Shown: in pieces, positions 1 through 64,000 of the stretch
Layout of the letters: every line of letters begins with the position of its first letter
Numbering within the stretch: position 1 is the stretch's first letter
Origin: Sipunculus nudus
Taxonomy: Eukaryota; Annelida; Sipuncula; Golfingiida; Sipunculidae
NCBI GenBank assembly: GCA_026874595.1
Contig: CM049309.1
Span: 8,147,076-8,211,075, forward strand
Reading direction: 5' to 3'
DNA: 64,000 bases
Notes under the pieces: generated by a model
Seen by the model: the letters and a program-made list of their open reading frames with translations, nothing else
Databases searched by the model: none
Told to the model about the DNA's origin: nothing
Program-made: the position numbers and the translations under genes

Positions 1-293
1 ATGTTATAAAGCTAGCCAAGGGCTACATTTGGACAAAAATATTTTCCTTATCGGTCAAACGGTTCCCGAGATATGTGGGTTTATGTGTGGAAACAGACTC
101 ACAAATGGACGCTGGGCAGAGAGGAAAGGTCAGAGGTCAAAACAAAAGCAGGATGCAGCAGTTCACATGTGACTTGAACATAATCCTGGGTTTCGTAAAA
201 TTCAGATGGAGGTTACGGAGGAGTTCTCCGGACACCTAAGCGATGGGGGGCTGAAAACATAGTATCCGCAGAACTCTGTTTTGGCGGAAACAA
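1..293 (-). mobile_element. HINE-A right end (window-truncated)
   Basis: This segment carries the terminal module also seen at 18000-18306 and 28310-28611: a stretch ending 'gagatatgtgggtttatgtg', the half-site pair AGAGGAAAGGTCAGAGGTCA, then a short hairpin formed by GTATCCGC and GGCGGAAAC, ending in CAA followed by T. It is one end of a non-autonomous Helentron-type element whose opposite end lies outside the window. The element is set on the minus strand because the hairpin-CTAG end of the other copies, which is the 3' end in Helitron polarity, is to the left. It encodes no protein. Confidence 0.8.
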
Positions 294-1377
294 TTACATA
301 TATGTACATCTGCCGATTTCTATTCCAGTTTCGGACTATGTGACAGGGCAGTACTACACACTTCCTCCCATTTCATATCTTGGCGTTCACCAATCCCAAA
401 TGATTACTGCACCTGCAGGTCCTGGGTGCGTAATCAACCCCACTGCTGGATCATACCACCGAGGATCCCCTGAGAGGCGAACTCGTTTGTCAGTGAAACA
501 CGGCCGTTGGGCAGGATCTTCCCATTACGCCTGGATGGAATCACTGTCGAGTGTACATCAACCAGGGGATGCAATACCATAATAATATAAACAATCAGCT
601 GTTTCCAGTTGTGAAAACTGCAATTTGAAGTGCACATTTAAAACTTTCTCCATACAGGAGGCATTATTTATATCAAGGTTTTCATATCGTGTGCACAGAG
701 AAATGTTGGGAAGAAAATTTGTTGCGATTATACTACTGTGTTATTACAGGTGTTTTGATTCATGAATTGATAATTGATTTCAACATATTTTTGAATATCA
801 ATGTCTTTAATCCAACAATATTACCAATGATATTACCAAAATGTATAACAGGTACGTAATAAAGAGTATGCTCATGCCATAGTGTTTCTAAATTAAGGAG
901 GGAACCTTCACCAGAGATCTTCAATTGTTTCTTGAATTCAAGAAGAGCGGCGCAGATTGCCCAATTTAACACTAAATCTTTTCACCAAAGAATTTATATA
1001 ATAGGACTGTAGCAGAAAAATAAGTATTTCCGATGTTTCAGCTGACTGTCTTACAGGCATTGCTGTACCTTAAGATTTAAATATAATACATAATTTCAAA
1101 CATGTTCAAGATAAATCCATGTTGACTTTACCTACATACATATATATGGTCATTTGAAACAGTTATCCTTATATTATATATTCCACTGCCCATATCAATA
1201 TTACTCAAATACGTTCTAAGCGTATCTTATAACCAGGTACTGTGGCATTCTAGTTTACCAAGCATGGGCATCTGCAGACCCCTTTATAAAACTAAAGGTA
1301 ATCCCTTGGAGATTTTATTCAAAATAAGCCAGAAAATGTTGATATCACACACACAGGATGCTTGTTTTGTTTATATC
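294..1377. other. No gene recognised; GC-elevated patch
   Basis: No repeat shared with the rest of the window was recognised here. Positions 340-582 are less AT-rich than their surroundings and are open on both strands (80 codons plus, part of a 67-codon frame minus), but the peptides match nothing I know and I see no convincing splice-site pair. The remainder is AT-rich intergenic or intronic sequence. Confidence 0.45.
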
Positions 1378-1580
1378 AACGTGTTTACAATATGTGTGGG
1401 CCCGCCAAAAGAAATAAAAACAAATTCAACAATGGCATCGGACAGCAAGTCAGATAGGCCAGAGTTTTGCAAACGGCGTTTTGCAACAAATAACCTTTTG
1501 TGCCTGTGCAAATACATCACATACAATGTTAGATTACATTTTCCCCCTTTTGTCAACATTGCTGTGTTTACAAACATATT
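1378..1580 (-). repeat. Dispersed ~200-bp repeat, copy 1
   Basis: The reverse complement aligns to 57505-57698 on the plus strand. The last 39 codons align without a gap, from VAK..LQNSG to VNTLI/INTRI and a shared ATA TAA end. I estimate identity near 70% in that part and lower upstream. It could be an old SINE or MITE core, or a remnant of a small conserved coding segment. The ungapped frame and shared stop are suggestive of coding but are weak evidence from two copies. Confidence 0.55.
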
Positions 1581-1664
1581 GTTGATCAAAAAGTACATAC
1601 ATCCTTCACGGAGGTATTTAAGGAAGTTTCCTAACTCAGAATTACCTTTGGTTTTATTAATATA

Positions 1665-1690
1665 CTAGCTGATAGACCCGGTATACCGGG
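1665..1690 (-). mobile_element. Helitron-like hairpin terminus (CTAG + palindrome)
   Basis: ACTAG is followed eight bases later by the perfect palindrome CCCGGTATACCGGG. On the minus strand this reads hairpin, eight bases, CTAG, then T, which is the 3'-end layout of the other HINE elements here. The body to the right (to perhaps 2.4 kb) shares no sequence I recognise with the other families, so its other end is unplaced. Confidence 0.5.
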
Positions 1691-3490
1691 CTTATTGCCA
1701 GGGTTGGGGAGATTTATTAACTGAGATGTGAAATGTTGGCTCATTTTTTTATTCCAAATGTTAACAGAAAATATAGGTTTTCAGTGGGAAACTGTCTCCA
1801 TAAGATAGGTATAAACATTTTGGCACGACTGCAGAATAACTCACGCACCTCTCTTAGGCAAAACACTTCTGTGAACAGAAAACGTTTCAATGTACAGCTG
1901 CTTGTATCTTAATTTTGCCACTTACTTTTAAAATACATGAATCCTTAACATCATACCGTCTGTCCGTATAAACTCATAATCTGGTGGAGACAGTGCGTGA
2001 GTGATCCTGCAGTCGCTTCAATATTTTTAACATTCATTCTGTGGTTCTGTCCTCTTGGCAAGAAATTTAAACCCCGGTATGTTTACCTGACCTGGCCAGT
2101 GATGGTGTTGACATTGCGAACCGGAATGAGACGCGGGGGCATTCAGGTTTTCGATGATATTTGACTGGATTCTATCGTTGGACATATAAAGATTAGGTTG
2201 ATGTGAGGAACACATGAAAGATTTATTAAATGTACGTTGCAAGGAAACTGTTCCTGAAGAAAGAAACAGAAATATGCATACCTCGTAAGTAGCAGAAGCG
2301 GACCCAATGGAATTCCATGCTGAGGGTCCGTATTCATTTTCAACCGCCGCAATGTTTTTTTTTCATCGTATCAGGCAAATTTTGAGGCCTGAAACCCCAG
2401 ACACCACTCCACCCCACCCCACGCATGTTCCTGAAATTGGGACCTTGAATTAGGTTTTCTCATTAATCCTCCTGGGTTGAACTCTCCATTTCATAAAGCG
2501 AGAAACACGTGTTTTTCTCTTTTACTGACCTCGCACGTAGGTCAAATCCCTCATTCAATAAGCAAGCGCTATTCATATGAACAATAGTCCTTAGTGTTAG
2601 GGGTTAAGTGACCACGATGTACGCATTCTTGTGATTGCCGAAGGCAGTTCGGCTGTGCTCGGTAAAAAAATGGAAAAATCACTCAAAATTATATGCATAT
2701 TAAAAATTATTGATTTTCATATTGCCTATGTCACTGCGGGGATAATAACCTTTAAAATGATGTATGGCACAATATTGTACACAGCGCGGTTTTAGAGCAC
2801 ATTGCGCACAAACGTGAACTGAATTCCTTTTATAAGTATTAGATACTCAGAGAAGCCAGAACTCACAAATTCTCTATCAATGTGTAGGTGAATGGGCACT
2901 TTAAAGGTCCATTTGAAAACCATATGACAGTATCTTAGTGTAATGTATTTTAATGCTGTCCCGATGATATAATATTCTGCCAAGATAATTCTTAAAACTC
3001 ACTATTTGAAATCCATATTACATAATATATGACAGCGGAGTACACAAGATGTCTAATGATATTCTTAAGATAGAAGGTTGGTAAATAAGTTTGACCTTGA
3101 CCTTTAATACCCTCCCTAACCATGGACAGCTCCTGGAGTAGTTGGTATTACCAGTACACATTCAAAAGCTTATAAATCGATCTAATATTATTCATTTTGA
3201 TGCGATAGTTACAATATTAAAGCAATATCTAGCCTTTTTTATTATGATGGCAGCCATCTTTGATTTTAGCGGGGTCAGGGGGTTGATAAAATTTGTTACC
3301 AAATTTTTTCCATCAGCTTACACCTAAATGAAGTGAAAACAAGTGCTATCTCAATTTGGGCATTCAAATTCCTATGGGATAGCAATTTTGTTACATGAGC
3401 GACTACACTAATACACAGACGAGAACTATCTCTAAATTGCAAGGAATCATTGCCAGGAAATATAATCAACGGAATGGGTCATCAGGAACA
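1691..3490. other. Unassigned AT-rich sequence
   Basis: No element ends, tandem arrays or exon-like segments were recognised. It includes a CpG-bearing stretch near 2040-2140 and a pyrimidine-rich stretch near 2390-2480, neither interpretable by eye. Confidence 0.4.
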
Positions 3491-3835
3491 TCATTGACCT
3501 TGAAGACCAAGCTGAAGGTCACCAGTCATTGAACAATTCCCAGATATTGGTGGAAATTTTGTGTGTGTCAAATTTGAAGGAAACAGATGCAGTACTTCAA
3601 TAGTGATGGGGTCACAAATTCCTAATTTTCTGCGGATTTGACCTAGAAAAGCAGGGGCTAGGTCACCAATCTTCAAACATGTTGGAGATCTTGGTTGAAA
3701 CAATTTGTGTGTCACATGAGAAGAAAAAAGACAGGTACTTCTTAAGTTGTGAGGTTCACCAAAATGTTATATATCTGCAGATTTGACCTTGAAGGTGAAG
3801 GTAAGGGTCACAGGTTTTCAGACTCTTTCAGCAAC
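3490..3835. repeat. ~145-bp tandem repeat, three units
   Basis: Units begin near 3493, 3638 and 3782 with variants of TTTGACCTTGAAGGTGAAGGT followed by a GGTCACC/GGTCACA run. Spacing is about 145 bp, about half of the 289-bp unit at 52545-53800, and both are rich in TGACCT half-sites. This is probably a HINE core fragment without recognisable ends. Confidence 0.6.
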
Positions 3836-4318
3836 TGATCATCTGGCATCTTTCATTTTGATTTTCTGATAGATATATCTATCGACTTGAGAAACAATAT
3901 TTTTCACCAAATATGAAAATTCAAGGCCACTCTCATAGGAAAGATCATGAACCCAATTTAAATATACCTCATTCCCATAAAGTCTGCATGAACTGATGGA
4001 ACACTCGATGATCAATATTCCTGCAAAAATTATAGTTATCAATGCATTAGCTATTCAGATATTTGAGCTTTTGTATCAATTTTTTTATTTATTCTGGGGG
4101 TTTTAGGAGCCTGATAGCTCAGAGGATGTGGGTAAAAGAGGCCTAATTTCAGGTTTAAAAGGAGATGTTTCATGGACCTTCATGGTTGTCAAGTTAGAAG
4201 ATTCCAGGGCCAGCTGTTATGATTTGTGCCTGGTTGACAGATGTACAGACAGACAGACTGATGATAAACAAAGAAGGATCCATATAGCTTAAATGACTTT
4301 CAGTCAGCTGAGTTAAAA
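3836..4318 (-). mobile_element. HINE-C right-end fragment, chimeric
   Basis: The first part resembles the HINE-B core (ATTCAAGGCCACTCTCATAG near 3920). It passes near 3985 into the HINE-C core (GAACTGATGGAACACTC, then 'gatacttgagcttttgtatc'-like sequence) and ends with the HINE-C terminus CAGTCAGCTGAGTTAAAA. The mixture within 480 bp indicates template switching or an old nested insertion. The left hairpin end is not present. Confidence 0.65.
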
Positions 4319-4404
4319 AGGTAAAAAAAATCACCTGCATGCACTGATTTCTGAAAAAAAAAATTCCTGACAACCCAACCTTTTTTTTCTGGCCTAACAA
4401 GATA

Positions 4405-4596
4405 AGGACAATGGGTGGAACCACCTGTCTCCTGCAGAAGACAAAGCTATCCAAGAGCTTCAGTCAAATGGATTTTTGGATTTTTTTTAAATTTTCACCA
4501 AATATGGATATATTCAAGGTCAAGGCAGTGGCAGTGGAGGCAGGACCATCATAAAACCATAGTACCAGTATCCTCTGACTTAGTCTAGGGGTACAA
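4405..4596 (-). mobile_element. HINE-B right-end fragment
   Basis: It retains a degraded core palindrome (GGTGGAACCACC), the ATTCAAGGTCAAGG box and the terminal hairpin in which GTATCCTCTGACTT pairs loosely with AGTCTAGGGGTAC, ending CAA before T. It matches the ends at 24886, 28966, 41635 and 54555 but is more diverged, so it is an older copy. Confidence 0.7.
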
Positions 4597-4824
4597 TTTA
4601 CATTTTATAGTTGGTATATTGGTAAGGAGTGGCTATTGGATAAGAATCTGTTGGTAATTAGTCAGATTGGTGGATTAAGGGGTGCTAAATGAATGAAGTT
4701 AAGTTGTATTTTTATACAGACTGGCTCCTTGCATGCAGATCCTAAAACAAACAAGTGCATGTACTGGTGCAACTTGAAATGTTTGAGATACACATAAATA
4801 ACTTTTCTATTTCTTTTTTCCAAT

Positions 4825-4940
4825 GGGTTTCCCTTTTAGTATCAAACTTGTGGATAGCCACAAACTTGTTGTAGATAATCTAATATAAATATTCTTATAT
4901 ATCTCATTCATTTACCATCCTTTTATGACAAGTTCCTGTT
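4825..4940 (+). repeat. Dispersed direct repeat, copy 1
   Basis: About 115 bp, containing AGTATCAAACTTGTGGA and a run ending in TTTTATGACAA, recurs at 10684-10812 in the same orientation with small insertions in the second copy. The family is not identified. Confidence 0.65.
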
Positions 4941-5236
4941 CCATGCTTGGTTTCCTACTTTGATAAGACTTACTGTAATGTCTACTTGAAATCGTACAGG
5001 AAAAAATAATTATTTTTCTCAGTGTGTTAATTATTATATGTAAAATATGAAAAATTAGAATATTGCAGGAGAGAAGACCGTCTGACACCTAAGAATTGGC
5101 GGTGGGCGATAATAGAGGATGTACGGCAACCCTCATGTTAATTATTATTTAACACTTGTTCGGGAATATATGTGAGCGCTGCTGGTGACGAAAAATATAT
5201 CCATTATATCCTGTAACTGGCATTTTATAAAACCAG

Positions 5237-5293
<57 letters not shown>

Positions 5294-7206
5294 TATATAC
5301 AGGATTTTAGCCGCGCCGGTCGGGGGTAACCTGTACTGCCGGCCGGAACAAACTAAACATTTGTAACCCACAGACCGGCACAAAAGATCATAAAGATCGT
5401 CAAAAAATCCAGCTACCGGCATTGGAACTACAGTAATTTATTACCCCAAACTGTTAAATTTGTCCCTCATTAGTATGTTAACAAATTTATTTGATCATGG
5501 CTATGGTGCAAACAAAATTGACAGGAGTCACTGATCACCTTAATATTACACATCAAATAAATTATTGGTAAACAAACAAGCAACGATTTTCGAAGGGTTT
5601 CACAGTTTGGACATGAAAGGAAAACATCATTAGCCAGGGGTCTCTCATGGCGTACATCGGTGCGTAGCATCATTAGCTGTAAGAAAATGGGCTATTGTTT
5701 TGTAATAATTCATGGCAACATTTAATTCATTTACTAACATATTTGTATGGATTTCAGAATACGCCCTAAAAAAGCAATGGTGATTTTCTCAGGCCGTCAA
5801 TGAAATTTACTCCGGGTGCCACCTGGCGGCAAGTGAACTTATTACAGCCGTGAATATGTAATCTCACCAGATTTATATATATATATTTCAATAAATTAAA
5901 TGTTTATTTTACACGTTTGGTAATTCCAGTGGAAAGAAATAAATGAAAAATATATGTTTATCATATTTCTAAATTGAGACGGGGGAATAACAAAAAAGGG
6001 GGAAAAAAGGGACAAGTTTGAACCAGGGGAATAAGATTAACTTTCTAACCGTTCATGCACCTCTAACCAATCGGCCACAGATGCCAACGTAACACATGTA
6101 AGTTTTTATTTGGGAGATTCTAATAAGATTCATACAGTGGGGTAAAAAAATAAATTATTTCACGGACATTACCAGGATTTATCAAATAAAAACTCTAGAA
6201 GACAGCGGTATATCCTTTGTAGCTGCGGTTCAAAGCACTCTGACGATCTCCATTTAACCTTTGTCTTGCAGCACCAGGTCATGCCTGTGATCAGTGGTCC
6301 GTGCGAGGTTTGTCCCGAGTGGATTACCAATATATGATCATCAGCTAATGTGATTTTTGTCCCAGTTACAAATCCTTCTTATTCTATTATTAAGTAAACA
6401 AAATATTATCGATTAAAACACATTTTTTACCACGAGTTCTATTGTTCAAATCACATTCATGTTTTAACAAGTCTGAAGCAAAGATGGCCCATCGGTATCA
6501 GTTAAGTGACAGTTTTTCCTGTTTACAAACATGAAGTCACAAATCTGATAAAATTGTTCCGATAAATGTTTAAAAACATGAAGTTGCAAATCTGATAAAA
6601 TTGTTCCGATCATGGTACTGTCACGCACTAGGACATAAAGATGTCTTGTTATCAGGTGAACAGCGTCGACATTTGATTCATCTCAGCATGCAAAGCCATT
6701 TTAATCACAGCAACATATATGGTTCATACGGACCGCCGGTGGTCACCGGCAATAGCTAATATCGGCACAGTATGTTGGTGTACAAATTCAAATATGTATT
6801 ATAGAAAAATATGTTTCAAGAAATTTATAGTGTGCGAACTAATGAAGGATACGAACTAATGTAGACATTACGGTATATCAGTCACATTTAACTTATTACC
6901 TTGTGGGTCTTCTTTGCCTTGTTGGCCCCAACCACCAGCATACAACCAAAGCAACCAATTAATATTGATTCTACATTTTCCTGACACAAGACTATTACAC
7001 AATCATTCCTAGGCTGAATAGAGAACACCTTGTGTTAAATAATTTTGTCAGGAGTCTTTCAATACCCGCTAGTGTAAAATGAGGTTAAAACAGGACATGA
7101 ACCTAGAAAGCCACAACCTTGCAGTCACAAGTCAAATGGTCATTATATAAGTACAGTTGTACTTGACGTGTATGTATCCACATATGTCTGTTAATATAAT
7201 TATGAA
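4941..7206. other. Unassigned sequence with small local repeats
   Basis: The stretch contains a (TA)n tract, a CCGG-rich patch at 5303-5420 with the palindrome CCGGCCGG, a two-copy 46-bp tandem duplication at 6521-6617 (unit containing AATCTGATAAAATTGTTCCG), and the near-palindrome GCCGGTGGTCACCGGC near 6733. No gene or element ends were recognised. Confidence 0.45.
5242..5300. repeat. (TA)n microsatellite
   Basis: Near-perfect TA dinucleotide run with one interruption near 5288. The reading frames across it give only Tyr-Ile repeats. Confidence 0.95.
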
Positions 7207-9974
7207 CAAGTGGCCCATGGGCCATGACGCTCAGCTAATTTTGACTGGGTGCCCATGTTTTTTATTAATGTTTTATATTGTCTGTTAGAATAGCCTATGG
7301 CTAAAGTTACATTGTTGAAAAAATGGACGGAAAATAAAAATTTCAGGATTCATAGGAGCCCTGCCCAGGACCCCCCCTGGATATCACAGTAGAGGGTTCC
7401 AAGGAAAATGGATCAATTTGTACCTTGTCTGTCTGGGTGCTCAAAAATCATGTTTCTGGTCCATAGCTAGCAAAATATAGGTCATAATGATCAAATTTCA
7501 GGTTTCCATGGAGAATTGCCAAGGATTTCTCTAAATGTCATGTTAGAAGAGTCTAGGGCTAATGGATACAATTTGTACGTTGTCTGTCTGGGTACGCAAA
7601 ACCATTTTCCAGCCCATAGGTCACACAATATAGGTCAACATGACCTAATTTCAGGTTTCCAAGGACACTTGACTGGGACCTCCCTGAATTTTTATGTTAA
7701 AATATTCTAGGCCTAATGGATACAATTTGTGCCCTGTCTGACTGTCTCAGTGCTTATATGACTTTTTTTCCTAAAAAGTCGCAAAATATAGGTCATGGTG
7801 ACCTAATCTCAGTTTCCCCCAGACATTTGCCAATGACGTCTCAGAATGTTACATTACAAGATTCTAGGCCTAAACTAGATGTGTCGGAACGACAAAATGC
7901 CCCTGCCTGGGGCAAATTAGAAACAAATTTTGCTAAATTTTGAAAAAATTTTAAGTTCAGGAGGTGTCGTATGGTCAAAAGTAGGTCAACAAGGCCAAAT
8001 GCAAACTCGATCTGTAACAGGTCATTATCAAGCAACACACCAAAAATCAGACCAGTATCTGCAGGCATTGTGAAAAAAAGTCCATACATATGCCCTTTTT
8101 ATGAAATTTTCTATGTTAGAGCACCGTCAAACGGTCAAAAGTAGGTCAACTGGGACAAAACGTGAAATTGATCTGTAACTTGGAATTATCTGCCCACACA
8201 CCAATCAGGCCAATATCTGCAGGTATTGCGAAAAAAAGTCATGTGTACATGTGTATTTGTCATGAAAATTTATATTTTTCATGAAATTTTCTATGTACAG
8301 GAGCCATAAAACAGTCAAAAGTAGGTCAAAAAGTAGGTCAACTAGGACGAAACGCTAACTCGACCTGTAACTGGTCAATATTTGCCCACAAACCAAAAAT
8401 CAGACCAATATCTGCAGGCACTGTGAAAAAAGTCCGAACATGTGTATTTGTCATGAAAGTTCATATTTTTCATGAAATTTTCTATGTTCAGGAGCCGTAA
8501 AACGGTCAAAAATAGGTCAACCGGGACGAAACGTGAACTCCATCTGTAACTGCTCTATATCTGCCCCCACATAAAAAATCAGGCCAATATCTGCAGGCAT
8601 TGCGAAAAAAAGTCTGTACATGTGTATTTGTCATGTAAATTTCTATTTTTCATGAAATTTTCTAAGTTAAGGAGCCGTAAAACGTTCAAAAGTATGTCAA
8701 CCAGGACGAAACACGAACTCAATCTGTAACTAGTCATTATCTGCCCACACATTAAAAATCAGGCCAATATCTGCAGGCACTGCTAAAAAAGTCCCTACAT
8801 GTGTATTTGTCATGTATATTTCTATTTTTCATGAAATTTTCTAAGTTTAGGAGCCGTAAAACGGTCAAAAGTAGGTCAACCGGGATGAAACGCGAACTCA
8901 ATCTGTAACTGGTCATTATCTGCCCACACACCAAAAATCAGGCCAATATCTGCAGGCATTGCGAAAAAAGTCTGTACAACTGTTTGATTTCAGAATGACG
9001 GAATGATGGAAGGACGGAAGAACGAATGACAGAATGATGGACATGGGTAAAACTATATGCCCCGCCACTTTGTTGTAGGGCCATAAAAATGCAACATGTG
9101 CCCTGCCTTACTTTCAGGGTGCTAAAAATCCTGTTTTCAGTCTGTAGGTCACAAAATGTAGGTCACCATGACCTGATTTCAGGTTTCCAAGGAGATTTGC
9201 CTAAGACCTCCCAGGATGTTGCATTAGAAGATTCTAGGCCTCACAGATAAGATTTGTCCCCATCTGACATTCAGGATGCTTGAAATCATGTTTTTGGCCT
9301 GTAGGTCACAAAATATAGGTCACCATGACCTAATTTCAGATTTCCAAGGAGATTTGCCCAGGACCTCTCTTAATGTCATGTTGGAGGATTGTTGGCCTTA
9401 CCAATTCAATTTGTGCCCTGTCTGACTGTCTTGATGCTAAATACCATGGCCCCTAGGTCATAAAATATAGGTCACCATGACCTAATTTCAGGTTTCCAAG
9501 GAGATTTGTCTAGAAACTCCCAGGAAATTGTGTTAGAAGAGTCTAAACCTCACAGATACGATTTGTCATAATCTGACATTCAGGGTGCTCATATGACATC
9601 TTTTCCCTATAGGTCGCAGAATATAGGTCACAGTGACCTAGTTTCAGGTTTCCAAAGACATTTGCCTAGGATCTCCCTAAATGTCAGGTTAGAGGTTTCT
9701 ATGCCTTATGGATAAGATTTGTCCCCATCTGACATACAGGATGCCTAAAATCATGTTTTCAGCCCGTAGGTCACATGATATGGGTCACCATGACCTAATT
9801 TTGGGTTTCTAAAAGATTTGCCCAGGACCTCCCTGGATGTATAGTATGAAGTTTCTAGGTCTAACGGTTAGGATTTGTGCCCTGTTAATGGACCGACAGC
9901 CGGACAACCGGACGGACACAGGACAAAGGGTGATCGCTATAGCTCAAATGACTTTCAGCCAGCTGAGCTTAAAA
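7207..9974 (-). mobile_element. HINE-C with 155-bp core units, split by HINE-E
   Basis: The left end is CAAG plus the hairpin TGGCCCATGGGCCA, then CGCTCAGCT. The right end is CAGCTGAGCTTAAAA. The core is a tandem array of about 155-bp units (phase markers near 7470, 7632, 7790, 9160, 9317, 9469, 9625 and 9783), each centred on a palindrome such as TAGGTCACCATGACCTA. HINE-E interrupts the array at 7875-9089. A GGAC-rich tract precedes the right end. No protein is encoded. Confidence 0.85.
7875..9089 (-). mobile_element. HINE-E, complete, nested in HINE-C
   Basis: It starts CTAG with the hairpin TCGGAACGA and a second stem TGCCCC/GGGGCA, and ends ATGCCCCGCCACTTTG then GGGCCATAAAAA before T. 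The GCCCC motif is thus repeated in inverted form near both ends. The core holds six units of about 180 bp (marker near 7971, 8131, 8311, 8500, 8680 and 8861), each with GGTCAAAAGTAGGTCAAC and TATCTGCAGGCATTGCGAAA. It sits in the 155-bp array without visible target duplication, between A and T. Confidence 0.85.
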
Positions 9975-10060
9975 GTGTAATAAATGATTTCCTCCTGGAT
10001 GTGTAAACTACATAAATAACAAAAACAATGCAAAGTGCATAAAATGCCTGTTGTGTATCT

Positions 10061-10500
10061 GGTGACCTCTGACCTCATTAAATATGCATGAAGTTTGATG
10101 AGAATGTAATTCAGGTGAGAAACTCTATTGTTTCATGAAAATCAATAGGATTTTTGGTAAGTCACCATGTGCCTCCAAAGTGCAGTGACCTCTCACCTAA
10201 TTAAATATGCATGGATTTTGCTGGAAATCGAATTTTATAGATTAATATTTCTGATGAGTTTTATCAAAATCCTTCATATTCTTCATAAGCTATCACGGCT
10301 ACACCACAAAGTAGCCTAGTGACCTGTGACCTGATTAAATATGGGTGAGATAATCTGTTGGTAAGTAGTAAAGGTGAGTTTGGTGATAATCCATCAAAGC
10401 TCCAGTAAGTTATATTTCGGCGACACTTAAAGTTAACAGATAGATGGACAGCCAGATGGATGGAAGGTGGGTATCCCATAATACCCCTGTCATATGACAG
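10061..10500. repeat. ~130-bp tandem repeat, three units, with palindromic end
   Basis: Units begin GTGACCTCTGACCTCATTAA near 10061, 10186 and 10319 (spacing 125 and 133 bp). The array ends in a palindrome-like CCCCTGTCATATGACAGG at about 10484-10501 after GATGGACAGCCAGATGG. This resembles a further small HINE-type family with a TGACC-rich core. Its ends are not confirmed. Confidence 0.55.
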
Positions 10501-10683
10501 GTGTAAAAAAATTGTGGTTTGATGAGAAGGTAATACAGGTGTATATAAAATTTGGATAAGCAACCACCACTTTTTCACAGCCCAAATTCTTTTTTGCCTT
10601 TTATATCAGATCTCCTGTAGACAACCACCTCAAAATACGATCACTTTAATGAGGCCATGTTGGTGGTTTCATAGTACATATAT

Positions 10684-10912
10684 GGGTTTTCCTTTCAGTA
10701 TCAAACTTGTGGACAGACACTAACTTGTGGATCACCACAAACTAGTTGTGGATAATATAATATAAATATTCTTATACATCTCATTTACATACTATCCTTT
10801 TTATGACAAATTCACCTCTCTGATGGACTAACTTATTTATTTGCACACAAGCGTTTGAAGCTTACAGGCTTCTTCATTAGATGGTAAGCTTTAATGGGTA
10901 CACTGAGAGGTG
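10684..10912 (+). repeat. Dispersed direct repeat, copy 2, plus hairpin segment
   Basis: Positions 10684-10812 repeat 4825-4940. Immediately after, CACCTCTC (about 10812) and GAGAGGTG (about 10905) bracket roughly 100 bp. On the minus strand this holds CTAATGA, a stem GAAGC/GCTTC and CAAACG, an arrangement resembling a degraded hammerhead core. Confidence 0.4.
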
Positions 10913-12006
10913 TTTATATAAACTAGAACAATGATGTATAAAGCTCATTAAGTGAGAAATAATGTACTTACATTAGGATTGGATATTAAGTAATAATACT
11001 GTATATATTAACCATTATGTTCTGTATGGCCATGCTACATAGCTTAACTAACCCATTATTAAGGAAATTTTGTAATTTTGCAAGTATGTGTAAGTCATCT
11101 TAAAATGACATCATATCTCAGGTTAATAAGTGCTGGATGTACCTCCTTTAAGGAGGACTGTAAAAATGCAGAGACCTAACTTGTGTAAAAGTTTAGAGTG
11201 AAAAGGTGCTGTTGTATTTTAATTACAGGTCCATACAGACAGACATACTTACAGACAGACTGATTGCAGTCCTCCGTCTCTTAAGTATTTAAAGTCTGGT
11301 GTAATAAACTTCCTACTTACATACATGCCAAGTTTCCTGATGATTCCCCAAGAAGTTACAAAATATTCCCTGCTAGCACACATCAGTTAGGATGGACTGA
11401 CAGTGAACGGACATAGGATTGAGGGGCATCACTTATTGCTGAATTAGCTTACAGTATACTGCAATCTTTTAGTGGTTTTTGCCCAGATGTAAGGAATTAA
11501 TATTCTAGAATACTGGAATAGACTGGTATTTTGCTGCATCATAATCAGTTTATGCACTGCAGCTGAAGAGAGGTAAAAGCATCTACCGGTAGATGATACT
11601 AACTAGACAAAAACTTGCATCTTTTTGTATTCACTGTGACTGTAATCAATCTAATTTGATGAACAAATATTGCAAATTCATCTTCAGAAAGGTATTTTTG
11701 AAAGCTTGTTGTCAGTAAATTAAGTACACAACAACTATAATAATAAAACTATATTCACACAGTTTTTGACAAAAATGTGAAATATCATGTTGTCCTATTT
11801 AATATACATGTCCAATGTTTCATACACATGCTGTCACATATATCTATACACCAATAAAATTAATCATGAACACCTTAAAAACGAACTTTTGTCAAATACC
11901 AACATGTTTACCACAGGTATACCACAGAAATTTAATCAACAGAATCATGAGAGCCATCTTGATTTCTCAGCTTAAAAAATAAAAAAAGTTACAAAAAATT
12001 ACTAAC

Positions 12007-12097
12007 CAGTCAAGTCAGGCATTTGAGTAATCCTAAAGCCATCATCTTCAATGTTATGTTCAGTCTTGATATTAATAGTTCCATCACAACCGTGCAT
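12007..12097 (-). CDS. Possible exon with in-frame ATG, unidentified
   Basis: On the minus strand an ATG (12095-12097) opens a 30-codon frame containing TINIKTEHNIEDDGF and ITQMPDL, ending at a usable donor CTG|GTTAGT. An in-frame stop lies just upstream of the ATG and no acceptor AG separates them, so this would have to be a first coding exon. The acidic, hydrophilic composition is protein-like, but no family is recognised and chance remains a serious alternative. Confidence 0.25.
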
Positions 12098-12847
12098 TTA
12101 GATGCCATTAAATGGTAAAGGATCAAAACAGACTGTGCCACTGACCCAGGCTGTGGTGCTGGATATGTAGCATTCCCTAGTCAGGCCATATTATATCAAC
12201 AGATTAAACTCACATGATAAGATTGCCTCCATGTTTATTTGTTTTCTATATTTTTTCATGTGCAAGATGGCAGTGTACAATGCATTTATCATTAGATCTT
12301 CCATGAAAAGCAAACAGGACTGGGCAAAATCCCTCCAAGTCAGAAAACATGCAGCCTTAAAACCCTATCCTACACACTGTGGAGTAGAAAGAATCCCTTT
12401 CCCTTTTCAAATATTGTTATAAAATTCAAAACATCATATCCTTTTCTTCATTATTTCTCCTTGTATGTTTTATTCAGTATTTGAATGTTCCTCAAGCAGT
12501 CTTTAATTAATTTTTTATGATGGATCTCGAATGCTAGAAGAATTGTGATTACCTCATGTCATGACATCAAAGCTTATCTTATCACATAATTATAAGAAAC
12601 TGCAGACTTTCCGGGATATATTTTCTGATGCCTCCCCAGGTTGTTTAATAACCAATATTAAAACTCTCAATATCTGCATATTTTAATATAGAGACAAGTA
12701 TCTTAATTAAATTTCTACTAAATGTAGAGTAGGGCTGCACGAGATGAGAGGTCATCTGCCAGAGGAAAACCCTATCAATGTTTGGAATTTCCCTGTCAGT
12801 TACCATGTGTATGTGTTTTCAATCGCTTCAATAAGCGATCAAATGTG

Positions 12848-12957
12848 CTGCATACACATACATATACATGCATGTGTACTGCAAAAACATACATATACAT
12901 GCATATGTACTGCATACAAATACATATACATGCATATGTACTGCATACACATATATG
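12848..12957. repeat. 31-bp minisatellite, ~3.5 units
   Basis: Units starting CTGCATACA and containing ACATATACATGCAT lie at 12848, 12879, 12910 and a partial at 12941. It is the source of several overlapping His/Tyr/Ile-rich open frames that are not genes. Confidence 0.9.
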
Positions 12958-14223
12958 GAATCACTCCAAGAGAATATAATGCATGTGATTCCTAGCTGCA
13001 TACGTATACTTAACATTCCATGTATATATGCACATATGAAAAGCTACATTAAGTTCCTATAAGGTCTCAGCCTTTTTAAAAATTTAAATATACAATCTGG
13101 ATTTTAAAATCAGCAACTTACAGATTACATTTTTAATTCCCACCAGTCTGAATATAAATGCCCATTTCATCCAGTTTGAATTTTATTACTTTACTGTCTC
13201 AAAGGAATTTACAAAAACTTTCACTTATCATTCACTTCAAAAATACTAAAATATAATATGCCAAACATCTATATGAATTTCTATTTCAATGAAGCACTGG
13301 CATTAATTTCATTCTCTCATTGTCACCCCAAACTAAGCAAAGATTTCATGCAGAGATCCAGTCCTGTGATTTTCAGCAAAGAAAACAGTACACGTACGTG
13401 TATGTAATTCAACCAAAACAAGCCAGTGTCAAGAAAAGTAACAAAATGTCAGTAGAAGGCCACTTTGTCAAGGTCACTGGCACTAAACAAGGACAGAAAA
13501 CACTATTTGTCTGCCAGTATGTTTGTAAAAAGACAGGAAATTCCAGGAATTTGCCCTTTCCCTTGATGCATTGCCACACATGGTCTGCAATTTAATCTGC
13601 ATATTTATCAATGTTTGAACACGGTCTTGATTACGTTTATCATTTTTTGTATTCATGGCTAAGTTCCTGTGTCTCAGCTCAATTAAAGGTCCATTTAATT
13701 CTTTAACTGGCTGCAAGCCTAAAATACTTTATTGAGGGAATGCATGGATGAGAAAATCATTGGAATTATTTATGGCAGTATTTTGATTGCTTATTTCAGC
13801 TAGGTTTACTGAAGTTCTGGGCAATGCAAATGTAAGACCTTTCCTAAACTTTAAAAACCTGGCTGCATGAGCCTTTAGAAAAGTTTAGACTTTTAAATGA
13901 TGTGAAAGTCATTAAAATACATGATAATTATCCTAAAAAGGATGCAAAATGGTGACCATTTGACCTTGAGAACTGCCCAGTGATATATAATCTAGGCACA
14001 CAAGGACAAATAATGAATATGACCTGATATATAATAGAAACTGCTCATCTATCATGTCAAGCAGGTGTTCATCTAATGAAGATCATTTATTTCAGCAGTA
14101 AATAAATGTCTAATAAAATGTCTCACAGAAAATTTAATCTTTCATTCTTGCCAGATGTGATTTTTCAGCTTCATGAGAAAATGTATTTTGAGAGCAAAAT
14201 GAATGGTAAAACACAATGGTACA

Positions 14224-14305
14224 CTAAAAATAAAGATAACCACAAAATTCATCTGTCAGTTTGGCAATAACACAGCCAACTTCTGTTGCAGTGTATTGGT
14301 AAACC
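14224..14305 (-). CDS. Possible terminal exon, unidentified
   Basis: On the minus strand a pyrimidine tract ending TTTAAG precedes a frame reading VYQYTATEVGCVIAKL then TDEFCGYLYF and a TAG stop. Its phase fits the upstream candidate at 14744-14782: TT joins G to give one codon. No protein family is recognised. Two short compatible exons are suggestive only. Confidence 0.3.
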
Positions 14306-14743
14306 CTTAAAAAAAAAACTTTAAAGTCATTGTAAATAAGGCAACTATTGCTTGATATTCTACACAAGTGTGTATTCATAACAAGATTGTTGCAGATATC
14401 TTCCACATGGGTGTAAGGGCCAAACATCATATTTCAATGCTTCACCACAATTTGTCCCCATCAAGAATTGTGACCTTTCAAATATATTCAAATATTTTAA
14501 CCGTTACACACTACCAAACGCAATCATCCAAACCTTGGAGAGTGCCTCATATCAGTTATTATAACAAGTTGTACAATCCATGTAAAATAAATTAAGTTTA
14601 TATTATATTCATTATATTTATGTCTTTCATTGTCAATTACCAATCAAATGTTGTTTGGCGAGTCATGATTTGGGTAGATGGTTTTCATGATCATGAAACA
14701 GACACCAATGTCCCCTTTTTTAGAGGAAATATCATTTACTTAC

Positions 14744-14782
14744 AAAGTGCTCATGCACCTTTCAAACCACAGCTTACTATTT
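14744..14782 (-). CDS. Possible short internal exon, unidentified
   Basis: On the minus strand a strong donor TTT|GTAAGTAA ends a 39-bp open segment encoding KLWFERCMST. The acceptor choice (AATGTAAG|) is weak. It is reported because its phase matches the candidate at 14224-14305. The short length makes chance plausible. Confidence 0.25.
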
Positions 14783-14958
14783 CTTACATTATATAAAGAA
14801 GCCCATGTAAGCAGTCAGCTGGCTCATTTGGAAATGCACTGGATATACATTACAAAAAGTGGCCAGACATTTATAGCCTCAGTGACTTAGGTATAAACCT
14901 GCCAATAAGTCATTTCTGTACCCTAAGTAATAACAAGAGTGTTTGTTCATATGTTCAG

Positions 14959-15048
14959 AGAAAGGGTAAAACTTCGAGGTCAGAGACAATAATTAATCAA
15001 ATGATGACATCCGCTTTGAATAGCTATGAGAAGCAGCAGTTTGCTCAG
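14959..15048 (+). CDS. Possible 90-bp internal exon, plus strand, unidentified
   Basis: A pyrimidine-rich acceptor (GTTCATATGTTCAG|) and a strong donor (GCTCAG|GTGAGG) bracket exactly 30 open codons, phase 0 to 0, including INQMMTSALNSYEKQQFAQ. Peptide composition is protein-like, with few of the Lys/Asn/Ile/Leu runs typical of AT-rich noise. I do not recognise the family. The neighbouring minus-strand candidates at 14224-14782 would belong to another gene, or one of the two sets is spurious. Confidence 0.4.
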
Positions 15049-16144
15049 GTGAGGCACAAGACATAATTGAATGTGATTGGACTGCTGAAAGACTTTTTTT
15101 TTATTTCCATTATTGAAGTAATAAAGATACTCCTATTACATGAGTGATTAATTAATCTAACTGAGCAACAAAGTAAAGCTGTATTATTCACATTCAACAG
15201 TGATCATGATTACATACCTGAGTTTTATGAACCAGGTCTCATAAAGGTAGTTATGATAAATATACCGATAATAGTATACAAATAGGAAAATATTAATTTA
15301 ACCCTGCCATGCAATGATTAATGTATGTAATGCAGGAACATTGTCTAGACACCCCCAAGAGCCAGGTCAGTTGCCATGGTGATGTCTGGACCCAACCTGG
15401 TTGTGTTGAGTGACCTCTTGACTTGGCTGCTGAAACTGGGCATGTTGTCAAATTTGTTTTCAAACACAGAAAGCCTTTTTCAATTGGCTACACAGCTTTT
15501 TTACAGCTGCATTTACCCAATATATTCTTATAAAACTGGCAGAACCCTACCACAGAATAATTCTTGTCAAGTTTGAACCAATCAGCTTAACAGTTTCTTA
15601 AAAAAACAGTATATAAGCTAGAAGAGTCTAAACTTACATTTTTGCATGTAACAAGTGACCCATGGGTCATGATGCTCACCTGCCAAGCATGACCTGCGAC
15701 ATCATGGGCTGCAATTCACAACTTCTAGTAAAATTGTTGCAGAACCTATATGCCAATTTTGTTTAAACTTTCTACATTGCCATAAATTCTTATCATATAT
15801 GTCTGGTTAAAACATAGTGAATGATGGTCTGAGGCAAAATGTATGGTTGTTGAGCTATCAGGAACTAATCCCACAGCTTGCTCGATACCTGTCAGTCTCA
15901 AAAGGAATACCACACAGGCCACATATAAGATCAAAATATAGCAAAAGATCAAGGAAATCCATGCAAGAATTATTGTGAAACGGGTGCTTCCATATTAATT
16001 TTTATTCAATACAAGCCAACTGTACTGAGCTTTCTTAAATGATGGTCATATTTATTAAGAAATCTTTGACCCAATGCAAGATTACATTAATATACATCCC
16101 ACTGCATTCACTTTAATAGTTCTTGAGATAATATGTTCTAAAGG

Positions 16145-16310
16145 AATTTAAAGATGGCGTCCTGGTGGCCATATTGGATTTCTAACAGGTTGGAAATTTA
16201 ACAACAAACATCCTCTAAAAGGGACCAAACATCATAAAAAAATCGCAGAAACTGTCCTGGCAAAAGGATTTCTAAAATGGCGACCTGGCAGACATAATGG
16301 TTTTCTGACA
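16145..16310. repeat. Degenerate ~124-bp direct repeat around ATGGCG
   Basis: AAAGATGGCGTCCTGGTGG near 16150 and AAAATGGCGACCTGGCAG near 16274 head two imperfect units that continue with GGATTTCT/GGTTTTCT and a shared CATCCTC block. No ends are seen. Confidence 0.45.
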
Positions 16311-17137
16311 AGTCACACATCCTCCAATAAGACACTAAACTTGTAGCAATTGCTTCAAAGAATGTAACAGTTATGAATGTCCAAAACAATTCAAAAGGCA
16401 TGATCAGGTTGGAGAGCTCTCATATCAGATTTATGAACATGCAAATGTAAAAAGTCAGCTTGCTATTCAATGGGGTCAGCAGGGTAGGTAAACTGCAAAA
16501 CCTAAAAGAAAAGAAATGCAGAAAGTATCACTAAGAGTCCTGTAATCAAATAAAGCCATCCTAAATCCAGGTACAGACCCACATATTATCAGAACAAACA
16601 CTTGCTGGTATATCTGATGATTTGTATAATAATATTCAGATATCTAGAAAACTAAGTTTATTGCTATGATTCCATGATATAAACTGCAAAATGTTCCAAT
16701 CATTTTATAAATCAGTAGCTAAACTTAACACTTATCTCTCATAGTCTTAATGCCTGGCCAAAGCATTCCAGCAACAGTGTTTTTGTTATGCACTAATGAT
16801 ATATCCTTATCACTCCATGAGCTGATACAAAAGGGAGTCATATATCACAAGTGTCACTGACAATTATGGGCACATAGTGAGATGTACCAGTTGTGAGTGC
16901 CATATGGTTATATATACAAGAAAACAAGAAAAATAGAGATGGTCTACAAAATAAGTTATTGTGAACATCCCTTACCTATGACCTTGGCCTTTTGCCCACA
17001 TATCAACTGGATTCTTTCTAAATGAGGGGTAACTACTAACCACTTACATCTGGCCGGGTGTAATTACTTGGCAACCAATGAGTGAATAACTTAGACCTGC
17101 AACCTTTAACCTCCTGACCAGCTGACCTCAAAATCAA

Positions 17138-18306
17138 CTAGAATACAGGTAGTCGACAAGCGACTACGTGTATCCACCTAAATCAGAGTGGAACGGGTGA
17201 AGTGAGGCATGGTTTGAGTGGCAAGGGGAAATAGAGTGAAGTGTTGCACATTAGCATGGATGTCTGCAGCCAAATGGTGTATGTAGGTTGCGCCACCTAC
17301 CACAAAATCCAGAAAGCCGTCCAAGTTGTATACATATGCAACATTTGAGGCAGATAAGTCAAACCACTATATGTTTATATGTGATTTTAGCCCGTGGCAG
17401 ACAAACAGATGGACGCTGTGCAAAAATGGTTAAAGGTGGCGTATGATAAAGAGCTATGTGAGAACTATACACAATCAAAACTTTGGCCCAATCGGTCAAA
17501 CGGTTCCCAAGGTATGAGCTTGGATGTCTGCTGCATAAACTAGAATGCAGGTGGCGCCACCTGTCATAAAATCAAGAAAGCTATCTAGGATGTATAATCC
17601 TGCAAAATTTTAGGCAGATATGTCAGACCACTGCCGAGATATGAGTGATTTTATCCCATGGCAGACAAACAGACGGGAGCTGTGCAAAAATGGCTGCAGG
17701 TGGCGCCACCAGTTTTGCGTATGATAATGAGCTATGTGAGATCTATACACATGCAAAATTTTGGCCCAATCGGTCAATGGTTCCCGAGATATGAGCTTGG
17801 ATGTCTGCAGCGTAAACGTGAATGTAGGTGGCGCCACCTGTCATAAAATCAGAAAAGCTATCCAGGATGTATAAGCATGCCGAATTTCAGGTGAATTAGT
17901 CAAATCACTGCAGAGATATGAGTGATTTTTACCCAAGGCAGACGAACAGATGGACACTGTGCAAACATGATTGCAGGTGGCGCCACCATTTTTTGTGTAT
18001 CTTATAAAGCTCTCCAAGGGCTACATTTGTGCAAAAAAAATTTTCCTGATCCGTCGAACGGTTCCCGAGATATGTGGGTTTATGTGTGGAAACAGACACA
18101 CAAACGGACGCAGAGCGCAGAGGAAAGGTCAAAGGTCAAAACAAAATCGGGGCGCAGCAGTTCACATGTGACCCGAACATAATCCCGGGTTTCGTAAAAA
18201 TTCCGCCCAGCGGTTACGGAGGAGTTCTCCGGACTGCTACGCGGCGGCGGCGGCGGCGTGCAGCTGAAAACATAGTATCCGCAAAACTCTGTTTTGGCGG
18301 ATACAA
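17138..18306 (-). mobile_element. HINE-A, complete copy
   Basis: It starts CTAGAATACAG with hairpin GTAGTCGACAAGCGACTAC, immediately followed by GTATCCACCTAAATC, and ends with GTTTTGGCGGATACAA before T. The core holds about 2.5 units of about 270 bp, each with two GGTGGCGCCACC-type palindromes (near 17285, 17436, 17550, 17699, 17826 and 17976). A CGG run at 18241-18257 precedes the terminus. It is flanked by A and T, and by TGACCTTTGACC repeat sequence on both sides, so it is nested. Confidence 0.9.
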
Positions 18307-18985
18307 TTAGTTATTTCTTCATGCAAAAAGACCCATATATATGAAGTCTGAATCAAATTCAGTGATGCATAGATGTGGCATATGTGAAAGACTGAAGGTT
18401 TGGGTTGAACAGTTTCACTTGAAATATGTTCACAAGCATTTAGAACAATATTGTGACCTTGACCTTTGACCTTTTGAACTCAACATCAATAGGCTTCTTC
18501 TCCTATTGGTAGGTAAGCCATATATGACAGGTGGAAAGTATAGATTGAAAAGTTTGCTGAAAATGACTCCACGCAAGAAGAGGGTGCTGTCAACTTGACC
18601 TTTGACCTCAAAATCAACAGGTCTTTTCCCCTGTTGGCAGAGAAGCGATATCACTGCTGAAAGGTTTGGAATGATGGTCTAGCTTGAAATGTGTCCTAAA
18701 CCTTTTCAAAGAAGTGGATCCTGTGACCCTGACCTTTGACCTTGTGACCTCAACATCTATAGGATTCTTCTCCCACTTAGTAGGTGAGCTATATGTGAAA
18801 GATCAAAGAATTGGGATGAAAGGTTCGGCTTAAAATGCATCCTGAGGCTTTTCAAAGAAGTTGGTTCTGTGACCTTGACCTTTGACCTTGTGACCTCAAA
18901 ATAATTATGGTTCTTCCCCTGTTTGTAGGTGAGCTGTATGTGAAAGATGGAAGGTTTGGGATGAAAATTTTGGCTAAAAGAATTA
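18307..18985. repeat. ~140-146-bp array of TGACCTTTGACC units
   Basis: Four units (TTGACCTTTGACC near 18460, 18594, 18731 and 18877) each continue with CTCAACATC.ATAGG.TTCTTCTCC and GGTAGGTGAGC. They are the half-unit equivalent of the 289-bp array at 52545-53800. Related sequence resumes on the left of HINE-A near 16970-17137. Confidence 0.7.
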
Positions 18986-20405
18986 TTTCTAGGGGGTGCA
19001 AACACACCCCATAACTTGGAGAATATAGGTCGCAGTGACCTAATTTCAGGTTTGCAAGGATATCTTTTTAGAACCTCTAAGACTGCATAGGGTTCATGGC
19101 CCTAGCCCCTATGGTTACGATTTGTGCCCTGCTAACGGCCGGACAGACAGACGGAAGGACGCCGGACAAAGACCCATCGCTATAGCCCAGCATGACTGCA
19201 AGTCAGCTGAGCTAAAAAGTCGAACAATACAGGTGACGCCACCAGTCTGCAGGAACTGAAGGAACATCTCATGATCAATATGTATGCCAAAAATCATGAC
19301 CATCAGTGATGTAGTTATTGAGATATTGAAGTTTTTGTATGAAATTTTTGACTATTCTGGGGGGTACTTTGGGGCCCCATAGCTCGAAGGATATGGGTAA
19401 CAGAGACCTAATTTCTGGTTTCCAAGGAGATTTTTCATGGACCTCTCAGTGTGTCAAGAATTAAGATTCTAGGTCAAGTCTTTATGATTTGTGCCTTGTT
19501 AACAGATGTTCACATTTTTAAAGGTCTCAAAAATAGAGAAAAAAAATTCGTAATAAATCGAAAAATACAGGTGGCGTGACCAAGTCTGCAGGAAGTGATG
19601 GAACATCTCATGATCAATATGTATGCCAAAAATCATGACCATCAGTCAAGTAGTTAATGAGATATTGAAGTTTTTGTATGAAATTTTTTACTTTTCTGGG
19701 GGGTACTTTGGGGCCCCATAGCTCAAAGGATATGGGTAACAGAGACCTAATTTCTGGTTTCCAAGGAGATTTTTCATGGACCTCTCAGAATCCTAAGTTA
19801 CAAGGTTCTAAGTCCAGTGGTTACAATTTGTGCCCTGTTAACGGACAGAGGGCCGGACGGACGACAGACAAACAGTGATCGCTATAGCTCAGATGACTTA
19901 CAGTCAGCTGAGCTAAAAAACAGATCAATGTAGGTGGTGCCACCAACACCTCGATTTCAGATATGGCAAACATTGGCATAAAAATTTGGTGATGACAGCT
20001 CCAGCTGTTTCTGAGATTTTAAGTACAGTATGCTTTTTTGCACAGATGACTAAGTTCAACCTCCTGTAACTCGGTCAAAAATCATTGAACTGAAACCATT
20101 AGAACAAACTTGAGAGAGATTGTTCCAAGGAACATTTCTGTGAATATTGGACAATTTGGCTGGACAGTTTCAGAGAAGAAGATTTTTAAAGGTTTTTAAG
20201 CTTTTACTCTATTAAATCTAAATTAATGTAGATATCCAATAATTAGCTCCAGGGCACAAAGTTTCACATGTGACTTATTCTTACATGTAATTCGGAGCTG
20301 CTAGCCCCGATGGTTTCTGACTTACAGCCATGGACAGGGGATGGCTGACGACGGACAGACGACGCTGCGCCATAACATAAGCTCACAGGTTCGCTAAAAA
20401 AAAAA

Positions 20406-22130
20406 TGGTGTCCTGAAACACCAAGGGGCAGACCTGGCATCATCTGGCCACCCCTAAAAACTAAAAGAATATGTTTTTGGCCTAACATCTTGTGAAAAAC
20501 CTGTCATCAGGTAAGGAAGGGAGATTTATTTTAAGCATGCAGGATCTGATTTATACATCTAAATTCGTCATTTGTATAAATCTAAATGCCTTAATTCATC
20601 AGAAGTATGCATATAGTGGGGGTTTCTTACATAATATATATCAGTATCCAACCCATTTCATCAGGCCGTATGTGTAACTCTTACGCATGCTGATAAAGAA
20701 CAGCTGTTGTTATAAAAAAAAAATAAAAGGGCTTTTTAAAACATGCTGCACCAACTTATACAAGCAATATGGATAAATCAAAGCTGCCTCACTGTGCTTT
20801 CAAAACTGGTGAAAGGGCTGAAAAATAAGACTAACTGTATTTTTTTTCTATTTAATTATAACTCAAGTTCATTCAACATAATAACAAATTAAATTTTTTG
20901 GCCTTTTGATTCCTTTTCATCTGTAACCCATTTAAGGATTATCTTAAATTAAAAACATGATATTAACAACCTAATCTGTGTTAAAACAAAACATCTAAAG
21001 TTTGATGATATTATCTGAAATTGTAGTACAAATATTTTACAACCTTTCCCCTTTGATTTGTTACTAGAAATTATGTTATAAAATGAAGTCACTGGAAAAT
21101 ATTTATGTCAGCCTGGCCAGGTCGGTAGTTGGCATTTGATTTAATTAAAATTTCAAAGAGGCTTGCCAGTGTCAAAACTCTCAAAAAACTGATAATCCTA
21201 ACATTATACATGTATTTATGTACTTTTCAGATTTATATTACAATTCTAATCATGTCTGAAGTTTTGAACAAGTTTATTAATGTTATAATAACTGATATGG
21301 ACCATGGTGATTTTTGCACCAAGTCCGTTGAAAGATCACTCATTCAATGTCACTACTTGAAATTCATTTGAAAAAAAAAAAACAATCTTGCGAGGTGAGT
21401 GAGCAGTAAGGCCAAAATAAATCAGGAGGTAATGTATGGAAATGCATACAAACTCATGCAACTGCCAATTTTCACGGAAAATTAAAGAGACAGAATTTGT
21501 TATTGCAAAAAAGTTTGTCCGTGGAGCACTCGATTGTAACCAAACCCAGGAAGGTTCTTATGGCTATTCGAATACACCGACACACCCATACGGCAGTCTC
21601 TATATATCATCATAATACCAGGGTTGAAGCAATTCATGACACAGCCATCCTGACATCTGCCAGCAGAGCTGTCAAATGGTTACCGTAAATAAGCTGTTAA
21701 GTCCTGTAGTTCTGCAAGCATAGGGTGCGCTTGAGTTAAAATGAACCTCAAAAGAATGTTAGTTTGACGTTAGAGGAAGGGTAAAATTTTGAAACATGGG
21801 AAATGACTGTCTGGGGCTCAATGGAAGACTGCTAGTCAAACATGATTATTTCACAGACATGTCCGACTTTAAAGAGAAAATTTCCAACCCTGTTGTTTAT
21901 GATTAATTTGTCTTGTGCTTTCAAACCTCTCTGATAAGATTTTAAAATAAATTTAAATTAATTAGAAACGATTAAACCAGAACTGATCTCATCAGTAATA
22001 AGTCTATATATTTAAATACATTATAGGTTGCCTATGCTGGAGGCAGCCAAGCTGTCCTGTGGCTTGGAGTATGGCAAAAGTGTTACTCAGGGCCCTAACC
22101 TAGAGACAGTCCAGGTGCACTGACTTTGAA
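20406..22130. other. Unassigned AT-rich sequence
   Basis: No element end, tandem array or convincing exon was recognised. Open frames at 21129-21371 and 21497-21688 are AT-driven and have no recognisable motif. Confidence 0.5.
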
Positions 22131-22730
22131 ATGTCAGGATATAATAGCCAAAATTCATATGTAAACAGGATGATAAAATTAAATCAACAATGCTTACCCA
22201 GAAGAAAAATATGGCATATTTAAAGTAGGGAAACATTTATGATGGTGATTTTTAATTTAAGTTAACAACTTTGAAATATTTACAGAATTATGGTCTGATT
22301 TCAGACAAAAACACTCTAGCTTCAATATTTTACATATTGATTGAGTAAATATCTTTCCTATTGTAATGAATAAGTACATTATGTTCCAGTCTGAAAGTTA
22401 TAAATATTATGTTATATTGCCCCTAACAGATATATATGAATTATAATGATGACCATTTTATTGCAAAATATGAATAAAATAACAAAAGTATATTGGATAT
22501 TACACAGTCTTGAAATATAATGATGGTTTTCAATGGAAAATGGTGGTTCAAAGGGACAAAGTTCCAGTGACCCAGTCTTGGGTTTGTTAGAACTTAGATG
22601 CATCTAACTGTATGACACCTCTAATGGTTTCAAAAATATGTCTAATGGACAGACAGATGGAAAACAGAAAGACAGTTGAAAAACAAAGCACCATCACTAT
22701 AGCTCAGTTGAATTATATTCATTTAAGCTA
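22131..22730 (-). mobile_element. Degraded HINE-C, long-core type
   Basis: Matches to the long core at 35000-35660 and 59600-60317 are visible (GATAAAATTAAATCAACA, then ATTACACAGTCTTGAAATAT and AGTGACCCAGTCTTGGG), followed by GACAGACAGATGG and the terminus CACTATAGCTCAG with a corrupted end near 22730. It is clearly older than the other copies. Confidence 0.65.
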
Positions 22731-22934
22731 ATACAAATTTCACAGCAATTGCAAGAACTGTTCTAGAGATGAAAGAGCATGGCAGTGGGCTTTTTGCAGG
22801 GCACACGCACCAACATTAAGAAATAATTTGACAACTTGACTGTTGCATGAATCCATTGTGTTCTTTCCTGCAATAGCTATTAGTTGAATCCAGACGTTTA
22901 TTCCAAGTGATAAATTCTTTTTAAATACATGTTG

Positions 22935-23190
22935 CTTGAGAGGTGGTTCTAACACAAAAACCCTCAACCTACAGTATTTATATGTTTTTACTTTAAATGA
23001 GGAGTCCCTCAAACTATAATAGTATTTACATGTTGGTACTATAAATGGGGAGTTCCTCAATACTACAACAGTATTAACATGTTTTTATTGCAGACGAGGA
23101 GTCCCTCAACCTCAACCTACAAAAGTATTTACATCCTTTCACTGTGATTGAGGAGTCCCTCCACCAACACTAATATTTACATGTTTTAAT
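22935..23190. repeat. ~50-bp minisatellite
   Basis: Four or five units share GAGGAGTCCCTCAA and AGTATTTACATGTT, with unit lengths of roughly 48-54 bp. A stray related unit lies near 23645-23710. Confidence 0.75.
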
Positions 23191-23584
23191 ATGTATCAGT
23201 ATGTATGTACTTTCTGGTAAACAAATATGGTCATTGCATACCCTGCTGTTGCTACATTCATAAGCATATATATGACTTTGTTAATAAGTTTAGGTAATTG
23301 CTGTAGATTTTAGATCAGCTGCATTCAAATCTGCTGAGGTCTGCAGTATGCACAAATGGAAACAAGCCTGTAACCCTGAGTTTATTCCCAGAAAGGTCAA
23401 TGCAAATGGAATCTGTCGTGAACCTGTATCTGTACTTTGAATTAATAATAAATAAAGGGCACAGAGTACAGAGTAACCTTTTATATCAATCAACACAGAG
23501 GTATAGGACAATATTTGCAACAGATATAAGGGAAGTACCTGATTCAGGAACAAGTTCTTGTGAGGGACAATGCAAAAATACTTG

Positions 23585-23935
23585 ATGGTGGCACCACCAG
23601 TTTTGTGTATGAGACAAACTATGAGACTAGACCTTACTTGACAGGGGGTTCTATGAAAAATCCCTCACCTACAATAGTATTTTCATGTATTTACTGTAGA
23701 GGAGTCCTATATGGACATGCATAATTTTTATCTGATATATCAAAGCATTCCTGAGATATGTATTATTATCACCAAAAAAAGATGCATGGATGGATACCAA
23801 ACAAAACTTATTATACATGCAACTAGTCACATGTTGAGCTAAAGATATCTAAGATGGATAGAGATGCAAAATTTCAGGCTGATACATTAAACAACTGTTG
23901 AAATATTTGTTTAAATATCACCCAAACTAGATGAA
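23585..23935. repeat. Degraded HINE-A-like core
   Basis: GATGGTGGCACCACCAGTTT at about 23584 is followed by the 'ttgtgtatga' and 'cctgagatatg' boxes seen in HINE-A units. There are no ends. Assignment is by short matches only. Confidence 0.4.
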
Positions 23936-23940
23936 CAGAT

Positions 23941-24165
23941 AGAAACCATGCAAAGCAAAATGTCAAAGGTAACAACAAATTGGTTAGGCAACCAATGGAA
24001 ACCATGCAAAGCAAAAGTTCACCTCAAATTGGTGTGGCAGCCAATTGAAACCATGCAGAGCGACAGGTCAGAGGTCACACCAAATTGGTTATAGGCAGCC
24101 AATGGAAACCATGCAAAGCAAAAGGTCAGAGGTCACACCAAATTGGTTAGGTAGTAATTCACATT
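23941..24165. repeat. ~58-bp minisatellite, four units
   Basis: Units share GGAAACCATGCAAAGCAAAA, a GGTCAGAGGTCACACCAAAT block and TTGGTTAGGCAGCCAAT. The GGTCAGAGGTCA box and its position before a HINE-B suggest origin from a HINE-A 3' module. Confidence 0.8.
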
Positions 24166-24180
24166 TGACCTTAAATAAAA

Positions 24181-24886
24181 CTAGTCATTTCTTGGCGCTG
24201 CAGGTGCCATAGTATCCCCAGGAAATTAACCACCCCCCGCTTCATGAATAAGCCCCCATCTTCAAAGGCATATACTGACACTTGGCAACCCACCAAGGTG
24301 ACTTTCATATATCAACATGAGAAACAATATTTTTCACCAAGTATGGGATTATTCAAGGTCAAGGTCACTCTAATAGGAGAGGTCATGTTCCCAATTTAAA
24401 TATACCTGATCCCATTACCCATATCTATGTGTATGTATAATAAGAAAGAAATCTGTCCATAAGTTCTTTGAGTTATAATGCTCACAGTACTGTCAAAAGG
24501 CAATGATGGGTGAATTAAAAGGCGCTAAAACAAGAAAAAGATAATAGGTGGCACCACCGGTTTCTGGTACTTGACAATGCTATCCAAGATCTTCTGCAAC
24601 TAGATTTTTGGATCAATCCATGCAATATTTTGTGAGATATTTAAGAATTTGTGTAATTTCCTACCATAATGGACCCTATTCCAGGTCAAGGTCACTCTCC
24701 TAGAAAAGGTCATGAATTGATTTTATACATAGAGTTCTTTGTCTCACCCATATCTATGCACATGTTATATGTTTAGTAAAGATCCGTGTAACATTTTTTT
24801 AGTTATCTCACAGACATAATTTATCTGCGGAAGTGGTGAGACTGACATAAAACCATAGTATCCCCTGACTTTGTCTGGAGATACAA
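24181..24886 (-). mobile_element. HINE-B, compact complete copy
   Basis: It starts CTAGTCATTTCTTGGC, where GGCGC-TGCAGGTGCC forms the hairpin, then TATCCCCAGG, and ends GTATCCCCTGACTTTGTC then TGGAGATACAA before T. One core palindrome (GGTGGCACCACC, about 24547) and two TCAAGGTCAAGGTCACTC boxes are present. A and T flank the element. At 706 bp it is the shortest complete HINE-B here. Confidence 0.88.
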
Positions 24887-25496
24887 TGATGCCAATTTAA
24901 GTTTCCAATAATTCTGTCCAGGACTTTCAGAAGAGTTCTCCAGAAATGAACACTGTGGGGTAAGTGGTGGAACCTAGCTGGAATATTCTGACAGATACAG
25001 TTTCATTAAAACATCAGCATGTACAACATATAGGTATGAAATCATTGTGATAGCAGACTGACATCACATTCAGACAACTGTTTCCTAGATTGAGGTCAGG
25101 ACTGACAAACACTGGAACACACCTTAGTTCCTGGTCTGTGGAATTTAACACCTAATTATGCACATAATTATTTTGCTTGTTAGTTTGCACTCTGAATGAC
25201 AGACTGACTCATCAGTAAATAAACATGGTTACTCTGTAGCACTTTACAGTGATCCTGCTGATTATGTGTTGATAAACCCTAATTCTTCCTTGAATCTGAC
25301 TCCCCATCACACCCTTGTCATTACGCTAACTTGTTATCACTAACAGTGACCTGCGTTTTCATTATCATCAAACTGATCATAAATCTGCCTCCATACTGTT
25401 ACTTCCATCTCATAATCCTATGCAAGGCATCATGGTGGTTAAGGCTGATGAACGTTTGTTCATTCTCTTAGCAATTATCACCTGATCATTTGAGAA
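24887..25496. other. Unassigned unique sequence
   Basis: No repeats shared within the window and no convincing exon were recognised. Confidence 0.5.
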
Positions 25497-25537
25497 CAAG
25501 GGACCCATGGGTCACTGCGCTCAGCTGAACTTTATTT
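25497..25537 (-). mobile_element. HINE-C left end joined to HINE-B core
   Basis: CAAGGGACCCATGGGTCA and GCTCAGCTGAAC are followed at once by HINE-B core. The HINE-B hairpin end is missing, so this is either a chimeric element or a deletion junction. Its partner right end may be at 32687. Confidence 0.7.
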
Positions 25538-25863
25538 AATATATATTTATATGCATAATATGAAAGAAATCTGTCCATTAGTTTTTGACTTATAATGCTC
25601 ACAGTACTGATAAGTGGCAATGATGGGGTATTAAACAGCACAAAAACAAGTAAAAGAATAACAGGTGGCGCCACCTGTTTCCGGTACATGACAATACTAT
25701 CCAAGATCTTCGGTCAAGTTGATTTTCGGACCAATCCATGCATCCCTTATTGAGATATTAATGATTTTGTTTAATTTTCACCATATATGGCAATATTCAA
25801 GGTCAAGGCCACTCTAATAGGAAAGGTCATGACCCAAATATATATATATACATCATCCCATAT

Positions 25864-26684
25864 CAGGGCTCGCCCTGCTTCCAAAAAAACTTTAGCCAAA
25901 CTTTTAGCCAACAAGAATTTTCTGTAGCCATTTCAGAAACACTTTAGAAAGGACTTATTCTCTGAATAATATGAAATATCCATATTTAACACTGAGCAGA
26001 ATTCACTTTTATTTCACAATCTTATAGTCTCTTGTTTTGCTTATTCAGTTAGGCTTCAAAAATGTTCTTTGTTTCCAGTATTCAGACCAACTCCAAGAAA
26101 ACCTAGCCAGTGTAAAATTGAATTTTATTGGGGGTTTGAGCCATGGAGCATAAAAAGGGTCACCTCATAGATCTTGTACAAGTCACAAATAATTGAAATT
26201 ACAGCTAATTATATCACAGTAATGGTTCAGTTAATTGTTTTATGATCTTAAGGATAAATTATGTATAAATGTGTAACAGAGTTACAGTGTGCATATTTAT
26301 GCAGGATATCATTTGATTACCATGTACCAGCCTTCTATAGTCAGGGTGGGGGTAATATCACAACCTGGTTCCTCGCTCCTTTTTTTGGACAGTGTGACAA
26401 CATGGGAGGGCCTGGTATATACATTTTGGTTTATTTACTTGCAACGTATGTGTGAATTAATTTAATCTGAGCAATGAAAAAAAATATTAAAAATAAAATA
26501 AATTCCCTAACTACCTACTTTAAATTTTTCACCACTGTAATCGGAAACAAAGAACTTATTTTTTAGGCCTAAGGGCATTGGAAAGATGCTCCTCGCCAAT
26601 AAATTAGCCAGAGAGAATTTTGTTTCGCCAGATCTCCCCATTGCTAGCCATTGGCGAACTGGCGAATAGGCAGGGCGAGCCCTG
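25864..26684. mobile_element. hAT-like MITE, 821 bp
   Basis: Inverted ends CAGGGCTCGCCCTGC and GCAGGGCGAGCCCTG bracket 821 bp. The flanks repeat CCATAT on both sides (25858-25863 and 26685-26690). Ends starting CAGGG are typical of hAT elements, whose duplication is normally 8 bp. Only 6 bp match here, so either two bases have mutated or the superfamily assignment is wrong. The interior has no transposase frame. Removing one duplicate restores the HINE-B core. Confidence 0.8.
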
Positions 26685-27153
26685 CCATATTCCATGTCTA
26701 TGTATATGCATAATATGAAAGAAATCTGTCCATAAGTTTTGACTTATAATGCTTACAGTACTGTTAAGTGGCAATGAAGGGGGTATTAAACGGCACGAAA
26801 ACAAGTAAAGAATAACAGGTGGCGCCACCTGTTTCCGGTATATGACATTACTATCCAAGATCTTTGGTCAAGTTGATTTTTCGACCAATCCATACATCCC
26901 TTGTTGAGATATTAATGATTTTGTGTGATTTTTACCATATATGGCAATATTCAAGGTCAAGGCCACTCTCATAGAAAAGGTCATGACCCCATTTGGTCAA
27001 AAGGTCATTTTAATAAACATCATCCCATAACCCATATTTATGTATATGCATAATATAAAAGAAATCTGTCCATTAGTTTTTTACTTATAATGCTCACAGT
27101 ACTGTCAATTAGCAATTTTGGGGGTATTAAATGGCACAAAAACAATTAAGGAA

Positions 27154-28611
27154 CTAGAATACTGGTAGTCGACAAGCGACTACGTGTATCCGCCAAAATC
27201 AGAGAAGGACTGGTGAAGTGAGGCATGGATTAAGTGGCAAGGGGAAATAGAGTTACATGTGTTACTTATAGAATGGATCTCTGCCACATAAACATGATTG
27301 TAGGTGGTGCCACCTGTTATTTGAATTAGAAACTATCTAAATGGTATACACATGCAAAATTTCATGTGGAAAAGTCAAACCACTGCAGAGATGTGGGTGA
27401 TTTTATCCCTCCGCAGACAAACAGATGGACGCTGTGCAAAAATGGCTGTTGGTGGCGCCACTATTTTTGTCTATGTTATAAAGCTATCCAAGGGCTACAT
27501 TTGTGTAATTTTTTTTTCCTGATTGGTCAAACGAGTCCGGAGATATAAGCATTAATCTCTGCAGTGTGAATGTGAATGTAGGTGGCGCCACCTGTCATAA
27601 AATCAAGAAAGCTATGCGGGATGTATACGCATGCCGAATTTCAGGTAAATTGGTCAAACCACTGCAGAGATATGAGTGATTTTAACCCAAGGCAGACAAA
27701 CAGATGGACCCTGTGTGAAAATGGCTGCAGGTGGCACCACCATTTTTGTGTATATTATAAAGCTATCCAAGGGCTACATTTGTGTAAAATTTTTATCCTG
27801 ATTGGTCGAACGGTTCCTGATATATGAACTTGGATGTCTGCAGCGTGAAGGTGAAGGTAGGTGGCGCCACCTGTCAAAAATCAAGAAAGCTATCTAGGAT
27901 GTATAAGCATGCCGAATTTCAGGTGAATTAGTCAAACCACTGCAGAGATATGAGCAATTTTAACGTAAGGCAGACAAACAGATGGACGCTTTGCAAAAAT
28001 GGCTGCAGGTGGCACCACCATTTTTGTGTATGTTATAAAGCTATCCAAGCGCTACATTTGTGTAAAAAAATTTCCCTGATCGGTCAAACAGTTCCTGAGA
28101 TATGAGCTTGGATGTCTGCAGCGTTAACGTGAATGTAGGTGGCGCCACCTGTCATAAAATCAAGAAAGCTATCTAGGATGTATACGCATGCTTAATTTTA
28201 GGTGAATTAGTCATACCACTGCATAGATATGATGGATTTTAACCCAAGGCAGATGAACAGATGGACACTGTGCAAACATGGTTGCAGGTGGTGCCACCAT
28301 TTTTTGTGTATGTTATAAAGCTATCCCAGGGCTACATTTGTGTAAAAACTTTTCCTGATCGGTCAAACAGTTCCCGAGATATGTGGGTTTATGTGTGGAA
28401 ACAGACGCACAAACGGACGCTTGGCAGAGAGGAAAGGTCAGAGGTCAAGGTCACTTGGTTAGGCACCAGTTCACATGTGACCCGATAATTTGTGTAAGTT
28501 TCAGAAAAATCCGTCCAGTAGTCTCAGAGGAGTTTTCCGGAAACGAATGCGGCTGCGGCGGAACCCAGTCAAAAACATAGTATCCGCAAAACTTCGTTTT
28601 GGCGGATACAA
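27154..28611 (-). mobile_element. HINE-A, complete, nested in HINE-B
   Basis: It runs from CTAGAATAC with hairpin GTAGTCGACAAGCGACTAC to GTTTTGGCGGATACAA. Core palindromes lie near 27301, 27451, 27582, 27730, 27861, 28009, 28138 and 28287, giving a unit of about 277 bp. The flanks GGAA and TAATAGGTGG rejoin to the intact HINE-B sequence seen at 54204-54216 (GAATAATAGGTGG), showing A^T insertion without duplication. Units 2-4 are more alike than to unit 1. Confidence 0.92.
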
Positions 28612-28966
28612 TAATAGGTGGCACACCAGTTTCTGGAACATGACAACCCTATCCATGATCTTCCATCAACTTGATTTTGGGATCAATCCGTGCAAGATTT
28701 CTTGAGATATTTAAGAATTTTTGTGATTTTCCCGAAAACTGGACTTGTTCAAGGTCAAGGACACTCTCCTAGTAAAGGTCATGACCTCGTTTTTAATACG
28801 CATCGTCCTCAAACCCATATCTATACATATACCAAGTTTGGTAAAGATCCGTGAAATATTTTTTGAGTTATCGCGCCAACAAGATTTATTTGAGGCGGCG
28901 GCGGCAGTGACGGCGGCGGGACTGGTATGAAAACATAGTATCCCCTGACTTTCTCTGGGGATACAA

Positions 28967-29412
28967 TAATACACATTTAATTTATTCACTGTAATAAAAT
29001 GCAGTAAAATTAGAATTATACTTTTTCAAAAAGTATAACTATATATTGTACTCTGTAATATATGTAACTTGTGACCTGAAACCTTTAATCATGCAATAAT
29101 TATATAAGGGAAAAAAAAGTTATGGGCCAAAGACATACCACAGAATACTGTGGATTCAGAATTGTTCCTTGGGTTTTTATTTTCGTGGAATTTGTGGGTA
29201 ACCTTTATCCACAAAATTAAAAACCTAGCAATCATTAGGTTTAATAAAAGTCCATCGACCCTGTGCATTAAGTAATCGTGTTGGCCCGCTTTCATCATCC
29301 ATGCTAGTAAATTATACTGATAAATAATACGCTAAGAAAACAATATGTAACTTGTGACCTGAAACCTTTTAATCATGCAATAATTATATAAGGGAAAAAA
29401 AAGTTATGGGCC
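28967..29412. repeat. 75-bp direct repeat pair around unknown segment
   Basis: A block containing GTAACTTGTGACCTGAAACC and ATTATATAAGGG lies at about 29058-29134 and again at 29345-29422. The 210 bp between them hold no recognisable element. It could be a local duplication or the remnant of an insertion. Confidence 0.6.
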
Positions 29413-29640
29413 TAAGACCTGCACCTGGCTAGTCTGAGTGAACTTTTGACCTGTACCTGGCTGCACTGAGTGAACTCTTGACCTGCTGCATAATCTGACA
29501 CAGTTGGCAGTCTGCCAAAGCTATAAATAGAATGCAGTTACTGCACTGAGTAAACTCCTGACCCATACCTGGCTGCACTGAGTGAACTCTTGACCTGTTG
29601 CCTAATCTGACACAGTTGGCAGTCTGCCAAAGCTATAAAT
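29413..29640. repeat. 112-bp tandem duplication
   Basis: Two units each end CTGCCAAAGCTATAAATAG (offset 112 bp) and each contain two copies of CTGCACTGAGTGAACTC. Diverged pieces continue to about 29870. Confidence 0.8.
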
Positions 29641-29735
29641 AGATCCAGACTGACCTCTAGCCTGTTGCCAAATCTGAAATAGTAGCCACACCATTGCATA
29701 AGCTCATGCAGGGGCCCTGCCCTGAGGGGCTTGAC

Positions 29736-29802
29736 ACCCATGAAGTGATCACATGGTGCCCATGAGGTGTTCACATGTCACCCATGAGGTGATCACATGC
29801 CA
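29736..29802. repeat. ~24-bp repeat, three units
   Basis: ACCCATGAAGTGATCACATG and two close variants follow one another. Confidence 0.75.
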
Positions 29803-29929
29803 TGTGCTTGGCTGCACTGATTGAACTTTTGACCTATATCTGGCTGCACTGAATGAACTCTTGATCTGTTCCCAAATCTGAAACATCTGTTTACACATAC
29901 TGAAAGACTTTGGTTAAAATTTCTTTTTT

Positions 29930-31194
29930 CAAGCCGACATATTCATAAACTTTTTATCAAGATATCTAGAATAATAAAAGATGCAGTACTTTCATTGTTA
30001 AAGGTCCAATAGTTCTGCCAAAAATCATTCTAGTAAACTTGAACAAAGGCCACCTAAGAATAATTTTTGTGCAATGTTACAGAAGATATAATTGAAATAA
30101 TAATTTTGTAGAAGAACACTATTGCAGTCCTCAGTTTGAAAAAGACATAATAATGGCCATAAGACCAACTTCAGTTTTTCACAACTCAACCAAAAATCAA
30201 CAAACTCAGTATATTCTGATATGATTGAAAGAACCATGTCCTAGGATAATTTCTTTTGAAAAATTGACCAATCAACTTGACAGTTTCATCATTAAGCTGA
30301 AAGAGGCTAAAATTATGAGGTTTTTTGCCCATAAAAAACAGGTCAATGTAGGTGGCACCACTAAATCTACAACTTCAAATATGAGTCATGTGACCAACAT
30401 TTGCACAATACCTGGTAATGCTAGCTTCTGTCATTTCTGAGAGTACTATGTCAGTATGCTTACTTGGCCGAATGACTTTTCAAATTTGTGCAACTCCACT
30501 AAAATTCATCAAATGCAAATCATTTGAACATATTTGAGAGGGCTTGCCTCTGGAATTATTTATGTAAAATATTTAACAATTTGGCTGGACCGTCTACATG
30601 AAGACGACTTTTAAAATATTGTCAGCTTTTTCCTTATAAAATTTAAGTAAATGCAGATAGCAAAAAAATAAGCTGAATCCCACAAAATTTGATATGTGAC
30701 AGATTATTGCATAAAATCTGGGAATGGTAGCACCTGCTATTCCTGAGAAATTATGGATTAATGTACAGTTGACCAATGACCCCCGTACAAAAATAGGTCA
30801 ATTCAGGTGGCGCCACCAATACCTGAATTTCATATATGACTCATGTGACCAACACTGGCAACAAATTTGGTGATGATAGCTCTGGCTGTTTCTGAGACTG
30901 TCATTTTAGTATGCTTTTTTGGACAGATGACTAAGTTCAACTTCCTGAACAAAACTGAGGGAGATGGTATAAAAGATTATTTCTGTGAAATATTGAACAA
31001 TTTGGCTTGAGTGTTTCGTCAGAGAAGATTTTTTTTAGCTTTTTCTCTATAAAATTGAAGAAAATTTTCAGATGGCCAATTTTTTGCATTAAATTTCATG
31101 ATGCTAGCTCCAATCATTTTCAAAATAGTATGGGTAAACGTACAGAAGACAAATGCCGCCACACCATCGCATTACTTCACAGGTTCACTTAAAA
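29930..31194 (-). mobile_element. HINE-D copy, left end unresolved
   Basis: Core palindromes GGTGGCACCACT (about 30350) and GGTGGCGCCACC (about 30806) lie about 457 bp apart, with CAATTTGGCTGGAC and GACTAAGTTCAACTTCCTG boxes. The right end is CACAGGTTCACTTAAAA. The part before 30200 is degraded core. Confidence 0.75.
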
Positions 31195-31539
31195 TTACTA
31201 CAGATGCATATTGAATGCAAAATTGTAATACAGATTCATCTCACTGATGGCAAAATCTAGAATTAATTTGACCATGGATACCAATTATTTATAATCCATG
31301 TACAGCCGTCTTTATATACCCAGAGAGAGCTGTATAGCTGTGATTGTAAACATTGCCTGGCATGAGGAATATCTAAAAATCATAAATCTAAATTAAAAAA
31401 AAATGATTTTAAAAAACATTCTTGTCAATATTAACCATAGATAACCTGAAATCTAAATGTCTAGAGGAATGATGTAATAAATGCTGATAAACTGGTGCCA
31501 GTCTAGATGTATCTAGATGTATCTGTGTATCTGCTTCAC

Positions 31540-32604
31540 ACAGCTAACATATATGGTAAAATGACTCAATTGAACCTTTATAATTCAGCCAAAATTCATT
31601 CTTTGGAACCATAAAAGACAATTATTATAAGAATCATTCAGGGGATTATTCTTGTAAAATATTAAACAAATTGGCCTCAGTAGGGTCAGTCAAAAAAAAT
31701 TTTACAGGTTTATAACTCATATGGGAAAATACAGCAAAATGGCTAAGTTAAGCTTCCCATAACTCAGCCAAAAATCACTGAACCAAAACCATTTGAACAA
31801 ACTTGAATTATCAACATCTAAGGATAATTAATGTGTGAGATTTAAGAATTTGGCCAAGTGGTTATTGAGGAGAAGATCTTTGTAGCCACTGAGGTAAAAT
31901 GGGCTGTTACAGCATATGACTACATTCAGCTTCCCATAACTCAGCCAAAAGTCACTGAACTTAGACCATTTGAACAAATTTCAGAAAGCACTACCCTAGG
32001 ATCATTTCTGTGCGATATTAAACTATTTGGCCATATGGTTTCAGAGAGAAGTGTTTTGTAGCCGTCAGTATTATACGGGCACTGATGACCCTCGTACAAA
32101 AAAGGTCGATGCAGGTGGCGCCACCAATACCTCAATTTCAGATATGTCTCATGTGAACAACATTGGCATAAAATTTGGTGATGATAGCTCCAGCCGTTTC
32201 TGAGATTGTAATTTTAGTATGCTTTTATGGACAGATGACTAAGTTCAACTTCCTGCAACTCGGCCAAAAATCACCAAACTTAAACCATTCAAACAAACTT
32301 GAGAAAGATTATTCCAGGAATCATTTCTGTGAAATATTGGACAATTTGGCTGAACAGTTTCGGAGAAGAAGATTTTTAAAGCTTTTTTAGCTTTTTCCCT
32401 ATAAAATCTAAGAAAATGCAGTTAGCCAAAAAATAAGCAAAATCCAATATAGTTTTTTAGATGACTAATTTTTTTAATAAAATTTCGTGATGCCACCTCT
32501 TGCCGTTTTCAAGATAGTATGGGTTAACGTACAGACGACGGACAACGGCCGACGGACGCCAGACGACGCCACACCATCGCATAAGCTCACAGGTTCGCTA
32601 AAAA
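31540..32604 (-). mobile_element. HINE-D copy
   Basis: Repeated core boxes (AACTCAGCCAAAA.TCACTGAAC, GGCGCCACCAATACCTCAAT at about 32118) lead to a well-preserved end: ACGGACAACGGCCGACGG, then CACCATCGCATAAGCTCACA and GGTTCGCTAAAA before T. The left hairpin end is not found. 31195-31539, between this and the previous copy, holds nothing recognisable. Confidence 0.78.
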
Positions 32605-32687
32605 TGTGTAAATGTATTTAATAATTCTAACAAGGCCTACAGGCCATTCCTATACCTCAGCTGACTTTCAGGCCGCTAAGCTTAAAA
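32605..32687 (-). mobile_element. HINE-C right-end remnant
   Basis: CTATACCTCAGCTGACTTTC and GGCCGCTAAGCTTAAAA form a diverged HINE-C terminus. The next HINE-C left end follows directly with no spacer. Confidence 0.65.
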
Positions 32688-33767
32688 CAAGTGACCCGTG
32701 GGTCATGACGCTCAGCCGACTGACTTGTTGACAATATGTCCTTGCACAGACAACTAATTAAGATAATGTAGGTGACATCATTGTTCATACACATTAGCTT
32801 AAGTTCATCAAGACCCATATGCACAACAAATCTGATGACAAACCAACCAGCCTTTCATGAGGAATCTGGCAATTTGTGTGTATTCTGCATTATTTCTAGG
32901 GTGCTCAAACATACCCTAAAACTGTGAGAGTATAGGTCACTTGAGAATATAGCCAATTTCAGGTTTCTGGGGAGAACTTTTGAGGAACTCTCAGGATGTC
33001 AAGTTAGAAGATTCTGGGCCCAAAGGTTATGATTTGTGCCCTACTTTGGTATCAAATTTTCAATTATTCTGAGGGATGCTTATAAGCCCCATAGCTCAGA
33101 AAATATGAGTAACAGAGACCTAAATTCACGTTTCCAAGGAGACTTTTCATAGACCTCTCTGGATTTTAGGTTAGACTATTCTAGGTCCAATGTTTATGAT
33201 TTGTACCCTGCTTTGGTATCAAAGTTTTAATTATGATGGGGGGGGGGGGGGGGTGCTTATGAGCCCAATAGCTCAGAGAATATGGGTAACAGAGACCTAA
33301 TTTCATGATTCCATGGAGACTTTTCATGCACCTCTCTGGATGTAAAGTGAGAAGATTCTATGTCTAGTTGTTACGATTTGAGCCCTGTTAACAGATGACC
33401 ACATCTTTTAAAGTCTAAAAAATAGATAAAAAATATTAAAATATCGAAAAAAAAAAAGGTGGCACCACCAGTCTGCAGGAACTGATGAAAAACTCCATGA
33501 TGAATATCCATGCAAAGAACCATGGTGATCAATGCATTAGTTGTTCAGATACTTGAGCTTTTGTATCAAATTTTTCATTATTCTGGGGGGTACTTCGTAG
33601 CCCCATAGCTTGAAGAATATGGGTACCAGAGACCTAATTCCAGGTTTTCCACAGAGACTTTTCATGTTCCTCCCTGCATGTCAAGACAGAAGATTCTTAG
33701 TCTAGCGGTTACGATTTGTGCCCTGTTAACAGATAACCACATCTTTAAATGTCTCAAAAAAGAGAAA

Positions 33768-34739
33768 CAAGGGACCTATGGGTCACTGTGCTCAGCTGAC
33801 GTTAACCTTGAAGGTAAAAATCTAAAATAATATCAAATGGAGATAAAGTGTAAGAGGAAGAGGTAATAAAGGCCATGGTTGGTTTATATGATTGGTTTGT
33901 ATTGATGACCAAGAAATTGTTGCAAATAATATTTTGTGACCTGACCATGTGTTTCCTAATGTTGAAACTGAAGCATGTGAGCAGTTTGTGAACAAATGAT
34001 CTGTACAATTACCATGATCATTAGTTGGCTTTTTGATTAACTGTTGACATTTCAGTAGTTTACACATTTGTTCAATCGAATCTTTTTTTTGTATAATATA
34101 TATTATTAAATATATGTTTTTTTTATGAAATGTATACAGTTGAAATATAACTAATTGACAACATAAAACATGGCAAACAAAGCCTGATCTCAAATTCTGC
34201 TGATGCAGGAAAATAATGAACAAATGTTTGTAATAAATCCTCATTTTTTTATAACATCAATTTTTTTTTTAATTTAAGTTTATATTTCTATACATTTTCA
34301 ATATAACATATATATCTGAATATAAAAGTTGATTCATAATTCTCAATTGCATCATCATAAATCCAATCTTGTCAGATAATACCACATCATGCATACAAAT
34401 GTTTATTTATTTTTTACCACAAAAATATATCTTTTAAATCTGCAAAACAATAAATATCTAAAAAAATACTTGATTTAGATTTCACAATTTTTAATTGTGT
34501 CTTTATTTATCCATAATGTGCTTCATATTTTATCATAATTTAAGCATACTGATGGGTTCCATTATGATTGGTAAAATCATTTAAAAGAAAAATGATTTCT
34601 TTAAAAATGCTACATTACACAACATTGCATCTTCTGGATTACACCTTGAATTACTTTTTCAAGGAAAGTTTTTACATATCAGAGTGGAAACAGCATTACA
34701 ATTAAGGAGATACAGTGAACACTTGGTGAGTTGGGTTTG

Positions 34740-34771
<32 letters not shown>

Positions 34772-35660
34772 GTTGATTTGGGTCGGTGATATGAGAATAA
34801 CTGTACACCTGTCACAGCAGGGGATCTCCCCCAGTGACTGTAACAAATCAGAAACCCTGGCATAGCTGACTTCCAGTGACCTGGAGTGGGACCCTGCATC
34901 TGTAATCTGTAATCAAAGCAAATGACTACAATAGAGCTTCAAGAAAAAAATCAATAACTAGCTTAATTTTCAAGCTTTTACTTCCAAATTTCAGATTTAA
35001 ACAAATTAAATATTTATGCTTACATGCTGTGAAAATTAAATCAATATTACTTACAGGAAAAAAAATGTGCCATGGTCAAAGTTGGGCAAAATTTAAGGTA
35101 CTGATTTTATTTTTATGCTAATAACTTAAAAAATTTACAAAATTCAGATCTAATTTTGGGTAAACAATTGAATCTTAATTAAACATAGTTATATACTTGG
35201 GAAAATAGACTCTAGTTTCAGAATTTTTTCATGTTAAGTGAGTAAATATTTTTCCTGATTTTTTACAAAGTCCATTATGTTTGGGCCCATAACTTAAAGA
35301 ATTTACACTTAACAGACTTAATTTCTGGCATGTACATAGCAACTATATAGAAGAATATTTATGGTAAATATGAGGAAAAACAGATGAGTGGTTTTGATAT
35401 TAGGCAGTCCTGAAGTGTGAAAATAGGATTTTAATAAAAAATTGAGGTTTTTCCTTAATTTCTCAAAGGAACGAAGTCGCAAAGACCCAGTTTTCAGCTT
35501 GGTAGGAGATCTTGGGGACATCTAACATTATGCTGAATTTTGGATTCCTAGGTCTTACGGTTTCAAAACGTGCCACATCTACGGACGGACGGACAGACGG
35601 ACAACGGACAATGGACCACGACTATAGCTCAGATGACTTATAGTCAGCTGAGCTAAAAAA
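33768..35660 (-). mobile_element. HINE-C, inner copy (long-core type)
   Basis: The ends are HINE-C (CAAGGGACCTATGGGTCA; CAGCTGAGCTAAAA). The interior is instead the long, T-rich core also found at 59000-62274 (CCATGGTCAAAGTTGGGC, TTTGGGCCCATAACTTAAAG, AGTGGTTTTGATATTAGGC). A poly-G run interrupts it. The open frames at 33822-34244 have no recognisable motif. Confidence 0.82.
34741..34770. repeat. Poly-G tract, 30 bp
   Basis: Uninterrupted run of 30 G. The true length may differ because homopolymers of this size are often misassembled. Confidence 0.95.
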
Positions 35661-36064
35661 TCGTAAAAAAATCGAAAAAATACAGGTGGCACCACCAGTC
35701 TGCAGAAACTGATGAAAAACTCCATGATGAATATCCATGCAAAGAATCATGTTGATCAATACATTAGTTGTTCAGATACTTGAGCTTTTGTATCAAATTT
35801 TTCATAATTCCTGGGGGGTAATTTGGAGTCCTATAGCTTGAAGAATATGGGTACCAGGGACCTAATTCCAGGTTTCCAAGGAGACTTTTCATGGACCTAA
35901 CTGGATGTAAAGTTAGAAGATTCTAGGTCCAGTGTTTACGATTTGTGCCATGTTAACAGATGACGGCATCTTTTAAGGTCTCAAAATCGAGAAAAAAAGG
36001 GTTAAACTGATGGACAAAGAGTGATCGCTATAGCTCAGATGACTTACAGTCAGCTGAGCTAAAA

Positions 36065-36291
36065 AACTGATCTGGTACATCTACTTCCCTAACTGAGTGA
36101 TGAAGTTTGTTGCCCCCCCCCCCCCCAAGAACACACACATACACTGACTGACTGAAGGTGATAATTGCCCTCTGAGCCCTACAGTTGGTCGGGTCTGAGA
36201 CCCATACCCTGGAAGCTCCCTAGACATAAATTTAGAACTGGAGTAAAAAATTAAGATGCCATCAAGGTAAGCAGAAAGTTGACCCAGCCAC
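36065..36291. other. Unique sequence with poly-C tract
   Basis: A run of about 14 C at 36113-36126. It is otherwise unique sequence next to the exon candidates. A short (CA)n tract follows at 36421-36437. Confidence 0.6.
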
Positions 36292-36380
36292 CAGCAGGAG
36301 GGGGAGGAGGGTCAATGACAGGAGCCTGTTCATCCGTCAACCAGCGTGACAGCTCGGACCCCTCACACCAGAATCCCCTG
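36292..36380 (-). CDS. Probable exon (B) of unidentified minus-strand gene
   Basis: On the minus strand a strong acceptor (CTTTACTTTTTGTGTCCTAG|CAG|GGG, a NAGNAG pair) opens a frame including RGFWCEGSELSRWLTDEQ, then APVIDPPPPP. The frame joins that of exon A at 36522-36628: AAG ATC CT|C AGG. Either acceptor keeps the frame. The donor is unclear (GCTG|GTGGCT at 36290 or GG|GTCAAC at 36282). The peptide is strongly protein-like, with a polyproline run, but no domain is recognised. Confidence 0.6.
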
Positions 36381-36521
36381 CTAGGACACAAAAAGTAAAG
36401 CCAATATCGTCATCAGCCCAAACACACACACACACACAAGACTACACAAACACACATCACCCCAGGTTTGGAAGATATTTATGAAAGTAAGATAAAACTT
36501 AGTTTGCATGGTCATACTTAC

Positions 36522-36628
36522 AGGATCTTGTCAGTCAAGAAGCATTGTGCTGCATCTTCTTTACCACAGCGTCAGGATACCCAGTCACTCTGTGACTCTG
36601 ACACTCTACAGACCGTGTACTTGATATT
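36522..36628 (-). pseudogene. Probable exon (A) with an in-frame TGA
   Basis: Acceptor TGATATGTTTCAG| and donor GATCCT|GTAAGTATG are both strong. Length is 107 bp, phase 0 in and 2 out, matching exon B. The frame reads YTVCRVSESQSDWVS, then TGA (36572-36574), then RCGKEDAAQCFLTDKI. All other frames are also closed. The TGA is followed by CGC, so loss of a CGA codon by CpG decay is the simplest explanation. Sequencing error, a null allele or selenocysteine are alternatives. Confidence 0.5.
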
Positions 36629-36759
36629 CTGAAACATATCAGAACCATACTTAAGGAGACATGACTCAAACTAGAAATATGCATTTTCAGGAATGCAGGC
36701 CTGAGAATGCAGGCCTTCGCCATGTGGGCAGTCCTTTTTGTGGGATGCTCCCCAAAAAC

Positions 36760-36870
36760 GTGTATGCATTTTCTTATTCAGTCCATACTCCCAGGTTCAT
36801 TTGTGCAGAAGTTTCCTAAACCTGTGTATGCATTCACCTTTTCAGCTTATATTCCCAGGTTCATTCGTGC
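36760..36870. repeat. ~67-bp tandem duplication
   Basis: GTGTATGCATT...CCCAGGTTCATT.GTGCA occurs twice, at about 36765 and 36832. Confidence 0.65.
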
Positions 36871-37092
36871 ATTTGTGAATATTATTCAAAAGTCCTTCCT
36901 GGACCAGGATCATAAATCAGATCCACACCAAAGTCTAATCAGTTTTTCCTTGGCCCATTCATGAAATGCCCCAAAAACTCCATGAGATTCATTTCATTTT
37001 TATGTTGAGTTATGTTGCAATCAAACACACACATGAACAGAAGGCATACCCTCCTGGCGGGGGCAACTGAGGAGCACAGAATGAGAGCATAC

Positions 37093-37143
37093 CTGTGCCA
37101 ATGTAGTGTTCTCATCTAAATAAACTGTTCTTAACTCGATAAC
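37093..37143 (-). CDS. Probable 51-bp exon (C) of the same minus-strand gene
   Basis: On the minus strand, acceptor CTATATATTTTTAG| and donor GCACAG|GTATGC bracket 17 open codons in phase 0 to 0, reading VIELRTVYLDENTTLAQ. Phase is compatible with exon A downstream (starts phase 0). The strand-turn-strand look of the peptide recalls ubiquitin-fold or RA-type domains, but this is impression only. Confidence 0.5.
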
Positions 37144-37672
37144 CTAAAAATATATAGAACCCATCAGCCAATTTATTTTCTTAGATTTCTTGCACAAAAC
37201 AGACAGATATACAAACAGATAAGGCTTCATCCACATCTGCATCAGGTTTATTTACAGCAACTTTCTTTAACATAAGACCCATCTGTCTTTCCCTGCAGTT
37301 TTTAAATTACATATACCCACAAGATGTCCACAATACCTCAGTCAACAGACAGACAAACAAGCTGCAAAGTCGCTTGAACCTTTATTTTAGGGAGAAATGG
37401 GAAGAAATAGGAAAAATGTGTTTTTGTAAGCCCAACCACTTTAGTGATACACACTATCCCTGTACAAAGGCACGACCACATACCCAAATAGTGCACAGTT
37501 TTGCCCATTTCTCAATAAAATCACACCCACAAATAGGGATTCAAGTGACTGTGCAAGATGTAATGTAACCACAACATAATCACCAGGCCTGTCCACCAGA
37601 CAGATGTAAACAATACCAAAGCATTCTAGTTTAATGGGAAATGGGGCAAGATTTAACAAGACTAAATTGGGT
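37144..37672. other. Intronic-looking sequence
   Basis: No further exon or repeat was recognised. Short open frames at 37374-37659 on both strands lack motifs. Confidence 0.45.
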
Positions 37673-37898
37673 AGTGCTTATCAAATGCCACTCAAGGCAG
37701 AAACCTGACCTCTATAGCATACAAAACTAGATATTTCTTGGGACCGCAGGTGCCATAGTATCCCCAGACAATTAATCCCCTCCTTCAAAAATAGGCCCCC
37801 CATCTTCAGCAACAATTAATATCAGACCACACTCATAGAAAAGGTCACTCTCACAGAAAAGGTCATGACCCGAATTTCAATATACATCATCCCCTAAC
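37673..37898 (+). repeat. Inverted duplication, left arm
   Basis: This matches the reverse complement of 41052-41276 at roughly 95% by eye. The arm contains 54 bp of flanking DNA plus the left end of HINE-B, including CTAG and the GGGACCGCAGGTGCC hairpin. Because flank is included, the duplication postdates HINE-B insertion. Confidence 0.88.
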
Positions 37899-38569
37899 CC
37901 ATGTCTATGTATATGCATAATATAAAAGAAATTTGTCCATTAGTTTTTGACTTATAATGCTCACAGTATTGTTAAGTGGCAATGATGGGGTATTAAATGG
38001 CACGAAAACAAGTAAAAGAATAACAGGTGGCGCTACCAGTTTCCGGTACATGACAACACTATCCAAGATCTTCAGTCAAGTTGATTTTTGGACCAATCAA
38101 TGCATCCCTTATTGAGATATTAATGATTTTGTGTGATTTTCACCATATATGGCAATATTCAAGGTCAAGGCCACTCTCATAGGAAAGGTCAAGACCCAAA
38201 TTTAAATAAACATCATCCAATAACCCATATCTATGTATATGCATAATATGAAAGAAATCTGTCCATTAGTTTTTGACTTATAATTTGCTCACAGTACTGT
38301 TAAGTGACAATGATGGGGTATTAAACGGCACGAAAACAAGTTAAAGAATAACAGGTGGCGCCACCTGTTTCTGGTACATGACAATAATATCCAAGATCTT
38401 TGATCAAGTTGATTTTTGGACCAATCCATGCATCCCTTATTGAGATATTATTGATTTTGTGTAATTTTTACCATATATGGCAATATTCAAGGTCAAGGCC
38501 ACCGTAATAGGAAAGGTCATGACCCCAGTTTATATATACATCATCCCATAACCCATGTCTATGTATATG

Positions 38570-38742
38570 TGTTACACCCCGATTGTGAAATTGCCCATTT
38601 CATGTAATGGGCAATGATTTTGCCCAGTTCATGAAATGGGCAACCACTTTGCCCATTTCATGTAATAGGCAAAATGACTAAATTCAGCTGCCCATTTCAT
38701 GAAATGGGCAAGAAAACTGTTGCCCATTTCATGAAATGGGCA
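38570..38742 (+). repeat. Ginger left inverted repeat with palindrome array
   Basis: The first 113 bp mirror the right end. Five copies of a 22-bp palindrome (half TGCCCATTTCA) lie at 38592, 38621, 38650, 38689 and 38721, spaced 29-39 bp. They are likely transposase-binding or structural sites. Function is inferred. Confidence 0.88.
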
Positions 38743-39637
38743 CCTCCAAAACTGACAGATCTCTCATCGATTCTGATCACACAAAATCAGGCATACCGAC
38801 GCATCCATGCACGTCAAGTTAATCCTATCAGTGTCAAATGATAACAGAACATTGGTATAATTAGCTGCACTTTATTTTTGGTATAAACATATGAACAATT
38901 CACTATAATTCACTATAACTCACTATGGGTATATCATTGTCACTGAATCATTCAATGTAAGCACATGGTTATATTGTTATGTGGTAAGAGGTGTTAATAT
39001 CTATTATAATAAATTACTGATTTTAACGCAATATTTTGGTACACATAAGATCAGTTACCAGTTCAGCAGATGGAAAGACAGATAGAGCGACAGAGAGAAA
39101 TGATAATAGCCTAAACTGGTGTACCAACGCATTGTCTACCATTGTAAGACAGGTGTTTGGATTCCGATCTCCATATGTCGGTTAGCATATAGGTTTAGAA
39201 AAGAAGCTGATAAATGAGTATTTTAATGGACATAAATTCTGAATGCAGACAACCAGTGATTACTATAGACTGGTATAATTGTTATAGCCATGTGAATGTA
39301 AACTTAATCAAGTAAGCCAAAATAATCCTGTGTTGGGCTGGGAACTGGCAGACAGACCCACGCCATCATCAACATGTAAACCAAGACAACTGGAAATAAA
39401 ACAGCACAATATCCAACTTGGACTGTCTCAGTTATTCACCTGACGCGCCGTGTGACTGTGTTATGGCCAGGGAAGAACTCCCCTAATTCCCCATTGTAAC
39501 AATATCTGGACATATTTGGACATATCACCATTTTTCAAAACATTTTCATGAATATGCGGAGTCACTGAGTCACTCATTTATATATCATATTATGCCCCAT
39601 CAACAGAAAGGCATTTTTTAACGTTTCACCATACTTT

Positions 39638-40888
39638 TCATAACATTTGGATAGTATTTTCATAAAGTTGAGGCGTCACTGAGTCACTCAATGTAATCAC
39701 GTGTTTATCATAATATGTCCCTTCACAAACACAAGAACAGCACCCCAGATTATCCAAGTATCTAAATATTTGCTTGTCCACGTTTTCACAACACTTTAAG
39801 GTGTGACATGCACTATTGCATCTCAGTCCGGCCTTAAAGCAGGAACATCTATAACTTAGACAGTTTTTCTAACAGTGACATCTCTTGAAACCCTGGCCTC
39901 CACAAACACTCTGTGCTTTGACAATTTCACGCAAAGTAAGCTGCTCAGCTGGAACATCCTCTGCTTTTAGACCACTGAACTGAATAAATTCTAACTGGTT
40001 TTGGGCCATCTTTCCCCTTATAATACCACTCCTTGTGCCAACTGTGTATCCTGATTCATCAGCTGAGAGGACAACTCCAGTAACATTAGGTGGGTCACCT
40101 TTGCTTCTGTCGAACTGTGATACAGGTACTGCCACATTGTCTCCAAGTCCTAGGGCTTTAAGTGAACGTGTGCTGCGAGCCAGCATGCGGGATGCTTGAT
40201 GTTTGATTCCAGCAGAAGCTGCAGTCCTTGCTCGTTTGGCTGGATGTTCTGTCTCATTTGATGTCTCGGTGTTGTCACTTGTAGTTTCCGGAGTCACAGT
40301 TGCACCAATATTCACACTACAGGAAGGTTCTTGTTCAGCAATGGATTCAGTTCGAGCTCTTTTGCAATTAGATGTCTGGGCCTTGTCACACACAGTTTCA
40401 GGAGTCACAGTGGTGATCACGTCTGCAGTAGAGGAAGGCTTGTCACTAAGTTCTTGGTCAGCACTGTCCTCTGGAAGAATATTTGTAACAATGTCAGGCT
40501 CTCAAAGAACATATATCGCTTGACCCTCAGAAGGTAAATCACCAGCTCCAATATCCTGTTGATCCATGACATCAACACTAACCTGTGCTTCAGATCGATT
40601 TTCATCTGTAGTGTCTGGTCTGGGATGATCATGAGTTTCTTCAGGTAGGTCATCAAGCACTGGGTCAGCTGATTCTGGCACATCAGCATCTCTGCTGCAA
40701 GTCTCTGCAATCAACTGTTCTAACTCTTCCTCACTGACACCAGATGTAAACTGTTCCAAGAAAGCAGCGGGTAGCTTACTTGTGAGTCCACAGCGAGGTT
40801 GGTTACCTGTGAGAGCCTTGTATGGTTCCATTTTGATTACCTCGTGGTAAGTGGTATTCATTGCCCATTGCACAAAAAGAATACCATT
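39638..40888 (-). pseudogene. Integrase/transposase C-terminal remnant (KRBA2-like invertebrate type)
   Basis: A single minus-strand frame starts inside the transposon end (FVQWAMNTTYHEVIK, then PYKALTGNQPRCGL), passes an acidic spacer and a beta-rich module (LGDNVAVPVSQFDRSKGD, then GVVLSADESGYTVG), and ends in a Cys-rich tail (CHC, stop, then RCSCFKAGLRCNSACH). TGA at 40502-40504 and TAG at 39869-39871 interrupt it. The same frame is open after each stop, to TGA at 39638. The tail looks like a CXC (tesmin/TSO1-type) motif. The DDE core and N-terminal zinc finger are missing. This C-terminal layout is known from KRBA2/SCAN-domain-like integrases of invertebrates. Confidence 0.85.
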
Positions 40889-41022
40889 TCATGAAATGGG
40901 CGAGTAGAGTTTTGTCATTTTGCCCATTACATGAAATGGGCACAGTGGTTGCCCATTTCATGAACTGGGCAAAAAATTTGCCCATTACATGAAATGGGCA
41001 ATTTCACAATCGGGGTGTAACA
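40882..41022 (-). repeat. Ginger right inverted repeat with palindrome array
   Basis: Three full copies of the same palindrome lie at 40921, 40950 and 40979, and a partial one at about 40884 abuts the coding remnant. Variant bases (CAGTTCA, TTACA) are shared with the left arm at mirrored positions, so the arms are true copies. Confidence 0.88.
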
Positions 41023-41051
41023 TATGCATAATATGAAAGAAATCTGTCTGA

Positions 41052-41276
41052 TAGGGGGATGACGTATATTGAAATTCGGGTCATGACCTTTTCTATGAGA
41101 GTGACCTTTTCTATGAGTGTGGTCTGATATTAATTGTTGCTGACGATGGGGGGCCTATTCTTAAAGGGGGGGATTAATTGTCTGGGGATACTATGGCACC
41201 TGCGGTGCCAAGAAATATCTAGTTTTGTATGCTATACAGGTCAGGTTTCTGCCTTGAGTGGCATTTGATAAGCACA
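41052..41276 (-). repeat. Inverted duplication, right arm
   Basis: Reverse-complement copy of 37673-37898, including the HINE-B CTAG end at 41219-41222 facing the other way. It replaces about 80 bp of HINE-B core between CTGTC and GCACAAAAACAAG. Confidence 0.88.
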
Positions 41277-41805
41277 AAAACAAGTAAAGAATAATAGGTG
41301 GCGCCACCAGTTTCTGGAATATGACAACCCTATCCACGATCTTCCATCAACTTGATTTTGGGATCAATCCATGCAAGATTTCTTGAGACATTTAAGAATC
41401 TGTGTGATTTTCCCCAAAGGACCTATTCAAGGTCAAGGACACTCTCCTAGTGAAAGTCATGACCTCATTTTAAATAGGCGTCGTCCTCTCACCCATATCT
41501 ATACATATACCAAGTTTGCTAAAGATCCGTGAAATATTTTTTGAGTTATCGCGCCAACAAGATTTATATGCGGCGGCGGCAGTGGCGGGACCGGTAAGAA
41601 AACATAGTATCCCCCGACTTTGTCTGGGGATACAATAACTGATTGAAAACTGACTGAGTATATAAGCAAAATCTTGCTAATTCTGATTTGACAACAGGCT
41701 GGTAGCTGGCGACAACAAAAATTCTTCATCTTAATCCAGCTGAGATCAGAGATTAATCAATTTTACCTTCCTAAGGAACCCCCTAGTGATGCAGCAAATA
41801 TTTAC

Positions 41806-41846
41806 CTTCACATGAGAGCCATATTTTCGGGATTTAATCAGTAATT
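41806..41846 (-). CDS. Possible 41-bp exon, minus strand
   Basis: Acceptor CTATGTTTTTGGCAG| and donor GTGAAG|GTAAAT bracket a segment whose open frame reads LLIKSRKYGSHVK, phase 1 in and 0 out. Its leading AA completes GAA with the final G of the next candidate upstream (41995-42031). It also fits exon C (phase 0 start). The exon is very short, so evidence rests on phase agreement. Confidence 0.35.
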
Positions 41847-41994
41847 CTGCCAAAAACATAGTTAAAGCAGGGATCAAGTTTGAACCAAATGTTAAAACCA
41901 AGGAGTTCATTTATGGAACTATTTCATAGGTCCTACAAAACAAAACGGAACCTAAAAGAATAAAAGAAAAGTGCCAATTACCTGGTTTTGTTAC

Positions 41995-42031
41995 CTTGCA
42001 TTATTTGCATGACTGCAAATGTGATTTTTGT
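41995..42031 (-). CDS. Possible 37-bp exon, minus strand
   Basis: Acceptor AATCTTCATAG| and donor ATGCAAG|GTAACA bracket TKITFAVMQIMQ plus one base, phase 0 in and 1 out, matching 41806-41846. Chance cannot be excluded for exons this short. Confidence 0.3.
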
Positions 42032-43470
42032 CTATGAAGATTGTTATAAAATTGGCCAGTATGTTACACTTAAAGTTACACTTGTTGCGATACAAACTTG
42101 AGTGACATATTTTCTTGAGTATGTTTACTGTACAAAACTGTAACAGCATGATGTATTGAGTCTATAAATAATTATAGATAACTATTATTAATGATTATTG
42201 GTGGCAGCAGCCCACTGGATTACTTCATTGAATTAAAGTCCAACTTCAATAAATTAAAGGGGCCTTTTCCAATATCTGATGTCTATTAACTTAAGATTCT
42301 ACCTTTAACCTTTTATAAAACTGGTCAGAAAACACCAATCACACTGCACACAGGCTGTTTGACTTTTTTTTTATCCAAGTGTTTATGACATTGGGGGGGG
42401 GGCCCTCTAAAGTAATCCAAACACATTCCACAAAGACACCTGTTAGCAAGTCATGCAAATTATAGTTTTCGTTAACGGCAATTTGCAACTAGTGATCTTT
42501 CAACCTCTGCATGGTTACATGAATTTCCGTTTGTCACTAATGTTGCATTGACAAACAGCTTTCACCCATGACAGAGGCGTTATAAGAACATTTACCTAGA
42601 GTGCATTAATTCATATATATAAGAAATCACATAAAACCTGCAGAAAAGGTAGGTGAATATATCATTAGAGCTAATATCTCAACATTTCTCGTGGATCCCT
42701 CCACCTCTTCATGCTGATCTACACCAAATTAAATTTGGTCTTCTTTGATTGGGTCTTCCCATGATCCATGTCACATCCCTCCATTTTAGTTCAAAAGTCA
42801 GCTGACAGATGGCAGTCTAGTAGAGTCATTCAGCTGTTAATAACATGACAAATTAACCCCTACTGTATTAGCTCCTTTAATCAAATTTTAATGTCATCTT
42901 CCTGGACTGTCCTATTCCTCCATCAAGATAACTGGATACCAGTTGGCTGTTTTATGGTTTTTTTTTTTGCAAACAAAACAAACCTACCACATAGGCAAAC
43001 CAACAGACCAACCAAAACACAGAAACAAGTGAACATGAAACCTACTTGGTGGGGGTGATAAGACTGCAATTGGGATAAGTGTCAGACTGAAGGAGTCAGC
43101 TTTAACATGATGTCAATAGAAATCCTGTGTTAACTACCAATGCATTTGAAAGAATATAACAACAGATACTGGTAAGTAAACGGGATTGTCCCAAATAATG
43201 AGAAAGAACCAAAACTGCACATACATGTACTCCAGATCTGAAAAACATTTGAGAAATGTTTCCTTCACTTGGCAAGAAGCCAAAGACAGCCTTTCAGTAG
43301 ACAGTCATAGTTTAACTGTAATGTCCATCTGGTTATTCTGTATTACTGTTATATATGACAAAGAAATAAAATCTCTTGCACTACTTTTTGTAAACTATTT
43401 AACCAAAAGTTCATTCATGATGAGATCCTTAATTAATGTATCTTGGCATGATTGCAAAAAAAAAAAAAAA
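42032..43470. other. Unique intron-like sequence
   Basis: A short minus-strand ATG frame near 42718-42790 (MEGCDMDHGKTQSKK) and an open plus frame at 43186-43491 were inspected. Neither has paired splice signals or motifs. An A-run at 43456-43470 precedes the HINE-C insertion. Confidence 0.45.
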
Positions 43471-44327
43471 CAAGTGACCCATGGGTCATGACGCTCAGCT
43501 GACTGGTAAGAGATTTGCAAAAGGAAATTTTATCATCTGAATGGTAGTATATAACCATTCAACTGAAGCATCAAACAGATTAACCAACAGGCTGAGATTG
43601 TGTCTGTATTAATATATCTCAAAAATAGAGAAAAAATGTGTAAACTTTAAAAAAATACAGGTGGCTCCACCAGTCTGCAGAAACTAATAAAAATACTTAA
43701 TGGTCAATATTAATGCAAAGAAGCATGGTGGTCTCTGGATTAGTTGTTCAGATACTTCAGCTTTTGTATCAAATTTTTCATTATTCTGAGGTAAACTTTT
43801 GAGTCCTATAGCTTGATGGATATGGGTGACAGAGACCTAATTTCAGGTTTCCACAGACACTTTTCATGGGCCTCCTTGCATGACAAGAATGAAGATTCTA
43901 GGTCCAGTTGTTACAATTTGTACCCTGTTGACAGATAACCACATCTTTAAAGGTCTCAAAAATAGAGAAAATAATTCGTAAAAATTTGAAAAAACAGAGG
44001 TGGCACACCCAGTCTGCAGAAACTGATGGAACATGCCATGATCATTATGTATGCCAAAAATCATGAGCATCAGTGTTGTAGTTATTGAGATACTGGGGTT
44101 TTTGTATCAAATTTTTCATTATTCTGGGGGGGGGGGGGTATTTTGGAGCCATACAGCTAAATGGATATGGGTAACAGAGACCAAATTTCAGGTTTCCATG
44201 GAGATTTTTCATAGGTCTCTCAGAATGTCAAGAATGAAGATTCTAGGTCCAGTCTTTACGATTTGTGCCCTGTTAACAGATGTTCACATTTTTAAAGGTC
44301 TCAAAAATAGAGAAAACAATTCGTAAA

Positions 44328-47300
44328 CAAGTGACCCATGGGTCATGATGCTCAGCTGACTGGGAAGAGATTCGCAAAAGGAAATTTTATCATCTGAATG
44401 GTAGTATATACCCAATCAACTGAAGCATCAAACAGATTAACCAACTGGCCAAGATTGTGTCTGTATTTATATATCTCAAAAATAGAGAAAAAATGCGTAA
44501 AAAATACAGGTGGCTCCACCAGTCTGCAGAAACTAATAAAAAGACTCAATGGTCAATATGCATGCAAAGAATCATGGTGATATCTGCATTAGTTGTTCAG
44601 ATACTTCAGCTTTTGAATCAAAATTTCCATTATTCTGAGGGATACTTCGGAGTCCTATAGCTTGAAGGATATGGGTAACAGAGACGTAATTTCAGGTTTC
44701 CACACACACTTATCATGGGCCTCCTTGCATGACAAGAATGAAGATTCTAGGTCCAGTTGTTATAATTTGTGCCATGTAAACAGATGACAGCATCCTTAAA
44801 GGTCTCAAAATTAGAGAAAAAAATTCGAAAAATTGAATAAAATATAGGTGGCACCACCAGTCTGCAGACACTGATGAAACACTCCATAAACAATATCCAA
44901 TCCTAAGAATCATGGTGATCTCTGCATTAGTTGTTCAGATACTTCTGCTTTTGTATCAAATTGTTCATTATTCTGAGGGATACTTCGGAGTCCTATAGCT
45001 TGAAGGATATGGGAAACATTGACCTAATTTGTACCCTGTTGACAGATAACCACATCTTTAAAGGTCTCAAAAATAGAGAAAAAAATTCGTAAAAATTTGA
45101 GAAAATAGAGACCTGTGGCGCACCCAGTCTGCAGAAACTGATGGAACACCTCATGATCAATATGTATGCCAAAAATCATGACCATCAGTGTCGTAGTTAT
45201 TGAGATACTGCAGTTATTGTATCAAATTTTTCATTATTCTTAGGGGTATTTTGGAGCCATACAGCTTAAAGGATATGGGTAACAGAGACCTTATTTCAGT
45301 TTTCCATGGAGACTTTTCATGGGTCTCCCTGTGTGTCAAGAATGAAGATTCTAGGTCCAGTCTATACAACTTGTGCCCTGTTAACAGATGTTCATATCTT
45401 TAAAGGACGCAAAAGTAAAGAAAAAATTCTTAAAAAAACCTGAACAAATATACGTGGTGCCACCAGTCTGCAGAAACTGATGAAACATTCCATTATCAAT
45501 ATCCATGCAAACAATTATGGTGATCTCTGCATTAGTTGTTCAGATACTTCAGCTTTTGTATCAAATTTTTCATTATTCTGAGCTGTACTTTGGAGTGCCA
45601 TAGCTCAAAGGATATGGGTAACAGAGACCTAATGTCAGGTTTCCATTAAAACTTTTCATGGGTCTTCTTGTGTGTCAAGAATGAAGATTCTAGGTCCAGT
45701 CTTTACAATTTGTACCCTGTTGACAGATAACTACATCCTTAAAGGTCTGTTAAATAGAGAAAAAAAAATTGTAAAAATTTGAAAAAATACAGGTGGCGCC
45801 ACCATTCTGCAGGAACTGATGAAACACCTCTTGATCAATATGTATGCCAAAAATCATGACCATCAGTGATGTAGTTACTGAGATGTTGCAGTTTTTTTTA
45901 TCAAATTTTCCATTATTCTGGGGGGTAATTAGGAGCCCCACAGCTCAAAGAATATGGGTAACAGAGACCTAATTTCAGGTTTCCATGGAGACTTTTCCTG
46001 GGTCTCCCTGTGTGTCAAGAATGAAGATTCTAGGTCCAGTCTTTACGATTTGTGCCCTGTTAACAGATGTTCACATTTTAAAAGGTCTAAAAATAGAGAA
46101 AACAATTTGTAAAATATTAAAAAATACAGGTGGTGCCACCAGTCTGCAGAAACTGATGAAACATCTCATGATCAATATGTATGCAAAAAATCATGACCAT
46201 CAGTGATGTAGTAAATGAGATTTTGAAGTTTTTGTATGAAATTTTTTACTATTTTGGAGGGTACTTTGGGGCCCAATAGCTCGTAGGATTTGGTAACAGA
46301 GACCTAATTTCTGGTTTCCATGGAGATTTTTCATAGGTCTCTCAGAATGTCAAGAATGAAGATTCTAGGTCCAGTCTTTACGATTTGTGCCCTGTTAACA
46401 GATGTTCACATTTTTCAAGGTCTCAAAAATAGAGAAAACAATTCGTTAAAAAATTGAAAAATACAGGTGGTGCCACCAGTCTGCAGAATCTGATGAAACA
46501 TCTCATGATCAATATGTATGCCAAAAATCATGAGCATCAGTGGTGTAGTTGTTGAGATATTGAAGTTTTTGTAGAAATTTTTCACTATTCTGGGGGGTAC
46601 TTTGGGGCCCCATAGCAGGAAGGATATGGGTAACAGAGACCTAATTTCAGGTTTCCATGGAGATTTTTCATAGGTCTCTCAGAATGTCAAGAATGAAGAT
46701 TCTAGGTCCAGTCTTTACGATTCGTGCCCTGTTAACAAATGTTCACATTTTTCAAGGTCTCAAAAATAGAGAAAACAATTCGTAAAAAAATTGAAAATAC
46801 AGGTGGCGCCACCAGTCTGCAGAATCTGATGAAACATCTCATGATCAATATGTATGCCAAAAATCATGACCATCAGTGGTGTAGTTAATGAGATATTGAA
46901 GTTTTGTAGAAATTTTTCACTATTCTGGGGGGTACTTTGGGGCCCCATAGCTGGAAGGATATGGGTAACAGAGACCTAATTCCAGGTTTCCAAGGAGATT
47001 TTTCATAGGTCTCTAAGAATGTCAAGAATGAAGATTCTAGGTCCAGTCTTTACGATTTGTGCCCTGTTAACAGATGTCCACATTTTTAAAGGTCTCAAAA
47101 ATAGAGAAAAAAATTAGTAAAAAATCGAAAAATACAGGTGGCGCCACCAGTTTGCAGGAACTGATGGAACATCTCATGATCAATATATATGCCAAAAATC
47201 ATGACTATCAGTGATGTAGTTAATGAGATATTGAAGTTTTTGTATGAAATATTTGACTATTCTGGGGGGTACTTTGGGGCCCCATAGCTCGAAGGATATG

Positions 47301-48853
47301 GGTAACAGAGAACTACTTTCAGGTTTCCATGGAGACTTTTCATAGGTCTCCCTGTGTGTCAAGAATGAAGATTCTAGGTCCAATTTGAACCCTGTTGACA
47401 GATAACTACATCCTTAAAGGTCTCAAAAATAGAGAACAAGTGACCCAGGGGTCATGACGCTCAGCTGACCAGGAAGACATTGACAAAAGTAATTTTAGCA
47501 TCTGAATGTCAAATCTGAATGAAATACTTTTTCCAAACTTGACCTTTTGTATAAAATCATCCAATATTCATTGGTGTACTATGGAGCTCTGTAGCATGAA
47601 GGATATGGGTAACAGACACCTATTTTCAAGGTTTACAAGATGACTTTTCCATCGACCTCCTAGGATGTCAAGTAAGAAGATTCCAGGTCTAGCGCTTATG
47701 ATTTGTGCCCTGTTAACAGACAGACGCCTGGATGGCCGGACGGGCGATGGACAAAAGGTGATCCCTATAGCTTAGATGACTTTAAGTCAGCTGAGCTAAA
47801 AATTGAAAAAATACAGGTGGCGCCACCAGAATGCAGAAACTGATGAAACATTTCATGATCAATATCCATGCAAAGAATCATGGTGATCAATATAATAATT
47901 GTTCAGATACTTGAGCTTTTGTATCAAATTTTCAATTATTCTGGGGGGTACTTCGGAGCCCCATAGCTCAGAGGTTATGGGTAACAGAGACCTAATTTCA
48001 AGTTTTTAAGGAGACTTTTCATGGGCCTCTCAGCATGTCAAGAGAGAAGATTCTAGGTCCAGTTGTTACGATTTGTGCCATGTTAACAGATGACCGCATC
48101 TTATGAGGTCTCAAAAATAGAGAATAAAATTCGTAAAAATAAAAAAAATACAGTAGGCGCCACCATACTGCAGAAACTGATGACACATTCCATGATCAAC
48201 ATCCATGCAAATAATCATTGTGATCACTGCAATAGTTGTTTAGATACTTGAGCTTTTGTATCAAATTTTCCATAATTCTGGGGGGTACTTCAGAGCCCCA
48301 TAGCTCAAAGGTTATGGGTAACAGAGACCTAATTTCAGGTTTCCAAAGAGACTTTTTATGGGCCTCCCTGCATGTCAAGAGAGAAGATTCTAGGTGTAGT
48401 CGTTACGATTTGTGCCCTGTTAACAGATGACCGCATCTTAAGAGGTCTCAAAAATAGAGAAAAATATTGGTAAAAATCGAAAAAATACAGGTGGCGCCAC
48501 CAGTCTGCAGAAACTGATGAAACACTCCATGATCAATATCCATGCAAAAAATCATGATGATCAATGCATTAGTTGTTCAGATACTTGAGCTTTTGTATCA
48601 AATTTTCCATTATTCTTGGGGGTACTTCGGAACCCCATAGCTCGAAGAATATAGATCACAGTGACCTAATTTCAAGTTTACAAGGAGAATTTCCATAGAC
48701 CTCCCAGGATGTCAAGTAAGAAGATTCCAGTTCTAGCGATTACCATTGTGCCCTGTTAACGGACAGACGCCCGGACGGCCCGACAGCCGGACGGACGACG
48801 GACAAAAGGTGATCCCTATAGCTCAGATGACTTTCAGTCAGCTGAGCTAAAAA
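44328..48853 (-). mobile_element. HINE-C, middle nested copy
   Basis: The left end CAAGTGACCCATGGGTCA interrupts a core unit after GAAAACAATTCGTAAA. The right end CAGCTGAGCTAAAA near 48853 is followed by the rest of an A-rich link and a core palindrome. Pairing is inferred from the parenthesis-like order of ends. Core units inside and outside this copy belong to the same family. Confidence 0.7.
47437..47802 (-). mobile_element. HINE-C, innermost miniature copy, 366 bp
   Basis: It starts CAAGTGACCCAGGGGTCA and ends AGTCAGCTGAGCTAAAAA before T. It sits between AAAAATAGAGAA and TTGAAAAAATACAGGTGG, which together make an intact core link. It has one partial core unit without the GCCACC palindrome, so it is the minimal form of the element in the window. 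Confidence 0.88.
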
Positions 48854-49587
48854 AAAATGTAAAAATTTGAAAAATATAGTTGGCGCAACCAGTCTGCAGA
48901 ATCTGATGAAACAACTCTTGATCAATATGTATGCCAAAAATCATGACTATCAGTGATGTAGTCAATCAGATATTGAAGTTTTTTAATGAAATTTTTTACT
49001 ATTCTGGGTGGTACTTTGGGGCCCCGTAGCTTGAAGGATATGAGTAACAGAGACCTAAGTTCTGGTTTCCATGGAGACTTTCATAGGTCTTTCAGAATGT
49101 CAAGAATGAAGATTCTAGGTCCAGTCTTCACGATTTGTGCCCTGTCAACAGATGTTCACATTTTTAAAGGTCTCAAATATAGAGAAAACAATTCGTGAAA
49201 AATCGAAAAATACAGGTGGCGCCACCAGTCTGCAGCAACTGATGGAACATCTTATGATCAATATGTATGGCAAAAATCATGACTATCAGTGATGTAGTCA
49301 ATGAGATATTGAAGTTTTTTTATGAAATTTTTTACTATTCTGGGGGGTACTTTGGGGCCCCATCGCTCGAAGGATATGGGTAACAGAGACCTAATTCCAG
49401 GTTTCCAAATAGATTTTGCATGGACCTCTCTGGATGTAAAGTAAGAAGATTCCAGGTCCAGCGGTTAGGATTTGTGCCTTGTTAACGGACAGATGGGTGG
49501 ATGGCCGGATGGCAGGACGGCCGGACAGCCGACGGACAAATAGTGATCGCTATAGCTCAGATGACTTACAGTCAGCTGAGCTAAAAA

Positions 49588-50285
49588 TCAATCATATATT
49601 TTATATAAATGCAATGTCCAATTAATCATACAATAACATTCAATACAAATGGCAGAAGATTTCATAATGTGTCTGTAATCATCTAAATTATTAACTCTTA
49701 ATGAGAAAAAAAGTCTGCTAACAAGAGTACCATTAATTCATTAACTATTCTAATCTTTATTTGCTTTCTTATCTTTTAGGACAGTTAAAATAATGAGATA
49801 ATGGTTTTATCAAACTTTTGAGAGGACCATAGAGTACACTGTCAACACTGTACCAATGGCTAGCATTTGTACTCCACATAAAAGAGAGTGGACCTTTCTT
49901 TCTTTTACTGGGATTTAAAACTAGGCTGATTTCACTGAGAGTCAGGTATGACACCACTGTACCATTTTTGCCTCCGCCACAATGGTAAGTATTCCATCCC
50001 GGCTGTTTGTGTGTTTTGTTAACAACATAACACAAATCAAGAACAGAATCCCATGAAATTTTCAGGGCACCTTTGGGAATGGGGCAATGAAGAATCAAAT
50101 AGATTCTGTGTGGGTCTGGCTCATGATCCGGATCCAGGAAGGACTTCCAGAAACATTCCCAAATGTGCAGTCACATATGCCTGATTGAACATGGGAATAT
50201 GGGTCTATTTTAAATTAATGCAATCACTTGATCAGGAACTTATGCACCAATGAACCTGAAAATAAGGGCCAATAACAAGTGAAAA
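49588..50285. other. Unique island between element blocks
   Basis: It holds the minus-strand open frame listed separately. No element ends. Confidence 0.5.
49769..50110 (-). CDS. Unidentified open frame (~110-120 codons)
   Basis: The frame starts at an ATG at 50098 or earlier and contains LHCPIPKGALKISWDSVLDL, WNTYHCGGGKNGTVV and LSEISLVLNPSKRKKG. It ends in TAA, with AATAAA about 10 bases downstream. Composition is protein-like and unlike the AT-noise frames nearby. It could be a terminal exon, a retro-copy or chance. I recognise no family. It is on the same strand as the exon candidates at 36-42 kb. Confidence 0.35.
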   Translation of the reverse strand, partial: HRIYLILHCPIPKGALKISWDSVLDLCYVVNKTHKQPGWNTYHCGGGKNGTVVSYLTLSEISLVLNPSKRKKGPLSFMWSTNASHWYSVDSVLYGPLKSLIKPLSHYFNCPKR

Positions 50286-51895
50286 CTAGAATACAAGTAG
50301 TCAACAAGCAACTACCTGTATCTGCCTAAATCAGAGTGGGATGGGTGAAGTAAGGCATGGATTGAGTAACAAGGGGAAATAGAGTGAGGTGTGTTGCATA
50401 TTAGCATGGATGTCTGCAGCCGAAATGTGTATGTAGGTTGTGCCACCTACCACAAAATCCAGAAAGCTATCAAAGTTGTATACAAATGCAAAAAGTCAAA
50501 CCACTACTGAGATATGAGTGATTTTACCCCACGGCAGACAAACAGATGGACCCTGTGCAAAAATGGTTGCAGGTGGCGCCACCAGTTTTGTGTATGATAA
50601 AGAGCCATGTAAGATCTATACACATGCAAAATTGGGGCCTAATCGGCCAAACGGTTCCCGAGATAAGAGCTTGGATTTCTTCAGAGTAAATGTAGGTTGC
50701 GCCACTTGTCATAAAATTAAGAAAGCTGTCCAGGATGTATAAACCTGCAAAATTTCAGGTGGATAAGTCAAACCACTGCAGAGATATGAGTGATTTTATC
50801 CCAAGGCAGATGAACAGATGGATGCAGTGCATAAGTGGTTGCAGGTGGCGCCACCAGTTTTGCCTATGATAAAGAGCTATGTGAGATCTATACACATGCA
50901 AAATTTTGAGCCAATCAGTCAAACAGTTCCTGAGATATGAGCTTGGATGTCTGCAGAGTAAACCTGAATGTAGGTGGCGCCACCTGTCATAAAATCAAGA
51001 AAGCTGTCCAGGATGTATACACATGCAAAATTTCAGGTGGATAAGTCAAACCACTTCTGAGATATGAGTGATTTTATCCAAAGGCAGATGAACAGATGGA
51101 CCCTGTGCATAAGTGGTTGCAGGTGGCGCCACCAGTTTTGCCTATGATGAAGAGCTATGAGAGATCTATACACATGCAAAATTTTGGCCCAATCGGTCAA
51201 ACGGTTCCCGAGATATGAGCTTGGATGTCTGCAGAGTAAACTTGAATGTATGGTGTCACCATCTGTCATAAAATCGAGAAAGCTTTCCAGAATGAATAAT
51301 CCTGCAAAATTGCAGGTGGATAAGTCAAACCACTGCTGAGATATGAGTGACTTTATCCCAAGGCAGATGAACAGATGGATGCTGTGCATAAATGGTTGCA
51401 GGTGGCACCACCAGTTTTGCCTATGATGAAGAGCTATGTGAGATCTATACACATGCAACATTTTTGCCCAATCGGTCAAACAGTTCCCGAGATATGAGCT
51501 TGGATGTCTACAGAGTAAACTTGAGTGTAGGTGGCACCACCTGTCATAAAATGGAGGAAGCTGTCCTGGATGTATAAACCTTGCAAAATTTCAGGTGGAA
51601 AAGTCAAACCACTGCTGAGATATGAGTAATATTATCCAAAGGCAGATGAACAGATGGACCCTGTGCAAAAATGGTTGCAGGTGCTGCCACCATTTTTAGT
51701 GTATAATATAAAGCTATCAAAGGGCTACATTTGTGCAAAATTTTTAGCCTGATTGATCAAAAGGTTCCTGAGATATGTTGGTTTATGTGTGGAAACAGAC
51801 ACACAAATGGATGCTGGGCAGCGAGGAAAGGTCAGAGGTCAACCAAAAATGAGGGCGCAGCATGTCACATGTGACCTGATGATAAACCTGATTCA
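50286..51895 (-). mobile_element. HINE-A, 3'-truncated copy
   Basis: The left end CTAGAATACAAGTAGTCAAC retains the hairpin, with paired changes (GTAGTCAACAAGCAACTAC is now mismatched at one pair). Core palindromes near 50573, 50845, 50972, 51123, 51402 and 51531 give a unit of about 277 bp, about five units. The terminal module breaks off after AGCATGTCACATGTGACC, and the GGCGGATACAA end is missing. Confidence 0.85.
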
Positions 51896-51957
51896 CCTAA
51901 AATGCAAACCAAGTTTTTTCAAACAGTTGAAAGATATAGTTCCAATAACCGGGAATT

Positions 51958-52025
51958 CTGCATCTAGACATTGTGTCCAGACCTCTAGACGCTGTGTCTA
52001 GATGTCTAGACACATTGTCTAGACA
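51958..52025. repeat. CTAGACA-rich palindromic cluster
   Basis: Five CTAGA motifs alternate with TTGTGT/TGTGTC in about 60 bp, then CTGGCCGGCCAG, a perfect 12-bp palindrome. It lies at the probable left end of HINE-D, and its equivalent at 15341-15348 has a single CTAGACA. Confidence 0.75.
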
Positions 52026-52399
52026 CTGGCCGGCCAGGTCAGTTGCCATGGTGATGTCTGGACCCCACCTGTTTGTACTGAGTGACCTCTTGACTTGGCT
52101 GCTGAAACTCAGCATGTTGTCAAATCTGTTTTCAAACACAGAAAGCCTTTTTCAATTGGCTACAATGCTTTTTTAAAGATGTGTTTACCCAATCTATTCT
52201 TATAAAACTGGCAGAACCCTACCATAGAACTAGACATTTCTTGGCACCGCAGGTGCCAGAGTATCCCCAGACATAGTAAGCCCCCCCCCTTTAAAAATTG
52301 ACCCCCATTTTTAGCAGCATATACTGACACTTGGCATATTTATTGTTTCTTCCATCTAACAATCCACAATCTTGTTGAAGATGTTGGTCCTGTGACCTT

Positions 52400-53860
52400 G
52401 ATTTTTTTAAAGATGTGTCCTGTGACCTTGACCTTTGACCTCATACCCCAAAATCAATTCGGGTCTTGCTTTTCCGATTGGACATATGCAAGTCAAGTTT
52501 GAAATCTGTACATCCATAAAGCAGGAATTATCATCCAGAAACTAATTTTTGGACAGATGGCTCCTGTGACCTTCACCTTTGACCTTGTGACCTCAAAATT
52601 GATAGTGTTCTTCCTCTCTTGGCAGGAGAACTATATGTGCAAGATGAAAGATCTGAGATGAAATGTTTGGCTGAAAATGCATCCACATCTTTTTAAAGAT
52701 GTGTCCTGTGACCTTGACCTTTGACCTCATGACCCCAAAATCAATTTTGGTCTTGCTTTTCCAATGGGACATATACAAGTCAAGTTTTGGAATCAATACA
52801 TCAATAAAAGCAGGAATTATCATCCAGAAACTAATTTTTGGACAGATGGCTCCTGTGACCCTTCACCTTTGACCTTGTGACCTCAAAATTGATAGGGTTC
52901 TTCCTCTCTTGGCAGGTGAACTATATGTGCAAGATGAAAGATCTGAGATGAAATATTTGGCTGAAAATGCATCCACATCTTTTTAAAGATGTGTCCTGTG
53001 ACCTTGACCTTTGACCTCATGACCCCAAAATCAATTGGAGTCTTGCTTTTCCAATGGGACATAAACAAGTCAAGTTTGAAATCCATACATCAATAAAAGC
53101 AGGAATTATCATCCAGAAACTAATTTTTGGACAGATGGCTCCTGTGACCTTCACCTTTGACCTTGTGACCTCAAAATTGATAGGGGTCTTCCACTCTTGG
53201 CAGGTAAACTATATGTGTAAGATGAAAGATCTGAGATGAATTGTTTGGCTGAAAATGCATCCACAATCTTTTTAAAGAGGTTTCCTGTGACCTTGACCTT
53301 TGACCTCATGACCCCAAAATAAATTTGGGTCTTGCTTTTCCAATGGGTCTAATACAAGTCAAGTTTGAAATACATACATCAATAAAAGAAGGAATTATCA
53401 TCCAGAAACTAATTTTTGAACAGATGGCTCCTGTGACCTTCACCTTTGACCTTGTGACCTCAAAACTGATAGGGGTCTTCCTCTATTGGCAGATGACTTA
53501 TATGTGCAAGATGAAAGGTCTGAGATGAAATGTTTGGCTGAAAATGCATCCACAATCTTTTTAAAGATGTGTCCTGTGACCTTGACCTTTGACCTCATGA
53601 CCCCAAAATCAATTGGAGTCTTGCTTTTTCAATGGGACATATATAAGTCAAGTTTGAAATCAATACATCAATAAAAGCAGGAATTATCATCCAGAAACTA
53701 ATTTTTGGACAGATAGCTCCTGTGGCCTTGACCTTTGACCTTGTGACCCCAATATTATATGGATCATCCACTATTGGCAAGTGAGCTATATATTCAAGAT
53801 GGAAGACCTAGGATGAAAGTTTGGCTTAGAATGCATCCACAATATCTTTTAAAATGCTAG
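52400..53860. repeat. 289-bp tandem array, five close copies
   Basis: The marker GGACAGATGGCTCCTGTG recurs at 52551, 52840, 53129, 53418 (variant) and 53706, spacing 289, 289, 289 and 288 bp. Each unit has two related halves, one with TGTGACCTTGACCTTTGACC and one with CTTCACCTTTGACCTTGTG. Units are nearly identical, implying recent amplification or homogenisation. Phase-matched open frames of about 62 codons repeat in the array and are not genes. Confidence 0.92.
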
Positions 53861-54483
53861 TCCATTGACCCTGACCTTTGACCTCATGACCCTAGAACCT
53901 ATAGGGTTCTTACTTTAGTGGTGGGCCATACATAAGTCATGTTTGAAATCTATATGGCTATCAAAACTGGAGATATCATAAGAGGAGTGTGATTTTCACC
54001 ATATATGGCAATATTCAAGGTCAAGGCCACTATCATAGGAAAGGTCATGACCCCAATTTAAATAAACATCATCCCATAACCCATACCTATGTATATGCAT
54101 AATATAAAAGAAATCTGTCCATTAGTTTTTTACTTATAATGCTCACAGTACTGTAAGGTGGCAATTTTGGGGGTATTAAACGGCATGAAAACAAGTAAAG
54201 AATAATAGGTGGCGCCACCAGTTTCTGGAACATGACAACCCTATCCATGATCTTCCATCAACTTGATTTTGGGATAAATCCATGCAAGATTTATTGAGAT
54301 ATTAAAGAATTTGTGTGATTTTCCCCAAAATTGGACCTATTCAAGGTCAAGGACACTCTCCTAGTAAAGGTCATGACCTCATTTTAAATAGGCGTCGTCC
54401 TCTTACCCATATCTATACATATACCAAGTTTGGTAAAGTTCCGTGAAATATTTTTTGGGTTATCGCGCCAACAAGATTTATAT

Positions 54484-54508
54484 GCGGCGGCGGCGGCGGC
54501 GGCGGCGG
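54484..54508. repeat. (CGG)n tract before HINE-B terminus
   Basis: Eight CGG triplets at 54485-54508. Shorter versions occupy the same position in the copies ending at 28966 and 41635, and a similar run precedes the HINE-A end at 18306. Confidence 0.9.
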
Positions 54509-55132
54509 GACCGGTATGAAAACATAGTATCCCCCGACTTTGTCTGGGGATACAATAATTCTTGTAAAGTTTAAACCAATCAGCTTAACAGTTGCTAGAA
54601 GAGTTTAAAATTACATTTTCGCTTGTAAAAACACATCAATGTAGGTTGTGCCACCAATACCTCAATTTCAGATATGACATATGTGACAAACATTGGTATT
54701 AAATTTAGTGATTATAGCTCTAGCTGTTTCTGAGATTTTAATTTTAGAGTGCTTTTTTGGACAGATGACCAAGTTCAACCTTCTGTAACTTGGTCAAAAA
54801 TCTCCTAACTGGAACCCTTTAAACAAACTTGAGAGAGATTGTTCCAAGGATCATTTCTGTGATATATTGGACAATTTGGCTGGAAAGTTTAGGAGAAGAA
54901 GATTTTTTAAAGCTTTTTAGCTTTTTCCCTATAAAATCTAAGAAAATGCTGTGGGGAAAAAAATAAACAAAATCCAAAAATTTTTCAGATGACTGATTAT
55001 TTGCAAAAAAATTGGTGATGCTAGCTTGTGCCATTTTTGAAATATCTATGGTTAACGTACAGACAACACAGGACACATGATGTACGACGGACTACGACGC
55101 ACCATTGCATAAGCTCACAGGTTCGCTAAAAA

Positions 55133-56127
55133 TCCTGCAGGACAATTTTGATGAGCAGAGAACAAACAATACATATATGAGAATGATGATATCTCAGTGT
55201 TTACAGAGATTTCTTTTTATTCAATATACAGTAGTATCATTAAAATAGTGTTTTTAAGTTCAATTTTTCTGAGCACTTCAGAAGCTTGACACTTAATTTT
55301 AAGACTTGAACAGCCACTCGATCACAATATGTCTCATATTTCCAGGGTGTATTGTGATATGTGCTTTTAATAAGAATAAATAATAATTATTATTATAAAA
55401 CTGTTAAATGCACACATGCTTAGAACATACAGGTGTCAGATGTCACAATTACAAAATCATATGAGCAACTTTTCAAGCATTTATGTATATACATGTATAT
55501 GCAAATGGCACTACAGCTTTACTACAGAGATAACGGGCAGCATTAAACCATAATATAACAAGAGGTTTTACAAATTACTGCCTACCTTATCAGCCACATG
55601 CATCAGTCTGTTACTGTGATAGGTGCTGCTGTGGATTAACCCAGGCCAGCACACCACACATCAAGGCGTTTAAATACTTCCTGTTGACGTTCAAATTATC
55701 ACTGATCTACAAGGCTGATCCACTGAACATGAGCCCTAATTAAACTTGGCAATGTCCAACAACTGGTTCATTATGCAGATATGAAATGTCAATGTAAATT
55801 TATCCTCAATTTGATTTAATCTGCATGGTTATACCCAGTCAGGAGCTGATTAGATGTCAGCAAGGATGACAAATAATTTCGAATTTTAACTATAAAATCC
55901 TTAGCACATGATGTTTTGATACTTAATTTAAATTATAATAATATTAATATATAATCATCGTGCATCCAGGGCATTATGCAATAAAATGTAATTTAGAAAT
56001 GATGTATTAACCTTGCTGACATTTATACAAACAAGTTAAAAACCTGTATAATACTTCCCACTGGCTGAGAATTACTGAGAACGAATGAAGTCTCTGGATC
56101 ACCTTACTTAATGTCAGAATATATTGA
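55133..56127. other. Unique intron-like sequence
   Basis: Apart from the exon candidate at 55586-55628, no repeat or gene was recognised. Confidence 0.5.
55586..55628 (-). CDS. Possible 43-bp exon, minus strand
   Basis: Acceptor GGGTTAATCCACAG|CAG and donor GATAAG|GTAGGC bracket the frame STYHSNRLMHVADK, phase 2 in and 0 out. The phase-0 exit suits the candidate at 41995-42031 (phase-0 start). Splice signals are good, the exon is short, and the family is unknown. Confidence 0.35.
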
Positions 56128-56505
56128 ATGGTTGTTTATTTGCTAACTTATTTTGAGCGTGATGGTCATTTATTTGCTTAAATATTTTGGGTCATTTATT
56201 TGCCTACTCATTTTAGGATGAATTACTATTTATTTGCCTAATAATTTTGAGGAAAATGGTCATTGATTTGCCTTCTTATTTTGAAATTAATGGTCATTGA
56301 TTTGCATACTTATTTTGAGATTAATTGTCATTTATTTGCATACATATTTTGAGATTAATGGTCGTTTATTTGCATACTTATTTTGGGTCATTTATTTGCA
56401 TACTATTTTTGAGATGAATGGTCATTTATTTGCCTATGTATTTTTGAGATTAATGGTCATTTATTTGCCTACTTTATTTGAGATTAATAGTCACTTGTTT
56501 GATAA
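56128..56505. repeat. ~36-bp minisatellite, about eleven units
   Basis: Units are variants of GGTCATTTATTTGCATACTT followed by ATTTTGAGATTAAT. Some units lack about 11 bases. The unit length is a multiple of three, so a repetitive 75-codon frame appears at 56297-56524. This is a by-product. Confidence 0.9.
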
Positions 56506-57504
56506 ATTTTTATGGCAAACTTAGCCACAGGAACAATTAAACAAGAGGTCAGGACTTGAACCATTTGTCCACAAATTGCCTCTATGATAGGGATAGTTCA
56601 TGAAACCTGAATACAGATAAAAGGACTAATTTTACACTAAATGCTAGCTTGATAACACAAATTTCCAGGCCAGATATATTATTCAGATGGTATTATAATA
56701 TCATAGATTTTTCTGAGATAATATCAGGCCAATATCTTCCCCAAAAACACTACCTGTACTTTCAACAGGTTTCTCTTCCTAATCATTTATCACAATTTCA
56801 TAAATCACAGTTTAGCTTTTTGTTTCATCTGTTATTTGTTAAAATACATACTTGTGTGTGGAGTAGACCAAGGGTTCCTCTTTTCCCAAGCCTCTGTTTT
56901 TCATGCTTTTTATACCAGACCCGATTTCTGGTGAGTAAAGTGCTAATTTTGTGCCTGTTAACTGCATGGCCACCAGAGAGTGCACAGGTAGTTATATCAA
57001 TATGACAAGGGTTGAACTAGGTAGTAACGGTTGGACTCAAGCACTTAATTGATTGGTATTATGTGACTAAAATACTTGTTCCCTGAAGACAATCTGTACA
57101 ACATGCAAGGCAGCTGGTTTCATGTCGAAAAACAATCACAAAAGTGAGAGTATAATGTTGATTTGCTATTTTTACCCTTATGCAGCATACAAACAAAAAG
57201 GTATAATGATTTGACATTTTGTCCGTCTAATATGTGGGCTAATTGGTGCTTTGAAACTTTTGTGAACATCATATTTATATTGGTGAGCAATAAATAAGGC
57301 TTTCAGGCATAATTAAATTAATCAATACCAACATAATTAGTAAATGATTAGTTAAAGCCAGCTATCAACCACCTTTTTCAGTAGAATGCATGATTGCTGG
57401 CTTACTCGGTGTACATATTAATGAACTCTATGTTATTCCTTTTCAGAAAATTTTTTTAACACCTCTGTAAAAAAAATATGAGCTTGTTTATCTTTCAAGC
57501 TGTT
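56506..57504. other. Unique sequence with one exon candidate
   Basis: Nothing else was recognised. The 118-codon plus-strand frame at 56649-57005 has no motif and no splice context I trust. Confidence 0.45.
56852..56893 (-). CDS. Possible 42-bp exon, minus strand
   Basis: Donor ACACAA|GTATGT and acceptor GAAAAACAG| bracket RLGKRGTLGLLHTQ, phase 0 to 0. The acceptor lacks a good pyrimidine tract, so support is weak. Confidence 0.25.
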
Positions 57505-57698
57505 AGTAATGTTGGCAAGGAGAAAAACCATGTTATCTAAGTTGCTTGGTTACATATGTGCTGGCGCTGAGAGGTCACTAGTTGCAAAACAACCTTTGCA
57601 AAACTCTGGTTCTTCTTACTTGCTGCAAGATGTCCTCATTGAATATGTTTGGATTATTTTGGTGAGCACCCTAAATGTTATAAACACCAGGATATAAA
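57505..57698 (+). repeat. Dispersed ~200-bp repeat, copy 2
   Basis: Partner of 1378-1580 in the opposite orientation. It ends at ATATAAA, where the HINE-C left end begins, so the element inserted at or near the repeat's terminus. The frame VAKQPLQNSGSSYLLQD ends at ATA TAA as in copy 1. Confidence 0.55.
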
Positions 57699-60317
57699 CA
57701 AGGGACCCATGGGTCCCGGCGCTCAGCTGTTATATATGATAAAAAATATAATTTGGGAAAGAGGCACATGCTTGTTTTGTGTGGTAATAAATATAAGCTT
57801 TATTATGAGTTGTTGGTGTTTAGCTTATGTATGATTTTGATAGTATCTTTGGAGACAGGGAAGAGGATTGATTTCATTTATTTAATTAACAAATGGAGTG
57901 CTATTGTCACAGAGATTTTGACTTGGCCATATTACTTATAAGCAGCACATATGATAAAAGAGTTTAACTATTTATTAAAATTTTATAACAAATATTGTGC
58001 CAATATAATTTTTATTTAAAATAATAAGAGAATCATATGATTTTTAAAATGAAATATAACTGATATGATTATTAAAATAATATCAAAGAATATATTCATG
58101 AATGCATTTATGAATACATTTTGAAAGTATTTGCACGAGTATTCATATACTTTCATTTTTACCTGAATTCCCATTCTTTATGCAAGAAATTTTATAATGG
58201 AGTACATAATCATATTCATATTTAAATACAATTACAAAGTATTTGACCATGTCTGGTATTTATTCAGTTTTCACCAAACAATGATGTTGAGAATCCAGAA
58301 TATACAAAATTCACACATTTAAATAATGATCATAAGTAACTGGTTTTATGGCTTTTATTTATATTAAAAAATAACTGTAAAAAATTCATTTTGGACTAAT
58401 TTCACATCAATGTACACACTAGACACAGTAGGAATCTAGATTAATATTATCAACTGCATCTTTGTCTATCATTAATTTCCTTCATATAATCCTTAATGAT
58501 TAGTAATGAATAATATGATTTACTTCTTTATCATTAAAAATGAACTGAAAAATGCCATAGGTGACTGCATGGTGTTATTTGGAATATGTGACATTCTACC
58601 CATCGATACAAGATTCTTATATCATCAGTAACTGCAAGTTAATTTCCTGTTATTATAAACTAACAAATTCCTTTTGTATTTTCCTTTAATTTGTTATTAA
58701 AAACCAATAAAAATTTATTAATTTATTGTTTATTGTTATGTTGTTGGTTAAAACTACTAGATGAGTTGGGTTGAACACCTGGATCAACTGTGGCTGGCCA
58801 TAAGCTGCCTGGATTCTCCCCTCAAGCATGCATAATTTGATGAAAGGTCAACAAGGTCAACATACAGGTGACTCAAGAGGGGCTGGAGAGAGCCAAAGTC
58901 TGACAGGGTCTCATAAAAAACATTAATAAAAGCTACAATATTTGGCAAATTTCTTTCAGCTTTCTAAACTAAAAAGCTGAAATCCTTATGTGTGCATGAT
59001 ATGAAAATTATATCAACAGTGCTCACGGGAAACAAACGTGCCATGGTCACAGTTGGGCAAAATTTAAGGTACTAATTTTATATTTATACTAATAACTTAT
59101 AAAATTTGAAAAATTCAGAACTAATTTTGGGTATTCAATTGAATCTTGATTAAATAATGTTACATCCCTGACAAAAAAGATCTCTAGCTTCAGCAATGCC
59201 CTTGTTAAGGGAGTAAATATATTTCTTGATTTTTTACAAAGTGCATTATGTTTGGGCCCATAACTTAAAAAAAATACACAATACTGACATCATTTCTGGC
59301 ATGTGCATAGTGAATGTATAGAAAATATGTATATTATATATGATCAAAGTCAGATCAGTGGTTTTGATATTAGGCAGTCTTAAAGTGTAACATTGGGTTT
59401 TTAATGGAAAAATGAAGTTTTTCATTGATATCTCGAAGAAATTAAGTCCTAGTGACCAAATTCTTGGCATGGTAGGGGATTTTGGAGAAATCTAACTGTA
59501 TGCCAAATTTAAGGAACTTAGAGCTGAAGCTCGGGAGCTGAGCTCTAGCAAACTGCATAACACTAGCAATATGTGACATGGTGCTTGAAAACTTGAATAA
59601 AATCTACAGTTTTTGATCAACTGGTTTCAAATTTTTGGTGTTAAGTTGAAATGCTAACAAAAACATGCTGTGAAAATTAAATCCACAGGAGTTACAGCAA
59701 AAAAACGTGCCATGGTCAAAGTTGGGCAAAATTTAAGGTACCAATTTTTTATTTTTGCTAATATTTTTAAAAAATTAAAAGATTTTGATCTAATTTTGGG
59801 TATACAATTTAATTTTGATTAATAAAAGTAATATTACTGGAAAAAAGTGCTTAGCTTTAACAAGTTTTGTGTTAAGTGATAAAATTTCTTTCCTGATTAT
59901 TTACAAAATGCATTATGTTTGGGCCCATAACTTTTTTAAATTAAATAATACAGACCTAATTTCTGGCATGTACATAGGAATTATATAGAGGATTATTTAT
60001 AGGAAATATGAGGAAAAACAGATGAGTGGTTTTGATATTAGGCAGTCCTAAAGTGTGAAAATAGGTTTTTAATAAAAAATTGAGGTTTTTCCTTAATTTC
60101 TCAAAGGAATGAAATCGCAAAGACCCAGTTTTCGGCTTGGTAGGAGATCTTGGGGACATCTAACATTATGCTGAATTTTGGATTCCTAGGTCTTACGGTT
60201 TCAAAACGTGCCACATCTATGGACGGACGGACGGACGGACGGACGGACAGACGGACGGACGACGGACAATGGACCACGACTATAGCTCAGATGACTTATA
60301 GTCAGCTGAGCTAAAAA
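57699..60317 (-). mobile_element. HINE-C, long-core type
   Basis: The left end is CAAGGGACCCATGGGTCCC, with an extended, fully paired stem. The right end is CAGTCAGCTGAGCTAAAAA before T. Inside, AT-rich sequence (57740-58800) is followed by long-core units (AGTGGTTTTGATATTAGGC near 59352 and 60028). A tetranucleotide GGAC run at 60220-60262 precedes the end. Confidence 0.8.
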
Positions 60318-62274
60318 TAATAAGAAAATCATATGATTTTTTAAAATAAAATATAACTGAAATGATTATTGAAATAATATTATAGAATATATTCATGAAT
60401 GCATTCATGAATACGTTTTGAAAGTATTTGCACTGGTATTCAAATACTTTCATTTTTACCTGAATTCCCATTCTTATGCAATAAATTTTTTTTATGCAGT
60501 ACATATTCATATTCGTATTCGTATTCAAATACATTTGCAAAGCATTCGCACCATGTCTAGTATTTATTCAGTTTTAGCCAAAGAAAGATGTTGAGAATCC
60601 AGAATATACAAAATTCACAAATTTAAATAATGATCATAAGTACCTGGTTTTATGGCTTTTATTTATAATAAAAAAATACATGTAATATATTCACTTTGGA
60701 CTACTTTCACATCAATCTACACACTAGACACAGTAGGAATCTAGATTAATATTATCAACTGCATCTTTGTCTATCATTAATTTCCTTCATATGATCCCTA
60801 ATGATTAGAAATGAATAATATGATTAATTTTTTTATCATTAAAATTTCACTGAAAAATACCATAGGTGACTGCATGGTGTTATTTGGAATAACATTGAGA
60901 TTGACATTCTATCTATCTATACAAGATTCTTACATCATCGGTAACTGCAAGTTAATTTTCTGTTACTCATCAACAAACAAATTCCTTTTCTATTAATTTT
61001 TCTTTAATTTGTTATAAAAAAACAATACAAAATTATTAATTCATTGTTTATTGTTATGTTGTTTTTCAAAACAACTACTAGATGAGTTGGGTTGGACACC
61101 TGGACAACTGTGGCTGGGCATCAGCTGCATGGCTGCCCCAGTGTATGCTTCGCTCAAGCATGCATAATCTGATGAAAGGTCAACATACAGGTGACTGAAG
61201 AGGGGCTTGATTAAGCCTGGGTCTGACATGGTCTCATAAAAACATTAATAAAAGCTACAATATTTGGCAAATTTCTTTCAGCTTTCTAAACTACAAAGAT
61301 GAAATCCTTATGTGTGCATGATATGAAAATTATATCAACAGTGCTCTCAGGAAACAAACGTGCCATGGTCAAAGTTGGGCAAAATTTAAGGTACTAATTT
61401 TATATTTATACTAATAACTTATAAAATTTGAAAAATTCAGAATTAATTTTTGGTATTCATTTGAATCTTGATTAAATAATGTTACATCCCTGACAAAAAA
61501 ATCTCTAGTTTCAGCAATCCTCTTGTTAAGGGAGTAAATATATTTCTTGATTTTTTAAAAAGTGCATTATGTTTGGGCCCATAACTTAAAACAATAATAC
61601 ACAATACTGACATCATTTCTGGCATGTGCATAGCGAATGTATAGAAAAATATGTATATTATATATGATCAAAGTCAGATCAGTGGTTTTGATATCTTTAT
61701 ATTTTTGCCAATATTTAAAAAAATTTTTACAGATTTTGACCAAATTTTTGTATACAATTAAATTTTGATCAATTAAAGTTGTATTACTGAAAAAAAGTCC
61801 CTACCTTTAACACTTTTGGTCTTTAGTGACCAAATATCTTTCCTAATTTTTTTACAAAGTCCATTATGTTTGGGCCCATAATTTTTTTAAAATTAAATAA
61901 TACTAACTTAATTTCTGGCATGTACATAGGAACTATATAGAGGAATATTTATGGTAAATATGAAGAAAACCAGATGAGTGGTTTTGATATTAGGCAGTTC
62001 TGAATTGTGAAAATAGATTTCTAATAAAAAATTGAGGTTTTTCCTTAATATCTCGAAGGAACAAAGTCCTATTGACCCAATTTTCGGCATGGTAGGAGAT
62101 TTTGGGGACATCTAACTGTATGGCGAACAGATTCATAGGTTCAATGGTGTCGAAAAGTGCCAGTCTTACGGACGGACATCCAGACAGACGGACTGACGGA
62201 CGGACGGACAGACGGACGGACAACGGACAATGGACCACTACTATAGCTCAGATGACTTATAGTCAGCTGAGCTA
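60314..62274 (-). repeat. Tandem duplicate of 58018-60313
   Basis: The copy starts in the A-run at the HINE-C right end and repeats 58018 onward at an offset of 2,296 bp, with scattered substitutions. It lacks about 335 bp corresponding to roughly 59365-59744 and ends in its own terminus CAGTCAGCTGAGCTA. The hairpin end is not duplicated. Confidence 0.88.
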
Positions 62275-63300
62275 ACAAAATGAATAACCTGCGTGCTATG
62301 ACCTGGTGGATCAGCATTTTCTAACCTATTTTTATAAAATTTATCTAAGGAATTATCTTTAGTTAATAAACATCAGATGTCACATCAAGCCCCTTTAAAT
62401 ATATCAATATGCAGTCCTACATGAGTACCTGAGTCCTGATTAAGGAGTTGAGTACTTGGTTAGAATTATTCTGACATAATTGCTTGAGTACTCCCTTCAT
62501 CAATGATCCCATTTTGTCAAAGCCCCATTTTGCCATGTATGAAGTGTTGTATGTAGGGTCACAGTAAAAAGAAATGCAAACTCGTGTGGTGAAAATATGG
62601 ACTAGCAACTACACTGCAGCATGATGACTTTGAGGAGTAATTGTCCTGCATTTATAATCAAGAACATCAAAAACCCAAAGGTTTTATATTATTTTAAGTT
62701 GCATGTTTTTTTTCTTCCATTTGATCTCTAGATACCTTGTAACAACCTCAATACAAAATAAAATGAAAACACAACAATGGGATAATAATCAATGACCAAA
62801 AAAACATGACAAGTTGCAAAATACAGATGTAATCTGAACAGCACTCCCCACAAAGATAAATGTTAAATAAAAGCTAATGATACCATTTATCATAAGCAAT
62901 AGGAATCATAAAAAACACAATTAAGATCATAAATATGATCCCCGGCCTGCTGAATATGACATTAATACATGTACAAATACAGACAAGCCATCTGTGGGCA
63001 ATGCCCTCAGATTCTGTGCCATCATGTTGGGTAGTCCTGACAAAAACAACAGTTAATTAGACATGTTTCTCAGTGACCTATATATCCTGAGGAAAAGGGG
63101 CAATATTGTTCGATTTGTAGTCATATAACATGCTCTTATAAAAATTGCAGATTGATCATAATCTGTATATAATTTTGAAACTTCTGGGGGCACCTGCTGA
63201 AACTCAGAAACTAATTGGCTCCTTGTTTTCATGATCAGCAGTAAATATTTAATCTATTCTTAACTCAAGACAAACCAGTGAGCATGACTGGTCTCTATTA
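62275..63300. other. Unique sequence with one exon candidate
   Basis: No repeats were recognised. TTA at 63298-63300 is the target duplication of the MITE that follows. Confidence 0.5.
62975..63036 (-). CDS. Possible 62-bp exon, minus strand
   Basis: The acceptor CTGTTGTTTTTGTCAG| is excellent. The frame LPNMMAQNLRALPTDGLSVF runs to TTT|GTACAT, a weak donor, phase 1 in and 0 out. The peptide is protein-like and on the same strand as the other candidates. A different frame is also open past the donor, so the assignment is uncertain. Confidence 0.35.
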
Positions 63301-63637
63301 GGGTGCTTTCCCATATACGCATTTTCCAAGCGTTTGCCGTGTGGCTGCCTGCATCGCAAAAAAACCCAACAAGTTAATAAGTCATGTTCTATTTCCATGT
63401 ATGCCATTGCCACGAGGCAAACAAATGTGTCAGTTTTGGAAACCAGCATTGCTGGATTTCTGCGTTTGCCGTGCGGCAAATGCATGGGAATTCCGCCTTC
63501 AAATGAGTCACATGATGGGTTTCCATGTACCCGCACAGTCCTTGTGTCTCAGGTTCTGTTCACCAATGGTAGGAAGGGTCAATTGTGCTTGTCTAGAACG
63601 GTAAACGCATACAAAACACTCACATGGAAAAGCACCC
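63301..63637. mobile_element. Harbinger-like MITE, 337 bp
   Basis: Inverted ends GGGTGCTTTCCCAT and ATGGAAAAGCACCC differ by one base, and TTA is duplicated on both sides (63298-63300, 63638-63640). A 3-bp TTA duplication with GG-start ends is typical of PIF/Harbinger. The interior has repeated CGTTTGCCGTG and no transposase. The open frames crossing it are not genes. Confidence 0.88.
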
Positions 63638-63640
63638 TTA

Positions 63641-64000
63641 TTCTCCACTATAGAGACAATGATCAAGGATTACAACTCACAGTATCATACAACAGAACAG
63701 TAAAGAGTGAAAGTGAAACAAAACAATTTGGCATTATGCTCACTCTACATGTAGGTAGTACTAGGTACAAATAAAAAGTGAAGAATACTGTGGTTGGCTT
63801 GTTATTCGCAGTGGTTTCAAATTTGCAATATTCGCGGTACAGGAAAAGCCTGAAAATTGAAACCACGCAGATATGAAACCTTGCTTTCATTGGAAATAGT
63901 CTATGTAGTTGCCACCAGGTGGCAATAATGGGCATTAGTAGGAAATAAATATAATCCAAATGATGATCATGTTGATCGCTGCGTGCGATGGGTCCACAAT
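63641..64000. other. Unassigned sequence; CTCF-like palindrome
   Basis: No gene was seen. 63912-63923 reads CCACCAGGTGGC inside the palindrome TGCCACCAGGTGGCA. Confidence 0.4.

What the first reader, a model, noticed from the sequence alone, without database searches (positions are those of the whole stretch)
17138..54555. One palindrome, GGTGGCGCCACC, sits in the core units of four otherwise unrelated element families
HINE-A (two per unit), HINE-B, HINE-C (337-bp type) and HINE-D cores all contain this 12-bp palindrome, preceded mostly by TACA, TGTA or TGCA. Flanking core and terminal sequences do not otherwise align. Variants are mainly GGTGGTGCCACC or GGTGGCACCACC, the two products of CpG decay at the centre. 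Conservation of one site across families suggests a shared protein-binding or processing site, or parasitism of one factor.
Basis: partly seen in the sequence, partly recalled or inferred. Interest (0 to 1): 0.8.

Follow-up and report, generated by a model that had tools for sequence, protein, structure and literature searches.

The report
Conserved palindrome in mobile-element core repeats
A 12-letter DNA palindrome sits in about 110,000 places of this animal genome because four families of 'hitch-hiker' mobile elements inherited it from one ancestral repeat unit and kept it while the rest diverged; the same elements also all point the same way over stretches up to a megabase, which may record the direction of DNA copying.

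Summary
In detail: 44 sites with at most one mismatch in the window (0.03 expected) and 111,757 exact copies in the 1.43-Gb genome (reversed control 14). The elements are HINEs (non-autonomous Helentrons). The claim that the families do not otherwise align is wrong on one side. The ~100 bp after the palindrome is homologous across A, B, C and D (16 invariant columns; shuffles 4.0±1.8, maximum 9); the sequence before it is not. So the site is inherited from one ancestral core module, yet it stayed 12/12 identical (plus a 5' A) while its neighbours diverged. Within families it decays almost like its flank. That fits a site needed by mobile source copies, not by fixed copies. The best binding candidate is CTCF: YAGGTGGCGCC is its core, canonical CTCF motifs are ~70-fold enriched genome-wide, and a CTCF-like gene exists. 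But the upstream CCA is missing, so this remains a hypothesis (~0.35). Outside the brief: HINEs of all families are co-oriented in blocks up to ~1 Mb (adjacent ends <300 kb: 78/96; control repeat 6/19). Insertion coupled to replication-fork direction, as known for bacterial IS200/IS605, would explain it, but replication data are needed.

The parts
17138..18306 (+). HINE-A copy; palindromes at 17286 (1 mismatch), 17550, 17699, 17827, 17976
19007..20245 (+). C-type units (19232, 19570) and a D unit (19933), next to HINE right-end hairpins near 19201 and 19902
24328..24893 (+). HINE-B copy, palindrome 24547 (CA variant)
25497..25862 (+). HINE-B core (palindrome 25664) behind a left end ACAAGGGACCCATGGGTCACTGCGCTCAGCTG at 25497
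26685..28983 (+). HINE-B core (26818), then a HINE-A array of about four 279-bp units (27303-28298), then B-type tail
30328..32614 (+). HINE-D units with palindromes or variants at 30351, 30806 and 32114
33044..36066 (+). HINE-C units (33458, 35685) with nested HINE left end (33768) and right ends (35655, 36061)
37841..38570 (+). HINE-B units, 328-bp spacing (38026, 38354)
41272..41636 (+). HINE-B copy, palindrome 41297
43471..49583 (+). HINE-C array (337-bp units, palindromes 43660-49226) with nested HINEs in the same orientation
47442..47798 (+). short palindrome-free HINE inserted in the C array: left end GACCCAGGGGTC...GCTCAGCTG, right-end hairpin CTATAGCT...AGCTA; same orientation as its host
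50282..51888 (+). HINE-A array of 279-bp units, ten palindromes or variants (50436-51680)
52401..54559 (+). HINE-B copy: 289-bp CCTGTGACCTTGACCTTTGACCT array, then core with palindrome 54208, then (GCG)n and a GTATCC/GGATAC hairpin
54627..55133 (+). HINE-D copy with decayed palindrome 54644 (GGTTGTGCCACC)

Best explanation
The palindrome is the left edge of an ancestral HINE core module of about 110 bp: YA-GGTGGCGCCACC, about 20 variable bases, then a recognisable scaffold (GCTATCCAAGATCTATA..CATGCAAAATTT..GATC.GTCAAAC.GTTTCTGAGATAT). All four families inherited it, and later acquired or replaced different upstream sequence and termini (shown, by consensus alignment). During that divergence the palindrome and the A before it were kept unchanged in the source lineages, while inserted copies decay nearly like their flanks and fastest at the CpG (shown). 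The inferred step is that a sequence-specific DNA-binding protein must recognise the site in the element that is about to move, or in its active chromatin, so that sources which lose the site leave few descendants. The best single candidate is the host insulator protein CTCF, whose core reads YAGRKGGCRSY. Every family offers this core on the forward strand; A1 and many B copies, where T and then G or A follow the palindrome, offer it on both strands.
For: Enrichment 111,757 against 14. Downstream homology: pairwise z 2.6-5.1 for A against B, C and D, 3.1 for C against D and for B against C; 16 invariant columns against 4.0±1.8 in shuffles. Palindrome 12/12 invariant in five consensuses, flank 18/142. 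Sites chosen by flank only: non-CpG palindrome identity 0.90-0.99 against flank 0.86-0.93. Canonical CTCF motif CCASYAGRKGGCRS 5,310 copies against 76 reversed; 10 of the first 50 listed carry AGGTGGC. CTCF zinc-finger query: one match 53% identical over nearly the whole query, 243 bits; next best zinc-finger gene 136 bits. Single-strand hairpin of the palindrome is no better than shuffles, which argues against a hairpin role.
Against: The CCA that begins the canonical CTCF motif is absent before the HINE site (AATGTA, GTTGCA, AATACA, AATGCA). The last CC of the palindrome is not read by the CTCF core. No binding or methylation data exist for this genome. The DNA-contacting residues of the CTCF-like gene could not be read. 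B against D alone shows no homology (z 0.3). The consensuses rest on 7-24 copies per family.
Confidence: 0.6

Rival explanations
1. A different palindrome-binding factor, host or Helentron-encoded, that acts as a dimer is the user of the site; CTCF resemblance is coincidental.
For: All 12 palindrome bases are invariant, including the CC that CTCF's core does not read. The genome holds many Helitron_like_N proteins with open frames up to 2,426 aa, so element-encoded factors exist.
Against: The base before the site is A in 83 of 88 units, but the base after it is T or A by family: an asymmetry not expected of a pure dimer site.
Confidence: 0.35
2. Passive inheritance: the palindrome is just part of the ancestral module and has no function.
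For: The downstream block is homologous across families. Within families the site decays nearly as fast as the flank.
Against: Across five consensuses 12/12 palindrome columns are invariant against 13% of flanking columns; about 1.7e-11 if columns were independent. The families were partly recognised through the palindrome, which favours consensuses that hold it.
Confidence: 0.12
3. A single-strand hairpin used in rolling-circle transposition.
For: HINEs are rolling-circle elements and do carry a strong terminal hairpin (-12.5 kcal/mol, z -6.9).
Against: The core palindrome folds to only -2.3 kcal/mol, no better than shuffles. It is absent from some HINEs, such as 47442-47798.
Confidence: 0.05
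4. For the orientation blocks only: HINEs insert into A-rich stretches of older HINEs in fixed polarity, so islands grow co-oriented without any replication effect.
For: Nested insertions into the A-rich part of C units exist in the window (33768, 44328, 47437, 35655). Elements are flanked by A runs on the same strand.
Against: Many ends lie in DNA with no or almost no repeat match in the 264-kb sample (4315, 7207, 15652, 22730, 25497, 36061, 43471, 49583, 62274) and still point the same way. Coherence spans 0.06-1.17 Mb on C1.
Confidence: 0.3

Closest known systems
HINE / DINE-1, non-autonomous Helentrons (PMC4067079) and Cg_HINE of Crassostrea gigas (PMC7492417)
   Same: Inverted subterminal repeats, terminal hairpin and palindrome, GTCC-type microsatellite, tandem central repeats, T/A-rich target.
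   Different: Those papers describe unrelated central repeats, or two conserved segments within one group; no core palindrome shared across families with different termini was found in the passages read.
BIV160/Cg170 satellite family of bivalves (PMC5139131)
   Same: Ancient core monomers that diverge but keep short conserved motifs, spread by pearl/HINE elements.
   Different: The published BIV160 primer sites do not contain GGTGGCGCCACC. Homology to BIV160 was not tested.
CTCF sites spread by retrotransposons in mammals (PMC3368268)
   Same: A mobile element would carry CTCF core motifs through the genome (abstract).
   Different: Here a rolling-circle element, a palindromic core, no CCA, and no binding data.
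IS200/IS605 bacterial single-strand transposons (reviewed in PMC5371812)
   Same: Orientation follows a regional polarity; both use HUH-type single-strand transposition by established knowledge.
   Different: Bacterial, and tied to measured replication direction; here replication direction is not known.

Membership tests
HINE (non-autonomous Helentron) | Inverted subterminal repeats at both ends | tested here: met
   GCTCAGCTGA at the left, TCAGCTGAGC at the right, in C-type elements; A/B and D ends only glimpsed
HINE (non-autonomous Helentron) | Terminal stem-loop / palindrome | tested here: met
   Hairpin TATAGCTCAGATGACTTATAGTCAGCTGAGCTA z -6.9; palindrome GACCCATGGGTC at the other end
HINE (non-autonomous Helentron) | Microsatellite of GTCY type next to one end | tested here: met
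   (ACGG)n, complement of (CCGT)n, next to the hairpin
HINE (non-autonomous Helentron) | Insertion in T-rich (A-rich on the other strand) sequence | tested here: met
   Flanks AAAC.. and ..AAAAA at nearly all ends; empty sites not checked
HINE (non-autonomous Helentron) | Autonomous Helentron partner with matching ends | tested here: inconclusive
   143 Helitron_like_N matches, several with open frames over 2,200 aa; their ends could not be fetched
CTCF binding site | Core YAGRKGGCRSY | tested here: met
   YAGGTGGCGCC in the A1, A2, B, C and D consensuses
CTCF binding site | Upstream CCA of the canonical 14-15-mer | tested here: not met
   No CCA before SYA in any family consensus
CTCF binding site | Occupancy by CTCF | not testable with these tools
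   No ChIP data

The most novel reading that the evidence does not exclude
HINE insertions are strongly strand-biased relative to the germline replication fork, so a quarter of a million core units form a fossil map of replication direction; the same elements have seeded more than 100,000 CTCF-like core motifs, so one element clan marks both replication polarity and potential loop anchors in an animal genome.
Probability: 0.2. Interest if true: 0.92.

Novelty: new variant of a known kind. Interest (0 to 1): 0.62.

Why it matters
A constrained binding-type site kept across element families with different ends would show that HINE central repeats are not filler. It would also give a testable candidate factor for how these very abundant repeats spread. 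If CTCF binds, one clan of mobile elements has spread over 100,000 potential insulator motifs. If the Mb-scale co-orientation reflects fork direction, HINEs could be read as a map of replication polarity in a non-model animal, and would be eukaryotic evidence for fork-coupled insertion of a rolling-circle transposon.

Tried and rejected
Selecting sites by the palindrome itself inflated its apparent conservation; redone with flank-based selection. A first impression that all elements of the genome are on the + strand was a sampling effect: totals are balanced (16,572 against 16,535; 172 against 145). Core hairpin function rejected. Strand composition in the non-repeat DNA of HINE-rich loci (A over T) was not used, because unmasked old HINE remnants could cause it. 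The control repeat at 57353-57701 is sparse; its concordance rests on 19 neighbouring pairs. A literature search for a link between Helitron, transposon orientation and replication fork directionality found nothing.

Full report
What was checked. The window lies at C4:8,147,076-8,211,075 of a 1.43-Gb genome. GGTGGCGCCACC with at most one mismatch occurs 44 times between 17286 and 54219; shuffles expect 0.03. In the genome there are 111,757 exact copies against 14 for the word read backwards. In 200 kb sampled from 15 chromosomes, 36 core units were found by their flanks, 14 of them with an exact palindrome, which scales to about 250,000 units and agrees with the genome count. Of 15 exact palindromes seen in that sample, nearly all lie in A-D type cores; one (L009:3697) has another sequence context.

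What the elements are. The C-type elements have a left end ACAAG[G/T]GACCCATGGGTCAYNNCGCTCAGCTG (12,000 exact copies genome-wide) and a right end of (ACGG)n followed by the hairpin TATAGCTCAGATGACTTATAGTCAGCTGAGCTA. Read on the other strand this is the layout of oyster HINEs: subterminal repeat with its inverted copy, GTCC-type microsatellite, tandem core, subterminal repeat and palindrome (PMC7492417, PMC4067079). A and B copies end instead in a GTATCC/GGATAC hairpin, with (GCG)n before it in B; D has yet another end. The genome holds many Helitron replication-protein matches, several with open frames above 2,200 aa.

Are the cores unrelated? No. Consensus sequences of A1, A2, B, C and D were built from 7-24 copies each. 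After the palindrome, pairs of families align well above dinucleotide shuffles (A1-A2 z 9.0, A2-B 5.1, A2-C 4.7, A1-D 3.4, C-D 3.1; but B-D 0.3). Before it they mostly do not. A joint alignment of the 100 bases downstream has 16 columns invariant in all five, against 4.0±1.8 (maximum 9) in 120 sets of shuffles; upstream it has 4 against 4.2.

Is it only inheritance? Probably not. The palindrome is 12/12 invariant across the five consensuses, with A before it and C or T before that; only 18 of 142 flanking columns are invariant. Yet within families, with copies picked by flank only, the non-CpG palindrome bases are only slightly more conserved than the flank (0.945 against 0.926 in A2, 0.933/0.911 in A1, 0.920/0.861 in C, 0.989/0.898 in B, 0.982/0.883 in D), and the CpG decays fastest. 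Strong constraint among lineages with near-neutral decay among copies is the pattern expected of a site that matters while an element is mobile and not afterwards. That last step is inference.

Candidate factor. YAGGTGGCGCC fits the CTCF core YAGRKGGCRSY (motif from general knowledge). In this genome the canonical motif CCASYAGRKGGCRS is found 5,310 times against 76 for the reversed control, at scattered places, and 10 of the first 50 listed carry AGGTGGC. A zinc-finger gene at C11:67,037,833 matches the CTCF finger array at 53% identity over nearly its whole length, far ahead of the next zinc-finger gene. CTCF is described as present in the bilaterian ancestor, with its motif enriched at domain borders of a squid (PMC10658181). 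Against this, the upstream CCA is missing in HINEs, and the strict 12-base symmetry asks for more than the CTCF core. I put CTCF at about 0.35, and an unknown dimeric factor at about the same.

Beyond the finding: orientation blocks. In the 264 kb at hand all 88 core units, and all HINE ends whose direction can be read, have the same orientation. Genome totals are balanced, but on C1 the patterns run in blocks: + from 0.064 to 1.169 Mb, - from 1.231 to 1.479, mixed to 1.68, + from 1.713 to 3.193 with two exceptions, - from 3.245. Different families agree: D against A/B/C 25 of 26 nearest neighbours, left ends against cores 68 of 71. Adjacent left ends less than 300 kb apart agree in 78 of 96 cases; a non-HINE repeat in 6 of 19 (Fisher p 4e-5). 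Farther into C1 the blocks are shorter. Palindrome-free HINEs follow the same orientation (47442-47798), so the palindrome does not cause it. The simplest regional polarity known to act on single-strand transposons is replication-fork direction (IS200/IS605, PMC5371812). Self-insertion into A-rich HINE cores in fixed polarity is a serious rival and certainly adds to it. On C1 the +/- switches at 1.2 and 3.2 Mb are sharp (about 60 kb) while the -/+ switches are mixed over 130-230 kb, as initiation and termination zones would predict; this is two cases of each and only suggestive.

Limits. Dense orientation data cover mainly C1:0-15 Mb. No functional data exist.

Noticed in passing
G000 C1:0.06-15 Mb; window C4:8.15-8.21 Mb; L009, L017, L019, L023, L024: HINEs of all families are co-oriented in blocks up to about 1 Mb, with unrelated families agreeing; a control repeat is random.
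   Followed up: partly
window 15652, 25497, 32688, 33768, 43471, 44328, 47437, 57699: Second palindrome, GACCCATGGGTC, is the terminal palindrome of the HINE left end (ACAAG[G/T]GACCCATGGGTCAYNNCGCTCAGCTG), 12,000 exact copies genome-wide.
   Followed up: yes
genome-wide: Canonical CTCF motif CCASYAGRKGGCRS is about 70-fold enriched over its reversed control in this genome.
   Followed up: partly
window 37674-41275: Two 96% identical inverted segments (37674-37894, 41055-41275) flank an open frame at 39872-40501 (-): probably a TIR DNA transposon inserted among the HINEs.
   Followed up: no
window 1367-1496 (-), 57353-57701 (+); L019:845-1202 (-): Unnamed dispersed repeat with TTGCAAAACNNCNTTTGCAAAACTCTG, about 3,500 copies, orientation random; used as control.
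   Followed up: partly
C11:50385293, C13:66180677, C8:80139053, C4:36174940 and others: Helitron_like_N matches in uninterrupted frames of 2,200-2,400 aa: likely autonomous Helitron/Helentron elements with intact frames.
   Followed up: no
L009:3697: Exact palindrome preceded by TTGCA in a context of none of the four families; a possible fifth family.
   Followed up: no
L009, L017, L019, L023, L024, window (non-repeat parts): A exceeds T on the strand of HINE orientation (T-A skew -0.035 against -0.004 elsewhere); may be replication skew or unmasked HINE remnants.
   Followed up: no
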